This document shows, piece after piece, positions 1 through 39,666 of a DNA stretch of 39,666 nt. The stretch is from contig NEUO01000013.1 in the NCBI GenBank assembly GCA_002304315.1, positions 1 to 39,666 of the forward strand, written 5' to 3'. The notes beneath the pieces were generated by a model. The model saw only the letters and a program-made list of their open reading frames with translations, was not told where the DNA came from and searched no databases. A program made the position numbers and the translations under genes. Every line of letters starts with the position of its first letter. The first letter of the stretch is position 1. The DNA comes from Verrucomicrobiia bacterium Tous-C4TDCM. Its GTDB lineage: Bacteria; Verrucomicrobiota; Verrucomicrobiia; Verrucomicrobiales; Akkermansiaceae.

Positions 1-123
1 CATAATCGCCCGGCCGCGCCCCGAAGGTCAGCCGGTTGACCACGTGCATCGGCCAATCGATTTCCGCCCCGGCCGGCGGCGTCAGCGTCCGCGGCAAGAT
101 CGCCGCCGTCGGTTTCCCGAACC
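1..123 (-). pseudogene. 3' part of host DUF1800 gene, cut by the prophage
   Basis: Read on the minus strand from the 13-bp repeat, this flank encodes an open frame continuing off the left edge. It contains HVVNRLTFGARPGD, the N-terminal signature of DUF1800 proteins (exported bacterial proteins of unknown biochemical role, often beside DUF1501 genes). The frame is continuous with the start fragment at the right end of the window: joining them at the repeat gives a signal peptide, a short linker ending WFGKP-TAAILPR, then the DUF1800 signature. This half has lost its own start codon and signal peptide, so the gene is probably inactive in the lysogen and repaired on excision. The family call rests on one short motif but fits the domain position expected after a signal peptide. 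Confidence 0.75.
111..123. repeat. attL core (13-bp direct repeat)
   Basis: GGTTTCCCGAACC occurs here and again, identically, at 39544-39556; the bases just outside differ. The integrase gene begins about 150 bp inside this copy, as usual for an attachment site. The host reading frame crosses the repeat without a shift when the flanks are joined, which supports it as the strand-exchange core. Identity cannot be extended beyond 13 bp. Confidence 0.85.
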
Positions 124-270
124 GCCGGCCAAGCCTGCAGGCCCGATGCCGCCGCCGTCCCGGCAAAGCGTTTTTCAGAGGAGGAACCGGCCAGAATTCG
201 GCTGCGGATTAGCGGACAGATCGGACACAAAGGTTTGCCTTGGGTGGCTACTTTTGTTCTACTTGGAACA
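124..270. other. attL-integrase intergenic region
   Basis: No gene is supported here. An AGAGGAGGAA purine run lies at about 177-186 but no start codon follows at a useful distance. CGGACA occurs twice at 213-218 and 222-227, nine bases apart. The segment probably holds integrase arm sites and the int promoter; neither could be assigned to specific bases. Confidence 0.4.
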
Positions 271-1530
271 ATGCTCCCCAAGATCTACCGCACGAACCAC
301 CCGACCGCGCCATGGCTCGTCGTTTACAGCGACCCCACGGACCACGACCGCCATGGCAAGGTGAAGAGGATCCGCCGCTGGTTCGCCCAGGAGGCCGAGG
401 CGCGCGCGCACCACACGAGCCTCGTGCGCGCCGCCGCCAACGTCGGCACCGCCGGCCTCAACATGGACGCCAAAGCCCGCGCCGATTATTTCTCGAGCCG
501 CCACCTCCTCGACGCCGCCGGCCTCCAGACCGCATCTTTGACCGACGTCGTCCGCGCCCACCTCGCCACCGCCCCGGTCCCGAGCAACGTCACGTTGCGC
601 GTCGACGCCCTGCTGGCCCAGTTCATCGAGACCAAGAGGAACGACGAGAACGCCGCGCCGCGCACCGTGCGCAATCTCTGGTACCGCCTCGACAGCTGGA
701 GGGAGCGCGAGGACCTCCGCACCGTCGGCGACATTTCGCAGGAGACGCTGCTCCGGCTCCGTTCCCGCCCGGGCGTGAGCGCGCAGAGCCGCATCAACGA
801 CATGGCCGCGGCGTCGTCGTTTTTGTCGTGGCTCGTTGAAAGAGAAATCGTGCCAACCAACCCGCTCCTCAAGCTGCGCCGCCCGCGCACCGACGTCCGC
901 CAGCCGAAGGTACTCCGCCCCCCGCAGGTGCGCGCCCTGCTTGAAGCGGCCCTTGCCCTCGGCGAGGGCCGCCTCGTTCGGTACCTCGCCCTGCAGCTTT
1001 TGGCGGGTTTGCGCCCGAGCGAAGCCGCCGAGCTGCGCCCGGAGCAGGTGACGACCGAGGGCACCGTGACCCTCGTCCGCGTCCTCCGCGGCAAGAAGCG
1101 CGGCAAGATCCGGTCCACGACCACGCTCCCGAATTTCCGCGCGTGGTGGGAGGCGGCCCCATGGCCAGCCCGCACCAAAGAGCCCGAGGGCACGCACGTG
1201 CGCCTATGGGACGAGCTGCGCGACCGCCGCCTATTCGACGCCATCCGCGAGCAGGCAGGCCTCCACGAATGGACCACCGACCCCGGCACCGGCGAGCGCC
1301 GCCGCACCGCCTCCCTGTGGCAAAGCGACATTTGCCGCCACACGTGGATCTCGGTCCGCATCCAGCAAACAAGGAACGAAGCGCTCGTCGCATTCGAGGC
1401 CGGCAACAGCCCAGAAATCATCCACGGCCACTACCTCGCCCTCATCAGCTCCGAAGAGGTGCGCCAGATCGAGGCGATCCGCCCGCAGCGTTTGACCCGG
1501 CGCAAGCCGGCACCTACAACCAAGCCATGA
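271..1530 (+). CDS. int: Tyrosine recombinase / phage integrase
   Basis: This 419-residue protein catalyses integration and excision at the flanking 13-bp repeats. The N-terminal half holds the arm- and core-binding regions; the catalytic domain starts near residue 205. Catalytic positions visible are Arg248 (AGLRPSEAAEL), Arg356-His357 (DICRHTW) and the nucleophile Tyr388 (IHGHY). Two usual positions are replaced: the first His of the HxxR box is Asp353 and the late His/Trp is Asn379 (AGNSP). The GNSP..I..HY arrangement is one I associate with integrases of Verrucomicrobiota. ATG at 271 was chosen because MLPKIYRTNHPTAPW looks like a natural N-terminus; an in-frame TTG at 235 would add 12 residues. 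The stop overlaps the next start (ATGA). It lies immediately inside attL. Confidence 0.93.
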   Translation: MLPKIYRTNHPTAPWLVVYSDPTDHDRHGKVKRIRRWFAQEAEARAHHTSLVRAAANVGTAGLNMDAKARADYFSSRHLLDAAGLQTASLTDVVRAHLATAPVPSNVTLRVDALLAQFIETKRNDENAAPRTVRNLWYRLDSWREREDLRTVGDISQETLLRLRSRPGVSAQSRINDMAAASSFLSWLVEREIVPTNPLLKLRRPRTDVRQPKVLRPPQVRALLEAALALGEGRLVRYLALQLLAGLRPSEAAELRPEQVTTEGTVTLVRVLRGKKRGKIRSTTTLPNFRAWWEAAPWPARTKEPEGTHVRLWDELRDRRLFDAIREQAGLHEWTTDPGTGERRRTASLWQSDICRHTWISVRIQQTRNEALVAFEAGNSPEIIHGHYLALISSEEVRQIEAIRPQRLTRRKPAPTTKP

Positions 1531-1817
1531 ATCCTGCCCGCGCCATCGTCATCGCCCTTGCCGCCGTCGTCGGATTTTCAGCCGGCGCCCTTTGGCACCG
1601 CAGCCACACCGCCCGCTTCGAGATCGTGAACGTCGGCCCCGACCGCAGCTGGATCGCGCGCCTCGACCGCAGCACCGGCACCGTCGCCATGTACGATCGA
1701 CAGCGCGGCGCGTGGATTGCCGTCACCGAGCCGAACCCGTTTGACCGATTCGACGCAAGAGAGACGGCGGCAAAATTGCCTTCAGGGTGGAAGTTGGCCG
1801 ACGAGGCCACCAAGTAA
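1527..1817 (+). CDS. Small membrane-anchored protein with an NPFDRFD motif
   Basis: A 96-residue protein whose ATG overlaps the integrase stop, so the two are translationally coupled. Residues about 5-22 (ARAIVIALAAVVGFSAGALW) form one membrane segment or uncleaved signal anchor. The rest is a small beta-rich region (FEIVNVGPDRSWIARLD) followed by NPFDRFD near residue 70 and a short tail. The same NPFDRFD motif occurs twice at the very N-terminus of the giant virion protein at the other end of the prophage. Being next to int and away from the late genes, it could be made in the lysogen. A role in superinfection exclusion or in docking the giant protein at the membrane is conceivable but is inference. 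I know no named family for it. Confidence 0.75.
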   Translation: MNPARAIVIALAAVVGFSAGALWHRSHTARFEIVNVGPDRSWIARLDRSTGTVAMYDRQRGAWIAVTEPNPFDRFDARETAAKLPSGWKLADEATK

Positions 1818-1825
1818 CTGACGGC

Positions 1826-2320
1826 TTACTTTTTTGCCGCCTGCGGACGGGAGGGAGCCGCCGCAGCAGCCTTAGCTTCATCCAGGAGCACCACCACATC
1901 GCCCAACTCGGCCCGATGCCGAACGATCATACGCGCCAAATCCTCGATCGTTTCGCGGACGTCGTCGTGAACTAAGCACTCCTCCGCGATCAGCGCCAAA
2001 TCCGCGCCGAGGCTGCCTGAAGCAAGATCAGCCTCCTCGGAAGCCGCCGACACGCGAACGTGGCGCTCGTCCAAGCCGGCCACCTCGGCGACCTTCACCA
2101 GATCGCGGAGCCATGCGACCAGCAGCTGCGCGCGTTGCGCGCGGTCGCTCGAAATGACGGCGCAGAGCGTGCCCACTTGATCGGGCATCGGATCGCGGCC
2201 GGAAAGAATGCGGGAAATTGTGCTGTGGGAGATGCCGGACCGGCCAGCTAGGTCCTGTTGCGAAAGCGCCGGCGTTTGAAGCGCCATCAGATCGCGAAGG
2301 GTAGTTTGGAACAAGCTCAC
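1826..2320 (-). CDS. HTH phage repressor (CI-like)
   Basis: The only leftward phage gene, 164 residues from GTG at 2320. Residues about 17-50 (SQQDLAGRSGISHSTISRIL) are a classical XRE-type helix-turn-helix. The C-terminal half is helical and ends in an Ala/Lys-rich tail; no S24/LexA-type Ser-Lys protease signature is visible, so RecA-stimulated self-cleavage is not expected. It faces the early genes across a divergent region with operator-like repeats starting 13 bp upstream of its start. This is the layout of a lysogeny repressor. An upstream ATG at 2380 would extend it by 20 hydrophobic residues and run translation through the operators, so the GTG (or a TTG two codons later) is preferred. 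It converges on the 1527 gene with an 8-bp gap. Confidence 0.85.
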   Translation of the reverse strand: MSLFQTTLRDLMALQTPALSQQDLAGRSGISHSTISRILSGRDPMPDQVGTLCAVISSDRAQRAQLLVAWLRDLVKVAEVAGLDERHVRVSAASEEADLASGSLGADLALIAEECLVHDDVRETIEDLARMIVRHRAELGDVVVLLDEAKAAAAAPSRPQAAKK

Positions 2321-2332
2321 GGCGAGAGCCGC

Positions 2333-2344
2333 GCACAAATGTGC
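2333..2344. promoter_or_regulatory. Operator O1 of the immunity region
   Basis: GCACAAATGTGC has perfect 5-bp inverted arms around AA. It differs at one base from the site at 2386-2397. It lies just upstream of the repressor start, as expected for autoregulation. Repressor binding is inferred. Confidence 0.65.
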
Positions 2345-2374
2345 AGCGAATGCAAGAATGAGCTTGATAAGGAT

Positions 2375-2389
2375 GTGCATGCGATGCAC
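2375..2389. promoter_or_regulatory. Operator O2 (inverted repeat)
   Basis: GTGCATGCGATGCAC has perfect 6-bp arms around GCG. It overlaps the left arm of the neighbouring site at 2386-2397 and uses the same GTGC/GCAC half sites. It may be a weaker or differently spaced site for the same repressor, or a site for another regulator. Confidence 0.5.
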
Positions 2390-2397
2390 GAATGTGC
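2386..2397. promoter_or_regulatory. Operator O3 of the immunity region
   Basis: GCACGAATGTGC matches O1 at 11 of 12 bases. The centres of the two sites are 53 bp apart, about five helical turns, which would allow cooperative binding on one DNA face. It ends six bases before the ATG of the first rightward early gene, so binding would block its transcription. Confidence 0.65.
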
Positions 2398-2403
2398 GGG
2401 CGA

Positions 2404-2603
2404 TGAAACAGACGGGAGACACCACCGCCGACTTTCTACTGGAGCGGCTCCGCCTTTTGCGCCGGCTCGGCTCGCCCGAGCAGAAGCGCGACGTGGAGCG
2501 CTGGGAGCAGATCGTCCGCAGCCACGCCCAAGCCGAAAACCTCGGACAGGTCGTCAATTTTGCGACGCCCACCCCAGCCCCCCAGCCCGCCTCGACCACA
2601 TGA
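2404..2603 (+). CDS. Small early protein, first rightward gene
   Basis: A 65-residue hypothetical protein starting six bases after the operator cluster, where cro or cII would sit in lambdoid phages. It is strongly helical in the middle (FLLERLRLLRRLGSPEQ, ERWEQIVRSHAQAENLG) with a Pro/Thr-rich tail. No clear helix-turn-helix was seen, so it is not called Cro. ATG at 2404 was chosen; an in-frame ATG at 2358 lies among the operators. Its stop overlaps the next start (ATGA), so it is coupled to the Xis-like gene. Confidence 0.65.
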
Positions 2604-2923
2604 GAAACAACCACGCCGCGCTCACGCGCACCGACACCGGAGGACTCGACCTCCGCTGGTTCCCGACCGCCGCCGCCGCCGCCGAGGTGGCCAAGGACCG
2701 CGAGATCGCGCCGCCCAAACCCGCGCGCGGCATCTTGGTCGGCAAGCTCGCCCAGGAGCTCGGCCTCCATCCGCGCACCGTTCGGCGCGCATGGCAGAAC
2801 GGACAGATCCCCGGCGTGGAATTGAGCGCCCGTCGCCTCCTGATTCCGCGCGACGCCTGCAACCTCATCAAGACGTACGGCCTCGGCGGATACATTCGCC
2901 GGATCGCCGCCGGCCGCCACTAA
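2600..2923 (+). CDS. Excisionase-like / MerR-type HTH protein
   Basis: A 107-residue protein. Its C-terminal half (GILVGKLAQELGLHPRTVRR, followed by AWQNGQIPGVELSARRLLIP) matches the HTH_17/excisionase fold: a winged helix with the typical W..G.IPG..L..RRLLIPR pattern seen in small phage DNA-binding proteins. The first 45 residues are low-complexity (Ala-rich) and probably disordered. Lying in the operon directly opposite the repressor, it may be the excisionase or an early transcriptional regulator; the sequence does not decide between these. It overlaps the upstream gene by four bases. Confidence 0.72.
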   Translation: MRNNHAALTRTDTGGLDLRWFPTAAAAAEVAKDREIAPPKPARGILVGKLAQELGLHPRTVRRAWQNGQIPGVELSARRLLIPRDACNLIKTYGLGGYIRRIAAGRH

Positions 2924-2940
2924 CCGCCACCCCGACCACC

Positions 2941-3078
2941 ATGAACGCCACTGGCAAACGCGCCCGCAAACGCTCGGGCTTGAATCACGCGCAGCTCCAC
3001 CGCGCCAACCACACCGTCAAATCCCCCGACAAGGTGCAACGCGCCGGCTGGGTCGGGGAGCGGAGGAAGCGCGCATGA
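2941..3078 (+). CDS. Very small basic protein
   Basis: Encodes 45 residues rich in Arg, Lys and His (KRARKRSGLNHAQLHRANHT) with no recognisable family. It is supported by its fit in the operon: a 17-bp gap after the Xis-like gene and an ATGA overlap with the following gene. The start context (GACCACCATG) is the C-rich, Shine-Dalgarno-free type common across this prophage. Its basic character suggests nucleic-acid binding, but nothing more can be said. Confidence 0.5.
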   Translation: MNATGKRARKRSGLNHAQLHRANHTVKSPDKVQRAGWVGERRKRA

Positions 3079-3413
3079 GCAGCAACCCGAACTGCTCCAC
3101 CTGCCGCTGGTGGAAGAAGATCCCGGTCAAAGGCGACCTCCGCGTGACCCCGCTCGGGAGCGTCGGCGAATGCACCGGCGGCCCGCCGCCGCAGGATTTC
3201 CGCTTCCCGCGCACCGACGCCACGATGAGCTGCAAATCCCACGAGCCGTTTCCGGCGGAGCCGAAGGAGCCGAGGGGGCCCGACCGCTTGGAGCATTTCG
3301 GCTCCGGCGCCGCTACTGCCAACGCCCAGCCAGAGGGAAGCAGCGTCGCGACGCCCGAGTTCGACCTCGACACCGCGCCGCCCAAGGCCCGCGGAGGAAA
3401 GGGCAAACGATGA
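3075..3413 (+). CDS. Cys-containing small phage protein, probable zinc binder
   Basis: A 112-residue protein with Cys7-x-x-Cys10 (NCSTCRWW), Cys33 (GECTGGPPP) and Cys53 followed by His56 (MSCKSHEP). This spacing recurs in small phage and prophage proteins that begin NCxxCxxW and have G-x-C-x-x-x-PP then a late C near the first third of the chain; these are likely zinc-bound beta proteins of unknown role. The C-terminal half is Gly/Ala/Pro-rich and probably disordered. It overlaps both neighbours by four bases (ATGA), so it belongs to a tightly coupled early operon. Confidence 0.7.
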   Translation: MSSNPNCSTCRWWKKIPVKGDLRVTPLGSVGECTGGPPPQDFRFPRTDATMSCKSHEPFPAEPKEPRGPDRLEHFGSGAATANAQPEGSSVATPEFDLDTAPPKARGGKGKR

Positions 3414-3676
3414 AGGCGAAGCACGGCTGGCCGCGCCGCATGTGGGCCGACATCGACCCGACCGGAACGCTCGCCATCTACGAGACCAAGGCGGAGCAGC
3501 GCGCCGTTCGACCGGACCTGAAGCCGATCCGCGTCGTGATTTACCCGGAACTTGCGCAAACTTCGGGTAGCGCACGACGGCACACAAACACGCCGACGCA
3601 GGGCACGATTGTGGGGGCCATGCGCCGAGCCATTGGCACCGCACCGCGTACGATCACGCGCTGGAACCGGAACTGA
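3410..3676 (+). CDS. Hypothetical early protein
   Basis: An 88-residue product of unknown family. A beta-rich opening (MWADIDPTGTLAIYET, KPIRVVIYPE) is followed by a basic, Thr-rich segment ending with a possible short helix-turn-helix-like stretch (AMRRAIGTAPRTITRWNRN). The start overlaps the upstream stop as ATGA, with a GGAGG run about 12 bases upstream, one of the few genes here with a plausible ribosome-binding site. Position suggests an early accessory protein. Confidence 0.6.
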   Translation: MKAKHGWPRRMWADIDPTGTLAIYETKAEQRAVRPDLKPIRVVIYPELAQTSGSARRHTNTPTQGTIVGAMRRAIGTAPRTITRWNRN

Positions 3677-3678
3677 CC

Positions 3679-4065
3679 ATGCACGCCACCAGACCCAGGC
3701 GCCCGCGCCCCGTGCACAGCCATCCAAAGAGGATCTGCCCGAACGGCTACAAGTGGGCCCTCGGCGAGCGTCAGCCGCAGGAATGGGCGCGCAGGATCGA
3801 CGCCCTCGACCCGCGGATCCAGCCCGCCGTGGCCTGCATCGTCTGGTGGGATTTCTTTTCCGCCGCCACGCGCGCCGATTACGCGACGCACCTCGATCAC
3901 CTGATCGATAAGAAGCAGGAGGACGGGCACGACGCCGGCGTCGTGAACGCATTGGTCGACCTCGGCTACCCGAAGCACGTCGCCGAGGCCCGCCTCGCCC
4001 GCTCCGCCAAGATCACCGCTGGCCGCCGAGGCCGCCCCATTGGCGCCTACCACCAATTCGTATGA
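3679..4065 (+). CDS. Hypothetical early protein
   Basis: A 128-residue protein that I do not recognise. A basic Pro/Arg-rich start is followed by a mostly helical body with many aromatic residues (ACIVWWDFFSAATRADYATH) and a conserved-looking C-terminal stretch (ALVDLGYPKHVAEARLARSA). It starts two bases after the previous stop and ends in an ATGA overlap with the following gene. Similar lone helical proteins are common among early genes, and no function is claimed. Confidence 0.6.
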   Translation: MHATRPRRPRPVHSHPKRICPNGYKWALGERQPQEWARRIDALDPRIQPAVACIVWWDFFSAATRADYATHLDHLIDKKQEDGHDAGVVNALVDLGYPKHVAEARLARSAKITAGRRGRPIGAYHQFV

Positions 4066-4424
4066 GCACCCAACCACAGCAGCCGGCCACGGCCGGCAAC
4101 TTCATTGCCCTCCTGCAGGGCAAGACCGGAGGCGTCACGCTTCCCCAGCTGGACGAAGAACTCGCCCAGCTCGTCAGCGCCGTCCGAGCGACGGGCCGCA
4201 AAGGCACCCTGACCTACAAGGTCACGATCCTCCCGAACGCCAAGCAAGGCGTCCGCATCGAGGACACCGTCGACATCAAGGAGCCGAAGCAGGAGCGCGG
4301 CGTCTCCTTTTTCTGGGTCGGAGAAAGCGGAGCCCTGCTCCGCAACGACCCCAACCAGATGGTCATGGCGCTCAAGGTCGTACCGGACGCCACCCAGGAA
4401 CCCCTTCGAGTCGCCACCCAATAA
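4062..4424 (+). CDS. Small phage protein upstream of DUF2303
   Basis: A 120-residue protein predicted as an alpha/beta fold: an N-terminal helix (LPQLDEELAQLVSAVRATG), then beta strands (GTLTYKVTILPN, ISFFWV-type segment VSFFWVGESGALLRNDPNQ). It immediately precedes a DUF2303 gene; from memory such a pair recurs in temperate phage early regions, suggesting they act together. The biochemical role is unknown. It is coupled to the upstream gene by ATGA, with 11 bp to the next start. Confidence 0.65.
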   Translation: MSTQPQQPATAGNFIALLQGKTGGVTLPQLDEELAQLVSAVRATGRKGTLTYKVTILPNAKQGVRIEDTVDIKEPKQERGVSFFWVGESGALLRNDPNQMVMALKVVPDATQEPLRVATQ

Positions 4425-4435
4425 GAACCACCAGC

Positions 4436-5356
4436 ATGAATCCATCCACCGCCACAGCCGCCAGCACGCCCGACCGCAGCATGGTCGAGGCCATCGCCGA
4501 CCTCGCCCGCATGGGCATCCCGCGCCACAACACCCTCGAACAGGGAGATGAGCCGGCCATTGTTTGGCCGGACAAGACGATCACGCGCCTCGAAGGCCTG
4601 CTCGACCGGCCCCTCCGCAAGCGCGGCACCGGCACCTTCGAGACCGCCGAATCCTTCATTGCCTACGTCCTGAAGCACAAGGAGACCGGCACGGAAATCG
4701 TCGGCGACGCCAACGAACAGCGCGGTAGTTTCAGTGCGCTGCTCGACTACCACAAGCCGAACACCGATGGCGTTATCGCGGCCAGCTGGACGGAGCACCG
4801 CGCCACGCTGAACCTGACGCCGACCCCGGAGTGGACGCGATGGATCGGCAAAAACCGCACCAGCCTCGACCAGCGCGCCTTTGCCGAATTCCTCGAGGAC
4901 AACGTCGCCGACGTTATCGTCCCGGCGGCCGGTGCCGTCACGCTGAACAGCGCGAACGAAGTCTTCCCCACGCAGCAGCAGCTCCTGAGCATCGCCGCCA
5001 CGCTGCAGGTGAAGACCGATGTGGCATTCGACAGCCGCATCAAGCTCCAGAACGGGCAGCAGCAGCTGACGTACGTCGAGAAAATGGAAGGCGGCCACGG
5101 CGAGAACGGCACGCTGCCAATTCCCGAGCGATTCGCGCTCGCCGTCGCGCCCTTCCGCGGGACGCCGAAGTACCAGGTCCTCTGCCGACTCCGCTACCGC
5201 GCGGCCGGCGGCAAGGCGACGTTCAGCTACGAGATCGAGCGGCCCCAAAAGATCGTGGAATCGGCCTTCAACGACATCCGCAGCTTGATCAGCGAGAAGA
5301 CCGGAATCCTGCCGCTGGTCGGCAGCATCACCCCCGACACCCGCCCGAACCGCTGA
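4436..5356 (+). CDS. DUF2303 family protein (YfdQ-like)
   Basis: A 306-residue protein. The features fitting DUF2303 are a central ESFIAYVLKHK segment, SALLDYHKP with a following W-x-x-H region, a middle segment on the integrity of a carried-out test for edge residues (RAFAEFLEDNVADV), and a C-terminal beta-rich region (FALAVAPFRGTPKYQVLCRL) ending in a helix (VESAFNDIRSLISEKTG). DUF2303 proteins, including YfdQ of E. coli prophage CPS-53, occur in early or recombination regions of phages; their activity is not established. The length is typical of the family. It is followed by a 91-bp gap holding a stable hairpin, which may limit read-through into the next genes. Confidence 0.82.
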   Translation: MNPSTATAASTPDRSMVEAIADLARMGIPRHNTLEQGDEPAIVWPDKTITRLEGLLDRPLRKRGTGTFETAESFIAYVLKHKETGTEIVGDANEQRGSFSALLDYHKPNTDGVIAASWTEHRATLNLTPTPEWTRWIGKNRTSLDQRAFAEFLEDNVADVIVPAAGAVTLNSANEVFPTQQQLLSIAATLQVKTDVAFDSRIKLQNGQQQLTYVEKMEGGHGENGTLPIPERFALAVAPFRGTPKYQVLCRLRYRAAGGKATFSYEIERPQKIVESAFNDIRSLISEKTGILPLVGSITPDTRPNR

Positions 5357-5386
5357 GCGAGACCTTGCACCGCAAGACGCGGAGCA

Positions 5387-5434
5387 GCGAGGGAGGGCCG
5401 TAGCGTCGCAGAGGAGGACACGGCCCTTCCTCGC
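5387..5434 (+). terminator. Long hairpin after the DUF2303 gene
   Basis: Bases 5387-5401 and 5420-5434 form a 15-bp stem with one G-U pair and an 18-base loop. There is no clean T-run after it (AACCTTT), so it may be an attenuator, a processing site or a weak terminator. The 5357-5447 gap holds no other feature. Confidence 0.55.
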
Positions 5435-5447
5435 AACCTTTCCAACC

Positions 5448-5816
5448 ATGACCACCCAGGCACAGCCATGGCACGAGATCCTCGCCGAGTTGCGAGGCCG
5501 GCGGCTGGCCATCTACGACGACATGATGCGCTACGGCGCGCACGCGATCGATTGGGAGGCCATCAGCGTCGCGCACTCCGACGACGTCGACTGGCTATGG
5601 CGCCACCGTTTCATCGAGCGCGACGAAGGCCCGCCATGGCGCGCCCGCCCCGCGCTCGAGGCCAAGCGGATCTTTGAGCAGGTCGGTCCAGAGAACACCG
5701 GCCGCCGGCCGCTGCCGCGCCACACCGCCCCGACCCCGGCGGAGCCCGTCCGCTACCAAGTCCCGATCCAGAGCCACCAAGCCGAGATGTTCGCCCTTGA
5801 GGGCTACCGCGGATGA
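5448..5816 (+). CDS. Hypothetical early protein
   Basis: A 122-residue protein of unknown family. The N-terminal two thirds look like a small winged helix (WHEILAELRGRRLAIYDDMM, then WEAISVAHSDDVDWLWRHRF and a short R..GPPWRARP wing). This arrangement fits a DNA-binding role, but the similarity is only at the level of predicted structure. The C-terminal third is Pro-rich. It follows the long hairpin at 5387-5434 and overlaps the next gene by four bases. Confidence 0.6.
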   Translation: MTTQAQPWHEILAELRGRRLAIYDDMMRYGAHAIDWEAISVAHSDDVDWLWRHRFIERDEGPPWRARPALEAKRIFEQVGPENTGRRPLPRHTAPTPAEPVRYQVPIQSHQAEMFALEGYRG

Positions 5817-6154
5817 ACACCCGCATTTTCACCGGCTACATTCCCGCGGACGCGGAGGGCGCTTATTCCCCGGCGACTGCGACGGCGCCCGCGCAGCCGC
5901 GCCTCATCTTCGAGGTGATCACCCGGAACAGCCGCAAGATCGAGTACCCCGAGAAGTGCGTGATCGATGACCCGGCCCTGATCGCCGAATACCGCGACCT
6001 TTGCACCACCGGCCGCGTGGTGCTGGTGCAGGGCGAAGGCACAGCCAGGCCCTACTACGAGCGCGACCGCATCAAGGGCTACGTCCGCGAGACCATCGTG
6101 ACGCACATGGAATTTCCCGACCGGAGCAAACGAAAGCAGGAGGACCCCTCATGA
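5813..6154 (+). CDS. SSB-like OB-fold protein (predicted)
   Basis: A 113-residue protein with an opening strand (RIFTGYI), a central strand (LIFEVITRN) and a C-terminal segment GRVVLVQGEGTARPYYERDR followed by KGYVRETIVTHMEF. The order and spacing parallel single-stranded DNA-binding proteins, whose third quarter reads G..V.VEGRLR.R.Y.D..G..RY.TE.V...ME. The acidic C-terminal tip typical of cellular SSBs is missing; the chain ends in SKRKQEDPS. If correct, it would protect single-stranded DNA during replication or recombination, which fits its place before the replication genes. It overlaps both neighbours by four bases. Confidence 0.5.
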   Translation: MNTRIFTGYIPADAEGAYSPATATAPAQPRLIFEVITRNSRKIEYPEKCVIDDPALIAEYRDLCTTGRVVLVQGEGTARPYYERDRIKGYVRETIVTHMEFPDRSKRKQEDPS

Positions 6155-6501
6155 CGACCACAGAGCAAAAGACCGACCGCGGACTCGGCGAATTGCTGAC
6201 CGCCATCCTTGGCCACAGATACAAGGCGATCAAGGCAGGCCAGGAGATCGAGCCCTTCCGCGTCACGCGCGCGGAGAGCGGCCGAATCGCGGAGTACCTC
6301 CGGCAGGTGCCGGGACGACCGGCGCAAGAAATGTTCGGCGTCGCCCTCCTGTTGGACGAGCCGGCCGCGCTTTGCTGCCCGGAGTGCGCGACCACCACAG
6401 GCCTCGAAGAGATCCTAGAGGCCAGCTTTGCCCGCGGGATCCTGCAATGCCCGCGCTGCCAGATCGGCTCGCCGGCCCGCGAGTGGAGCAACCCGGCATG
6501 A
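6151..6501 (+). CDS. Small zinc-ribbon protein
   Basis: A 116-residue protein with two CxxC knuckles, Cys76-Pro-Glu-Cys79 and Cys100-Pro-Arg-Cys103, spaced as in a zinc ribbon. The N-terminal half is helical (LGELLTAILGHRYKAIKAGQ). Such ribbons occur in nucleic-acid-binding and transcription-linked proteins; the target is unknown. An AGGAGG sequence lies nine bases before the ATG, one of the clearest ribosome-binding sites in the window, so this gene may be expressed more strongly than its neighbours. It overlaps both neighbours by four bases. Confidence 0.68.
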   Translation: MTTTEQKTDRGLGELLTAILGHRYKAIKAGQEIEPFRVTRAESGRIAEYLRQVPGRPAQEMFGVALLLDEPAALCCPECATTTGLEEILEASFARGILQCPRCQIGSPAREWSNPA

Positions 6502-6782
6502 CACCACCGACCACAGCGCGTATCCCCTACGGCATGGCCAAGGCCATCGTCGGCCGGATGGCCATCGGCGAGACACACGTGGTTCGACCCGAGCACCTCG
6601 TGGCGTTCCACAACGCAGCCCGGCGCCTTGGCCTACGGCTCGCGACAACGAGCTTCCGGCGCGAGGGAGCCATGCGGCACCGGATCGTCCGCGTCGCCCT
6701 CGAATGGCGGCAGGACGGCCGCGCGATGATGCGCCTCCCCCGCCGTCACCGCACCGCCGGCAGATTTATGGCCGCAGCCTGA
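6498..6782 (+). CDS. Hypothetical basic early protein
   Basis: A 94-residue, Arg-rich protein without a recognised family. The first half reads MTPPTTARIPYGMAKAIVGR with helix-prone segments and HNAARRLGLRLATTSFRR; the second half is beta-prone and basic (HRIVRVALEWRQDG). It resembles small DNA-binding accessory proteins by composition only. Its ATG overlaps the zinc-ribbon gene stop and it lies 25 bp before the replication organizer, so it is likely part of the replication operon. Confidence 0.55.
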   Translation: MTPPTTARIPYGMAKAIVGRMAIGETHVVRPEHLVAFHNAARRLGLRLATTSFRREGAMRHRIVRVALEWRQDGRAMMRLPRRHRTAGRFMAAA

Positions 6783-6807
6783 ACAACCACCGAGACCCCC
6801 GACCTTC

Positions 6808-7557
6808 ATGGAATTCCTGAACATCCACAGCAGCACCTACAACTCGCCGGCCTTCGTCGGCGCGGAGCCTACCGACCGCGCCACATGGCTCTGCCTCCTT
6901 TTCTTCTGCATCGGCCAGGAGAACGGCGGCACCATCGACAACTGCGGCGGATGGAGCGACCGCAAATGGCAGCAGCTGGTCCGCGTCACGCTCGAAGAGA
7001 CCGGGCGGACCACCGAGCTCTGGGAATGGATCGAGACCGAGGGCGGAGGCCGCTCGCTGAAGGTCGCCTTTTACCCGACGGACGCGGAGCAGAAGGTAAT
7101 CGCAGCCCGAAAGAGCGGACGCGCCGGAGGCCTCGCCAAGGCCGGCGCTACTGGCACACGCCCTAGCGAACCCCAAGCGCCGGCCAAGCAACCGCCCGCG
7201 CAGCCCGGTAGCGAACGCCCTACGAAAGGGAATGGAATGGAAGGAAAAGGAATGGAAGGGAATGAAAGCGCGCCGCGCGCGCGCGACGCCGACGCCCGCA
7301 GCGAATTGCCCACGAGCCTCGACACACCGCCAGTCCGCGAGGCGTGGCAACGCTGGCTTGTCCACTGGTCGCAGACCTTCAACGACAGCCGGCCGATGCC
7401 GGAGCAGACCGCGCACATCCACCTGCAGAAGCTCGTGGAGTTTGGCGCCGAGCAGGCCCCGGCCGCCATCGACAACGCCATTGCCAAACGCATGCGCGTC
7501 CCGCTGCTGCCCTTCCCGGATCGCAACCAAGCCCCCAACGGCGCCGCCATGCGCTGA
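6808..7557 (+). CDS. Phage replication organizer-like protein
   Basis: A 249-residue protein with an N-terminal winged-helix-like region (MEFLNIHSSTYNSPAFVGAE, ATWLCLLFFCIGQENGGTID, KWQQLVRVTLEE). A low-complexity Gly/Pro linker follows (residues about 108-172), then a C-terminal helical domain (VREAWQRWLVHWSQTFNDS, MPEQTAHIHLQKLVEFG). This is the plan of phage O-type or DnaD-type replication proteins: a DNA-binding domain, a linker, and a domain contacting the helicase or its loader. The next gene is a DnaC-type loader, supporting the assignment. The linker DNA at 7222-7268 carries GGAATGGAA repeats that may be the phage origin. No enzymatic motif is present. Confidence 0.62.
   Translation: MEFLNIHSSTYNSPAFVGAEPTDRATWLCLLFFCIGQENGGTIDNCGGWSDRKWQQLVRVTLEETGRTTELWEWIETEGGGRSLKVAFYPTDAEQKVIAARKSGRAGGLAKAGATGTRPSEPQAPAKQPPAQPGSERPTKGNGMEGKGMEGNESAPRARDADARSELPTSLDTPPVREAWQRWLVHWSQTFNDSRPMPEQTAHIHLQKLVEFGAEQAPAAIDNAIAKRMRVPLLPFPDRNQAPNGAAMR
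7229..7267 (+). repeat. Iterated GGAATGGAA repeats, candidate replication origin
   Basis: GGAATGGAA occurs at 7229-7237, 7234-7242 and 7249-7257, with a one-base variant GGAATGAAA at 7259-7267. The top strand here is purines except for the T of each repeat and is clearly AT-richer than its surroundings. The repeats lie inside the linker of the replication organizer gene, the same position as the origin inside lambda gene O. The origin role is inferred. Confidence 0.5.
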
Positions 7558-7571
7558 CCTACTGGCGACCC

Positions 7572-8330
7572 ATGAGCACCGCTACCGAGAACGCCAGCGC
7601 ACCCGCCACCCCCGACTACGGCGACCCGAGCACGCCGGTCCCGGCCCATGTTCACGTGGAGCCACCAGCGACCGAGCAGGAAAGGTCGAAGGGACCGGAG
7701 CCCAAGCCGATGGGGAGCCTGATGGCCGAGATTGCCGCCAAGTGGAAGCTGGCCGGCGAGCTCGCGCCGCCCGGCACCGGAAAGAAGTTCGACATCGAGG
7801 AGTACGTGCGGGAGCAGCGAATGGCGATTTTCAAAGAGCTATGCCCGGCGGAATTCCGCGCGCCGATCGATCGCACCCTGCTGCCGAACCTCAAAGCATG
7901 GGACGAAGCAGACGCGTGGAGCGGCACCCACCCAGGCCTGTGGCTTTGGTCGCACGGCACCGGCCGAGGGAAGACCCGGATGGCATGGCGCCTCCTTGGC
8001 CGCCTGCACGTTCGGCACGGCCGGCAGATCGTGAAGGCGAGCGGCCAGCAGCTCGCGGAGAAGTACTTCGAGCACCACATGGACGGAGACCCGCGCGGCT
8101 TTTACCGCTGGCTCCTCCGGTTCGACACCATCCTGATTGACGACCTCGACAAGGTGGACCTCCGCGACCGCCGCTACGTGCGGATGATTCGCGAGCTATT
8201 CGACGAGCTGTACGCCCGGAGGAAACCCGTCGTCGTCACCTCGAACGAGCCCATCGCGTTCTTTCGGAAGATCGCAGGCGAGTCCTGCGCGCGCCGGATG
8301 CACGAGGTGTGCAACGAGATCCCGTTTTGA
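7572..8330 (+). CDS. DnaC/IstB-like helicase loader ATPase
   Basis: A 252-residue AAA+ protein that would load the host replicative helicase at the phage origin. It has a Walker A motif GTGRGKT with Lys134, Walker B ILIDDLD with Asp190-Asp191, a sensor-1 segment VVVTSNEP, and a late Arg pair (CARRMHEV) in the position of the arginine finger or sensor 2. The first 75 residues are Pro/Ala-rich and probably disordered, replacing the zinc-binding or helicase-contact domain seen in some loaders. It follows the replication organizer by 14 bp. Membership of the DnaC/DnaA clade is clear from the Walker motifs; the choice of loader over a transposition ATPase rests on context. Confidence 0.85.
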   Translation: MSTATENASAPATPDYGDPSTPVPAHVHVEPPATEQERSKGPEPKPMGSLMAEIAAKWKLAGELAPPGTGKKFDIEEYVREQRMAIFKELCPAEFRAPIDRTLLPNLKAWDEADAWSGTHPGLWLWSHGTGRGKTRMAWRLLGRLHVRHGRQIVKASGQQLAEKYFEHHMDGDPRGFYRWLLRFDTILIDDLDKVDLRDRRYVRMIRELFDELYARRKPVVVTSNEPIAFFRKIAGESCARRMHEVCNEIPF

Positions 8331-8365
8331 CCGGCAGCGAACCACGACCCCAAGGAGCGCAGCAG

Positions 8366-8566
8366 ATGAACCCAATGATCAGAATCGAAATCGACACGAA
8401 CCGACTCGCGCGGCTCGGCTTTGCCGAGTTTGCCAAAGCGCTGGAGAGCTGGGAGCGGACAAAGCAGGAGGCAGTCCGCCGCGGCCTCGCCGTGCACGAG
8501 TGGACCGAGAACCTCGATGGCATCAAGCGCGCGGAGATCCGGCGCCTGGAAGGAGCGCAGCGATGA
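8366..8566 (+). CDS. Small hypothetical protein
   Basis: Encodes 66 residues, almost entirely helical and charged (LGFAEFAKALESWERTKQEA). ATG at 8366 is preceded by AAGGAG at a normal distance, a rare clear Shine-Dalgarno site in this window, and the stop overlaps the next start as ATGA. No family is recognised. Sitting directly after the helicase loader, it could be a replication accessory protein, but that is only positional. Confidence 0.6.
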   Translation: MNPMIRIEIDTNRLARLGFAEFAKALESWERTKQEAVRRGLAVHEWTENLDGIKRAEIRRLEGAQR

Positions 8567-8925
8567 GCAGCGCATGGTTCGAGGCTGGCTGGTGCAGGAA
8601 GCTGAAGGAGTTCCACGTGATGGAAGAGAGCGACACCGCGCGCGGAATCAGCTGGCACCCCGACTTTGCGGCAACGGTGAAGAGGCAGCGCGCCCGAGCC
8701 ATTCGAGGCCTTCGAGGGCGAGTCGGCATGCAGAGCGCAAGTCTGGTGGAGGCCGTCAAAACCGCTGAAGAAAACCGAAGCCGGCGACGGAAGCGGTTCA
8801 TCAACGCCGGCCGTTACACGATGGTGGCGATTTACGCGGTGGCGATGCTGGGCGAGACGCAAAGCTACCGAGCCGCCATCGCCGTGCTGCTGGTGGCGTG
8901 GTTCCTCGAGAGCACAAGGGACTGA
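8563..8925 (+). CDS. Small protein with a C-terminal membrane hairpin
   Basis: A 120-residue protein. The N-terminal two thirds are soluble, basic and helical. The end holds two short hydrophobic stretches (YTMVAIYAVAML and YRAAIAVLLVAWFL) separated by a polar turn, which suggests a membrane hairpin with the N-terminus in the cytoplasm. A holin is possible by topology, but it lies in the early region, far from the late genes, so a membrane-linked early function such as exclusion is equally likely. It overlaps the previous gene by four bases. Family unknown. Confidence 0.58.
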   Translation: MSSAWFEAGWCRKLKEFHVMEESDTARGISWHPDFAATVKRQRARAIRGLRGRVGMQSASLVEAVKTAEENRSRRRKRFINAGRYTMVAIYAVAMLGETQSYRAAIAVLLVAWFLESTRD

Positions 8926-8994
8926 CCGACCGCCGCCGCACGCCAGCACCAACGACAAAAGCACTTTCAACCCAACCGAAAGGAACCAACCACG

Positions 8995-9636
8995 ATGAGC
9001 ACCCAGCTACCGCTACGGCTACAGGCCGAACAGATGACATACGGCGCCCAAATGCGCGCCCACCGCACGCAACTAAAGCTATTGCAGGGCGAGGTAGGAG
9101 CGCAAGTGGGCGTCACCAACAGCGCCGTGTCGCAATGGGAGCGCGACCGCAGGAAGAGGCCGAGCAGCAAGAAGGCCGCAGCGGCACTGGAATGGCTGCG
9201 CCAGCGGATCGTCCTGACCTACCTGCACGCCGACGCCACCGCGACACCGGCGGCGGCGCCTGTCCCGATCATTGCGCCCGACACCGGCGACATCGGAGAG
9301 CGGCTGCGCCTGGTCGTCCAAAAGGCAACGGAGGCATTCCCGCCGGAGGAAGGCGCGCAGTGGTTGGCGCACGCGCGCCTCGAAGTGCACGGCCTGCTGC
9401 GAAACATCATCGCGACTATCGACCTGCGCCCGACAGGAGCTTTGACGCCCGTAGGCTACGTGCACAGCACGGCGCCGGCATTCAGCGCGCAGATGGCGAG
9501 CTGGACGGCGGCCCTGCACGTGATCGAGACGGAGATCGAAGCGAAGGACCCACGAAACAAGGAACGCCGCCGCGCCGAGATCCTGAGAAAGCTCACCGTC
9601 GAGGAGCAGGAGCTGCTGGGCATCAAGCCGAGCTAA
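8995..9636 (+). CDS. Second XRE-type HTH regulator
   Basis: A 213-residue protein. Residues about 17-60 form a helix-turn-helix (QMRAHRTQLKLLQGEVGAQV followed by GVTNSAVSQWERDRR) of the XRE type with a long recognition-helix extension. The middle holds a Pro/Ala linker and the C-terminal half is helical with no peptidase or enzymatic signature. It is preceded by a 69-bp gap, AT-richer near its end with AAAGGA 14 bases before the ATG, so it may have its own promoter. It may control the middle or late genes or the cassette at 10194-10717. Targets are unknown. Confidence 0.72.
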   Translation: MSTQLPLRLQAEQMTYGAQMRAHRTQLKLLQGEVGAQVGVTNSAVSQWERDRRKRPSSKKAAAALEWLRQRIVLTYLHADATATPAAAPVPIIAPDTGDIGERLRLVVQKATEAFPPEEGAQWLAHARLEVHGLLRNIIATIDLRPTGALTPVGYVHSTAPAFSAQMASWTAALHVIETEIEAKDPRNKERRRAEILRKLTVEEQELLGIKPS

Positions 9637-9660
9637 ACTGGAGGGAGGACACCAACCGCC

Positions 9661-10068
9661 ATGATCGCAGAAGCAAGCCTGCCGGGGAGTCCGCCGGCCG
9701 CGGCGACCATCGAGGCAGCCCAGCAAACTGTCCCAGCCGCGGAGGAGCGGCCACCGTCTACGCTCCCCGACGGGAGGCGCAACCCGGCGTATTCAAAATG
9801 GTACTACCACACACCGCAGGGAAAGGCCGCCCGCGCGAAGTACCTCGCCAGCGACAAAGGCAAAGCCGCCATCCAAAGAAAACAGGCGAAACGAGAAGCT
9901 AGATCCGGCATCGGCCCCGCAGTTAAATGCGTCGAATGCGGCATCACCTATAGATTTGCGGACGTTGCGGCCCGCGGCTGGCAGCGTATGGGAAAATTTC
10001 GCTGCGTCTGCGACCTTTGCGTAGACCCGAGCAAAGATCCAATGGCGCCCGCCGACAGGTCGTCATAA
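9661..10068 (+). CDS. Zinc-finger-like small phage protein
   Basis: A 135-residue protein. Residues 44-75 carry two copies of a Y-x-x-x-x-x-G-K-A-A pattern (YSKWYYHTPQGKAARAKYLA, then SDKGKAAIQRKQ), a basic motif that I recall from phage endonuclease-like and DNA-binding proteins. The C-terminal third has Cys90-x-x-Cys93 and Cys115-x-Cys117-x-x-Cys120, consistent with one zinc site. It may bind nucleic acid. HNH catalytic residues are not seen, so a nuclease is not claimed. The gene is somewhat AT-richer than those upstream. A hairpin follows ten bases after its stop. Confidence 0.6.
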   Translation: MIAEASLPGSPPAAATIEAAQQTVPAAEERPPSTLPDGRRNPAYSKWYYHTPQGKAARAKYLASDKGKAAIQRKQAKREARSGIGPAVKCVECGITYRFADVAARGWQRMGKFRCVCDLCVDPSKDPMAPADRSS

Positions 10069-10078
10069 CGTTCCGAGT

Positions 10079-10103
10079 GAGCCACGGCGCTAGCCGTTGG
10101 CTC
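10079..10103 (+). terminator. Stem-loop after the zinc-finger-like gene
   Basis: GAGCCACGGC pairs with GCCGTTGGCTC around a GCTA loop with one bulged T. A T-tract is lacking, so it may need Rho or act as a processing site. The gap 10069-10193 otherwise holds the palindrome at 10164-10181 and no gene. Confidence 0.5.
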
Positions 10104-10163
10104 TAATCGGGGGTTCTGTGGCCTTCCAAAACGGGCGCGAAAATCCAACCGAAAGACCTTGCA

Positions 10164-10181
10164 ATGCGTGCGCGCACGCAT
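10164..10181. promoter_or_regulatory. Perfect 18-bp palindrome, candidate operator
   Basis: ATGCGTGCGCGCACGCAT equals its own reverse complement. It lies 12 bp upstream of the preferred GTG start of the next gene, a good place for an operator. The two XRE proteins of this prophage are candidate ligands; its half sites differ from the GCAC/GTGC operators at 2333-2397 although they share GTGC. Confidence 0.5.
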
Positions 10182-10193
10182 AGAGATACCAGA

Positions 10194-10379
10194 GTGAAAA
10201 CCAACCTAGCAATTTCAAAGCTCCTCAGCGCCACTCGACACACGCTGACGCGCGAAGAGCACCACGGCCTCCGCGAAGAATGCCGCCGCTACGCAAATCT
10301 AATGATTGAGGCGAAGCCGGGGAAATACGTGCGCCGCGAAGCACTCGAAACACTCAAACGAGCGGAGGCTGCACGATGA
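10194..10379 (+). CDS. Small basic helical protein
   Basis: Encodes 61 residues from GTG at 10194, or 71 from ATG at 10164. The later start is preferred because the earlier ATG is the first half of an 18-bp palindrome. The protein is helical and basic (LAISKLLSATRHTLTREEHH, LREECRRYANLMIEA) with no recognised family. It overlaps the next gene by four bases; the pair form a short cassette bounded by hairpins at 10079-10103 and 10685-10713. Confidence 0.55.
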   Translation: MKTNLAISKLLSATRHTLTREEHHGLREECRRYANLMIEAKPGKYVRREALETLKRAEAAR

Positions 10380-10717
10380 AAGCCTTCGGAGAAAAAAGCA
10401 CCGCCGCCGCTCAGGGGTTCGACCTTGAGACCATTACGGGGTGGCTAGAAGATATGATCTCAGACGAAGAAGGGCGCGGCCATCCGCTTGTGCCAAAAGC
10501 ATACGATGCGCTGCAGCTCCTGAACGAAATTTCGGAGGGCGTTGCAGGCGACACGCAACGAGCGAAAGCCGCAAAAGCGCGATGGAAACGCACGAGCAAG
10601 AAGGACCGATCCGCAGCGGGCAAAGCCGCCGCAGACGCGCGTTGGAAAACCAAGAAGGCCACGGGGCCACAGAACACCGTGGTCAGAGACGGCCCGCTCG
10701 GGGGCCGTTCTCTGTAG
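10376..10717 (+). CDS. Small protein with Lys/Arg/Ala-rich repeat
   Basis: A 113-residue protein. The first 60 residues are acidic and helical (ETITGWLEDMISDEEGRG). The later part has two related basic units, AKAAKARWKRTSKKDR and AAGKAAADARWKTKK, a W-containing motif found in many small phage and plasmid DNA-binding proteins. The coding end (DGPLGGRSL) is formed by the left side and loop of a terminator hairpin, so stop and terminator overlap. Family unknown; a nucleoid-like or regulatory role is only a guess. Confidence 0.58.
   Translation: MKAFGEKSTAAAQGFDLETITGWLEDMISDEEGRGHPLVPKAYDALQLLNEISEGVAGDTQRAKAAKARWKRTSKKDRSAAGKAAADARWKTKKATGPQNTVVRDGPLGGRSL
10685..10713 (+). terminator. Terminator hairpin overlapping a gene end
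   Basis: AGAGACGGCCC pairs with GGGCCGTTCTCT across a short GC-rich loop, just before the TAG at 10715. Downstream sequence is T- and C-rich (CTCTTTCTTTCC) though without a pure T-run. It separates the early cassette from the genes at 10745 onward. Confidence 0.6.
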
Positions 10718-10744
10718 CACATTGGTTCGACCTCTTTCTTTCCT

Positions 10745-11185
10745 ATGAAAACTCAAGAAAAACTGACACCGGCTCAAGTGGCCGACGAGTGCGAGATGCT
10801 CGCACAACAGGAATGCGACGGCGGCGACCGCGAGGCCGCTGCGCTCTTCATGACGCCATGCAACGCGATCCGCCAACTGCTCCGCACACTGGAGCGGCTC
10901 AACCATCGCGTGCATTCCGGCTACGACTTCAACGCAGACCCGGACAGCATGACGCTGGAAGTCGGCGACCTGCTCGCCGGAAAAGACGCCATCCTCGACG
11001 GCGACCGCCTCGACTGGCTCGACAAAAACCGCGCGAATCTCGTCTCCATCACCGAAAAATGGAGCGAGGAAAACGTGCTCTGGTGGCAGGTGCAGAAAGG
11101 CAAGAAGAGCCTGAGCGGACACCCCGAGGCGCTTATCCGAGTCGCCATCGACAACGCGATGCTCGGTAGGTCGAACAAGCAGTAG
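10745..11185 (+). CDS. Conserved small phage protein of unknown function
   Basis: A 146-residue protein. The C-terminal half has the pattern DGDRLDWLDKNRANL ... ALIRVAIDNAM, which matches a common small phage module (RLDWL..... LREAID.AM). I know no biochemical role for it. The N-terminal half is helical (ECEMLAQQECDGGDREAAAL). The module usually sits among accessory early genes. It starts just after the terminator at 10685-10713, so it probably has a promoter in the T-rich gap before it. Confidence 0.62.
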   Translation: MKTQEKLTPAQVADECEMLAQQECDGGDREAAALFMTPCNAIRQLLRTLERLNHRVHSGYDFNADPDSMTLEVGDLLAGKDAILDGDRLDWLDKNRANLVSITEKWSEENVLWWQVQKGKKSLSGHPEALIRVAIDNAMLGRSNKQ

Positions 11186-11209
11186 AGGACCGAGCGTATC
11201 CCTAACTCC

Positions 11210-11518
11210 ATGACGCGCCAGCGTACCCACCGACCGAATACGCCGCCCACGCTCCCCGAGCTGGTCGCCCGCGCGGAGCGCGCGCACGCGGAGCAGGTCC
11301 TGCAGGAGGTTTGTGCCGCCGTGGGCATCGGCCTGCGGACGTTGCAGAGCCAGGAGCAAAGCCGCGACGGAGCCCGGCGCCGCGCCGTCGTGGCGTGGGT
11401 GCTCCACCGCGAGATGGGCTGGACCGAAACGCGCACGGCGGAGGCCCTGAACCGCAGCGTTCGACAGGTCCGGCGGATGCTGAGGCACCGCCGCGACCGC
11501 CGCCACGGCCTCCGCTGA
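11210..11518 (+). CDS. HTH DNA-binding protein before the terminase
   Basis: A 102-residue basic protein. Residues about 52-95 (DGARRRAVVAWVLHREMGWT, then ETRTAEALNRSVRQVRRMLR) form a helix-turn-helix resembling the DNA-contacting C-terminal domain of DnaA and phage late regulators of the RinA type. The N-terminal part is a long helix. Its place directly upstream of the packaging genes suggests a late-gene activator. Binding to the origin or pac region cannot be excluded. The region 11519-11620 after it carries a small hairpin and no gene. Confidence 0.62.
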   Translation: MTRQRTHRPNTPPTLPELVARAERAHAEQVLQEVCAAVGIGLRTLQSQEQSRDGARRRAVVAWVLHREMGWTETRTAEALNRSVRQVRRMLRHRRDRRHGLR

Positions 11519-11548
11519 AGCAAGGGAGAAGCCGACAAACCGGCAATT

Positions 11549-11569
11549 GCGTCCTGTTTGGGAGGACGC
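11549..11569 (+). promoter_or_regulatory. Hairpin upstream of the small terminase gene
   Basis: GCGTCCT and AGGACGC form a perfect 7-bp stem around a 7-base loop, in the 102-bp gap before the terminase genes. It could be a terminator-like element or part of a packaging recognition site. There is no T-run. Confidence 0.4.
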
Positions 11570-11620
11570 GAACGATGGAAGGGCCCTGAAACCCGGACCG
11601 GGCGCGCGTGAGCTGCTCGC

Positions 11621-12310
11621 GTGCCCGAGGAGCAGCCCAAACAGACCCAGCTGAGCTTTGCCGCCGTCGCCGAACGGATGGAGTCCGTCGGCGTGGGCGC
11701 CTTGCCCGACGGCGCCGGCAACCTTTCCCAGCGGGAGCTGAAGTTTGTTCTCGCCGTCTTGGAGCACGGCCAGATGGCGCGCGCCGCCACCGAGGCCGGC
11801 TATTCGAAGGACAGCGCCGGAGCCATCGCCTCCGAGGTGCTGCGGAAACCCAAGGTGTTCGCCTTTTACCGGCGATGCCTGGGGCAGGTCGCCAGCAAGG
11901 CGGAGCTTATCATCGCCCGCCTGTACGAGCGCAGCGTCATCCTGCACGCCCGCTTCATGGAGGCCATGCAGGAGGCCGGCGACGCGCAGGAATGGCTGCT
12001 CGCCGTCTGCAAGTCCGAGAACGGCAAGAACGCCAAGGACGTCAAAGAATACGAGCTCCGCCGCGAGCGCGCCCAGCGCGATCAAAAGCATTACGGCACG
12101 CTCGCCAACCAGACCGACGGCCAGCTGCTGGCAGCCTTGGGGAAGATCCCCGGCATGCACCTGACCGGCGACATCAACCACAGCCACAACGGCGCCGCCA
12201 TGCCGGGCGGAGTCACGATCACGGTGCCCGTCGACGCCCTCCACGCCATGGCGCAGGTCCGCCGCGAGGTCATCACCGAGCGGAGCGCGCAGCAAGGAGC
12301 ACCCGCATGA
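11621..12310 (+). CDS. terS: Terminase small subunit
   Basis: A 229-residue protein that would recognise phage DNA and start packaging. The N-terminal region LSQRELKFVLAVLEHGQMAR then AATEAGYSKDSAGAIASEVL is the terminase_2 DNA-binding helix-turn-helix (T-x-K-Q/E-x-x-F plus AA..AGYS......A..LL.KP.V). A helical middle for oligomerisation follows (AELIIARLYERSVILHARFM). The tail (residues about 165-229), with HNGAAMPGGVTITVPV, is probably disordered and contacts the large subunit. The start is GTG at 11621. Its stop overlaps the large subunit start as ATGA. Confidence 0.82.
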   Translation: MPEEQPKQTQLSFAAVAERMESVGVGALPDGAGNLSQRELKFVLAVLEHGQMARAATEAGYSKDSAGAIASEVLRKPKVFAFYRRCLGQVASKAELIIARLYERSVILHARFMEAMQEAGDAQEWLLAVCKSENGKNAKDVKEYELRRERAQRDQKHYGTLANQTDGQLLAALGKIPGMHLTGDINHSHNGAAMPGGVTITVPVDALHAMAQVRREVITERSAQQGAPA

Positions 12311-13854
12311 CGGCCACCGCGCAGGCGCCCCAGAAAATCGCGATCGCTTCGCTGAGCGCGGAGCAGAAGCGCCTGCTCGGCTCGTTCTACGGCTTCGGCC
12401 GGTTCTTCCTCGGCCTGCCGATCATGGACGCCCCGGAGGAGCGCAAGGTCGGCGAGTGCCGCGACCCGGTCACCAACGAGCACTACTACGACGTCGTAGA
12501 GAACGACCGCCAGAAGCAGGTCCTCGATTCGCTCGACCTTGGCGGCAAGGTGAGCGCGCGCACCTGCAACGGCGCCGGCAAGACGACGATGCTGATCCCG
12601 ACGGCCGTGCTCGGGTTTATGACGTTCTACCCGCGCGCCAAGGTGGTCATCACCTCCGGCGTCGAGCGGCAGGTGCGCGCCCAGGTGTTCCCCGCGCTGA
12701 AGGCCTGCCAGCGCCGGCTCGAAGGCTGGGACTTCACCGACACGCAGATCACCGCGCCCAACGGCTCCGTCGCAATCGGCTTTGCCACGAACGACGGCGG
12801 CCGGTTCGAGGGCTGGCACGGCAACAAGGACCCGTTCTACAACCTGCTCCAGCACGACGGCCCGCTCCTTATCGTCGTGGACGAGGCGAAGTCGGTGAAG
12901 CCGCAGATCTTCGAGGCCATCGACCGATGCACGTACCAGAGCCTGCTGCTGACGAGCAGCTGCGGCGGCTCCTCCGGCGAGTTCTACAACAGCCACACGA
13001 AAAACGCCCGGTTCTGGCGGACCCACCAGATCGCGTCGCGCCACTGCCCGCACGCCGACCACAAGAAGAACGCGGAGCTCATCAACAAGCGCGGCAAGGA
13101 CGACCGGCTGGTGCGTTCGAAGGTCTTCGCGGAATTCATGGGCGGCGTCGAGGGCGCCTGCATCCAGCGGGGCTGGGTGGAGCGCTGCATCGCCACGCCG
13201 CCGCCGTTCAGCCCCGGCGCCCACCGTTTCTTTTGCGACTTCGCCGCCGGAGGCGACGAGAACACCATTGCCGAGGCCGTGGGCAACCGCGTGCGCCTCG
13301 TGGCCGCGTGGCGCGAGCGCGACACCATGCGCGCCTGCGGCCAATTCATCGACCAATTCAACCGCCTCGGCCTCGGGCAGGACGCCGTGGCGCGCATGGT
13401 CCGCGGCGACGAGGGCGGCCTCGGCAAGCCCATGCTCGACCGGATGGCGGAGATGGGCTGGCGCCTGGGCCGCGAGAACAACGGCGCCAAGGCCCGCCGG
13501 AAGGACTACAAGAACCGCGGCGCGGAAATGTGGTGGGAGGCCTCGAAGAAGTTCGAGCTGGGCCGCGTCATTTGCGAAGGGCTGGACGACGTCACCATCG
13601 CGCAGCTGACCGCCCGCGTGGGCTTCGCCCCGTCGACCGGCGTCCTCGAGGTCGAGTCCAAGGAAGACATGCGCGAGCGCGGCGAGGATTCCCCCGACCG
13701 CGCCGACGCCATCGTGGGCGCCCTCGATGAGCCGCCCGCCTTCGAGCCCGTCCCCTTCGCCGGCGTGCCCGGCCACAACCTGTCCCTGCTGGACCGCATG
13801 CTCGAGGAGCGCGGCCACGACCAAATCGAGATCCCCGGCGCTTACGCCGGCTGA
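12307..13854 (+). CDS. terL: Terminase large subunit
   Basis: A 515-residue packaging motor. The ATPase domain has Walker A CNGAGKTT with Lys92, Walker B LLIVVDEAK with Asp192-Glu193, and a coupling segment LLLTSSCGG near residue 220. The C-terminal RNase H-like nuclease has acidic residues at FFCDFAAGG (Asp311) and DRADAIVGAL (Asp464/Asp467), the usual first and last metal ligands; a middle acidic residue probably lies near MVRGDEGGLG. Its length is normal for the family. It moves DNA into the procapsid through the portal encoded next and cuts it. It is coupled to terS by a four-base overlap. Confidence 0.93.
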   Translation: MTATAQAPQKIAIASLSAEQKRLLGSFYGFGRFFLGLPIMDAPEERKVGECRDPVTNEHYYDVVENDRQKQVLDSLDLGGKVSARTCNGAGKTTMLIPTAVLGFMTFYPRAKVVITSGVERQVRAQVFPALKACQRRLEGWDFTDTQITAPNGSVAIGFATNDGGRFEGWHGNKDPFYNLLQHDGPLLIVVDEAKSVKPQIFEAIDRCTYQSLLLTSSCGGSSGEFYNSHTKNARFWRTHQIASRHCPHADHKKNAELINKRGKDDRLVRSKVFAEFMGGVEGACIQRGWVERCIATPPPFSPGAHRFFCDFAAGGDENTIAEAVGNRVRLVAAWRERDTMRACGQFIDQFNRLGLGQDAVARMVRGDEGGLGKPMLDRMAEMGWRLGRENNGAKARRKDYKNRGAEMWWEASKKFELGRVICEGLDDVTIAQLTARVGFAPSTGVLEVESKEDMRERGEDSPDRADAIVGALDEPPAFEPVPFAGVPGHNLSLLDRMLEERGHDQIEIPGAYAG

Positions 13855-13862
13855 CCCACGCC

Positions 13863-15827
13863 ATGAACGACACCAGCACAGGCGACTGCGTACCCGCCCA
13901 CGAGGAGATCCTGACGGCCATCAACGACCGCAAGACATGGGAGGACCGCCAGACCACGTGGTATCAGATGCGGCATGACGGCCTCCGCCGCCGCCGCGTG
14001 CCGTTCCCCGGCGCCGCGGACCTGCACTACCCGCTCGCCGACACCCTCATTGAGAAACAGAAGCCCGGCTACATCGACCAGATTTTCGCGACGGACACCG
14101 TGGCGACCTTCACCGCGCTGAAGCAGGACTGGCAGAAATTCAGCACCGGAGCCGCGCAGTGGTTCGACTACCAGCTGAAGCAGAACAGCAACTTCGAGCG
14201 CGAGATCGTCATCGGCGCCGACCGCATGATGCAGAGCGGCAAGTGCGTCCTGAAGGTGTTCTGGGACGCGGAGCAAGAGCGTGTCCGGTTCGAGGCCATC
14301 AACCCCCTGCACGTGATCGTGCCGGCGTGGACCGGCCAGGTGCGCGAGGCCGACTGGATCGTCCACGTGCAGCACTACTCGAAGCACGCGTACCGCCGGC
14401 TGAACCCGACGAACGACCCGCAGGGCTTCGACACCAAGAAGGAGACCATCGACAAGCTGCTGACCGGCACCGGCGCCGACGCCAACTCGCAGGAGAACGC
14501 CAAGGTGCAGCGCGAGGGCATCACCAAGGGCGGCCGCGACGCCCAGATCGTCGTCTGGGAGCTGTTCTACCGCGACGAGCGGGGGCAGATCCGCGTGCGG
14601 ACCTACTCGCCCCAGCTGCCGAGGACGCAGCTGCGCCCGGAATTTGGCCTGCCTTACACGAAAGGCCCGTTTTCCGACAAGCTGCCGCCGTTTCCGTTCT
14701 TCGAGCTCAACTGCGAAACGAAGGACCGCGGCTATTACGACTCCCGCGGCATTTGCGAGCGCGTGGCCCCGTTCGAAGCCAAGCTCTGCAAGGAGTGGAA
14801 CGCCTACAGCGACTGGATGACGCTCTGGATTACGCCGATGTTTTACGCGAAGAACGGCGTCCCGAACAACGCCAACCTGCGCATGGTGCCGGGCCAGATC
14901 GTGCCGTTCGAGCTGCAGGCCGTGCAGACCCCCGGCACGCCGCCGGACATTCCGGCCAGCATGCTGGCGACGCGCCAGACCGCGCAGGAATTGGTCGGCA
15001 CCATCGACTACGGCACGCCCGCGCAGGCCGCACCGAAGGACCGGAAGACCGCGACCGAGACGAACCTCATCGGCAACGTGATGGCGCAGAGCACCGGCCT
15101 CCGCGCCCGCATCTTCCGCCGCGAGCTGGGCCACGGCTTCGAATTGGCGTACGCCATCCTCCTCCAGTACGCGGCCACCTCGCTCGACTACTTCTACCAA
15201 GACGAGCTGCAGCAGCTGCCCGAGCTCGCCCTGCAGGGGAAGTACCGCATCGAGCTTTCCGGATCCGGCGAGAACAACCGCGCCGCCACGACGCAGCGCG
15301 CGCTCGCCCTCCTGCAGCAATTCCGCGGCGACCCTTACATCGAGCAGGGCGAGCTGCGCAAGATGGTCCTCGAAGCCAACGACCCGCGCATGGTGAAGCG
15401 CCTTTTCCTGAACGCCGGCACCCAGGCCGCCGCGCAGATGGAGGACCAAGCGCAGGAGATCACGGCCATGTTGATCGGCTTCCCGAGCGAGGTGAAGCAG
15501 ACCGACGACCACCTCGCCCACCTTGGCTCGCTGTTCGGATTCCTCGAGCGCCGGATGATGACGCGCCAGCCCATCGGCCCGGAGATGATCGTCCTCGCCG
15601 CCCAGCACGCCACCCAGCACGCGCAGGCCGCCCAGCAAACGGCGCCCGAGGCGTGGAAGCAGCAGGCGCAACAGGTCACGCCCAAACTTCGCCAGCTCCA
15701 GCAGCTCGCGCAGGCCGCCCAGCAGCAGCTCGCCATCCAGCAGCAGCAACAGCAGCAGGCCGCGCAGATGGCCGCCATGGCCGGCGGCAATCCGGCCGGC
15801 GACTTCGCCCAACTTCTCGCCGCATGA
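13863..15827 (+). CDS. Portal protein
   Basis: A 654-residue protein directly after the large terminase, as expected for a portal. The N-terminal region (WYQMRHDGLRRRRVPFPGAA, DLHYPLADTLIEKQKPGYID) is followed by a core with EREIVIGADRMMQSGKCVLK and INPLHVIVP, all typical of podovirus portals of the P22/Bcep22-like groups. Wing, stem and clip regions follow. The last about 70 residues are Gln/Ala-rich with a run of glutamines (QQLAIQQQQQQQAAQ), probably a barrel helix extending into the head. Twelve copies would form the DNA channel and join connector proteins. Its stop overlaps the next start as ATGA. Confidence 0.85.
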   Translation: MNDTSTGDCVPAHEEILTAINDRKTWEDRQTTWYQMRHDGLRRRRVPFPGAADLHYPLADTLIEKQKPGYIDQIFATDTVATFTALKQDWQKFSTGAAQWFDYQLKQNSNFEREIVIGADRMMQSGKCVLKVFWDAEQERVRFEAINPLHVIVPAWTGQVREADWIVHVQHYSKHAYRRLNPTNDPQGFDTKKETIDKLLTGTGADANSQENAKVQREGITKGGRDAQIVVWELFYRDERGQIRVRTYSPQLPRTQLRPEFGLPYTKGPFSDKLPPFPFFELNCETKDRGYYDSRGICERVAPFEAKLCKEWNAYSDWMTLWITPMFYAKNGVPNNANLRMVPGQIVPFELQAVQTPGTPPDIPASMLATRQTAQELVGTIDYGTPAQAAPKDRKTATETNLIGNVMAQSTGLRARIFRRELGHGFELAYAILLQYAATSLDYFYQDELQQLPELALQGKYRIELSGSGENNRAATTQRALALLQQFRGDPYIEQGELRKMVLEANDPRMVKRLFLNAGTQAAAQMEDQAQEITAMLIGFPSEVKQTDDHLAHLGSLFGFLERRMMTRQPIGPEMIVLAAQHATQHAQAAQQTAPEAWKQQAQQVTPKLRQLQQLAQAAQQQLAIQQQQQQQAAQMAAMAGGNPAGDFAQLLAA

Positions 15828-16264
15828 ACCCCCTGAAGAAACTCCTCCGCCGCTGCCTCCTGACCAAGGACGAGCGCACCCTCCTCGACGCGCCGCGCCG
15901 CACCGTGCTGCGCGCCATGATGAGCGAGCACGAGCAAGCGTGGCTCGCCGCGCTTCACGCCGCCAAGACGACGCCCATCCCGGTCAACTTCAACGCCCAG
16001 GAGCGCGACGGCTGGGAGGCCGCCCTGCGCAGCCCGACCGGCCTGAAGATCGAGCAGGCCATGCACGCATGGCTGCTCCAGCTGCAGACGCAGACCATTT
16101 CCGCCCCCTCCGCCGAGATCGTGGAGCGGGCCAAATTCGCATGGGGAGCCCGCGCCGGGTTCGAAATGCACAAAGCAATCACGCGACTCGCTGCCGCGCC
16201 CAGCAGCGAACCCGAGAGCACCGACGCCACGGACGTCGGCAGCCTCGACCAGCACCATCCGTAA
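15824..16264 (+). CDS. Head-region protein between portal and scaffold
   Basis: A 146-residue helical protein of unknown family (SEHEQAWLAALHAAKTTPIP, LKIEQAMHAWLLQLQTQTIS). Its ATG overlaps the portal stop and it ends 11 bp before the scaffold start, so it belongs to the head-assembly operon. Proteins in this position are often chaperones, minor head proteins or scaffold partners, but no motif decides. The C-terminal tail is acidic and Ser-rich (EPESTDATDVGSLDQHHP). Confidence 0.62.
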   Translation: MNPLKKLLRRCLLTKDERTLLDAPRRTVLRAMMSEHEQAWLAALHAAKTTPIPVNFNAQERDGWEAALRSPTGLKIEQAMHAWLLQLQTQTISAPSAEIVERAKFAWGARAGFEMHKAITRLAAAPSSEPESTDATDVGSLDQHHP

Positions 16265-16275
16265 CCGACAAGCCC

Positions 16276-17241
16276 ATGATCCCGACCGAAACCGAAGCCC
16301 CTGCAGCCAGCGCCGCCGATACCGACGCGCCGGCCAACGCCGCCACCGACACCAGCGCCGACGATCTCGACCTGATGGCGATTGCAGCGGAGGCCGACCG
16401 CGCCCTCGGCGCGCCCGAGACCGCCCCCGCCAAAGAAGACGCCCAGCCCGGCGAACAGGGCAAGAAGACGGAGGCGAAGCCGCAGGACACCGACCCGAGC
16501 AAGACCGCCACGCCCGGCGAACAGGGCGCCGACGAGAAGCCTCAGTCTGCGTTCAGCAAGGCGCAGAAAGAGAAGGAACGTCAGGACCGCTCGTGGAAGG
16601 CACTCGACCAAGAGAAGGCCGCGTTTCGCGAGGTGAAGACCCGTTACGAGCAGGAGCTCGAGACGCTGCGCCGCGAGGTGCAGCAGCTCAAAGCCGGCCC
16701 AGCCAAGGACGAACACGGCGTCGATGCCGCGACGTACGACCAGATCGCGAAGAAGTACCACGAGGAAGGGAACGACGAAATGGCCAATCTCGCGCGGGAA
16801 CGCGCCGAGAAACTGCGCCGGCAGACACCGGCGGCCACGGAGCGCGCCCCCTCGGACATCAGCTCGCCTGAATTCCAAGCAGGCTGGCAGAAGACGACGC
16901 AGCAGTTGATCGCCGAAGATCGCGAGCTGGGCAACCCGGAGAACCCCGTCGTCAAGGCGGCGAACTCCCTCCTGCAGGACAAGACGTGGGGCGCGTTTCT
17001 GACGGCGCGTCCCGACGGCCTCCGAGCTGCCGTCGAAGTGGGCCGCTTGCTGCAAAAGTCGGCGCGCGTCGACGCGCTGCAAAAGGAACTCGACACGGCG
17101 AAAGCCGAGGTCGGGCGCCTCACCAAACTCACCCAGCCGCGCGGGGGCCACCCCACGCAGCAACGGCCCGGAGCTAGCACCGACGGAGACGTCTCCGACG
17201 ACGAACTCATGGCCATTGCGCGCGCCGCGGACGGGGGCTGA
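16276..17241 (+). CDS. Capsid scaffolding protein
   Basis: A 321-residue acidic protein between portal and major capsid genes, the normal place for a scaffold. The first 100 residues are Ala/Thr/Glu-rich and disordered. A coiled coil follows (residues about 95-150; AAFREVKTRYEQELETLRRE), then a helical region and a second coiled coil near residues 256-285. It opens with DDLDLMAIAAEAD and closes with SDDELMAIARAADGG, so a similar acidic-hydrophobic helix sits at both ends. The C-terminal copy may be the capsid-binding element. The same motif ends the 87-residue protein encoded at 22247-22510. No protease domain is present. Confidence 0.8.
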   Translation: MIPTETEAPAASAADTDAPANAATDTSADDLDLMAIAAEADRALGAPETAPAKEDAQPGEQGKKTEAKPQDTDPSKTATPGEQGADEKPQSAFSKAQKEKERQDRSWKALDQEKAAFREVKTRYEQELETLRREVQQLKAGPAKDEHGVDAATYDQIAKKYHEEGNDEMANLARERAEKLRRQTPAATERAPSDISSPEFQAGWQKTTQQLIAEDRELGNPENPVVKAANSLLQDKTWGAFLTARPDGLRAAVEVGRLLQKSARVDALQKELDTAKAEVGRLTKLTQPRGGHPTQQRPGASTDGDVSDDELMAIARAADGG

Positions 17242-17292
17242 GCCAACACCAACAAGGGCCGCGCCTCCCTTTCCAGGCGCACCATCATAAAC

Positions 17293-18468
17293 GTGAAATT
17301 CTTCCGCTCCCGCACCTACGCCATCGCCGCTCTTGTGGCCTCGGCGCTCGTTGCCTGTTTCTTCTCCGTGCCGGCCGCCGCCGCCACGTTCCTCGCCGCC
17401 AGCGCCGCCGCGCACCTCGCCATCACCCTCGAGTCGATCGATACCGGCGCGATTTACCGCCTCGGTCTCATCAACACGACCGTGGTGGCGAACACCATCC
17501 AGCCGAAGTATTCGAAGAAGCTCCTCGACTACGCCGTGCAGGAAACCCGCCTCGCCGAATTCGCCATGCAGGAGGAGCTCGAGCCCGGCGCCGGCGCGAC
17601 GTCCGTCCGGTTCTTCCGGCCGCCGCAGGCCGACCTGACCGCGACCGGCGCCCCGGCCGCGCTCACGGAAGGCACCGCGCCGACCAACTTCCGCGCCATC
17701 GCGTTTACGCCGGTCGACGTCGCGCTCGCGCAGCGCGGCGAGGTGGCGAAGGTCACCGACATCGCCAACACGGTCGGCCTCGTGAAGTACCTGAACACCG
17801 CCATCCAGCTGATGGGCGAGGAATTCGCGCTCGACGTCGACACCCTCGTGCGGAACCAGCTGTGCCACCCGACGACCGGCATGACCAAGCGCTACGCGCA
17901 AGGCCTCGCCAACTTCGCCGCCATTTCCCCGGCGACGCTGGCCAACGCCCGCCTGCTCCCGCAGGACTTCCTCGACTCGCTGACCCGCCTCAAGATCAAC
18001 CGCGCGCCCAAGGTCAACGGCGTGTACGTGGCGATCATCCCGCCGCAGGGCACCCGCGACATTCTGAACAACTCGGAATTCCGCGAGGTCGTCCGCCAGA
18101 ACTACGCGGACCGGATCTTCAAAGGCGAGATCGGCGACTTCTACGGCTGCCGCTTCATCGAGGGCACGAACCCGTTCCAGGAAGACGAAACCGAGGGCAC
18201 GTTCGCCTCGACGTTCAGCGGCGCCGGCACGAACACCACCGGCCTCGTTTACACGACCATCGTGACCGGCAAAGGCGCGTACGGCACCGTGAACATGAAG
18301 AAGCTCGGCGCCACCATCGCCAAGCCGCAGGTCGTCATCGTGGACAAGGCCGACAGCGGCAACCCGCTGAACCAGTGGATCACGGTCGGCTGGAAGGCGT
18401 TCTGGGCGAGCACCGTCCTCAATGCCAACTGGGGCATCGCGCTCCGCCACAAGAGCCAGTTTGCCTGA
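17293..18468 (+). CDS. Major capsid protein, N4-gp56-like
   Basis: A 391-residue HK97-fold shell protein. From about residue 60 (NTIQPKYSKKLLDYAVQETR) through GTAPTNFRAIAFTPVDVALA and YVAIIPPQGTRDILNNSEFR to the C-terminal KADSGNPLNQWITVGWKAFW it follows the N4 gp56 capsid family. The predicted N-terminus is odd: residues 8-45 (TYAIAALVASALVACFFSVP ...) are strongly hydrophobic, like a signal peptide, in a protein that should stay in the cytoplasm. The start is a GTG without a Shine-Dalgarno site and no ATG lies nearby, so the true start may be further downstream, or the segment is removed during maturation. A strong terminator follows. Confidence 0.83.
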   Translation: MKFFRSRTYAIAALVASALVACFFSVPAAAATFLAASAAAHLAITLESIDTGAIYRLGLINTTVVANTIQPKYSKKLLDYAVQETRLAEFAMQEELEPGAGATSVRFFRPPQADLTATGAPAALTEGTAPTNFRAIAFTPVDVALAQRGEVAKVTDIANTVGLVKYLNTAIQLMGEEFALDVDTLVRNQLCHPTTGMTKRYAQGLANFAAISPATLANARLLPQDFLDSLTRLKINRAPKVNGVYVAIIPPQGTRDILNNSEFREVVRQNYADRIFKGEIGDFYGCRFIEGTNPFQEDETEGTFASTFSGAGTNTTGLVYTTIVTGKGAYGTVNMKKLGATIAKPQVVIVDKADSGNPLNQWITVGWKAFWASTVLNANWGIALRHKSQFA

Positions 18469-18474
18469 GTAATT

Positions 18475-18509
18475 TTGCCGCCGGCTTCGGTTGTATTCAC
18501 CGGCGGCAA
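18475..18509 (+). terminator. First hairpin after the major capsid gene
   Basis: TTGCCGCCGG pairs perfectly with CCGGCGGCAA across a 15-base loop, starting six bases after the capsid stop codon. No T-run follows. It could protect the capsid mRNA 3' end or support the second, stronger terminator. Confidence 0.6.
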
Positions 18510-18529
18510 GCAGGGGAAAGCAGTAGTCG

Positions 18530-18568
18530 GCCGGCGTGGGAGAAGGGGTTCGCCCACGCCGGCTTTTT
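18530..18568 (+). terminator. Rho-independent terminator after the major capsid gene
   Basis: GCCGGCGTGGG pairs perfectly with CCCACGCCGGC around a 12-base loop and is followed at once by five T. This is the clearest intrinsic terminator in the window. It ends a transcript carrying the head genes. The 136-bp gap holds only this and the hairpin before it. Confidence 0.88.
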
Positions 18569-18604
18569 CGAGAGGAGGAGCCCCGCACCATTTTCCGACC
18601 AGCC

Positions 18605-18922
18605 ATGAAGCTCATCGATTTCCAAGGCATCCCGAACACCGACGCCGCCCACCAGAGCGGAGTAGTTTCGAGCACCGCGCTCACGCTCCTGTCGCTCCTT
18701 GCGGCTGGAGCCCTGCACCCGAACACGAAGTTCGTGCGGTTCTGCGTCGATGACGCCGACCTGCGCTACACCGTCCAAGGCACGCCGCCCACCACGAGCC
18801 TGGGCCGCCGCGTCGCCTACGACTCCGCCGTCGTGCTTTCCCGCGAGGAAGCCGACCTCTGCCAATTGATCCGCGCCACGGCCACCAACGCCGTCGTCCA
18901 GATCATGCAGTACAAGCAGTAA
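18605..18922 (+). CDS. Hypothetical structural protein
   Basis: A 105-residue protein of unknown family, first gene after the capsid terminator. A hydrophobic stretch (ALTLLSLLAAGALHP) near residues 25-40 is followed by a compact beta-rich portion (KFVRFCVDDADLRYTVQGTP, GRRVAYDSAVVLSREEADLC) ending in IMQYKQ. The second part resembles small phage head-stabilising or tail-associated beta proteins, but similarity is only in pattern. It sits 27 bp before the LamG-type gene. Confidence 0.6.
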   Translation: MKLIDFQGIPNTDAAHQSGVVSSTALTLLSLLAAGALHPNTKFVRFCVDDADLRYTVQGTPPTTSLGRRVAYDSAVVLSREEADLCQLIRATATNAVVQIMQYKQ

Positions 18923-18949
18923 CCGACCAACCCGAGCAACCCGACCGCC

Positions 18950-20590
18950 ATGAGCTTCTGGGACACCATCGTCAGCTCCATCATGACCGGCGCCAGCGCC
19001 GGCACCGCCGGCCGCAAAGGCCTCGTGCCCATCCCCGCGGCCGGCGACCAAGACAAGCAGCTGCACGGCGACGGCACGTGGCGCGCCAGCACGAGCTCGC
19101 TCGCCGCCACCGACGCGCAGGCCGCAGCCGGCGCCAGCGGCAGCACGTTCGTGACGCCGGCCAACACCGGCCACGCCGCGGCTCCTGCAGTCAACCCGCG
19201 CGCCCCCGCGCAAGGTCTCATGCTGATGGACTCCGTGCTTGCGGGCCCGTCGTTCAGCCTGCCGGCGTTCGGCACCGCCGACTTCACGGTCATGTGTTGG
19301 GCGACCATTCGGGCCGGCATGGGGAACACCACCCTCATCGGTGCCGCCAACTTGGGATTTGAGCTGACGACCAATTCGAGCACGACGCTCCTGCCGACGA
19401 CGTACAAAAAGAACACCGGCATCACCAACACCGGGACAGCCGTTCTGCCCACCGGCGAAATGGTGCAGCTGACGTACGTGCGCGCCGCGGGCGTCGGCAC
19501 GTTTTACATGAACGGCGTCGCCGCAGGTTCCGCCGCCGACACCAACGACTACAGCGGCGCCGTCACAAACCTCGGTGCCTCAAGCGCCGGAGGCAGCAAC
19601 CGCGGCTACATTCGCGCCGTCGTCTACAACTACGGGCTCACCCAGGCGCAGAACCGCGAGCGCTACGAGGCCGGCGGCCCGCTTGGCGAGGACTACAACA
19701 GCGCCCCGCTTCCGAACACCGCGCTCAATACCGGCACAGCCCTGAACACCTACGCAACCGCGTGGGGAACGTTCACCGGCGCCAGTGCCTCCGGCTTCAC
19801 CGCGTCCGACACCACGGAGAACAAGACCAGCATCCGCGTGATCTTTCCCCTGTCGGCCACGTTGGTCGTGGGCCGCAGATACCGCGTCCGCGGCACCGCG
19901 ACGTTTGCCGAATTGACTCTGGTGCAGCTGCAGCAGAGCGACGCCAGCCACGCAGGCCTCGGCGTCATTTCGAGCTTGGCCTCCAGCGGAGCATTCGAGC
20001 TGACGTTCACCGCCGTCGCAGGCGTGAACCATTTGATGTTCAACTGCACGACCTCGGCGAACGACCTTGCCCACACGCTGACCGTGTCCGGGCTGGTGGT
20101 CGACACCCCCGGCGCGTGCTTCGCCCCGGAGCTTTCCGCCCCCGGCAACGGCTTCCAATGGCGCGACATGAGCGGCAACCGTTACGACGTCCTGCTGCCG
20201 GTCACCGGCGTGGCGTGGGCCATCTGCGATTGCCGCCCGAATTCGTTCCGGCAGGTTTTCACCTACGCCGCCGCGTTCGACGCCCGCTACCTTGGCAGCG
20301 CCGCGCACGCCATCATCCCGCCGGGCGGAGTCCTCCGCGAGATTTCAGTGAAAGCGAGCGCAGCCACGAGCGGCACCGGCGTGCGCCTGTCGTCCGCCAA
20401 CACGCTCGGCCAGTGGACCGGCTCGCAGACGTTCACAGCCGGCCAGAAGCGACTGATGACGTTGACCAATCGCCTGCCGGCATCCCCGGCGGCCACCAAC
20501 GACCGCAACGTGTACCTCGTGCCCGACTCCGCCAATTACACCGGCACCGTCGAGGTGGAGGCCCTGTACGACATCACGGAGGGAACCTGA
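18950..20590 (+). CDS. LamG-type fibre or head-decoration protein
   Basis: A 546-residue protein, probably on the virion surface. The N-terminus has GLVPIPAAGDQDKQLHGDGT, a linker motif often found in tail fibres just before trimeric regions. Residues about 100-245 form a concanavalin/LamG-like jelly roll (FTVMCWATIRAGMGNTTLIG, MVQLTYVRAAGVGTFYMNGV, YIRAVVYNYGLTQAQNRERY). The rest is Thr/Ser/Ala-rich beta sandwich, with a second carbohydrate-binding-like domain at about 265-400. It may bind host surface sugar or decorate the capsid. Lying after the capsid gene but before the connector genes favours a fibre or decoration protein over an enzyme; no hydrolase motif is seen. Confidence 0.72.
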   Translation: MSFWDTIVSSIMTGASAGTAGRKGLVPIPAAGDQDKQLHGDGTWRASTSSLAATDAQAAAGASGSTFVTPANTGHAAAPAVNPRAPAQGLMLMDSVLAGPSFSLPAFGTADFTVMCWATIRAGMGNTTLIGAANLGFELTTNSSTTLLPTTYKKNTGITNTGTAVLPTGEMVQLTYVRAAGVGTFYMNGVAAGSAADTNDYSGAVTNLGASSAGGSNRGYIRAVVYNYGLTQAQNRERYEAGGPLGEDYNSAPLPNTALNTGTALNTYATAWGTFTGASASGFTASDTTENKTSIRVIFPLSATLVVGRRYRVRGTATFAELTLVQLQQSDASHAGLGVISSLASSGAFELTFTAVAGVNHLMFNCTTSANDLAHTLTVSGLVVDTPGACFAPELSAPGNGFQWRDMSGNRYDVLLPVTGVAWAICDCRPNSFRQVFTYAAAFDARYLGSAAHAIIPPGGVLREISVKASAATSGTGVRLSSANTLGQWTGSQTFTAGQKRLMTLTNRLPASPAATNDRNVYLVPDSANYTGTVEVEALYDITEGT

Positions 20591-20591
20591 A

Positions 20592-21047
20592 ATGACCGCC
20601 GAAACACCGAAGATCCTCGACCTCACCGCCGCGCCGCACCCGAAGGCGCGCGTCCGCCACATCGACGCCGCCGGGGGTTTCCTGACCTTCGATTGGCTGA
20701 ACGCCGCCGGCGAGCCGGTCGACAGCGGCGGCAGCACCGTCCGGTTCGAGCCGCTCCCGCTGGCCGCCGAGCCCGACGACGCCACCCTCGTGGCAGCCAT
20801 CGAGGCGCCGCCGCCGAGCGGCAACGCCGTGGTGGCGCTAACACCGCTGCAGATCCGCAGCCGCATGACGATGGCGGAGCTGCTGGCCATGGACACCTCG
20901 ACCGACCCGGCCGTGATTATCGTGCGGAACAACGTCATTGCCGCGCAGGAGGTGCGCAGCGACGACCCGCGGACGGCCGCCGGCAAGGCCATCCTGATCG
21001 ACAAGGGCATCCTCAGCGAGGAGCGCGCCGCCGAAGTGTTCGCCTGA
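20592..21047 (+). CDS. Hypothetical protein partnered with the LamG gene
   Basis: A 151-residue protein starting one base after the LamG gene stop. A beta-rich N-terminal half (ARVRHIDAAGGFLTFDWLNA) is followed by a helical C-terminal half (IRSRMTMAELLAMDTSTDPA, EERAAEVFA). Tail-fibre assembly proteins or fibre-tip partners commonly follow a fibre gene, and the spacing suggests co-translation. No recognised family signature supports more. Confidence 0.6.
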   Translation: MTAETPKILDLTAAPHPKARVRHIDAAGGFLTFDWLNAAGEPVDSGGSTVRFEPLPLAAEPDDATLVAAIEAPPPSGNAVVALTPLQIRSRMTMAELLAMDTSTDPAVIIVRNNVIAAQEVRSDDPRTAAGKAILIDKGILSEERAAEVFA

Positions 21048-21057
21048 CCGAACCGCC

Positions 21058-21969
21058 ATGCGAAAGGCCATCTTCAAAGGCATCGTGCACAGCATCGTCG
21101 CGACCCTCGTCGCGTCGGCGCTGCTTGCCGTGGTGCTTTTGACGACGGGCTGCTCGACCACCGGAGGCGCCGGCCGCGGCTCGCGCTTGTGGCCGTGGAA
21201 TTGGAAAGCCTCCGACTCCACGGCCGCCCTCGCGCGAGCGGAGGCCAAGGACGCGACCGCGAGCACCGGCCTGCGCAAGGACGCCCAGCGCAACGCCGCC
21301 GCCACCGTCGCCGCCATCGAGGAAGAGAAGGCCCGCCAGCTGGCCGCCGGAGGCCTGTCGCGCGAGATCCAGACGGCTGCCGAGTACGCGGGCCGCACCG
21401 CCCAGGCCCTCAACGCGAGCGAGGGGTTTCTGGCCTTCGACACCCAGCGCGAACTCGTCGCCATGGTGCGCCTCCGCAACAGCCAAGTGGAAGCCGAGCG
21501 GACCAAGGGAGAGAAGCTCCTTGCCGCCGCGGACCGCCTCGCGGAGCGCGCCGCCGAGCAGAAGGTCGCCGCCGACGCGGACCGCGAAGCCGCCAACAAG
21601 AAGGTGCAGCAGGAGCAGCAGAGGGCCCTCGCCGCGGAGGAGAAATACAACCGCATGTGGTTCTGGATTTACGCCGGCCTCGGCGTGTTCGCGTTCCTGA
21701 AGGTGCTCCCCGTGCTGGCCGCCGCGTTCCCCGCGTTGGCCCCCGTTGCCACCGTGGCCGGCTGGTTGGATGCGCCGTTCGTGCAGGCGGGATATTCCCG
21801 CCTGCGCGGCTCCGTCGGCGAGGCCATCGCGCGCGCCGAAAAGATCGGCGGCATGAGCGCGGACGCCCTGCGCATCATCGTGGATACGCCAGCCACCGTC
21901 GCGGAGCAAAAGGCCATCGCCGCCCACTACATCGCAGCCACCGCCAAACTGAAAGCCGCCCAACCATGA
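21058..21969 (+). CDS. Putative lipoprotein with coiled coil and internal membrane segment
   Basis: A 303-residue protein. Residues 1-32 form a signal sequence ending in LLTTGC, a likely lipobox with Cys32, so the chain may be lipid-anchored outside the inner membrane. Residues about 55-195 are a long Ala/Glu-rich coiled coil. Residues about 200-237 (MWFWIYAGLGVFAFLKVLPV onward) form a second hydrophobic segment. In phages such lipoprotein-plus-coiled-coil proteins can be spanins or exclusion factors; the internal membrane segment makes an ordinary o-spanin less likely. The product is probably an envelope protein made late. The following gene overlaps by four bases and is also a membrane protein. 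Confidence 0.6.
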   Translation: MRKAIFKGIVHSIVATLVASALLAVVLLTTGCSTTGGAGRGSRLWPWNWKASDSTAALARAEAKDATASTGLRKDAQRNAAATVAAIEEEKARQLAAGGLSREIQTAAEYAGRTAQALNASEGFLAFDTQRELVAMVRLRNSQVEAERTKGEKLLAAADRLAERAAEQKVAADADREAANKKVQQEQQRALAAEEKYNRMWFWIYAGLGVFAFLKVLPVLAAAFPALAPVATVAGWLDAPFVQAGYSRLRGSVGEAIARAEKIGGMSADALRIIVDTPATVAEQKAIAAHYIAATAKLKAAQP

Positions 21970-22238
21970 CCGAAGAGAAGCCGACAACCGTGACGTCCAA
22001 CACGCTGGTGCCCGCCGGCATCCTTGCAACTGCCGTCGGCACCGCCGTAGCCGGCACGTGGTTCGTCGCCGCCTTGCTCTACGGCATCAACACCAAGATC
22101 GACCGCGCCCTGCACGATCGATGGACCCAGACCGACATGCGGGTCTGGGCGAACCAACTCGACCGAGCAAACCGCGACCGGCCGAACGCCATCGTCGTCC
22201 CCGAGGTCCTTCCCGTCCGCCCGCCCGCCAACCAATAA
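21966..22238 (+). CDS. Small single-span membrane protein, possible holin or spanin partner
   Basis: A 90-residue protein with one transmembrane segment (residues about 15-40, LVPAGILATAVGTAVAGTWF) followed by a charged helix (RALHDRWTQTDMRVWANQLD). A membrane-plus-RWT-x-x-DM pattern occurs in small phage proteins near lysis genes, from memory. It could be a holin or partner of the upstream lipoprotein. No endolysin is recognisable next to it, so lysis is not proven. It overlaps the upstream gene as ATGA and is followed by the DDELM-motif protein. Confidence 0.55.
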   Translation: MTEEKPTTVTSNTLVPAGILATAVGTAVAGTWFVAALLYGINTKIDRALHDRWTQTDMRVWANQLDRANRDRPNAIVVPEVLPVRPPANQ

Positions 22239-22246
22239 CACGTCCC

Positions 22247-22510
22247 ATGGTCACGCCCAACCCATCCACGCCCAGCACCGCCGCCACGCTCGCCGTCCCG
22301 GCCGCCGCCCTCGCCATCGACGGCACGCCGCCCGCCGTCGGCGACGAAGTCGAATACACCGGCAAAGCCCGCGTCGCCCGCGTCGACGGCGAGACCGTGC
22401 ACCTCGAAACCACCGAGGTGAACGGCGCCGCCCTTGCCGCCGCCCCCGCGGAGGACATGGGAGACGACGAACTCATGCGCCTTGCCCAGGAGGCCGACGC
22501 CGCCGGCTGA
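22247..22510 (+). CDS. Small protein with SH3-like core and DDELM tail
   Basis: An 87-residue protein. The middle (VGDEVEYTGKARVARVDGET then VHLETTEVNGAAL) resembles a small SH3-like barrel. The last 15 residues (GDDELMRLAQEADAAG) match the C-terminal motif of the scaffold protein. Both would form a short acidic amphipathic helix. It may therefore dock to the same partner as the scaffold, possibly the capsid, as a head-completion or decoration protein. It begins nine bases after the preceding gene. No family name is known to me. Confidence 0.62.
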   Translation: MVTPNPSTPSTAATLAVPAAALAIDGTPPAVGDEVEYTGKARVARVDGETVHLETTEVNGAALAAAPAEDMGDDELMRLAQEADAAG

Positions 22511-22529
22511 ACCGAGGAGAACCCCGACC

Positions 22530-22811
22530 GTGCCCGTCTACGAATACCAGACCCCCGAGGGCCAATCGGTGCTGCTGCACCGGCCCGTCGAAGACCGCGA
22601 CCTCCCGGCCATTCACGAGGGCCAGGTCCTCCGCCGCAAGCAGGTGCCCACGTGCATCTCGGTCGGCGTGGGGGCGAAGCCCGAGACCATGTCCCAGAAG
22701 ACGTGGAAGGGTTACCGCGACATGGAGCTCCGCGGAGGCCTGCGCCACCACGGCAACTACCTACCGCCCGAAACCGTGAAGAAGGCCCTGCTCGCCCCCG
22801 AAGTCGACTGA
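22530..22811 (+). CDS. Small protein with FmdB-like N-terminus
   Basis: A 93-residue protein starting at GTG 22530. Its first residues (MPVYEYQTPEGQSVLLHRPV) have the MPxYEY opening of FmdB-type zinc ribbons, but the cysteines are absent: the only Cys is in PTCISVGVG. So the metal site is lost, or the resemblance is only superficial. The end is short and helical (WKGYRDMELRGGLRHHGNYL). It lies before the connector gene; the product may be a minor structural protein. Confidence 0.58.
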   Translation: MPVYEYQTPEGQSVLLHRPVEDRDLPAIHEGQVLRRKQVPTCISVGVGAKPETMSQKTWKGYRDMELRGGLRHHGNYLPPETVKKALLAPEVD

Positions 22812-22821
22812 CGCCACCGCC

Positions 22822-23490
22822 ATGACCCGCGCCGAAATCATCAGCTACTGCCTCGCCAAGATCGCCGTCAACGACGCCACGAGCCAAGCCGTCGCCGCGC
22901 AGTTCTTCGACGCGCGCCACGCCACGATCTGGAACGACTCGGACTGGCGGCAGGCCCGCTGGCAGCAGAACCTCACCATCGTGGCCGGCACTCAGGACTA
23001 CCAGCTGGCCCCGGAGTTCGAGTTTGTGAAGGTGGCCCGCTGGGACGGCGCCTACGACGTGCCGCTCCTGAACGACACGACGGCCCTCATGCGGAACCCG
23101 GCCGGCTACGACACGAGCGGCCCGATCACCGCCCTCATTCCGCTGGCGCGCACCGGAGCCGGCGTTTGCCAGATCCGCTGCGTGCAGAACCCGACGCAGA
23201 ACGGCACGCTCCTCATCATCGGCAAGAAGAAGATCACGGCCCTCGCCTCCGGCGACACGCCGCCGATCCCCGGCGAGGACGTGGCCCTTTGCGAATTCGT
23301 GACCGGCGACCTTTACGAGTGGCTCCGGCAATTCGACACCGCCGCCTACTTCTTCCAGAAGGGCGGCATCCAGCTCGACAAGATGCGCGAGATGGAGACC
23401 GCGCAGGCCGGCGAGCTGCGGCAGATCATCCCGTACACGCAGGAGCTCGAGGGCGGCAGCCTGTACGATTCGATGCGGCCCCTCGGCTGA
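22822..23490 (+). CDS. Head-tail connector/adaptor-like protein
   Basis: A 222-residue protein. The N-terminal part (RAEIISYCLAKIAVNDATSQ) then NDSDWRQARWQQNLTIVAGT-QDY, with a C-terminal helical segment (GDLYEWLRQFDTAAYFFQKG, KMREMETAQAGELRQII), follows the pattern of podovirus head-to-tail adaptors (T7 gp11 or P22 gp4 analogues): a helical N-terminus, a beta domain with TxxYxLP-like strand, and a long C-terminal helix. It precedes the nozzle-like gene, as in other short-tailed phages. It would form a ring beneath the portal. Confidence 0.65.
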   Translation: MTRAEIISYCLAKIAVNDATSQAVAAQFFDARHATIWNDSDWRQARWQQNLTIVAGTQDYQLAPEFEFVKVARWDGAYDVPLLNDTTALMRNPAGYDTSGPITALIPLARTGAGVCQIRCVQNPTQNGTLLIIGKKKITALASGDTPPIPGEDVALCEFVTGDLYEWLRQFDTAAYFFQKGGIQLDKMREMETAQAGELRQIIPYTQELEGGSLYDSMRPLG

Positions 23491-23502
23491 GGACCACCGA
23501 CC

Positions 23503-25056
23503 ATGCCCATCGTCAAACGAGGCCGCAACGACGAGCCGCTCGTGGAGCGCGCCGGCAACTTCCTCGGCGTCGACATGGCGACCGAGCCGAAGCAGCTCGC
23601 GCCGGAAATGCTGCAGGACGCGCAGAACGTGCTGCTGCGCGGCGACGGCGTGATCCGCATGCGCCCCGGCCTCGCGTTCAATAGCATCATCCCCGGCGCC
23701 ATTCGCGGCCAATGCTACTACGACCTTCCCGATTACGAGGCCACCATGGTGGTGGAGGGCGGCAACATTTACGCAGTCACCGGCTCGGACGACAACTTGA
23801 CCGCATCGCTGGTCGGCAGCTTCGGGCCGGCAGGCACCGGCACCGTGTACTTCACGCAGATGCTCGATCGCATCTACTGGCTCGCCGGGGGGTATCTTTT
23901 TTGGGCCATCCGCGTCGCAGGCGTGTGGACGGTTGGCAGCGTCGTCGCCTTTTCCGATGCCACCGCCATGCCGCTCTGGGGCCGCATTGCCACTCAAGGC
24001 TTCCGCCTCCTCCTCATGGAGCAGAACGGCTACAAGCTGTACGCGAGCGCCATCGGCCAAGCCCACGTGAACACCGATTGGGTGAAGACCGACAACATCC
24101 GCGTCGGCAGCGGCGAGGGAGATCCCGCGCGCATGGTCGTGGCCGGGCAAGCCGGCTTTGTGACCATGCTGAACGCGCGGAGCGTCTACCAGATCGACAT
24201 CAGCCAGGCCGCCGTCGCCAACTGGAGCAGCCTGCGCGTGACCGGCCTCGTCGGCTGCGTCGAAGGAAAGACCGCAGTCCCGAACGGGCAGGACGTCTAC
24301 TTCCTTGCCCGCCACGGCGTCGTGAGCTTGGGAGCCCTGCAGGCCAGCGACAGCATCTCGCCGCAGAACACCCTCTCGGCACCGATCCAGCCGATCATCG
24401 AGCGCATCAATTGGGCGGCCATCGACAAGGCCTTCGCCGTGATGTACCGCGAGTACTACCTCCTTGCGCTGCCGCTCGACGTGCAGACCTCGCCGCAGCA
24501 GTTCCACGTATTCAATACGCTGACACGCAGGTGGAGCGGAATGTGGACGCCGGTCGCCGAGTGGAAGGCCTACGTGGCCACGCTGCCCTTTGGCGGTTTT
24601 ACCGGCGGCCTCGTCGCCAACTTCGGCGACAAGGCGGAGACGATCATCTGCGACGACACCGGCCGGCTGCTGCGCTTCGAAGTTAACTCTACCGGCGACC
24701 GCGCCGCCGCGGCTGTCGTTTATTCCGTCCCGGTCAGCGCCACGACGCGCGCCATGACCATGGGCGCGCCCGACGAACTGAAGCAGCCGCTGCTTGCCGA
24801 GATCGACTGGCTGTCGACCTATTCATTCGACGGCACCATTGCCCTGCGGTCCGAAGGCGGGCCGAGCAACACCACCGAAGTGGCCGCCACCGTCCTGGGA
24901 GTTCCACCGTCGCCGTCCGACAACCGCCAGCGCGCGCTGCTGCGCGGCAAGACCCGCGGCCGGTCGTTCGCCATCGTGCTCACCGCCCCATCCGGCGTCA
25001 TGCGCTGCCGCGGCATCACCGTCCACGCCTACGCCGACCACTCCGTGTACCTGTGA
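23503..25056 (+). CDS. Tail nozzle-like protein (T7 gp12 / P22 gp10 analogue)
   Basis: A 517-residue beta-rich protein. The start (MPIVKRGRNDEPLVERAGNF, LRGDGVIRMRPGLAFNS) is typical of podovirus nozzle proteins that open with a segment about the sample of points where the chain lies on the adaptor. Repeated four-strand blades are suggested by GSFGPAGTGTVYFTQMLDRI, GVWTVGSVVAFSDATAMPLW and TNTLTRRWSG-like FNTLTRRWSGMWTPVAEW, consistent with a propeller. The C-terminal third resembles the platform domain. It would close the tail tip and open for ejection. Its stop overlaps the next GTG start. No enzymatic motif was seen. Confidence 0.6.
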   Translation: MPIVKRGRNDEPLVERAGNFLGVDMATEPKQLAPEMLQDAQNVLLRGDGVIRMRPGLAFNSIIPGAIRGQCYYDLPDYEATMVVEGGNIYAVTGSDDNLTASLVGSFGPAGTGTVYFTQMLDRIYWLAGGYLFWAIRVAGVWTVGSVVAFSDATAMPLWGRIATQGFRLLLMEQNGYKLYASAIGQAHVNTDWVKTDNIRVGSGEGDPARMVVAGQAGFVTMLNARSVYQIDISQAAVANWSSLRVTGLVGCVEGKTAVPNGQDVYFLARHGVVSLGALQASDSISPQNTLSAPIQPIIERINWAAIDKAFAVMYREYYLLALPLDVQTSPQQFHVFNTLTRRWSGMWTPVAEWKAYVATLPFGGFTGGLVANFGDKAETIICDDTGRLLRFEVNSTGDRAAAAVVYSVPVSATTRAMTMGAPDELKQPLLAEIDWLSTYSFDGTIALRSEGGPSNTTEVAATVLGVPPSPSDNRQRALLRGKTRGRSFAIVLTAPSGVMRCRGITVHAYADHSVYL

Positions 25057-25511
25057 CCGCGCCCGCCGCCACGCCCGAGCAGATCGCCGTCGCCGCCTTT
25101 TTGAAGCGGCACGAAAAGTGGCTGCGCCACGCGAAGCGGGAGCACTTCCTGCCGTTCATCCAGTGGTACTGGCACGACGCCCGGATCGGCGTCGTGCGCG
25201 AGAACGGCCGCGTGCGCGCCGTGGCACTCGTCCGCGCCGTGGACGAAGTGGCGCAGGCCAACGAGCCATACTTTCATGCCGAAAAGGGACGCATCGTGTG
25301 GATCGACCACATCGCGAGTTGCCATCCCCTCGGCGTCCCCATTTTGATGAGACAGGCAATGCAGCGCTTCGGGCCACGAGAGGCGTTCGCAGGCCATGTC
25401 TTCAATCGCGACGGAGAGCTGCGGATGCTCCCATGGCAAGTCGTGGAACGCATGACCAAGCAAAACGACCATGGGCTCACCGAGCATCCCCGCGCAGCCT
25501 GCTGCGCCTGA
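25053..25511 (+). CDS. GNAT-fold-like phage protein
   Basis: A 152-residue protein starting at GTG 25053, overlapping the nozzle gene stop. The plan (KRHEKWLRHAKREHFLPFIQ; then VVRENGRVRAVALVRAVDEV; then IVWIDHIASCHPLGVPILMR) recalls GNAT-like proteins found between tail and ejection genes of Bcep22-like podoviruses. The coenzyme A-binding loop is not clear, so catalysis is uncertain. Its last 41 bases overlap the start of the next gene in another frame, which suggests coupling of expression. Confidence 0.55.
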   Translation: MTAPAATPEQIAVAAFLKRHEKWLRHAKREHFLPFIQWYWHDARIGVVRENGRVRAVALVRAVDEVAQANEPYFHAEKGRIVWIDHIASCHPLGVPILMRQAMQRFGPREAFAGHVFNRDGELRMLPWQVVERMTKQNDHGLTEHPRAACCA

Positions 25512-26853
25512 CTACGCCGCGGCCAACCGCGAAGCGATTACGACGGACATCTCGACTCTGCCGGTCCGCCGGCAGATCGACACCGCCGCGCGCCTGGGCC
25601 AGAGGGTCACGTACCTCGACCCGCAGACCGGCCAAGAGAAGACCGTCGACTTCACCGGCAGCGGCGACTCCGCCTACGCGCAGCAGATGGCAGACCTCGC
25701 CGCGTCGACCAACGCGACGACCCAGCGCCAGCAGCTCCAGCTCCGGCAGGAGCTCGGCGAGGCCAACGCCCGCCAGACCGCCGCGGAGATCCGCGCCGCC
25801 GACCCCGAGGGATACCAAGCCCGGCAGGACCTCACCAACCGCGTGCGGCAGGAGATGGCCATGGGACCGGCCAGCGTCGCCGCGAGCGGCAACATCGCCT
25901 CCGCCGAAAACCGGATGTGGAACATCGCCAACAGCGCGCCCGGCGCCGACGGCCGCCTCGGTGGATTGATCGACCGCGCCGGCAACGCCGACGGCCGCCT
26001 CGGCAACATTTACGACGAGGCCACGCGCCTCCCCGGCGCCGCCAGCGACAGCAGCACAAACGCCCTGAACGCCGGCCTGCAGCGCGCCATGCAGGAATTC
26101 GAGCTCGGTGGAAAGCTCGGCGCCGACGAGAAGCGCGCCCTCCTGAACGACGTCCGCGCCGGACAGGCCGCCCGCGGCAACTACCTCGGCGACGGCGCCG
26201 CCGTAGCCGAGCAGATGGAGGTCGGCCAAGCCGAGGACGCCCGGAAGGCGCAGCGCCTCTCGAGCTTGCTCGCCATCCAAGGCGCCGCGTTCGGCCAGAA
26301 CTCGCAGCTCCGCGACGAGACCGCGCGCAACGCGACCAACCGCGTCAATACCATGGCCGCCGTCCAGGGCCAAGACTTCGGGCAGCGCAGCACCCAGATC
26401 GGCCAGCAGGCCGGTCTCATCGGGCAGGACTTCGGCCAGAACCAGCAGGCCTATACCACCGGCCTCAACGCCGCGCAGGCCGCGTTTTCCGGCACGCAGG
26501 CCATGGCCAACGACCAGCGCGCCGCGCGGCAAGAGGGCTTTGGTTACGACCAGCAGCGCCTCGCCAACGCGAGCTCCGTGGCGCTCGGCGCCCCGATCAC
26601 CAACCAATTCGGATCGTTGGGCGGAGCCCAGCAGGGCGCCGTCGGCTTCACGCCGACGAACTTCCAACCCGGCCAAACCACGAACCCGAACGCCGGAGCC
26701 CTTGGCGCCAACTTCGCCCAAGGCAACTTTGGCACCCAAGCGAACATGTGGGGCCAGCGCGCCAACATCGCCGCGCAGGGCAATCCGTGGATGTCGCTCC
26801 TCGGCAATGCCGCCGGAGCCGCCACCGGCGCCGCCACCGCCGCCCTCATCTAA
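25471..26853 (+). CDS. Internal virion / DNA-ejection protein
   Basis: A 460-residue Ala/Gln/Gly-rich protein. The start MGSPSIPAQPAAPDYAAANR is of the type seen in ejection proteins of short-tailed phages. The central part is low-complexity helical (residues about 60-340), with repeated FGQ-centred segments (GAAFGQNSQL, GQDFGQRSTQIG, GQDFGQNQQAY) near 270-330. The C-terminus is a glycine- and alanine-rich hydrophobic end (LLGNAAGAATGAATAALI) that could insert in membranes. It would leave the head with the DNA and help to form the channel across the envelope. Assignment is by composition and context. Confidence 0.68.
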   Translation: MGSPSIPAQPAAPDYAAANREAITTDISTLPVRRQIDTAARLGQRVTYLDPQTGQEKTVDFTGSGDSAYAQQMADLAASTNATTQRQQLQLRQELGEANARQTAAEIRAADPEGYQARQDLTNRVRQEMAMGPASVAASGNIASAENRMWNIANSAPGADGRLGGLIDRAGNADGRLGNIYDEATRLPGAASDSSTNALNAGLQRAMQEFELGGKLGADEKRALLNDVRAGQAARGNYLGDGAAVAEQMEVGQAEDARKAQRLSSLLAIQGAAFGQNSQLRDETARNATNRVNTMAAVQGQDFGQRSTQIGQQAGLIGQDFGQNQQAYTTGLNAAQAAFSGTQAMANDQRAARQEGFGYDQQRLANASSVALGAPITNQFGSLGGAQQGAVGFTPTNFQPGQTTNPNAGALGANFAQGNFGTQANMWGQRANIAAQGNPWMSLLGNAAGAATGAATAALI

Positions 26854-26867
26854 ACAGGACACCACCC

Positions 26868-27626
26868 ATGAGCTACCTCGCCCAAGGACTGCAGCGCGGC
26901 TTCGAAGCCGGCACCAATCTCGTGGAGGCCAAGCGCCGCCGCAAACAGGAGAACGACCTCGACGCCGCGCGCCGCTCGCTGCAGCTCGAGGCCCAGGCCC
27001 GCGACCTCACCAACCGCAAAGCCCTGCAGGACGCGCAGCTGACGTTCGAGGGCCGCGAGCGCGGAGCCGACCGCAAGTCCCGTCGCGAGGAGGCTGACAA
27101 GGACCGCGGCTGGAGGAGCGGCGAGGCGAACACCGACCGCAACTGGCGCGGCGGCGAGGCCGACAAGGAGCGCGGATTCCGAACCAAGGAACGCGTCGAC
27201 GCGCAGGGTTTCACGAGCTCCGAGGCCCAGCTCGACCGCGCCGCGCGCGTGCTGGCACAGGACAAGGAGCTGAAGCAGCGAACCGACTTCTTCGACATCG
27301 AGCTCCCGCTGAAGGCCGCCGCCCTCGGGATGCAGAGCCGCCAGCAGGACTGGCAGGAGAATCCGAGCAACCCGTACAACCGCATCCGCGACACGCAGGC
27401 GGAACGGAACCTCGACGCCCTCGGCGGCCCCGTGGTCGTCAACGGCGCGCCGCCGCCGAAGAGCGGCCAATTCGGGCCGACCGCCCCCGCGGGCGGCCGC
27501 AACGTCACGATGACGCCGCCGCCGGCCGCCGTGGAGTTCCTGCGGGAGAACCCGTCGCAGGCCGCCGCGTTCGACGCCAAGTACGGCCCCGGCGCCGCCG
27601 CCCGGGCCCTCGGTCGCGCACAGTAA
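26868..27626 (+). CDS. Internal virion protein with tandem charged repeats
   Basis: A 252-residue protein just before the giant gene. The first 150 residues are a long charged helix. Within it an 11-12-residue unit recurs at about residues 73-108: EEADKDRGWRSG, EANTDRNWRGG, EADKERGFRTK, each with a D/E-R-x-W/F-R core. The C-terminal part is Pro/Gly-rich (VVVNGAPPPKSGQFGPTAPA) with a short helix at the end. Order and composition fit an ejection protein working with the preceding gene and the giant protein. It is not membrane-spanning itself. Family not recognised. Confidence 0.62.
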   Translation: MSYLAQGLQRGFEAGTNLVEAKRRRKQENDLDAARRSLQLEAQARDLTNRKALQDAQLTFEGRERGADRKSRREEADKDRGWRSGEANTDRNWRGGEADKERGFRTKERVDAQGFTSSEAQLDRAARVLAQDKELKQRTDFFDIELPLKAAALGMQSRQQDWQENPSNPYNRIRDTQAERNLDALGGPVVVNGAPPPKSGQFGPTAPAGGRNVTMTPPPAAVEFLRENPSQAAAFDAKYGPGAAARALGRAQ

Positions 27627-27650
27627 ACCAGCAGAGAACCCCCATCCGCC

Positions 27651-30600
27651 GTGGCTAACCCGTTCGACCGTTTCGACGTCGCCGACAACAACCCGTTTGA
27701 CCGTTTCGATGAGCCGACGTCGAGCTATCCCGGCGACAAGGCGCGCCGCCTGGGCCGCGAGATCCCGAAGGCCATCGGCCAAGTGATCTCGTCGCCCGGC
27801 ACCGCCGTGCAGTCCGCGGCCCAGCTGGCCGCCGACGCCGCCGGCTGGGTGGCTAAGCGCCGCGGCGACCTGACCGACGAGGAACTCACGCGCGCCCGCG
27901 CCGCGTTGGAGTCCGCGCTGGAGCAGCGCCCGGAAATGCAGGCCGCGCAGGCCATCCGCGACGTGGGCCAGCAGATCGGCGACGTCGGCAAACGGTTCGT
28001 GCCCGATCCCGCCCGCGACCGAGAAATCGGCAGCGTCGTGGCCACCGGGCTCTCGAGCCTTGCGCCGGCCCTTGCCGCCGCCCCGTTCGGCATGATCGGC
28101 CCTGTGGCTGCCACGGCCGGCATGATGGGCGAAAGCCAGCGCGAGGACGCAGCCCAAGCCGGCGCCACGCCGTCCCAGCAGGCCGCCGCCTTTGCCCTCG
28201 GCGCGCCCGTCGGCGCCGCCTCCGAGGCCATGCTCGGTGTGCCCGCCATGCTGCGCGGCCTCCGCGGAGCCAACACGCTCCCGAAGGCCCTGCAGGGCGC
28301 GGAACAGGGCGCCGACGCCCTCATCCAGAAGGCCATCGGCGAGCTGGCCCCGCGGATCGTGCCCGTCGCCCAGCAGGCCCTGAAGAACGCCGTCCGCGAG
28401 GGCATCCAAGAGGGCATCGAGCAGATCACCGGAAATACGATCGCAAAGGATGTCGTCGGCTACGACAAGGAGCGCGATCGCACCGAAGGCCTCGGCACCG
28501 CCATGCTGGCCGGCGGCATCGTCGGCGGCGGCCTCGGCGGCACGTTGGCCGCCCTCGACACCGGCAAGAACATCCCTGAGAGCGCCGCCACCCTGAAGGC
28601 GCAGCAGGAGCAACTCATCGCCGGCAAGCGCCCGGCGCAAATGTTCCCGACCGGCACGAAGGAGCTGGCACTGCCGCAGGGCTTCGAGCGCGTCGAGACC
28701 GAGCGCGGAGTGTTCCACTACGACCCGAAGCAACTCACCGCCGACGACATCCTCACGAAGAGCAAGAACGGCCGCGAGAACGAGCTGCTGAACCTGGGAC
28801 CCGCCAGCAAGGCCGACGTCGACCAGCGCGTCGCCAAGGGCGAATCGCGCGTGGCCGTGACCGAGCGCGCTGCCGACGGCACCGAGATCCGCACCGCCGT
28901 CGCCACCGACGCCACGGCCGACGCCGTCGCGAAGGAGTTCGAGAAGAACAAGTCCGCCGGCAGCAAGATCGCCGTCGAGCCGCTCGACCGCGTGCCCGCC
29001 GAGCGCCGCGCCGCCCAGGGCGGAGGCTTTCTCGGCGACATCATCGCCAAGGACGCCGCCGACATCGCCGCCCGCCGGGCCACCGAAGCCAAGGAGCTGG
29101 CCGACCGCGCCGAGCGCCAGAAGGACCTCGATGACAAGAAGGCCCGCTTCGCCGACCGAATCCAGATGGCGCGCGACGTGTACCGGAACCCGGCCGCCAC
29201 CTTTGCCGAAATCAACGGCGCCATCAAAGGCATCGAGCTCTACGCGAACGACAACAGCATCGGCCTCACCGTCGACCAGCGCACCGAGGCGCAGCGCGCG
29301 CTGCCGGCCCTCGAACGCCGCCTCGAAGCCCTGCGCCCCGCGGAGGAAGCCCGCCGCGACGAGGAGGCCCGCGCGCGGGAGATCCTCGAGAAAGAGCAGG
29401 CCGAGAAGACCAAGCGCGCCCTGCAGGAGCAGAAGGCGAAATTCGAGGCCGAGGCCAACGCCGGCATCGGCGCCTCCGGCGCGTTCGACTACCGCACCGC
29501 CCCGATGGCCGCGCTCGAGGCCAAGGCGGAGCAAGGCGACGACAAAGCCGTCGAGTGGATCTCCCGCCGCATGGCCGAAGAAGAAGAGGCGCAGAACCGC
29601 GGCGACGACCTCCTGAAGGTGCTCCGCCGCGTGAAGCTGCCGGCCACCGACGCCGCCCTCGGAACCGAGCTGCAGCTCCTGAAGATGGAGAGCATGACCG
29701 CGCAGCAGCGGATGAACCTCATCGACAGCAAGGCCGAGGGACTCGACCCCGTCGCCGAGGCCCTGCGCGAGGCCGGCTTTACCAGCATCCAGACGCCCGC
29801 CGACGTCCTCGACGCCGTCGGCCGCGCGCTGGCCGGCGAGAAGATCTACCCGGAGACCGGCGGCGACGTGAGCGTCGAGTTTGCCCGAGGCGGTCAGCAG
29901 CAGGATGGCCCGCCCGAAGGATTCGAGGTCGTCTGGGTGACCGAATCCAAGCTGCTGTCCCTGCTTGGAGAAAAGAAAGAGACCACCGGCGCATGGGTGG
30001 TCCTGCCCAATGGCGTGCGGACCGCGCGGCAACTGATCGACAGCGGCCTGCAGGCCAGCGTCATCGACCGCGATCCGAACACGAGAGCCAGCGACCTGCG
30101 CGACTTCGCGTCCCGCCAGCTCGCCGACATGAAGCCGACGACCCTGCGCGAGGCGAGCCGGCTGGTGAGCCGCATCGTTCCGCGCGCGCAGAGCGCCGAC
30201 ACGCCACCGGCGACGCCAACCCCGGCCGCGCCGCAATCCGACGGATTCGAAATTGTGTGGTCCGACGACCGCGATCTGCTCGTGCTCTTGGGCATGCCGC
30301 GTCGCACGCCCGGCGCGTGGATGCTGCTGCCGACCGGCGTCCGAACTTACGAACAGCTGAAAGAGGCAGGCATCGACGAGGCCGTGGTGCTGACCGAGCG
30401 GCAGGACACGACCGCCGAGACGTTGACGACCATGGCTGCGCAGGCCGTGATGGACATGCGCGGCACCACATCGAGCAAGGCGCGCCAGCTGCTGCGCATT
30501 GTGCCCTACGACCCGGCCAAGGGAATTGCGGCGGCTTCGGCCAACCAGCAACCCGCGGAGCCCGGCCCCGTCCGGCCATTCTCGGAATTCCCACAGGCAG

Positions 30601-33600
30601 GCCGGCTCGTGCAGATGTACCGCGAAGCCACGGGCGGAGGCATGACGAGCAACGAAGCATATGAAGCACTGCAGGCCTACGTCGCGGCCGATAACCGCAG
30701 CGCAACTGCCCAGCGGATCGCCTTCCGCGTCCCGGAGCTGCGCAACCTGCTGGGCGAGGCGTGGAGGTTTGTCCGCGCCGATGGCAACCAGACGCCGGCC
30801 GCCGCACAGCCGCGCCGAACGCCCGAAGAGTACTCCGAGTTTTACTGGCTGACGACGAGATACCAGCAGTACCACGCCGACTACGGCGCAGGCCGCAGCA
30901 TCTCGCGAGAAACGGCCGAAGAGGTGCTCCGCAAATTTCCGTCGGTTTCGAGGGAGACCGCCGCCAAGCACGTCCAAGGCGTGCGCCAGCGCGACACCGT
31001 CCTTGCCGACTATTTGGGCCGGTTTTGGAGCTTCATCAACACCGGCAACGGCAACGACTGGAACTCGTCACGCGTGGCGCCGGCACAGCCCCGACCGGCC
31101 GCAACGCCGGCCACGCCAACCGCGCCAGCTGCGCCACAAACGCCCCCCGCGGAGCCCCAGCCAAAGCTGCAGGACTTCCCCGGATACGACCGCCTGCTCG
31201 GCGATTTCCTGTACTTCGCCAACAACGTCCAATGGCGACCGATGAGCCGCGCGCAGGCCGCCGCCGAGATCGAACGCTACGCCACCGGCACCCAAGCCGA
31301 AGCCGACGCCATCGTGGCCAACATTACCGAACGTCCGATCATCGGCGCGCTTCGGCGCCTGCGCGGCTTCGCCATTCGGCGATCGATTCAGCCGACGCTC
31401 CCCGGAATGCGCGCGCCGGCCCCGGCGCAGCCCCAGCTGACGCCCGAGATCCGCGACCGCCGCACCCGGCTCGCAAAGGTCTTCCGCGCTTTGGCCGACG
31501 TGAAGGACGAGCTGTCGTGGCAATTCAAGAGAACCAAGACCAAGAGCAAGGACCTCGCCGAGGTCGCGAAGGAATTCTCGGCAGGCCGCATCACCCTGAA
31601 GGTCACGCCCGACGAGGATGGCGAGCGCTGGACCATCGAAACAAAAGAGAACGGCCAGCCGTTGGGCGAGTATTCCGTATTCACCAATCCGGCCGTGGCA
31701 GGCCGGAAACAGCTGGTGAACGTGAGCGCCACCGAGGCCGACTCCGACAAGCAGGAGGAGGGCGGAGGCAAGAACGTCTACCAAGCGATTTTCACGTGGG
31801 CCCACAACAACGGCTACCGCGTCCTAGGGAACCACCTGTCGCTCAAAAACCAATTCCGACGGACGGTGAACATGCTGAGCAGCGCCCTGCGCTTCAACAG
31901 CACCGACCACCTCGAACCCTATCACAGCCAGGGAATCGGATCCTGGATCGAAGGAAACACCGACAACAACATCGGCGCCATGCTGGAGGCTTTGAGCAGC
32001 CGCGTGGCAATCATGGCCCCCAAGGTCTCGTCGTTGACCTACGACATCAAGACGGATACGGTCGTAGACCAAAATGACGGCCGAAAATTCACCCCCGCTG
32101 AGCTTCGAGACTTTGTGCGAGAGACTGGACTCGTTGAACAAGGAATCGGTCCGGCAACTTTGCGCGTCGTGCTCCTTGCCCGAGCCGAAATGGCCGCTAA
32201 CGCCCGCGGCCAAAGACTCCCTGCTGCGCGCGCACTTCGTGCAGCGAGCGAAGGCGTTCTCGGTCGCGTCCTCTACGCCCGAGGAAATCGACCGGCAGAC
32301 GGCAGCGCTCGACGCGGAGCTGGGAGCCGTCCTGACCAAGCTGCGCCCCGAGATCTACGCGCCGGCACCGCCCCGGAGCTGACCGACCAGCAGGTCGAGA
32401 AGGAGGTCGCGGCGATCCGCAAGGCCTTCCCGAAGCTGGTCGAGGAAAACGACGTTCAGCTGGCCAACGTGCAGCGCGCGCTTGCGCAGCGCGCCAAAGA
32501 TCTGGACGTCGACATCGGCTACGTGCCGCCGGAGGTGCAGGCCGCCGTCATGCGCGTGAAGGGCCAACGCACGCTGATCGTGCTCGGCGCGCGCGCCTAC
32601 CGGGACCGCGCCAAGGGCGCAGCGCTCCTGACCCACGAGATGGCCCACCCGTTCTGGGACATGCTGCCGTGGCAAACGAAGGACGCCCTGCGCGACCTGC
32701 ACCGCGCAGAGAAGGATACCCGCAGCGGCCCGCTCTACCGCGACGGCAAGCTCCAGACCGAACTCGCCTACGTGGAAGACATGGACGAGAACGGCCACAA
32801 GGAATGGTTTGCCGAGCGCATCGCCCGGTTGAACGAAAGCTGGGCCAAGGAGAAGATGGACGCCAGCGATTCGACGCTGCTGCGCCGCCTCGCGTATCAG
32901 CTGCGCGAATACCTCCGCCGGATTTGGCGCGCGTTCGCCGCCAACGAAGGCGTCGACCCGGACGGCAAGCTGTTCGTGGACGACTTCCGCGCCTTTTTCG
33001 CCAGCGGAGGAAACCTCGCCTTGGCCCGCCAAGCCGGCGCGGATTTTGCGCAGAGCATGATGGCCCTCGACACGCCGCTCGGCATCAGACTGCCCAGCGA
33101 GATCCGCAACCTGCAGCCGCGCTGGAACGACAAGATCCTGCGCTTCGAGAGCGCCCTCGACAAAGCCCTCTACTACGCCGGCGGAGAAAACACCGTCACG
33201 CGCGGCATCGTGCGCGACGCCCTCGCGCAGCAGACCGGCCTGAAGTATGGCCAAATCGCCACGGCGGCCCGTGAGCTGCGGGACAAACTCGCCCCGCTTG
33301 CGCGCAGCGCCGCGCGCGACGGCACCATCCGCGTGCCGAGCCAGATGCAGCAGGAGGTCGCCGCCATGACCGGCACCGAGTTTGCCAGCGGCAAAAAGCC
33401 GAAGCTCGACCCGGCCGCCGCGGAGCGCGAGTACGCCGCCGCCTTCGACAACATCCTCGAAAACTACTACCAGCAGGCCCGCGACTCCGTGGCCAAAAAC
33501 CCGCCGCGCACCTCCGCCGAGGACGTCGCCAAAGAGCGCGGCCAGGTGCTCACACCGGAGCAGGCGGCCGCAAAGCTCGAGGAGTGGAAGGCCGAGGCCC

Positions 33601-36600
33601 GGAAGCAGGGCCGCACCGGCAAGAATTCCGGCAAGACCATCCTGTCCCTTTTCGATTCGACCGGCGTCTGGAGCCAGCCGTGGCGCGATGCCGGATACAA
33701 CGTCGTCCAAGTCGACCAGAACATCGTCGGCGGCGACGGCTACGAGATGGACGTCCTGAAGATCGACCAAGAGTGGCTCATGGACAACGGCCTCGACATG
33801 GTGCACGGCGTGCTCGCCGCGTGCCCGTGCACGGAGTTTGCCGGCAGCGGAGCCCGCTGGTTCGCCATCAAGGACGCCGACGGCCGCACGGAAAAAGCCA
33901 AGCAGCTCGTGGAGCACACGCTCGCCGTGATCGAGTACCTGCAGCCCGACGGATTCTGGGCCCTCGAAAATCCCATCGGCCGTATCAAGGAGGTGACGGA
34001 GATCCCGCTCGAGCGCCTGCAGTTTCAGCCGCACAACTACGGCGACCCGTACACGAAGCGCACGCAGATTTTCGGCATGTTCAACGCCGACCTGCCGCAG
34101 GCCAACGTGGCGCCCACCGGCGGCAGCTACTCGTGGAACCTGAGCGGCAGCAGCGAAAGCAGCAAAGCCGAGCGCTCGAAGACCTTCGAGGGATTCGCGT
34201 ATTCGTTCTTCATGGCGAACAAAGACCGCGACGCGTGGGCGGAGGCCGACGAGCTCGCCCGCCAGAACGTCGAGGCCCGCCAGCGCGCCGACGACGCGCC
34301 CGCCACGACCAGCGCGCAGAGCGACCCGGATGGCCAATTCGGGCTGGAATTCGCCACCGGCGGCGGCATCCCGGAATTGCCGCAATACCCCCGCGGGGCC
34401 GAGGCCATCGCGCGCGAAATCCCGCGCGCGAAGCGCCAGGCCGACGAGTGGCGCGACATCATGCCGAGCTTTCAGGGCTGGAAGCGCGACATGGCGACCT
34501 ACGCCGCCGACGCCATCCGCAAGAAACTCACCGAGGAGCAGCGCGAGAAGATCACCGAGATCCATGATTGGTTCGGGGGCGGCGGCTCGTGGGGTTTGCA
34601 CCTCGCGCTGACCCATTTCCCGAAGGCGACCAAGCTGACGGTGCACGAATTCCTGCCGGCCCGCCTCGCCAAGATCCGCCGCTTTCACACCGAAGGCGCA
34701 GGCATCAAGGCGAGCATCGATGCGATCACGCCGCAGATCGAAACCGCCCGCGACGAAATGTACCGCGACGGCAAACCGTCCCCCGCCGCCTTTGTGACGC
34801 GGCTGAAAAAGCAATTCCCGCAGGAGCCCGACGAAGCGACGGCCGCCATCCTGCAGGCCATCGAGGACCGAGCCGACAACGACTTTGCGTCCTCGACCGA
34901 CGAAGAGGGCAACCGCGACGCGCGGAAGAGCATCGAGGACTTGCTGCGTGCCGTCGTTGACGATGCAGCCGCCGCCCAACGCGGTGCCTTCATGTTCACG
35001 ACCGGCCGCGGCGGAACCATCGAGTACCAGACCGGCGACTCCTACGCCGGCGCCGTCGAGCCCAGCGAAACCACCCTGAGCGTCTTTGACCCGCCCTACT
35101 ACAAGACTGCCGGATATTCGGCCGCCGACTCGAACGCCGGCAAGGTGCCCATTTCCATCTACGAAAAAACCGGCCGCCGCCTCAACGAACTCGCGCGCGC
35201 CGGCCATGCCGTCGTGTACACCGACTCCGCGTGGTGGATCGATGAGCGGCGCGCCGCCGAGGCCGCCGCCAAGCAGAAGACCGACCAGCCCGGCCTCGCC
35301 ATCGGCGACGTCGCCAGCGTGAAGCCCGACGAGCGCGGGACCGCGTTTGCCAATTACATCCTCGCCTCCCTCGACCATGCCGCCATCGTCCCCATCAAGA
35401 CCCGCCATGAAGTCCTCGCCGTCCATGCCCCCGGCAGCACCACGCGAGCCGGCGCCGCCGAAGAGCCGCGCCGATTTGGTGGTGACGCTGGGGGTGTTCA
35501 GCAACGGCCTGCTGACGGACAAGGAGCTGGCGCAGCTGAGCAAGCTGAGCTACCAGCAGCTACCGCCCAAGCTGCAGCGGCTGGTGGACCCGACTTGGCC
35601 GTTCCTGCAGGAGCCGGAACCGAATCCGCCCAAGTGGGTGGAGGAAATCCTCGGCAGCGACTCGAAGCCGAATACGCCGCCGCCCGCGACCAGTTCGACC
35701 TCCTGACCGAGGAGGCCGAGAAGATCCAAGCGGACATCGAAGGCCTGCGCGAGAGCCAGGAAGCCGACGCCGAAACCCAGCTGCGCGCCCGATACTCTGA
35801 GCTGCGCGACAACGAGGCCGCCCTGCGGCGAGCGTACGCGCGCGCGAGCGAGCTGCGCAGCCAGCTCGACGCCACCAAGCCGACCAAGGTCGCGCTGCCC
35901 GAAGGCGCCACCGCCGACGACATCATCGCGCAGGCGGCTCGCGTCGAGGCCCTGCCGAAGACCGACCGCAAGGGCGCGTTGATCGCCGAATGGCGCTACG
36001 GCAAGAAGCTCCGCGAGGAAGGCATCCGCGTCGGCAACGACACCGCGGAGTCCGAGGGCCAGCAGATCATGAACAAGGCGAAGGCCCGCCTCGATGACGA
36101 GTACCCCGGCTGGGAGAAGGAGGCGTACGCCAAGCCCGCCAATCGCCGTCCGCCACCACCGCCGCCGCCGCCCGACCCGGAGACCGCCCAGGAGGCCGAC
36201 CTCGAACCGTCGCCGTTTGCCGAGCCGCCGAAGGACATGCCCGTGCGCAGCGGCAAGATGCTCGAGCTTTTCGGCAACAGCTCCGTCAAACCGACCATCC
36301 TCGAGCGAACGTGGGAGCGCGTCGCCGACGTGTTCCGCGGCATCCGTGGCAGCGTGCCCGAGTTGCCCGCCTTTGCCGGCGCCCGTTGGAACCAGAGCGA
36401 CCCGTTCATCAAGGAGCACGGGCCCAGCTTTTACGACGGAATCAAATCGTTTTACCGCACGCTGGTCAGCGCCAACGACGGCATCCAGCGCGACGCGGAG
36501 CAGCAGGTCGCCGAGATCACCCGCCCCCTCATCGAGGCCGGCGGCCGATTCAACGCGAGCGATTACGCCAAGCTGCGCCGCTACCAAGAGGCCGCGCGCG

Positions 36601-39494
36601 CCGCACGTGCGGAGAACCGCCCGGTTCCCGCGGCCACGCAGATCGCGATCGAGGCCCTGAACGCCAAGCTCGAGTCGCACCCGTACGTGATGTTCAACCG
36701 GATCGTGCTGCTGCTCGACCTGAAGTGGCGCCACGAGAACCTCAAGGACTCGCAGGGCAACCCGATCCGCCTCCCGGCCGGCGTCAACGAAGAGGAAATC
36801 AAAGCCGAGCTCGAGCGCCTGCAGCTGGCCGCCGTCGCGCAGGGCCACCGCGACCTCATCCTTGCCGCGGTCACGAAGCACATCGCGCTCGTGAAGAAGG
36901 TGGCCGACGACCTGAGCGCCCGCGACCTCATGACGCCGCAGGCCGTGCGGAACACGTTCTACTTCCCCCACGTCACCCTGCAGGTGACCCGCGGCGGCCA
37001 GACCGAGGAGCGCGAGCTGCGCCCGAGCCGAGTCCGTCCAGGCACCGAGGCCGACTTCCGCGGTTACCTCGAAGATCCGGTCGGCAGCACGAAGCCCATC
37101 GAGACCGACTACGTGGCCGCCATGTACTACCACCTCGTGCAGGTCGGCGCCCACAACACCAAGGCGGACGCAGTCCGCGACTTCGCGCGGCCCTACGACG
37201 TGCGCGGCGAGGTGGAGAAGCGCGCCAAGGAGCTCGCCGCCGAGCGCGGCCAATCGGTCAGCTGGGAGCAGACCTTTCACGAGGAGTATGCGCCGCGTGG
37301 ATACGTCCTCTACGGCACCGAGAGCCGCGACGCATTCCCGAGCATCAACGTGGACCGCGACAAGCTCGCGCGCCGGCTGGGCGTCATGCTGACGAGCGAC
37401 GACCTGCAGCAGCAGCTGAAGCAGCTTGGCGTGCCCGTCACGCTGCTACCCGAGGACTTGCGCGAAACCCTGCAGCAGGGCCAGCGCGAGACGTGGGTGG
37501 TGCCGGCCCGCGTGGCCGAGGCCCTCCGCGGCATCGCCGACCGCCAGAGCCAGCATGACGGCGCCATCGACACCGCCGTCAAAGGAACGCTGCGCGCGTG
37601 GAAGAGCTGGAAACTTTTCATGCCGTGGAACCACGTGCGCTACGAGTGGAACAACGCCGTGGCCGACATCGAGAAGGTCGTGTCCGCCAGCCCGGCGACG
37701 TTGCGCCACCTGCCGCAGGCCGCCCGCGAGATCCGCAGCCTGTGGCTCGGCGAGGCGCCCGGCGCCGACCTGCAGCAGGCCGTGCGTTTGGGTGTCATCA
37801 ACACCGTGACGGCGCAGGAGATGTCCGCGCTGACGCGCCTGCCGAACTTCCGCGCGTTCGAGTCGTGGTCGGAAAAGCTGCAGGCCGAGACGACCTCCAT
37901 CCTTTCGGCGCCCATCGCCAACGCCACCCGGCTCTTTGGCGGCACCGGCGTCCTGGGCCGCGTCAGCTCCGTCGAGGAAAGCGCCTACCGGGAGGCCGTG
38001 TTCCGGTATGCCAAATTCATCGGCGACCTGAAGGCCATCCGCGCGAACGCCCGGCCCGCCTACGCCGGAGCCTACTGGCGCGACATCGAAGCCATCAAGG
38101 ACTCGCGACCCGGCGCCGCCGACGCCGCCGTGCGCAAGGCCGCAGCCATCAGCAAGGCGACGTTCGGCGATTACGGCGACCTGTCGGTGTTGGGCCAATC
38201 CGTCCGCGACCGCCTCGTGCCGTTTTACAGCTGGCTCGAGATCAACTTCCGCTACCACGCGAACCTGCTGCGCAACATGCGCGACATGGTGCGCGCCGGA
38301 GAAGCCAGCCGCGCCGAGGCCGCCGGCACCGGAGCCCGCGCTGCCGCCGTGTTCGCCGCCGGGTTCACCGCGCGCGCCGCCGGAGGCATCGCCCTGCGCC
38401 TCGCGCTGCCGTACGCCGCGGTCATCCTTTGGAATTCGACCGGCGACCGCGACGAGCTGGAGGAGCTGCTGAGCGACGAGGACAAGCGCCGCTTCCACAT
38501 CATCGTGGGCGAGAGCAGCGACGGGAACACGACGCTGCGCGACGGCCGCAAGGTGGAGGTCATCTACGCCGCCACCGCCCTCATGGACGTCCTCAAGTGG
38601 TTTTCCGGGCCGCAGCTGGCCCAGGCCGCCGGCTCGTGGCTCAATGGCCGCCAGACGTTCCCGCAGGCTTTCACCACGTGGCGCGACGGCGTGGCCAACG
38701 ACCTCGCGAACAACCTCGCGCAGTCCGTCGGCCCCGCGTTCAAGATCCCGTACACGCTCGCCAGCGGCAAAAACCCGTTCCCCGACGTCGCCGACCAGCG
38801 CACCATCCCGAGCTACGACATGCGCCGGACCATCCTCGGCCAGATGACCGACGAGGCCACTGCCGACGTCATCGAGCGCACGGCCAACAAGGACTACTAC
38901 GCCGCCAAGGACCTCGGCGATTGGGCGAAGCAACTCATCCTGCAGGTCCGCCAGCGCGACCCCGACTCGTGGGCGTTCTACGAGATCAAGGACCGCGCGC
39001 AGGACTTCCTGCAGGAGCGCACCGGCCGCAAACGTTCGAGCGACTACGACGCGCCCGACCAGCAGGTCCTTCGCAACTTCCGCCGCGCCATCTTCCGCGG
39101 CGACGTCGAGAAGGCCGCGCAGTTTTACCTCCGCCTGCTGGACTACGGATACACCGCCGAACGGTTCGCCGCGAGCATCCGCGCCCAAGACCCGCTGGCC
39201 CAGCTGCCCAAGGAGGACGGCACCCGCCGAGCCTTCGTGGACAGCCTGAACCCGACCGACCGCGAGATCCTGCAGCGCGCCTACGCCTACTACACGCGCA
39301 TCAACGCGAGCCAGGGCCGCGAGGCGCGCCTGTTCCCGCGGGCCGAGACCGGCGAGCGAGGCCTCGAACGCTACCGGCTGGCGCCGCGCACCGCGGAGCT
39401 TGGCCGCATGATGGAGGCCGGCGCCGCCGCGACCGAGGAAGACGAGCTGGCGCGGGCCGAACGCGCCCTCCGCAAGAGCCTGCAAAAACAGTGA
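27651..39494 (+). CDS. Giant polyvalent virion protein: zincin, C5-type and DPPY methylases
   Basis: A 3947-residue protein from GTG 27651. In order: NPFDRFD twice (residues 3-9, 14-20); hydrophobic segments (about 130-160, 280-302); coiled coils (about 467-603); repeat pair A (752-850, 863-958); repeat triplet B (973-1048, 1056-1137, 1172-1247); an alpha/beta domain (about 1263-1490) with GGGKNVYQAIFTWAHNNGYR; an HEMAH zinc peptidase (His1662-Glu1663, His1666, later EWFAER); a cytosine-methylase domain (about 1995-2200; Cys-Pro-Cys2060, ENP2106-2108); an amino-methylase domain (DWFGGGGSWG from 2306, DPPY 2480-2483); a coiled coil (2669-2745); an eight-proline hinge; and a helical C-terminal region like the large polyvalent-protein domains. 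It is presumably packaged and ejected with the DNA, methylating it and removing host defence proteins. Two linkers carry nested ORFs. Confidence 0.85.
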   Translation: MANPFDRFDVADNNPFDRFDEPTSSYPGDKARRLGREIPKAIGQVISSPGTAVQSAAQLAADAAGWVAKRRGDLTDEELTRARAALESALEQRPEMQAAQAIRDVGQQIGDVGKRFVPDPARDREIGSVVATGLSSLAPALAAAPFGMIGPVAATAGMMGESQREDAAQAGATPSQQAAAFALGAPVGAASEAMLGVPAMLRGLRGANTLPKALQGAEQGADALIQKAIGELAPRIVPVAQQALKNAVREGIQEGIEQITGNTIAKDVVGYDKERDRTEGLGTAMLAGGIVGGGLGGTLAALDTGKNIPESAATLKAQQEQLIAGKRPAQMFPTGTKELALPQGFERVETERGVFHYDPKQLTADDILTKSKNGRENELLNLGPASKADVDQRVAKGESRVAVTERAADGTEIRTAVATDATADAVAKEFEKNKSAGSKIAVEPLDRVPAERRAAQGGGFLGDIIAKDAADIAARRATEAKELADRAERQKDLDDKKARFADRIQMARDVYRNPAATFAEINGAIKGIELYANDNSIGLTVDQRTEAQRALPALERRLEALRPAEEARRDEEARAREILEKEQAEKTKRALQEQKAKFEAEANAGIGASGAFDYRTAPMAALEAKAEQGDDKAVEWISRRMAEEEEAQNRGDDLLKVLRRVKLPATDAALGTELQLLKMESMTAQQRMNLIDSKAEGLDPVAEALREAGFTSIQTPADVLDAVGRALAGEKIYPETGGDVSVEFARGGQQQDGPPEGFEVVWVTESKLLSLLGEKKETTGAWVVLPNGVRTARQLIDSGLQASVIDRDPNTRASDLRDFASRQLADMKPTTLREASRLVSRIVPRAQSADTPPATPTPAAPQSDGFEIVWSDDRDLLVLLGMPRRTPGAWMLLPTGVRTYEQLKEAGIDEAVVLTERQDTTAETLTTMAAQAVMDMRGTTSSKARQLLRIVPYDPAKGIAAASANQQPAEPGPVRPFSEFPQAGRLVQMYREATGGGMTSNEAYEALQAYVAADNRSATAQRIAFRVPELRNLLGEAWRFVRADGNQTPAAAQPRRTPEEYSEFYWLTTRYQQYHADYGAGRSISRETAEEVLRKFPSVSRETAAKHVQGVRQRDTVLADYLGRFWSFINTGNGNDWNSSRVAPAQPRPAATPATPTAPAAPQTPPAEPQPKLQDFPGYDRLLGDFLYFANNVQWRPMSRAQAAAEIERYATGTQAEADAIVANITERPIIGALRRLRGFAIRRSIQPTLPGMRAPAPAQPQLTPEIRDRRTRLAKVFRALADVKDELSWQFKRTKTKSKDLAEVAKEFSAGRITLKVTPDEDGERWTIETKENGQPLGEYSVFTNPAVAGRKQLVNVSATEADSDKQEEGGGKNVYQAIFTWAHNNGYRVLGNHLSLKNQFRRTVNMLSSALRFNSTDHLEPYHSQGIGSWIEGNTDNNIGAMLEALSSRVAIMAPKVSSLTYDIKTDTVVDQNDGRKFTPAELRDFVRETGLVEQGIGPATLRVVLLARAEMAANARGQRLPAARALRAASEGVLGRVLYARGNRPADGSARRGAGSRPDQAAPRDLRAGTAPELTDQQVEKEVAAIRKAFPKLVEENDVQLANVQRALAQRAKDLDVDIGYVPPEVQAAVMRVKGQRTLIVLGARAYRDRAKGAALLTHEMAHPFWDMLPWQTKDALRDLHRAEKDTRSGPLYRDGKLQTELAYVEDMDENGHKEWFAERIARLNESWAKEKMDASDSTLLRRLAYQLREYLRRIWRAFAANEGVDPDGKLFVDDFRAFFASGGNLALARQAGADFAQSMMALDTPLGIRLPSEIRNLQPRWNDKILRFESALDKALYYAGGENTVTRGIVRDALAQQTGLKYGQIATAARELRDKLAPLARSAARDGTIRVPSQMQQEVAAMTGTEFASGKKPKLDPAAAEREYAAAFDNILENYYQQARDSVAKNPPRTSAEDVAKERGQVLTPEQAAAKLEEWKAEARKQGRTGKNSGKTILSLFDSTGVWSQPWRDAGYNVVQVDQNIVGGDGYEMDVLKIDQEWLMDNGLDMVHGVLAACPCTEFAGSGARWFAIKDADGRTEKAKQLVEHTLAVIEYLQPDGFWALENPIGRIKEVTEIPLERLQFQPHNYGDPYTKRTQIFGMFNADLPQANVAPTGGSYSWNLSGSSESSKAERSKTFEGFAYSFFMANKDRDAWAEADELARQNVEARQRADDAPATTSAQSDPDGQFGLEFATGGGIPELPQYPRGAEAIAREIPRAKRQADEWRDIMPSFQGWKRDMATYAADAIRKKLTEEQREKITEIHDWFGGGGSWGLHLALTHFPKATKLTVHEFLPARLAKIRRFHTEGAGIKASIDAITPQIETARDEMYRDGKPSPAAFVTRLKKQFPQEPDEATAAILQAIEDRADNDFASSTDEEGNRDARKSIEDLLRAVVDDAAAAQRGAFMFTTGRGGTIEYQTGDSYAGAVEPSETTLSVFDPPYYKTAGYSAADSNAGKVPISIYEKTGRRLNELARAGHAVVYTDSAWWIDERRAAEAAAKQKTDQPGLAIGDVASVKPDERGTAFANYILASLDHAAIVPIKTRHEVLAVHAPGSTTRAGAAEEPRRFGGDAGGVQQRPADGQGAGAAEQAELPAATAQAAAAGGPDLAVPAGAGTESAQVGGGNPRQRLEAEYAAARDQFDLLTEEAEKIQADIEGLRESQEADAETQLRARYSELRDNEAALRRAYARASELRSQLDATKPTKVALPEGATADDIIAQAARVEALPKTDRKGALIAEWRYGKKLREEGIRVGNDTAESEGQQIMNKAKARLDDEYPGWEKEAYAKPANRRPPPPPPPPDPETAQEADLEPSPFAEPPKDMPVRSGKMLELFGNSSVKPTILERTWERVADVFRGIRGSVPELPAFAGARWNQSDPFIKEHGPSFYDGIKSFYRTLVSANDGIQRDAEQQVAEITRPLIEAGGRFNASDYAKLRRYQEAARAARAENRPVPAATQIAIEALNAKLESHPYVMFNRIVLLLDLKWRHENLKDSQGNPIRLPAGVNEEEIKAELERLQLAAVAQGHRDLILAAVTKHIALVKKVADDLSARDLMTPQAVRNTFYFPHVTLQVTRGGQTEERELRPSRVRPGTEADFRGYLEDPVGSTKPIETDYVAAMYYHLVQVGAHNTKADAVRDFARPYDVRGEVEKRAKELAAERGQSVSWEQTFHEEYAPRGYVLYGTESRDAFPSINVDRDKLARRLGVMLTSDDLQQQLKQLGVPVTLLPEDLRETLQQGQRETWVVPARVAEALRGIADRQSQHDGAIDTAVKGTLRAWKSWKLFMPWNHVRYEWNNAVADIEKVVSASPATLRHLPQAAREIRSLWLGEAPGADLQQAVRLGVINTVTAQEMSALTRLPNFRAFESWSEKLQAETTSILSAPIANATRLFGGTGVLGRVSSVEESAYREAVFRYAKFIGDLKAIRANARPAYAGAYWRDIEAIKDSRPGAADAAVRKAAAISKATFGDYGDLSVLGQSVRDRLVPFYSWLEINFRYHANLLRNMRDMVRAGEASRAEAAGTGARAAAVFAAGFTARAAGGIALRLALPYAAVILWNSTGDRDELEELLSDEDKRRFHIIVGESSDGNTTLRDGRKVEVIYAATALMDVLKWFSGPQLAQAAGSWLNGRQTFPQAFTTWRDGVANDLANNLAQSVGPAFKIPYTLASGKNPFPDVADQRTIPSYDMRRTILGQMTDEATADVIERTANKDYYAAKDLGDWAKQLILQVRQRDPDSWAFYEIKDRAQDFLQERTGRKRSSDYDAPDQQVLRNFRRAIFRGDVEKAAQFYLRLLDYGYTAERFAASIRAQDPLAQLPKEDGTRRAFVDSLNPTDREILQRAYAYYTRINASQGREARLFPRAETGERGLERYRLAPRTAELGRMMEAGAAATEEDELARAERALRKSLQKQ
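29905..30525 (+). repeat. Tandem protein repeat A (two copies of about 88 residues)
   Basis: Copy one begins GFEVVWVTESKLLSLLG and copy two GFEIVWSDDRDLLVLLG. Both continue with GAW(V/M).LP.GVRT..QL and end IVP. They align over nearly their whole length at low identity, so the duplication is old. Possibly a small globular alpha/beta module. Confidence 0.75.
30568..31391 (+). repeat. Repeat B (three copies of about 76 residues)
   Basis: Copies begin FSEFPQAGRLVQMYREA, PEEYSEFYWLTTRYQQY and LQDFPGYDRLLGDFLYF. Each has a following S-x-x-x-A helix, then a helix ending in L-x-x-x-W/G-x-F. The units are separated by Pro/Ala linkers (for example AAPQTPPAEPQP). All are helical; no known family is recognised. 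Confidence 0.65.
32074..32382 (+). CDS. Nested ORF 1 inside the giant gene (+1 frame)
   Basis: A 102-codon ORF with ATG at 32074, wholly inside the giant gene in the +1 frame. In the 70 codons from 32148 only 10 nested-frame codons end in A or T, against 34 in the giant frame, although the giant frame is GC-biased on both sides. The nested product reads as a soluble helical protein (SFETLCERLDSLNKESVRQL, SSTPEEIDRQTAALDAELGA). The overlapping giant-frame residues (RGQRLPAARALRAASEG...) look like a passive translation. It lies in the linker between the alpha/beta domain and the zinc peptidase. It could be a separate protein from an internal start or a relic of an older gene. Function unknown. 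Confidence 0.6.
   Translation: MTAENSPPLSFETLCERLDSLNKESVRQLCASCSLPEPKWPLTPAAKDSLLRAHFVQRAKAFSVASSTPEEIDRQTAALDAELGAVLTKLRPEIYAPAPPRS
35407..35706 (+). CDS. Nested ORF 2 inside the giant gene (+1 frame)
   Basis: A 99-codon ORF with ATG at 35407 in a CCGCCATG context matching other phage genes here, wholly inside the giant gene in the +1 frame. Over 40 codons from 35472, 28 giant-frame codons end in A or T but only 2 of the nested-frame codons do, a strong sign that selection acts on the nested frame. The product has a Pro-rich start, a helical core (DLVVTLGVFSNGLLTDKELA, QLSKLSYQQLPPKLQRLVDP) and a Pro/Ser tail. In the giant frame this stretch is low-complexity Ala/Gly/Gln. It occupies the linker after the DPPY methylase domain. 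No family is recognised; a methylase partner or independent small protein is possible. Confidence 0.7.
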   Translation: MKSSPSMPPAAPREPAPPKSRADLVVTLGVFSNGLLTDKELAQLSKLSYQQLPPKLQRLVDPTWPFLQEPEPNPPKWVEEILGSDSKPNTPPPATSSTS

Positions 39495-39498
39495 GTGT

Positions 39499-39515
39499 GT
39501 CTACAAAGGGTCTAC
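39499..39515. promoter_or_regulatory. Paired TCTAC repeats inside attR, possible integrase/Xis arm sites
   Basis: TCTAC occurs at 39500-39504 and 39511-39515, 11 bp apart, about one helical turn, in the short gap between the giant gene stop and attR. This is a position and spacing typical of recombinase or excisionase arm sites. Not matched to a copy at the left end, so tentative. Confidence 0.35.
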
Positions 39516-39656
39516 GCCGGGCCGGCTACGAGTGAGGGACGCAGGTTTCCCGAACCATCGCTTCACCGCCGTCACCTCCGCCTTCGTGCAGCCGCTCCCG
39601 ACGGCCACCGCGGCCGCCGCCCCGCCCGCGACAAAGTGCCGCCGCGTCACCTTCAT
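39501..39656 (-). pseudogene. 5' part of host DUF1800 gene with Tat signal peptide
   Basis: From ATG at 39656 the minus strand encodes a signal peptide with the twin-arginine motif TRRHFV, an Ala/Gly/Val-rich hydrophobic core and a possible lipidation cysteine (VGSGC). It then runs KAEVTAVKRWFGK into the 13-bp repeat. Beyond the repeat the frame continues into phage DNA for about a dozen codons and stops at 39501. So in the lysogen only an exported stub of about 50 residues can be made. The remainder of the gene is at the left end of the window. Confidence 0.8.
39544..39556. repeat. attR core (13-bp direct repeat)
   Basis: Second exact copy of GGTTTCCCGAACC, 50 bp after the giant gene stop. 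It lies within the host DUF1800 gene at the junction of the signal-peptide region and the mature protein. Recombination with 111-123 would remove a 39,433-bp circle and restore the host gene. Confidence 0.85.
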
Positions 39657-39666
39657 GCCGGCGGCC

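Follow-up and report, generated by a model that had tools for sequence, protein, structure and literature searches.

The locus described here raises the question of how a temperate phage came to lie inside the gene of an exported protein, and what the insertion means for that gene and for the integrase that made it. The window, that is, the whole stretch of DNA analysed, comprises 39,666 nucleotides of contig NEUO01000013.1, which was binned as Verrucomicrobiia bacterium Tous-C4TDCM. A preliminary description had placed a prophage at positions 1-39656, interrupting a Tat-exported DUF1800 gene, with the reading frame kept across a 13-bp core. Taken as a whole, the analysis makes it quite likely that this is an Opitutaceae prophage splitting a DUF1800 gene at a site that was polymorphic in the sampled population, and that its integrase lineage changed target from a tRNA-Arg gene to a protein gene.

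A direct repeat search of the window revealed two copies of GGTTTCCCGAACC (13 bp, + strand), namely the attL core at 111-123 and the attR core at 39544-39556, and no third copy in the whole genome bin to which the window belongs. The identity is limited to exactly 13 bp, with different adjoining bases on both sides, and the repeat length given in the preliminary description therefore stands, no longer repeat being present. The prophage proper runs from about 124 to 39543 (approximately 39.4 kb), and the remainder consists of 123-bp host flanks, core counted in, that end with the contig. A prophage is thus present, but the limits first proposed for it take in host DNA at both outer ends.

When the two flanks (1-123 and 39557-39666, reverse strand) are joined, they form a single open frame, MKVTRRHFVAGGAAAAVAVGSGCTKAEVTAVKRWFGKP followed by TAAILPRTLTPPAGAEIDWPMHVVNRLTFGARPGDY, which begins MKVTRRHFVAGG, crosses the core as RWFGKP and runs into HVVNRLTFGARPGDY. 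The right flank carries the start codon and a Tat-type signal, TRRHFV...GSGC (39557..39656, - strand), is identical to contig NEUS01000069.1 (L026) and has orthologues in L024 and L025; the left flank, attL core included, carries the start of the domain-coding part of the DUF1800 gene (1..123, - strand), as indicated by the match of the joined product and by 85% DNA identity over 118 bp to the genome of L024. The flanks do share one frame, as had been claimed, but this is not an extra feature, because conservative site-specific recombination necessitates it and no additional finding follows.

The uninterrupted gene, which the preliminary description had proposed to look for in relatives, was found by a genome-wide scan in two Opitutaceae/Opitutae MAGs. 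The orthologue in JAIXWF010000011.1 (L024) shows 80% identity over 74/74 residues with equal length, and that in CANGHW010000026.1 (L025) shows 62% identity across the joint. Their products, of 519 and 521 aa, respectively, contain a full DUF1800 domain (PF08811; E = 1e-126 and 8e-123) that begins at residue 60 and 62. It is through these orthologues that the target is assigned to DUF1800; of the domain itself the window encodes no more than the first residues, and the joined piece of 76 aa, taken alone, falls short of the Pfam DUF1800 model. The domain start at residue 60-62 places the insertion, at about codon 36, in the linker between the Tat-type signal and the domain. The location of the prophage inside a DUF1800 gene with a Tat-type signal is thus borne out by the repeat, the joined frame and the intact orthologues. 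The core differs from each of the two orthologous genes by one mismatch. In L024 the next gene after DUF1800 encodes a DUF1501 protein; DUF1800-DUF1501 pairs have been described, with a twin-arginine motif in DUF1501 (PMC5122149). Both in L024 and in L026, the 3' end of a small upstream gene overlaps the DUF1800 start codon. As a separate observation, a further sequence close to the core (GGTTCGGGAAAC, 12 bp) lies at 2975-2986 of L026, at the 3' end of the gene that precedes DUF1800; it is absent from L024 and is either a chance occurrence or a secondary site.

The DNA between the cores is arranged as one ordered phage genome of about 39.4 kb, with an integrase gene beside one att site and the core direct repeats bounding the phage genes. 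The tyrosine integrase (271..1530, + strand; phrog_1 E=1e-23) shows the catalytic-type set R-K-(H/D)xxR-Y, as R248, K275, R356, H357 and Y388 are invariant in a three-sequence alignment with two relatives, and against Pfam PF00589 alone its score is under the cut-off. ATG 271 is preferred as its start, because a TTG at 235 would overlap the arm-type sites discussed below. The other assigned genes encode an HTH regulator that is a candidate repressor (1826..2920, - strand; PF13560/PF01381), a DUF2303 phage protein (4040..5356, + strand; PF10065 E=2.5e-52), a portal protein by similarity (13863..15827, + strand; 27.7% identity to the annotated portal of MW202524), the major capsid protein (17293..18468, + strand; phrog_1357 E=9e-36), a concanavalin-like (Laminin_G_3) protein of the structural region that is a candidate sugar- or receptor-binding protein (18950-20590), a protein with weak similarity to head-closure/connector proteins (23503..25056, + strand; phrog_578 E=8e-7, phrog_5107 E=4e-9) and a 3947-aa large polyvalent protein with an LPD37 domain (27651..39494, + strand; PF18853 E=1e-17). 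This last single ORF takes up 30% of the phage, and the best match in the relatives is to its C-terminal third. Among the phage genes no terminase could be assigned, and no defence system stood out.

Two relatives of similar size were recovered from IMG/VR with a capsid query and a three-sequence integrase profile: IMGVR_UViG_3300034117_002225 (G408; 38,859 bp) and IMGVR_UViG_2508501067_000006 (G412; 39,501 bp). In comparison with the window, their integrases are 37-39% identical, their capsid proteins approximately 61-62% and the C-terminal third of their polyvalent proteins 54-59%. A single-sequence integrase query found no relative in IMG/VR, and in a capsid search of 384 genomes of the class the window was the sole match. 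The window probably represents a complete temperate prophage of an Opitutaceae bacterium.

This host assignment differs from that of the bin. Contig NEUS01000069.1, from the MAG Opitutae Tous-C1TDCM (genome G404), matches the right flank without a difference and stops at the last base of the attR core. The two contigs thus overlap by exactly 123 bases (L026 2991-3113), the length of each host flank with the core counted in. The only other end-to-end overlaps among the contigs sampled from both bins (L065/L142 and L073/L148) are also of exactly 123 bases, and for this reason the 123 bases are taken as an assembly graph overlap; three further contig pairs share starts of 120-122 bases. According to the paper describing these MAGs, the summer 13-m sample was assembled with IDBA-UD and maxk 100 (PMC5673642), a setting that is not an obvious source of a 123-base overlap, though three contig pairs show it. 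The sampled contigs of the window's bin (G000) have GC contents of approximately 0.62-0.65 and most contigs of G404 have 0.65-0.70, the window standing at 0.676, and its tetranucleotide profile is closer to G404 (0.926) than to G000 (0.897). No alignment of more than 300 bp is shared between the samples of the two bins that were compared. On the strength of the exact graph overlap, the GC content and the tetranucleotide profile, the prophage contig was most likely mis-binned in Tous-C4TDCM, and the MAG of its real host is probably Opitutae Tous-C1TDCM. The left host flank, with the body of DUF1800, was found neither in G404 nor elsewhere in G000; its contig was perhaps too short to be binned. 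A mis-binned prophage contig of this kind would yield a wrong phage-host assignment.

An artificial joining of flanks and phage during assembly would fit a contig that extends only 110 bp past each core and was binned with a different organism. Such a chimera is hardly credible here, as both flanks come from one orthologous gene and meet at the same 13-bp core, the integrase and the arm-type sites lie beside the core, and the overlap with the host contig is exact.

On either side, the contig break falls precisely at the core, which implies that in the assembly graph each flank could also be continued in another way from that base. The second allele in the sample would most simply be the empty site, the alternative being a different element inserted there; this is deduced from the graph geometry and not from a direct read, and a different prophage using this core would give the same picture. 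Contig-end overlaps can in this way expose polymorphic integration sites in published assemblies. The preliminary description had likened the locus to active lysogeny. As a regulatory switch of this kind, the phage would leave and re-enter in response to a cue and so toggle the export of DUF1800/DUF1501 proteins. The disruption of the gene without replacement, as in cases of regulated gene integrity (PMC10111431; hlb, PMC6597384; hlyII, PMC3335513), and the presence of a second allele speak for such a regulatory switch. On the other hand, lysogens mixed with never-infected cells account for the second allele equally well, and neither the cue nor a tie to the function of DUF1800 is known. Furthermore, no path of an excised circle is visible, the contig being uncut where the core meets the phage, which argues weakly against frequent excision, and no match to the attP was found in IMG/VR. 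A regulatory switch is regarded as improbable.

The effect of the prophage on the host gene can be read from both of its ends. The DUF1800 gene is split and is rebuilt by the element at neither end, in agreement with the statement that nothing is rebuilt. At attR, the fusion frame (39501..39656, - strand) gives a 51-aa stub composed of the signal and 13 phage-encoded residues before a stop. At attL, the frame into DUF1800 (1..208, - strand) stays open through about 28 phage codons and carries no signal peptide; its only starts are two TTG codons (166 and 97) and an ATG at 49, which is internal. A simple scan found no promoter-like site near either prophage end. Given this absence of rebuilding, the stub and the domain devoid of a signal, the exported DUF1800 protein would be lost in the lysogen and excision would restore the gene, as had been anticipated.

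The origin of such a site is best approached through the related integrases. In a manual count covering two bacterial orders, a complete tRNA gene adjoins the integrase on the same strand at about 20 of 59 related loci. None of the loci tested has a DUF1800 gene nearby, and the DUF1800 site was found in one case only. In four related elements (G836, G811, G776 and G756) the far end could be located. Their att repeat measures 45-47 bp; it begins within the anticodon arm, at tRNA nucleotide 29-32, extends as far as the 3' end and rebuilds the tRNA. The window has no such repeat; its 13 bp lie in a protein gene, and no tRNA was found in it. In G408, what comes after the attP core resembles the 3' half of a tRNA-Thr, an assignment made from intact tRNA-Thr genes with a similar arm and from a related integrase beside tRNA-Thr(CGT).

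The core GGTTTCCCGAACC was compared with the tRNA-Arg sequences GGTTTCCTAAACC or GGTTTCCGGTACC. In register with the arms, it matches the tRNA-Arg(CCG) of G776 and the host tRNA-Arg(CCT) at 11/13 positions each and the tRNA-Arg(TCT) arm of G836 at 10/13, in comparison with only 4/13 and 7/13 for the Thr arm of G811 and the Met arm of G756, the relatives with mapped target sites having integrases only about 26-39% identical. Genomic 13-mers that match the host tRNA-Arg(CCT) arm at 11/13 or more occur at a frequency of 1.3e-5, which rises to 5.6e-5 for any of the six arms used by relatives and to 6e-4 for a library of 25 arms on both strands; all three values are optimistic, the idea having arisen from the same data.

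Further evidence comes from the arm-type sites. The 214-bp attP contains five [GT][GT]CTAC sites, and any equal stretch elsewhere contains at most two. On the P side, CTAC occurs at 39501, 39512 and 39526 (39501..39529, + strand), that is, 43, 32 and 18 bp ahead of the core; on the P' side it occurs at 248 and 259 (248..262, + strand), these sites being recognised by their clustering in attP. The attP core of G408 is flanked on both sides by TTGGCTACAGT, the first copy lying 44 bp before the core. In the four relatives that use the anticodon arm, CTAC pairs at 43/32 bp are absent, which leaves the window phage, G408 and one element of the host genome as the only carriers of the arm motif.

This element, in contig C15 of G404 (L143 7957-9510), is an insertion of 1,478 bp with tRNA-Arg(CCT) on one side and, on the other, a partial copy of this tRNA (47 bp) that starts exactly at GGTTTCCTAAACC. 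CTAC occurs 43 and 32 bp before its core, the same spacing as in the window. Without regard to position, the P arm aligns no better than shuffles (35/500), so the evidence on that side is the shared spacing. At its other end, beyond the tRNA, the element aligns to the window just after attL with a score of 62, in comparison with 46 for the best of 500 shuffles. Among 252 genomes of the family, G404 alone shows the P-arm sites and the spacing pattern with zero mismatch. The insertion codes for a Phd/YefM antitoxin together with a zeta-toxin-like protein and lacks an integrase gene; it may be what a deletion has left of a sibling phage, or else a small satellite, possibly using the phage integrase in trans. 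In either case, tRNA-Arg(CCT) has been used in this host by an element whose ends resemble those of the window phage, and this speaks for a switch to DUF1800. The further proposal that the switched phage acts as a reversible export switch in freshwater Opitutaceae, and that the 1.5-kb toxin-antitoxin element uses the same integrase in trans, is highly improbable as a combination.

The resemblance of the core to a tRNA arm could instead be a chance likeness in an otherwise ordinary gene-disrupting lysogeny, since an anticodon arm is palindromic in itself and short palindromic cores are usual among tyrosine recombinases. The comparison was also made after the resemblance had been noticed, and the probability attached to the resemblance is optimistic to that extent. 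Chance is nonetheless considered unlikely, as it would have to account for the register, the orientation and the 11/13 match to the very arm at which an element with homologous ends has inserted in this host, together with arm-site spacing that is identical in the window and in that element. No decayed tRNA 3' half was found after the core in the window, where 246 of 500 shuffles scored as well, so the direction of the switch is something that we infer.

In the preferred reading, a target switch, the tyrosine integrase would have recombined its attP core with the same 13 bp at about codon 36 of the DUF1800 gene. This integrase is one of a group in which tRNA genes are frequent targets, with the crossover in the anticodon arm, and the DUF1800 site would be a look-alike of that arm; the lineage thus most likely moved from tRNA-Arg to the protein gene with its arm-type sites kept. 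As the attP carries no gene replacement, lysogeny splits the gene into a 51-aa signal stub and a domain devoid of a signal or native start. The assembly graph suggests that this site was polymorphic in the sampled population.

Parts of this picture have precedents. Prophages that split a gene without rebuilding it are known from hlb (PMC6597384) and hlyII (PMC3335513), where phiSa3int and phIS3501, respectively, likewise interrupt the gene of an exported protein that precise excision would restore; they differ from the window phage in integrase, host and target gene, and it is for them that excision and restored expression have been studied. Replacement sequences in attP are the usual rule, and one integrase subclade uses tRNA-Phe in some elements and the capsid gene capE in others (PMC10111431). 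The HE-PICI and this capE/tRNA-Phe subclade offer a precedent for very similar integrases targeting a protein gene or a tRNA, and for disruption without replacement; HE-PICI, however, are satellites in helper-prophage late genes of Enterobacteriaceae, and their integrases differ from that of the window (PMC10111431). Another example is the dusA-associated integrases, which are tyrosine integrases acting at the 5' part of a protein gene, as in the window (PMC4482086); dusA is a target common to many bacteria and its islands may restore DusA, in contrast to the single case found for DUF1800.

Also comparable are the integrators of the tRNA anticodon arm, namely the four relatives above and Islander-type islands (PMC4383910), which share a related integrase and the same crossover position in a palindromic core. 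They repeat the tRNA 3' half over 45-47 bp, whereas the window phage has a 13-bp repeat in a protein gene and leaves its target unrestored. Gene-splitting prophages are thus already known, and the window adds a new example to them, one in which the proposed target switch is unusually traceable. It provides a testable case of an integrase lineage that normally rebuilds tRNA genes and spares its host moving to a protein gene and becoming gene-disrupting, with related elements of both kinds, tRNA-using and gene-disrupting, in one host. As a minor observation, genome G798 carries two integrase copies of the related clade (L179 and L204), one beside tRNA-Arg(CCG) and the other beside its 3' fragment.

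Follow-up and report, generated by a model that had tools for sequence, protein, structure and literature searches.

A +1-frame coding signature at a module joint of a giant polyvalent phage gene, and nested genes of the same kind in other phages

A second coding frame inside a giant modular gene

The window analysed here, a stretch of 39,666 nucleotides, is one contig (G000 contig 35) of a draft genome, which comprises 206 contigs and is 72% complete, and carries a phage whose last gene is a giant open reading frame of 3,947 aa with a GTG start (27651-39494; this and all window features given below lie on the + strand). Within this gene an earlier note had pointed to a small open reading frame in the +1 frame just behind a methylase domain, raising the question of whether a second gene is encoded there and how the giant frame passes through it. 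The domain set of the giant product bears the hallmarks of a polyvalent phage protein (PMC5512222): it is very large and multidomain with an LPD-type domain (LPD37, PF18853, 31488-32174, 65 bits against a cut-off of 27), and it has a zincin-like metallopeptidase module, for which no Pfam model match was obtained, with a HEMAH motif of the HEXXH type recognized by eye. The DNA-modifying domains are a cytosine methyltransferase domain (aa 1989-2203, 33615-34259), assigned by its match to phrog_757 (E 1.7e-36), and a putative DNA adenine methylase domain (34551-35442), assigned by eye from its FGGGG...DPPYY motifs; the latter gave no family-model or database match, and a search for its relatives returned spurious matches only. 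A coiled coil and a C-terminal module (35661-39491) follow.

The small reading frame, nested-2 (35407-35706), extends from an ATG in the phage's CCGCCATG context to a TGA stop and encodes 99 aa in the +1 frame relative to the giant ORF, as described in the earlier note. The codon count given there was reproduced exactly: over 40 codons from position 35472, 28 end in A or T in the giant frame versus 2 in the nested frame, with GC3 values of 0.30 and 0.95, respectively. A frame HMM assigns 67 codons (35460-35660, 201 bases) to the +1 frame with a log-likelihood ratio of 71-91, depending on the table used. This is indeed the strongest frame switch within the giant ORF, the runner-up being located at about 32211, and no internal switch in a host background of 142 genes (69,305 codons) scores above 31, let alone above 50. 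The positional GC of the nested frame (0.67/0.37/0.91) is as expected for coding sequence, and the coding signature in this alternative frame exceeds background, one of the properties expected of a functional overlapping gene. A +1 coding signature inside the giant ORF, the observation at the core of the earlier note, is therefore confirmed.

The signature is shorter than the ORF at both ends. It begins 53 bases after the nested-2 ATG, as 35407-35459 scores for the giant frame (end of the methylase), and it stops 46 bases before the nested-2 stop, as the last 15 codons (35661-35706) also score for the giant frame, which encodes a coiled coil there and is conserved in relatives. Since neither the proposed start nor the last 15 codons carry a +1 signature, nested-2 could be a truncated fragment. 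The start context had been said to match that of the other phage genes, and about 5-6 of the 17 starts called do carry CCGCC- or CGACC-ATG, as against 19 of 360 ATGs; the ATG at 35407 thus has a context usual for this phage, but the first 18 codons behind it lack the +1 signature. No Shine-Dalgarno site was found for nested-2, and several other genes of the phage are likewise devoid of one. Several phage gene starts (18950, 21058, 22822, 23503, 25471 and 27651) have no clear Shine-Dalgarno sequence but have in common a CCGCC- or CGACC- ahead of the start codon.

Across 35460-35660 the giant frame encodes an Ala/Gly/Gln-rich stretch predicted to be coil. Single-sequence AlphaFold models, of low confidence for both frames, show four helices at a pLDDT of about 60 for nested-2, whereas the giant frame is modelled as coil; they were too weak to support a fold search. 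The synonymous codons of the patch lean towards G-ending (39 versus 28.5 expected, p 0.0009), unlike the bias of the phage, and those of the methylase domain lean the opposite way. This suggests a separate origin of nested-2, the test being a modest one in that one ordinary window among 358 reaches a similar z. Searches for nested-2 homologs by tblastn in phage and plasmid collections, in two IMG/VR scans and in about 460 sampled genomes gave nothing beyond chance, as did comparison with Pfam, PHROGs, NCBIfam, PADLOC and the PDB. In these searches a homologous product in other genomes was found neither for nested-2 nor for its methylase module. A composite of frame 0 and the +1 frame, taken as a single domain, matched no family.

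Module joints in the giant gene and its relatives

Scans of IMG/VR and of genomes recovered relatives of the giant gene (L004, L005 and L010-L015). The C-terminal module is common to all of them, with 52-65% identity in most and 33% in the most distant one, and most also have the N-terminal and zincin modules, the latter being conserved in L004, L010 and L015. The methylase block and the nested-2 patch are absent from L004, L010-L015 and the other relatives found. As these relatives share modules with the giant protein of the window but have neither the methylase block nor the patch, the patch lies where an exchangeable module ends on its 3' side, and its right border is the conserved C-terminal part of the protein. 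The +1 coding signature of nested-2 lies at a module joint with conserved giant-frame flanks. Linkers are variable in this family of giant proteins. Three of the relatives, L015, L005 and L013, also contain +1 patches, which are weaker; those in L005 and L013 are short and without an evident start. In L015, a P-loop domain of the giant protein (L015:7880-8539; by eye, probably zeta-toxin-like) is adjoined by a +1 ORF from an ATG at 8541.

A second nested ORF of the window, nested-1 (32074-32382, +1 frame, 102 aa), is situated at the 3' end of another such module, LPD37. A genome search identified a homolog of nested-1 encoded in G405, with 44% identity in the +1 frame (E 2.4e-8). When the window was compared with G405 with synonymous codons randomised, the giant frame proved to be conserved over 32073-32180, and conservation of the +1 frame spans roughly 32169-32363; in the overlap of the conserved frames, the giant frame shows only a marginal excess. 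This pattern indicates a change of conserved frame common to two distant elements. No nested-1 homologs were found in IMG/VR, and when the nested ORFs were compared with one another, a clear likeness was seen only between nested-1 and its G405 counterpart. Conservation of the nested frame in another genome has been obtained for nested-1 but not for nested-2. The nested-1 homolog in G405 (L050, contig 24) is located in an integrase/primase-like island, as judged by eye, near large helicase and methylase-like genes; this is possibly a defence island.

The earlier note had taken the shared relative frame of nested-1 and nested-2 as a sign of a repeated mechanism. A 67-codon patch leaves the giant frame open with a probability of 0.79 if it is in +1 and of 0.25 if it is in +2; a +1 patch is tolerated because a stop in the giant frame then needs a T in the third codon position. 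The shared frame of the two ORFs is therefore partly expected by ascertainment. Of the first interpretation, the second coding frame at a module joint stands, while the argument from the shared frame is weakened by this stop-codon bias, and a start of nested-2 at 35407, its expression and a role as a regulator gained no support.

+1 patches in the giant genes of finished genomes, and selection on them in Erwinia phages

The frame HMM used on the window was also run on annotated giant polyvalent genes, and it detected +1 patches in three of them, from Pseudomonas phage 8P, Erwinia phage PEp14 and a plasmid of Massilia violaceinigra. Two such patches are present in the giant, DarB-like gene of PEp14, at codons 841-886 and 1582-1675. 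The larger nested ORF of this gene (L060:10431-10745; the same in L063 and L064) is in the +1 frame, TnpV-like and unannotated; the second (L060:8193-8423) is likewise in +1 and unrelated to the first. In comparisons among the Erwinia phages PEp14, Pavtok and Stean, dN/dS values determined by simple counting, and to be read with the caution usual for overlapping frames (cf. PMC7531306), are 0.20-0.25 in the +1 frame versus 0.99-2.46 in the giant frame for the larger nested ORF, and 0.36-0.53 versus 0.69-1.47 for the patch of smaller contrast (codons 841-886). A selection scan over the whole gene, independent of the HMM, gives both patches the highest ranks among about 215-220 windows in each of three pairwise comparisons. 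In the PEp14 giant gene, where selection can be measured, it thus bears out, for both of the two patches, the composition test by which nested-2 was flagged.

The start and the stop of the larger nested ORF are kept in PEp14, Pavtok and Stean, in which the giant gene is intact. Its product aligns with the C-terminal end of the profile phrog_938 (E 1.8e-19), whereas the match to Pfam TnpV (4e-4) falls short of the cut-off. In Sinorhizobium phage PBC5, its homolog (47% identity, E 3e-23) forms the end of gp22, in frame with that gene, and the remainder of the giant is a separate gene, gp21, in another frame. The proposal that neighbouring genes came to be read through in another frame gains backing from this gp22/gp21 split together with the Erwinia nested ORFs. 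In phage 8P, the nested ORF (L058:17850-18122, +1, 90 aa, unannotated) starts with MQELYRPKSYPVP exactly at the frame switch, and in the Massilia plasmid a +1 ORF (L059:16116-16724) crosses the tail of a domain resembling LPD37 and shows +1 coding signal on either side of that tail, as in nested-1. Nested genes of the same kind are real and under selection in other phages. They are unannotated in PEp14, Pavtok, Stean and 8P, since gene callers usually keep the longest ORF only, and segments that are mere linkers are credited to the giant protein instead. No reports of such nested genes were found in the open-licence papers searched.

The polyvalent proteins described for phages and conjugative elements (PMC5512222), which include the DarB-like proteins of PEp14 and Pavtok and PBC5 gp21/gp22, are likewise giant and modular, combine zincin-like peptidase, LPD and DNA methylase domains, and exchange modules between relatives; what distinguishes the window is that its giant gene harbours small +1 genes where modules meet. 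In the main text of that study, the terms "overlapping", "frameshift" and "separate genes" are absent. The nested gene of the Erwinia Pavtokvirus phages (PEp14 L060:10431-10745) agrees with nested-2 in its +1 frame, its size class and its position at a module joint, and in both cases the giant frame across it is an unconstrained polar linker. Unlike nested-2, it has a relative of known family, close relatives and demonstrated purifying selection; the two products are not homologous, and the Erwinia gene precedes a methylase module whereas nested-2 follows one. Fully embedded phage genes in the +1 frame are exemplified by Rz1 within Rz, a pair that is annotated in PEp14 as well. Like nested-2, Rz1 is a small gene wholly inside another on the same strand in a different frame; here, however, the enclosing gene is giant and modular, and there is no relationship among the nested ORFs.

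Possible origins of the nested-2 patch

By analogy with these nested genes, we consider it fairly probable that 35460-35660 represents a small gene that became caught at a module joint, which the giant frame traverses as a linker and which is probably still expressed. The segment would have evolved as +1-frame coding sequence, and the small gene, whole or nearly whole, would have arrived with the methylase module or settled just downstream of it, where the conserved C-terminal module adjoins. The giant protein would read the patch as a disordered linker, its frame remaining open because GC-rich codons rarely have a T in the third position, and the nested ORF would yield a small, mostly helical protein of its own from the ATG at 35407 or from a later start. 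The homologs and the evidence for selection pertain to the other nested ORFs, and nested-2 itself has no homolog; its present translation and selection, its start site and any role are inferred.

The main rival is a dead scar, left either by a compensating pair of indels in a former in-frame linker or C-terminal extension or by a foreign fragment inserted out of frame, with translation of the giant frame only. Compensatory frameshift pairs are a documented evolutionary process (PMC8935012) and would likewise leave a shifted-frame segment between conserved flanks; the variable linkers of the family, the missing homologs of nested-2, the lack of +1 signature at its proposed ends and the short patches without evident start in L005 and L013 all fit such a scar. 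Such pairs, however, predict in-frame ancestors and no ongoing selection in the shifted frame. The best comparable patches, those of the Erwinia phages, differ in being under purifying selection in +1. The relatives in which an ancestral in-frame version was sought lack the segment altogether. The codon bias of the patch, unlike that of the surrounding gene, speaks against an old in-frame linker, though not against a foreign fragment. On balance we regard a scar as rather unlikely.

The other explanations carry far less weight than either a lodged gene or a scar. Programmed +1 (or -2) frameshifting, in which some ribosomes would slip near 35460 and terminate at 35706 to give a shorter polyprotein with a new tail behind the methylase, could account for the frame change of nested-1, whose position agrees between the window and G405 although neither start codon conservation nor a shared start is seen nearby. 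No shared slippery sequence was recognized by eye at the patch borders, the nested ORFs of 8P and PEp14 each begin with an ATG that coincides with the patch start or shortly precedes it, and in PEp14 a +1 stop lies just upstream of the nested ORF; as ORFs with their own conserved start are left unexplained, we think frameshifting very improbable. Two false indels in a metagenome contig are slightly harder still to credit: the window is a draft-genome contig, but neither patch border has a long homopolymer, the remainder of the 3,947-codon ORF is intact and the same architecture recurs in finished phage genomes. Long shifted open frames are common in GC-rich DNA, for which reason the bare length of nested-2 was discarded as evidence, and a 99-aa open frame is not significant by itself. 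That the giant frame alone has always been coding and the +1 signature arose by chance is nevertheless the most remote of these explanations, given a score of 71-91 where the 69,305 host codons reach 31 at most, which already makes it very unlikely, and the natural positional GC and predicted helices seen in the +1 frame only.

Returning to a lodged gene, a wider proposal, which we put forward tentatively and at somewhat less than even chances, is that giant polyvalent genes of phages and related elements commonly carry complete, selected but unannotated small +1 genes at their joints, that these riders travel with modules and are passed over by the giant frame as a dispensable linker, and that nested-2 is one of them. 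Rider genes may be partners or controls of the accompanying module, and a tie between nested-2 and the module preceding it is our guess. If general, this would mean that giant polyvalent genes grow by swallowing neighbours together with the small companions that overlap them, with GC-rich codons keeping the frame open; it also points to overlooked phage proteins that are encoded alongside injected effectors. A further feature of module joints is a short EFA(T/S/R)G-like motif, found in the window at 29869-29895, 33378-33398 and 34347-34361 and also in L004, L010 and L013, at which the internal peptidase of the giant protein may cut.
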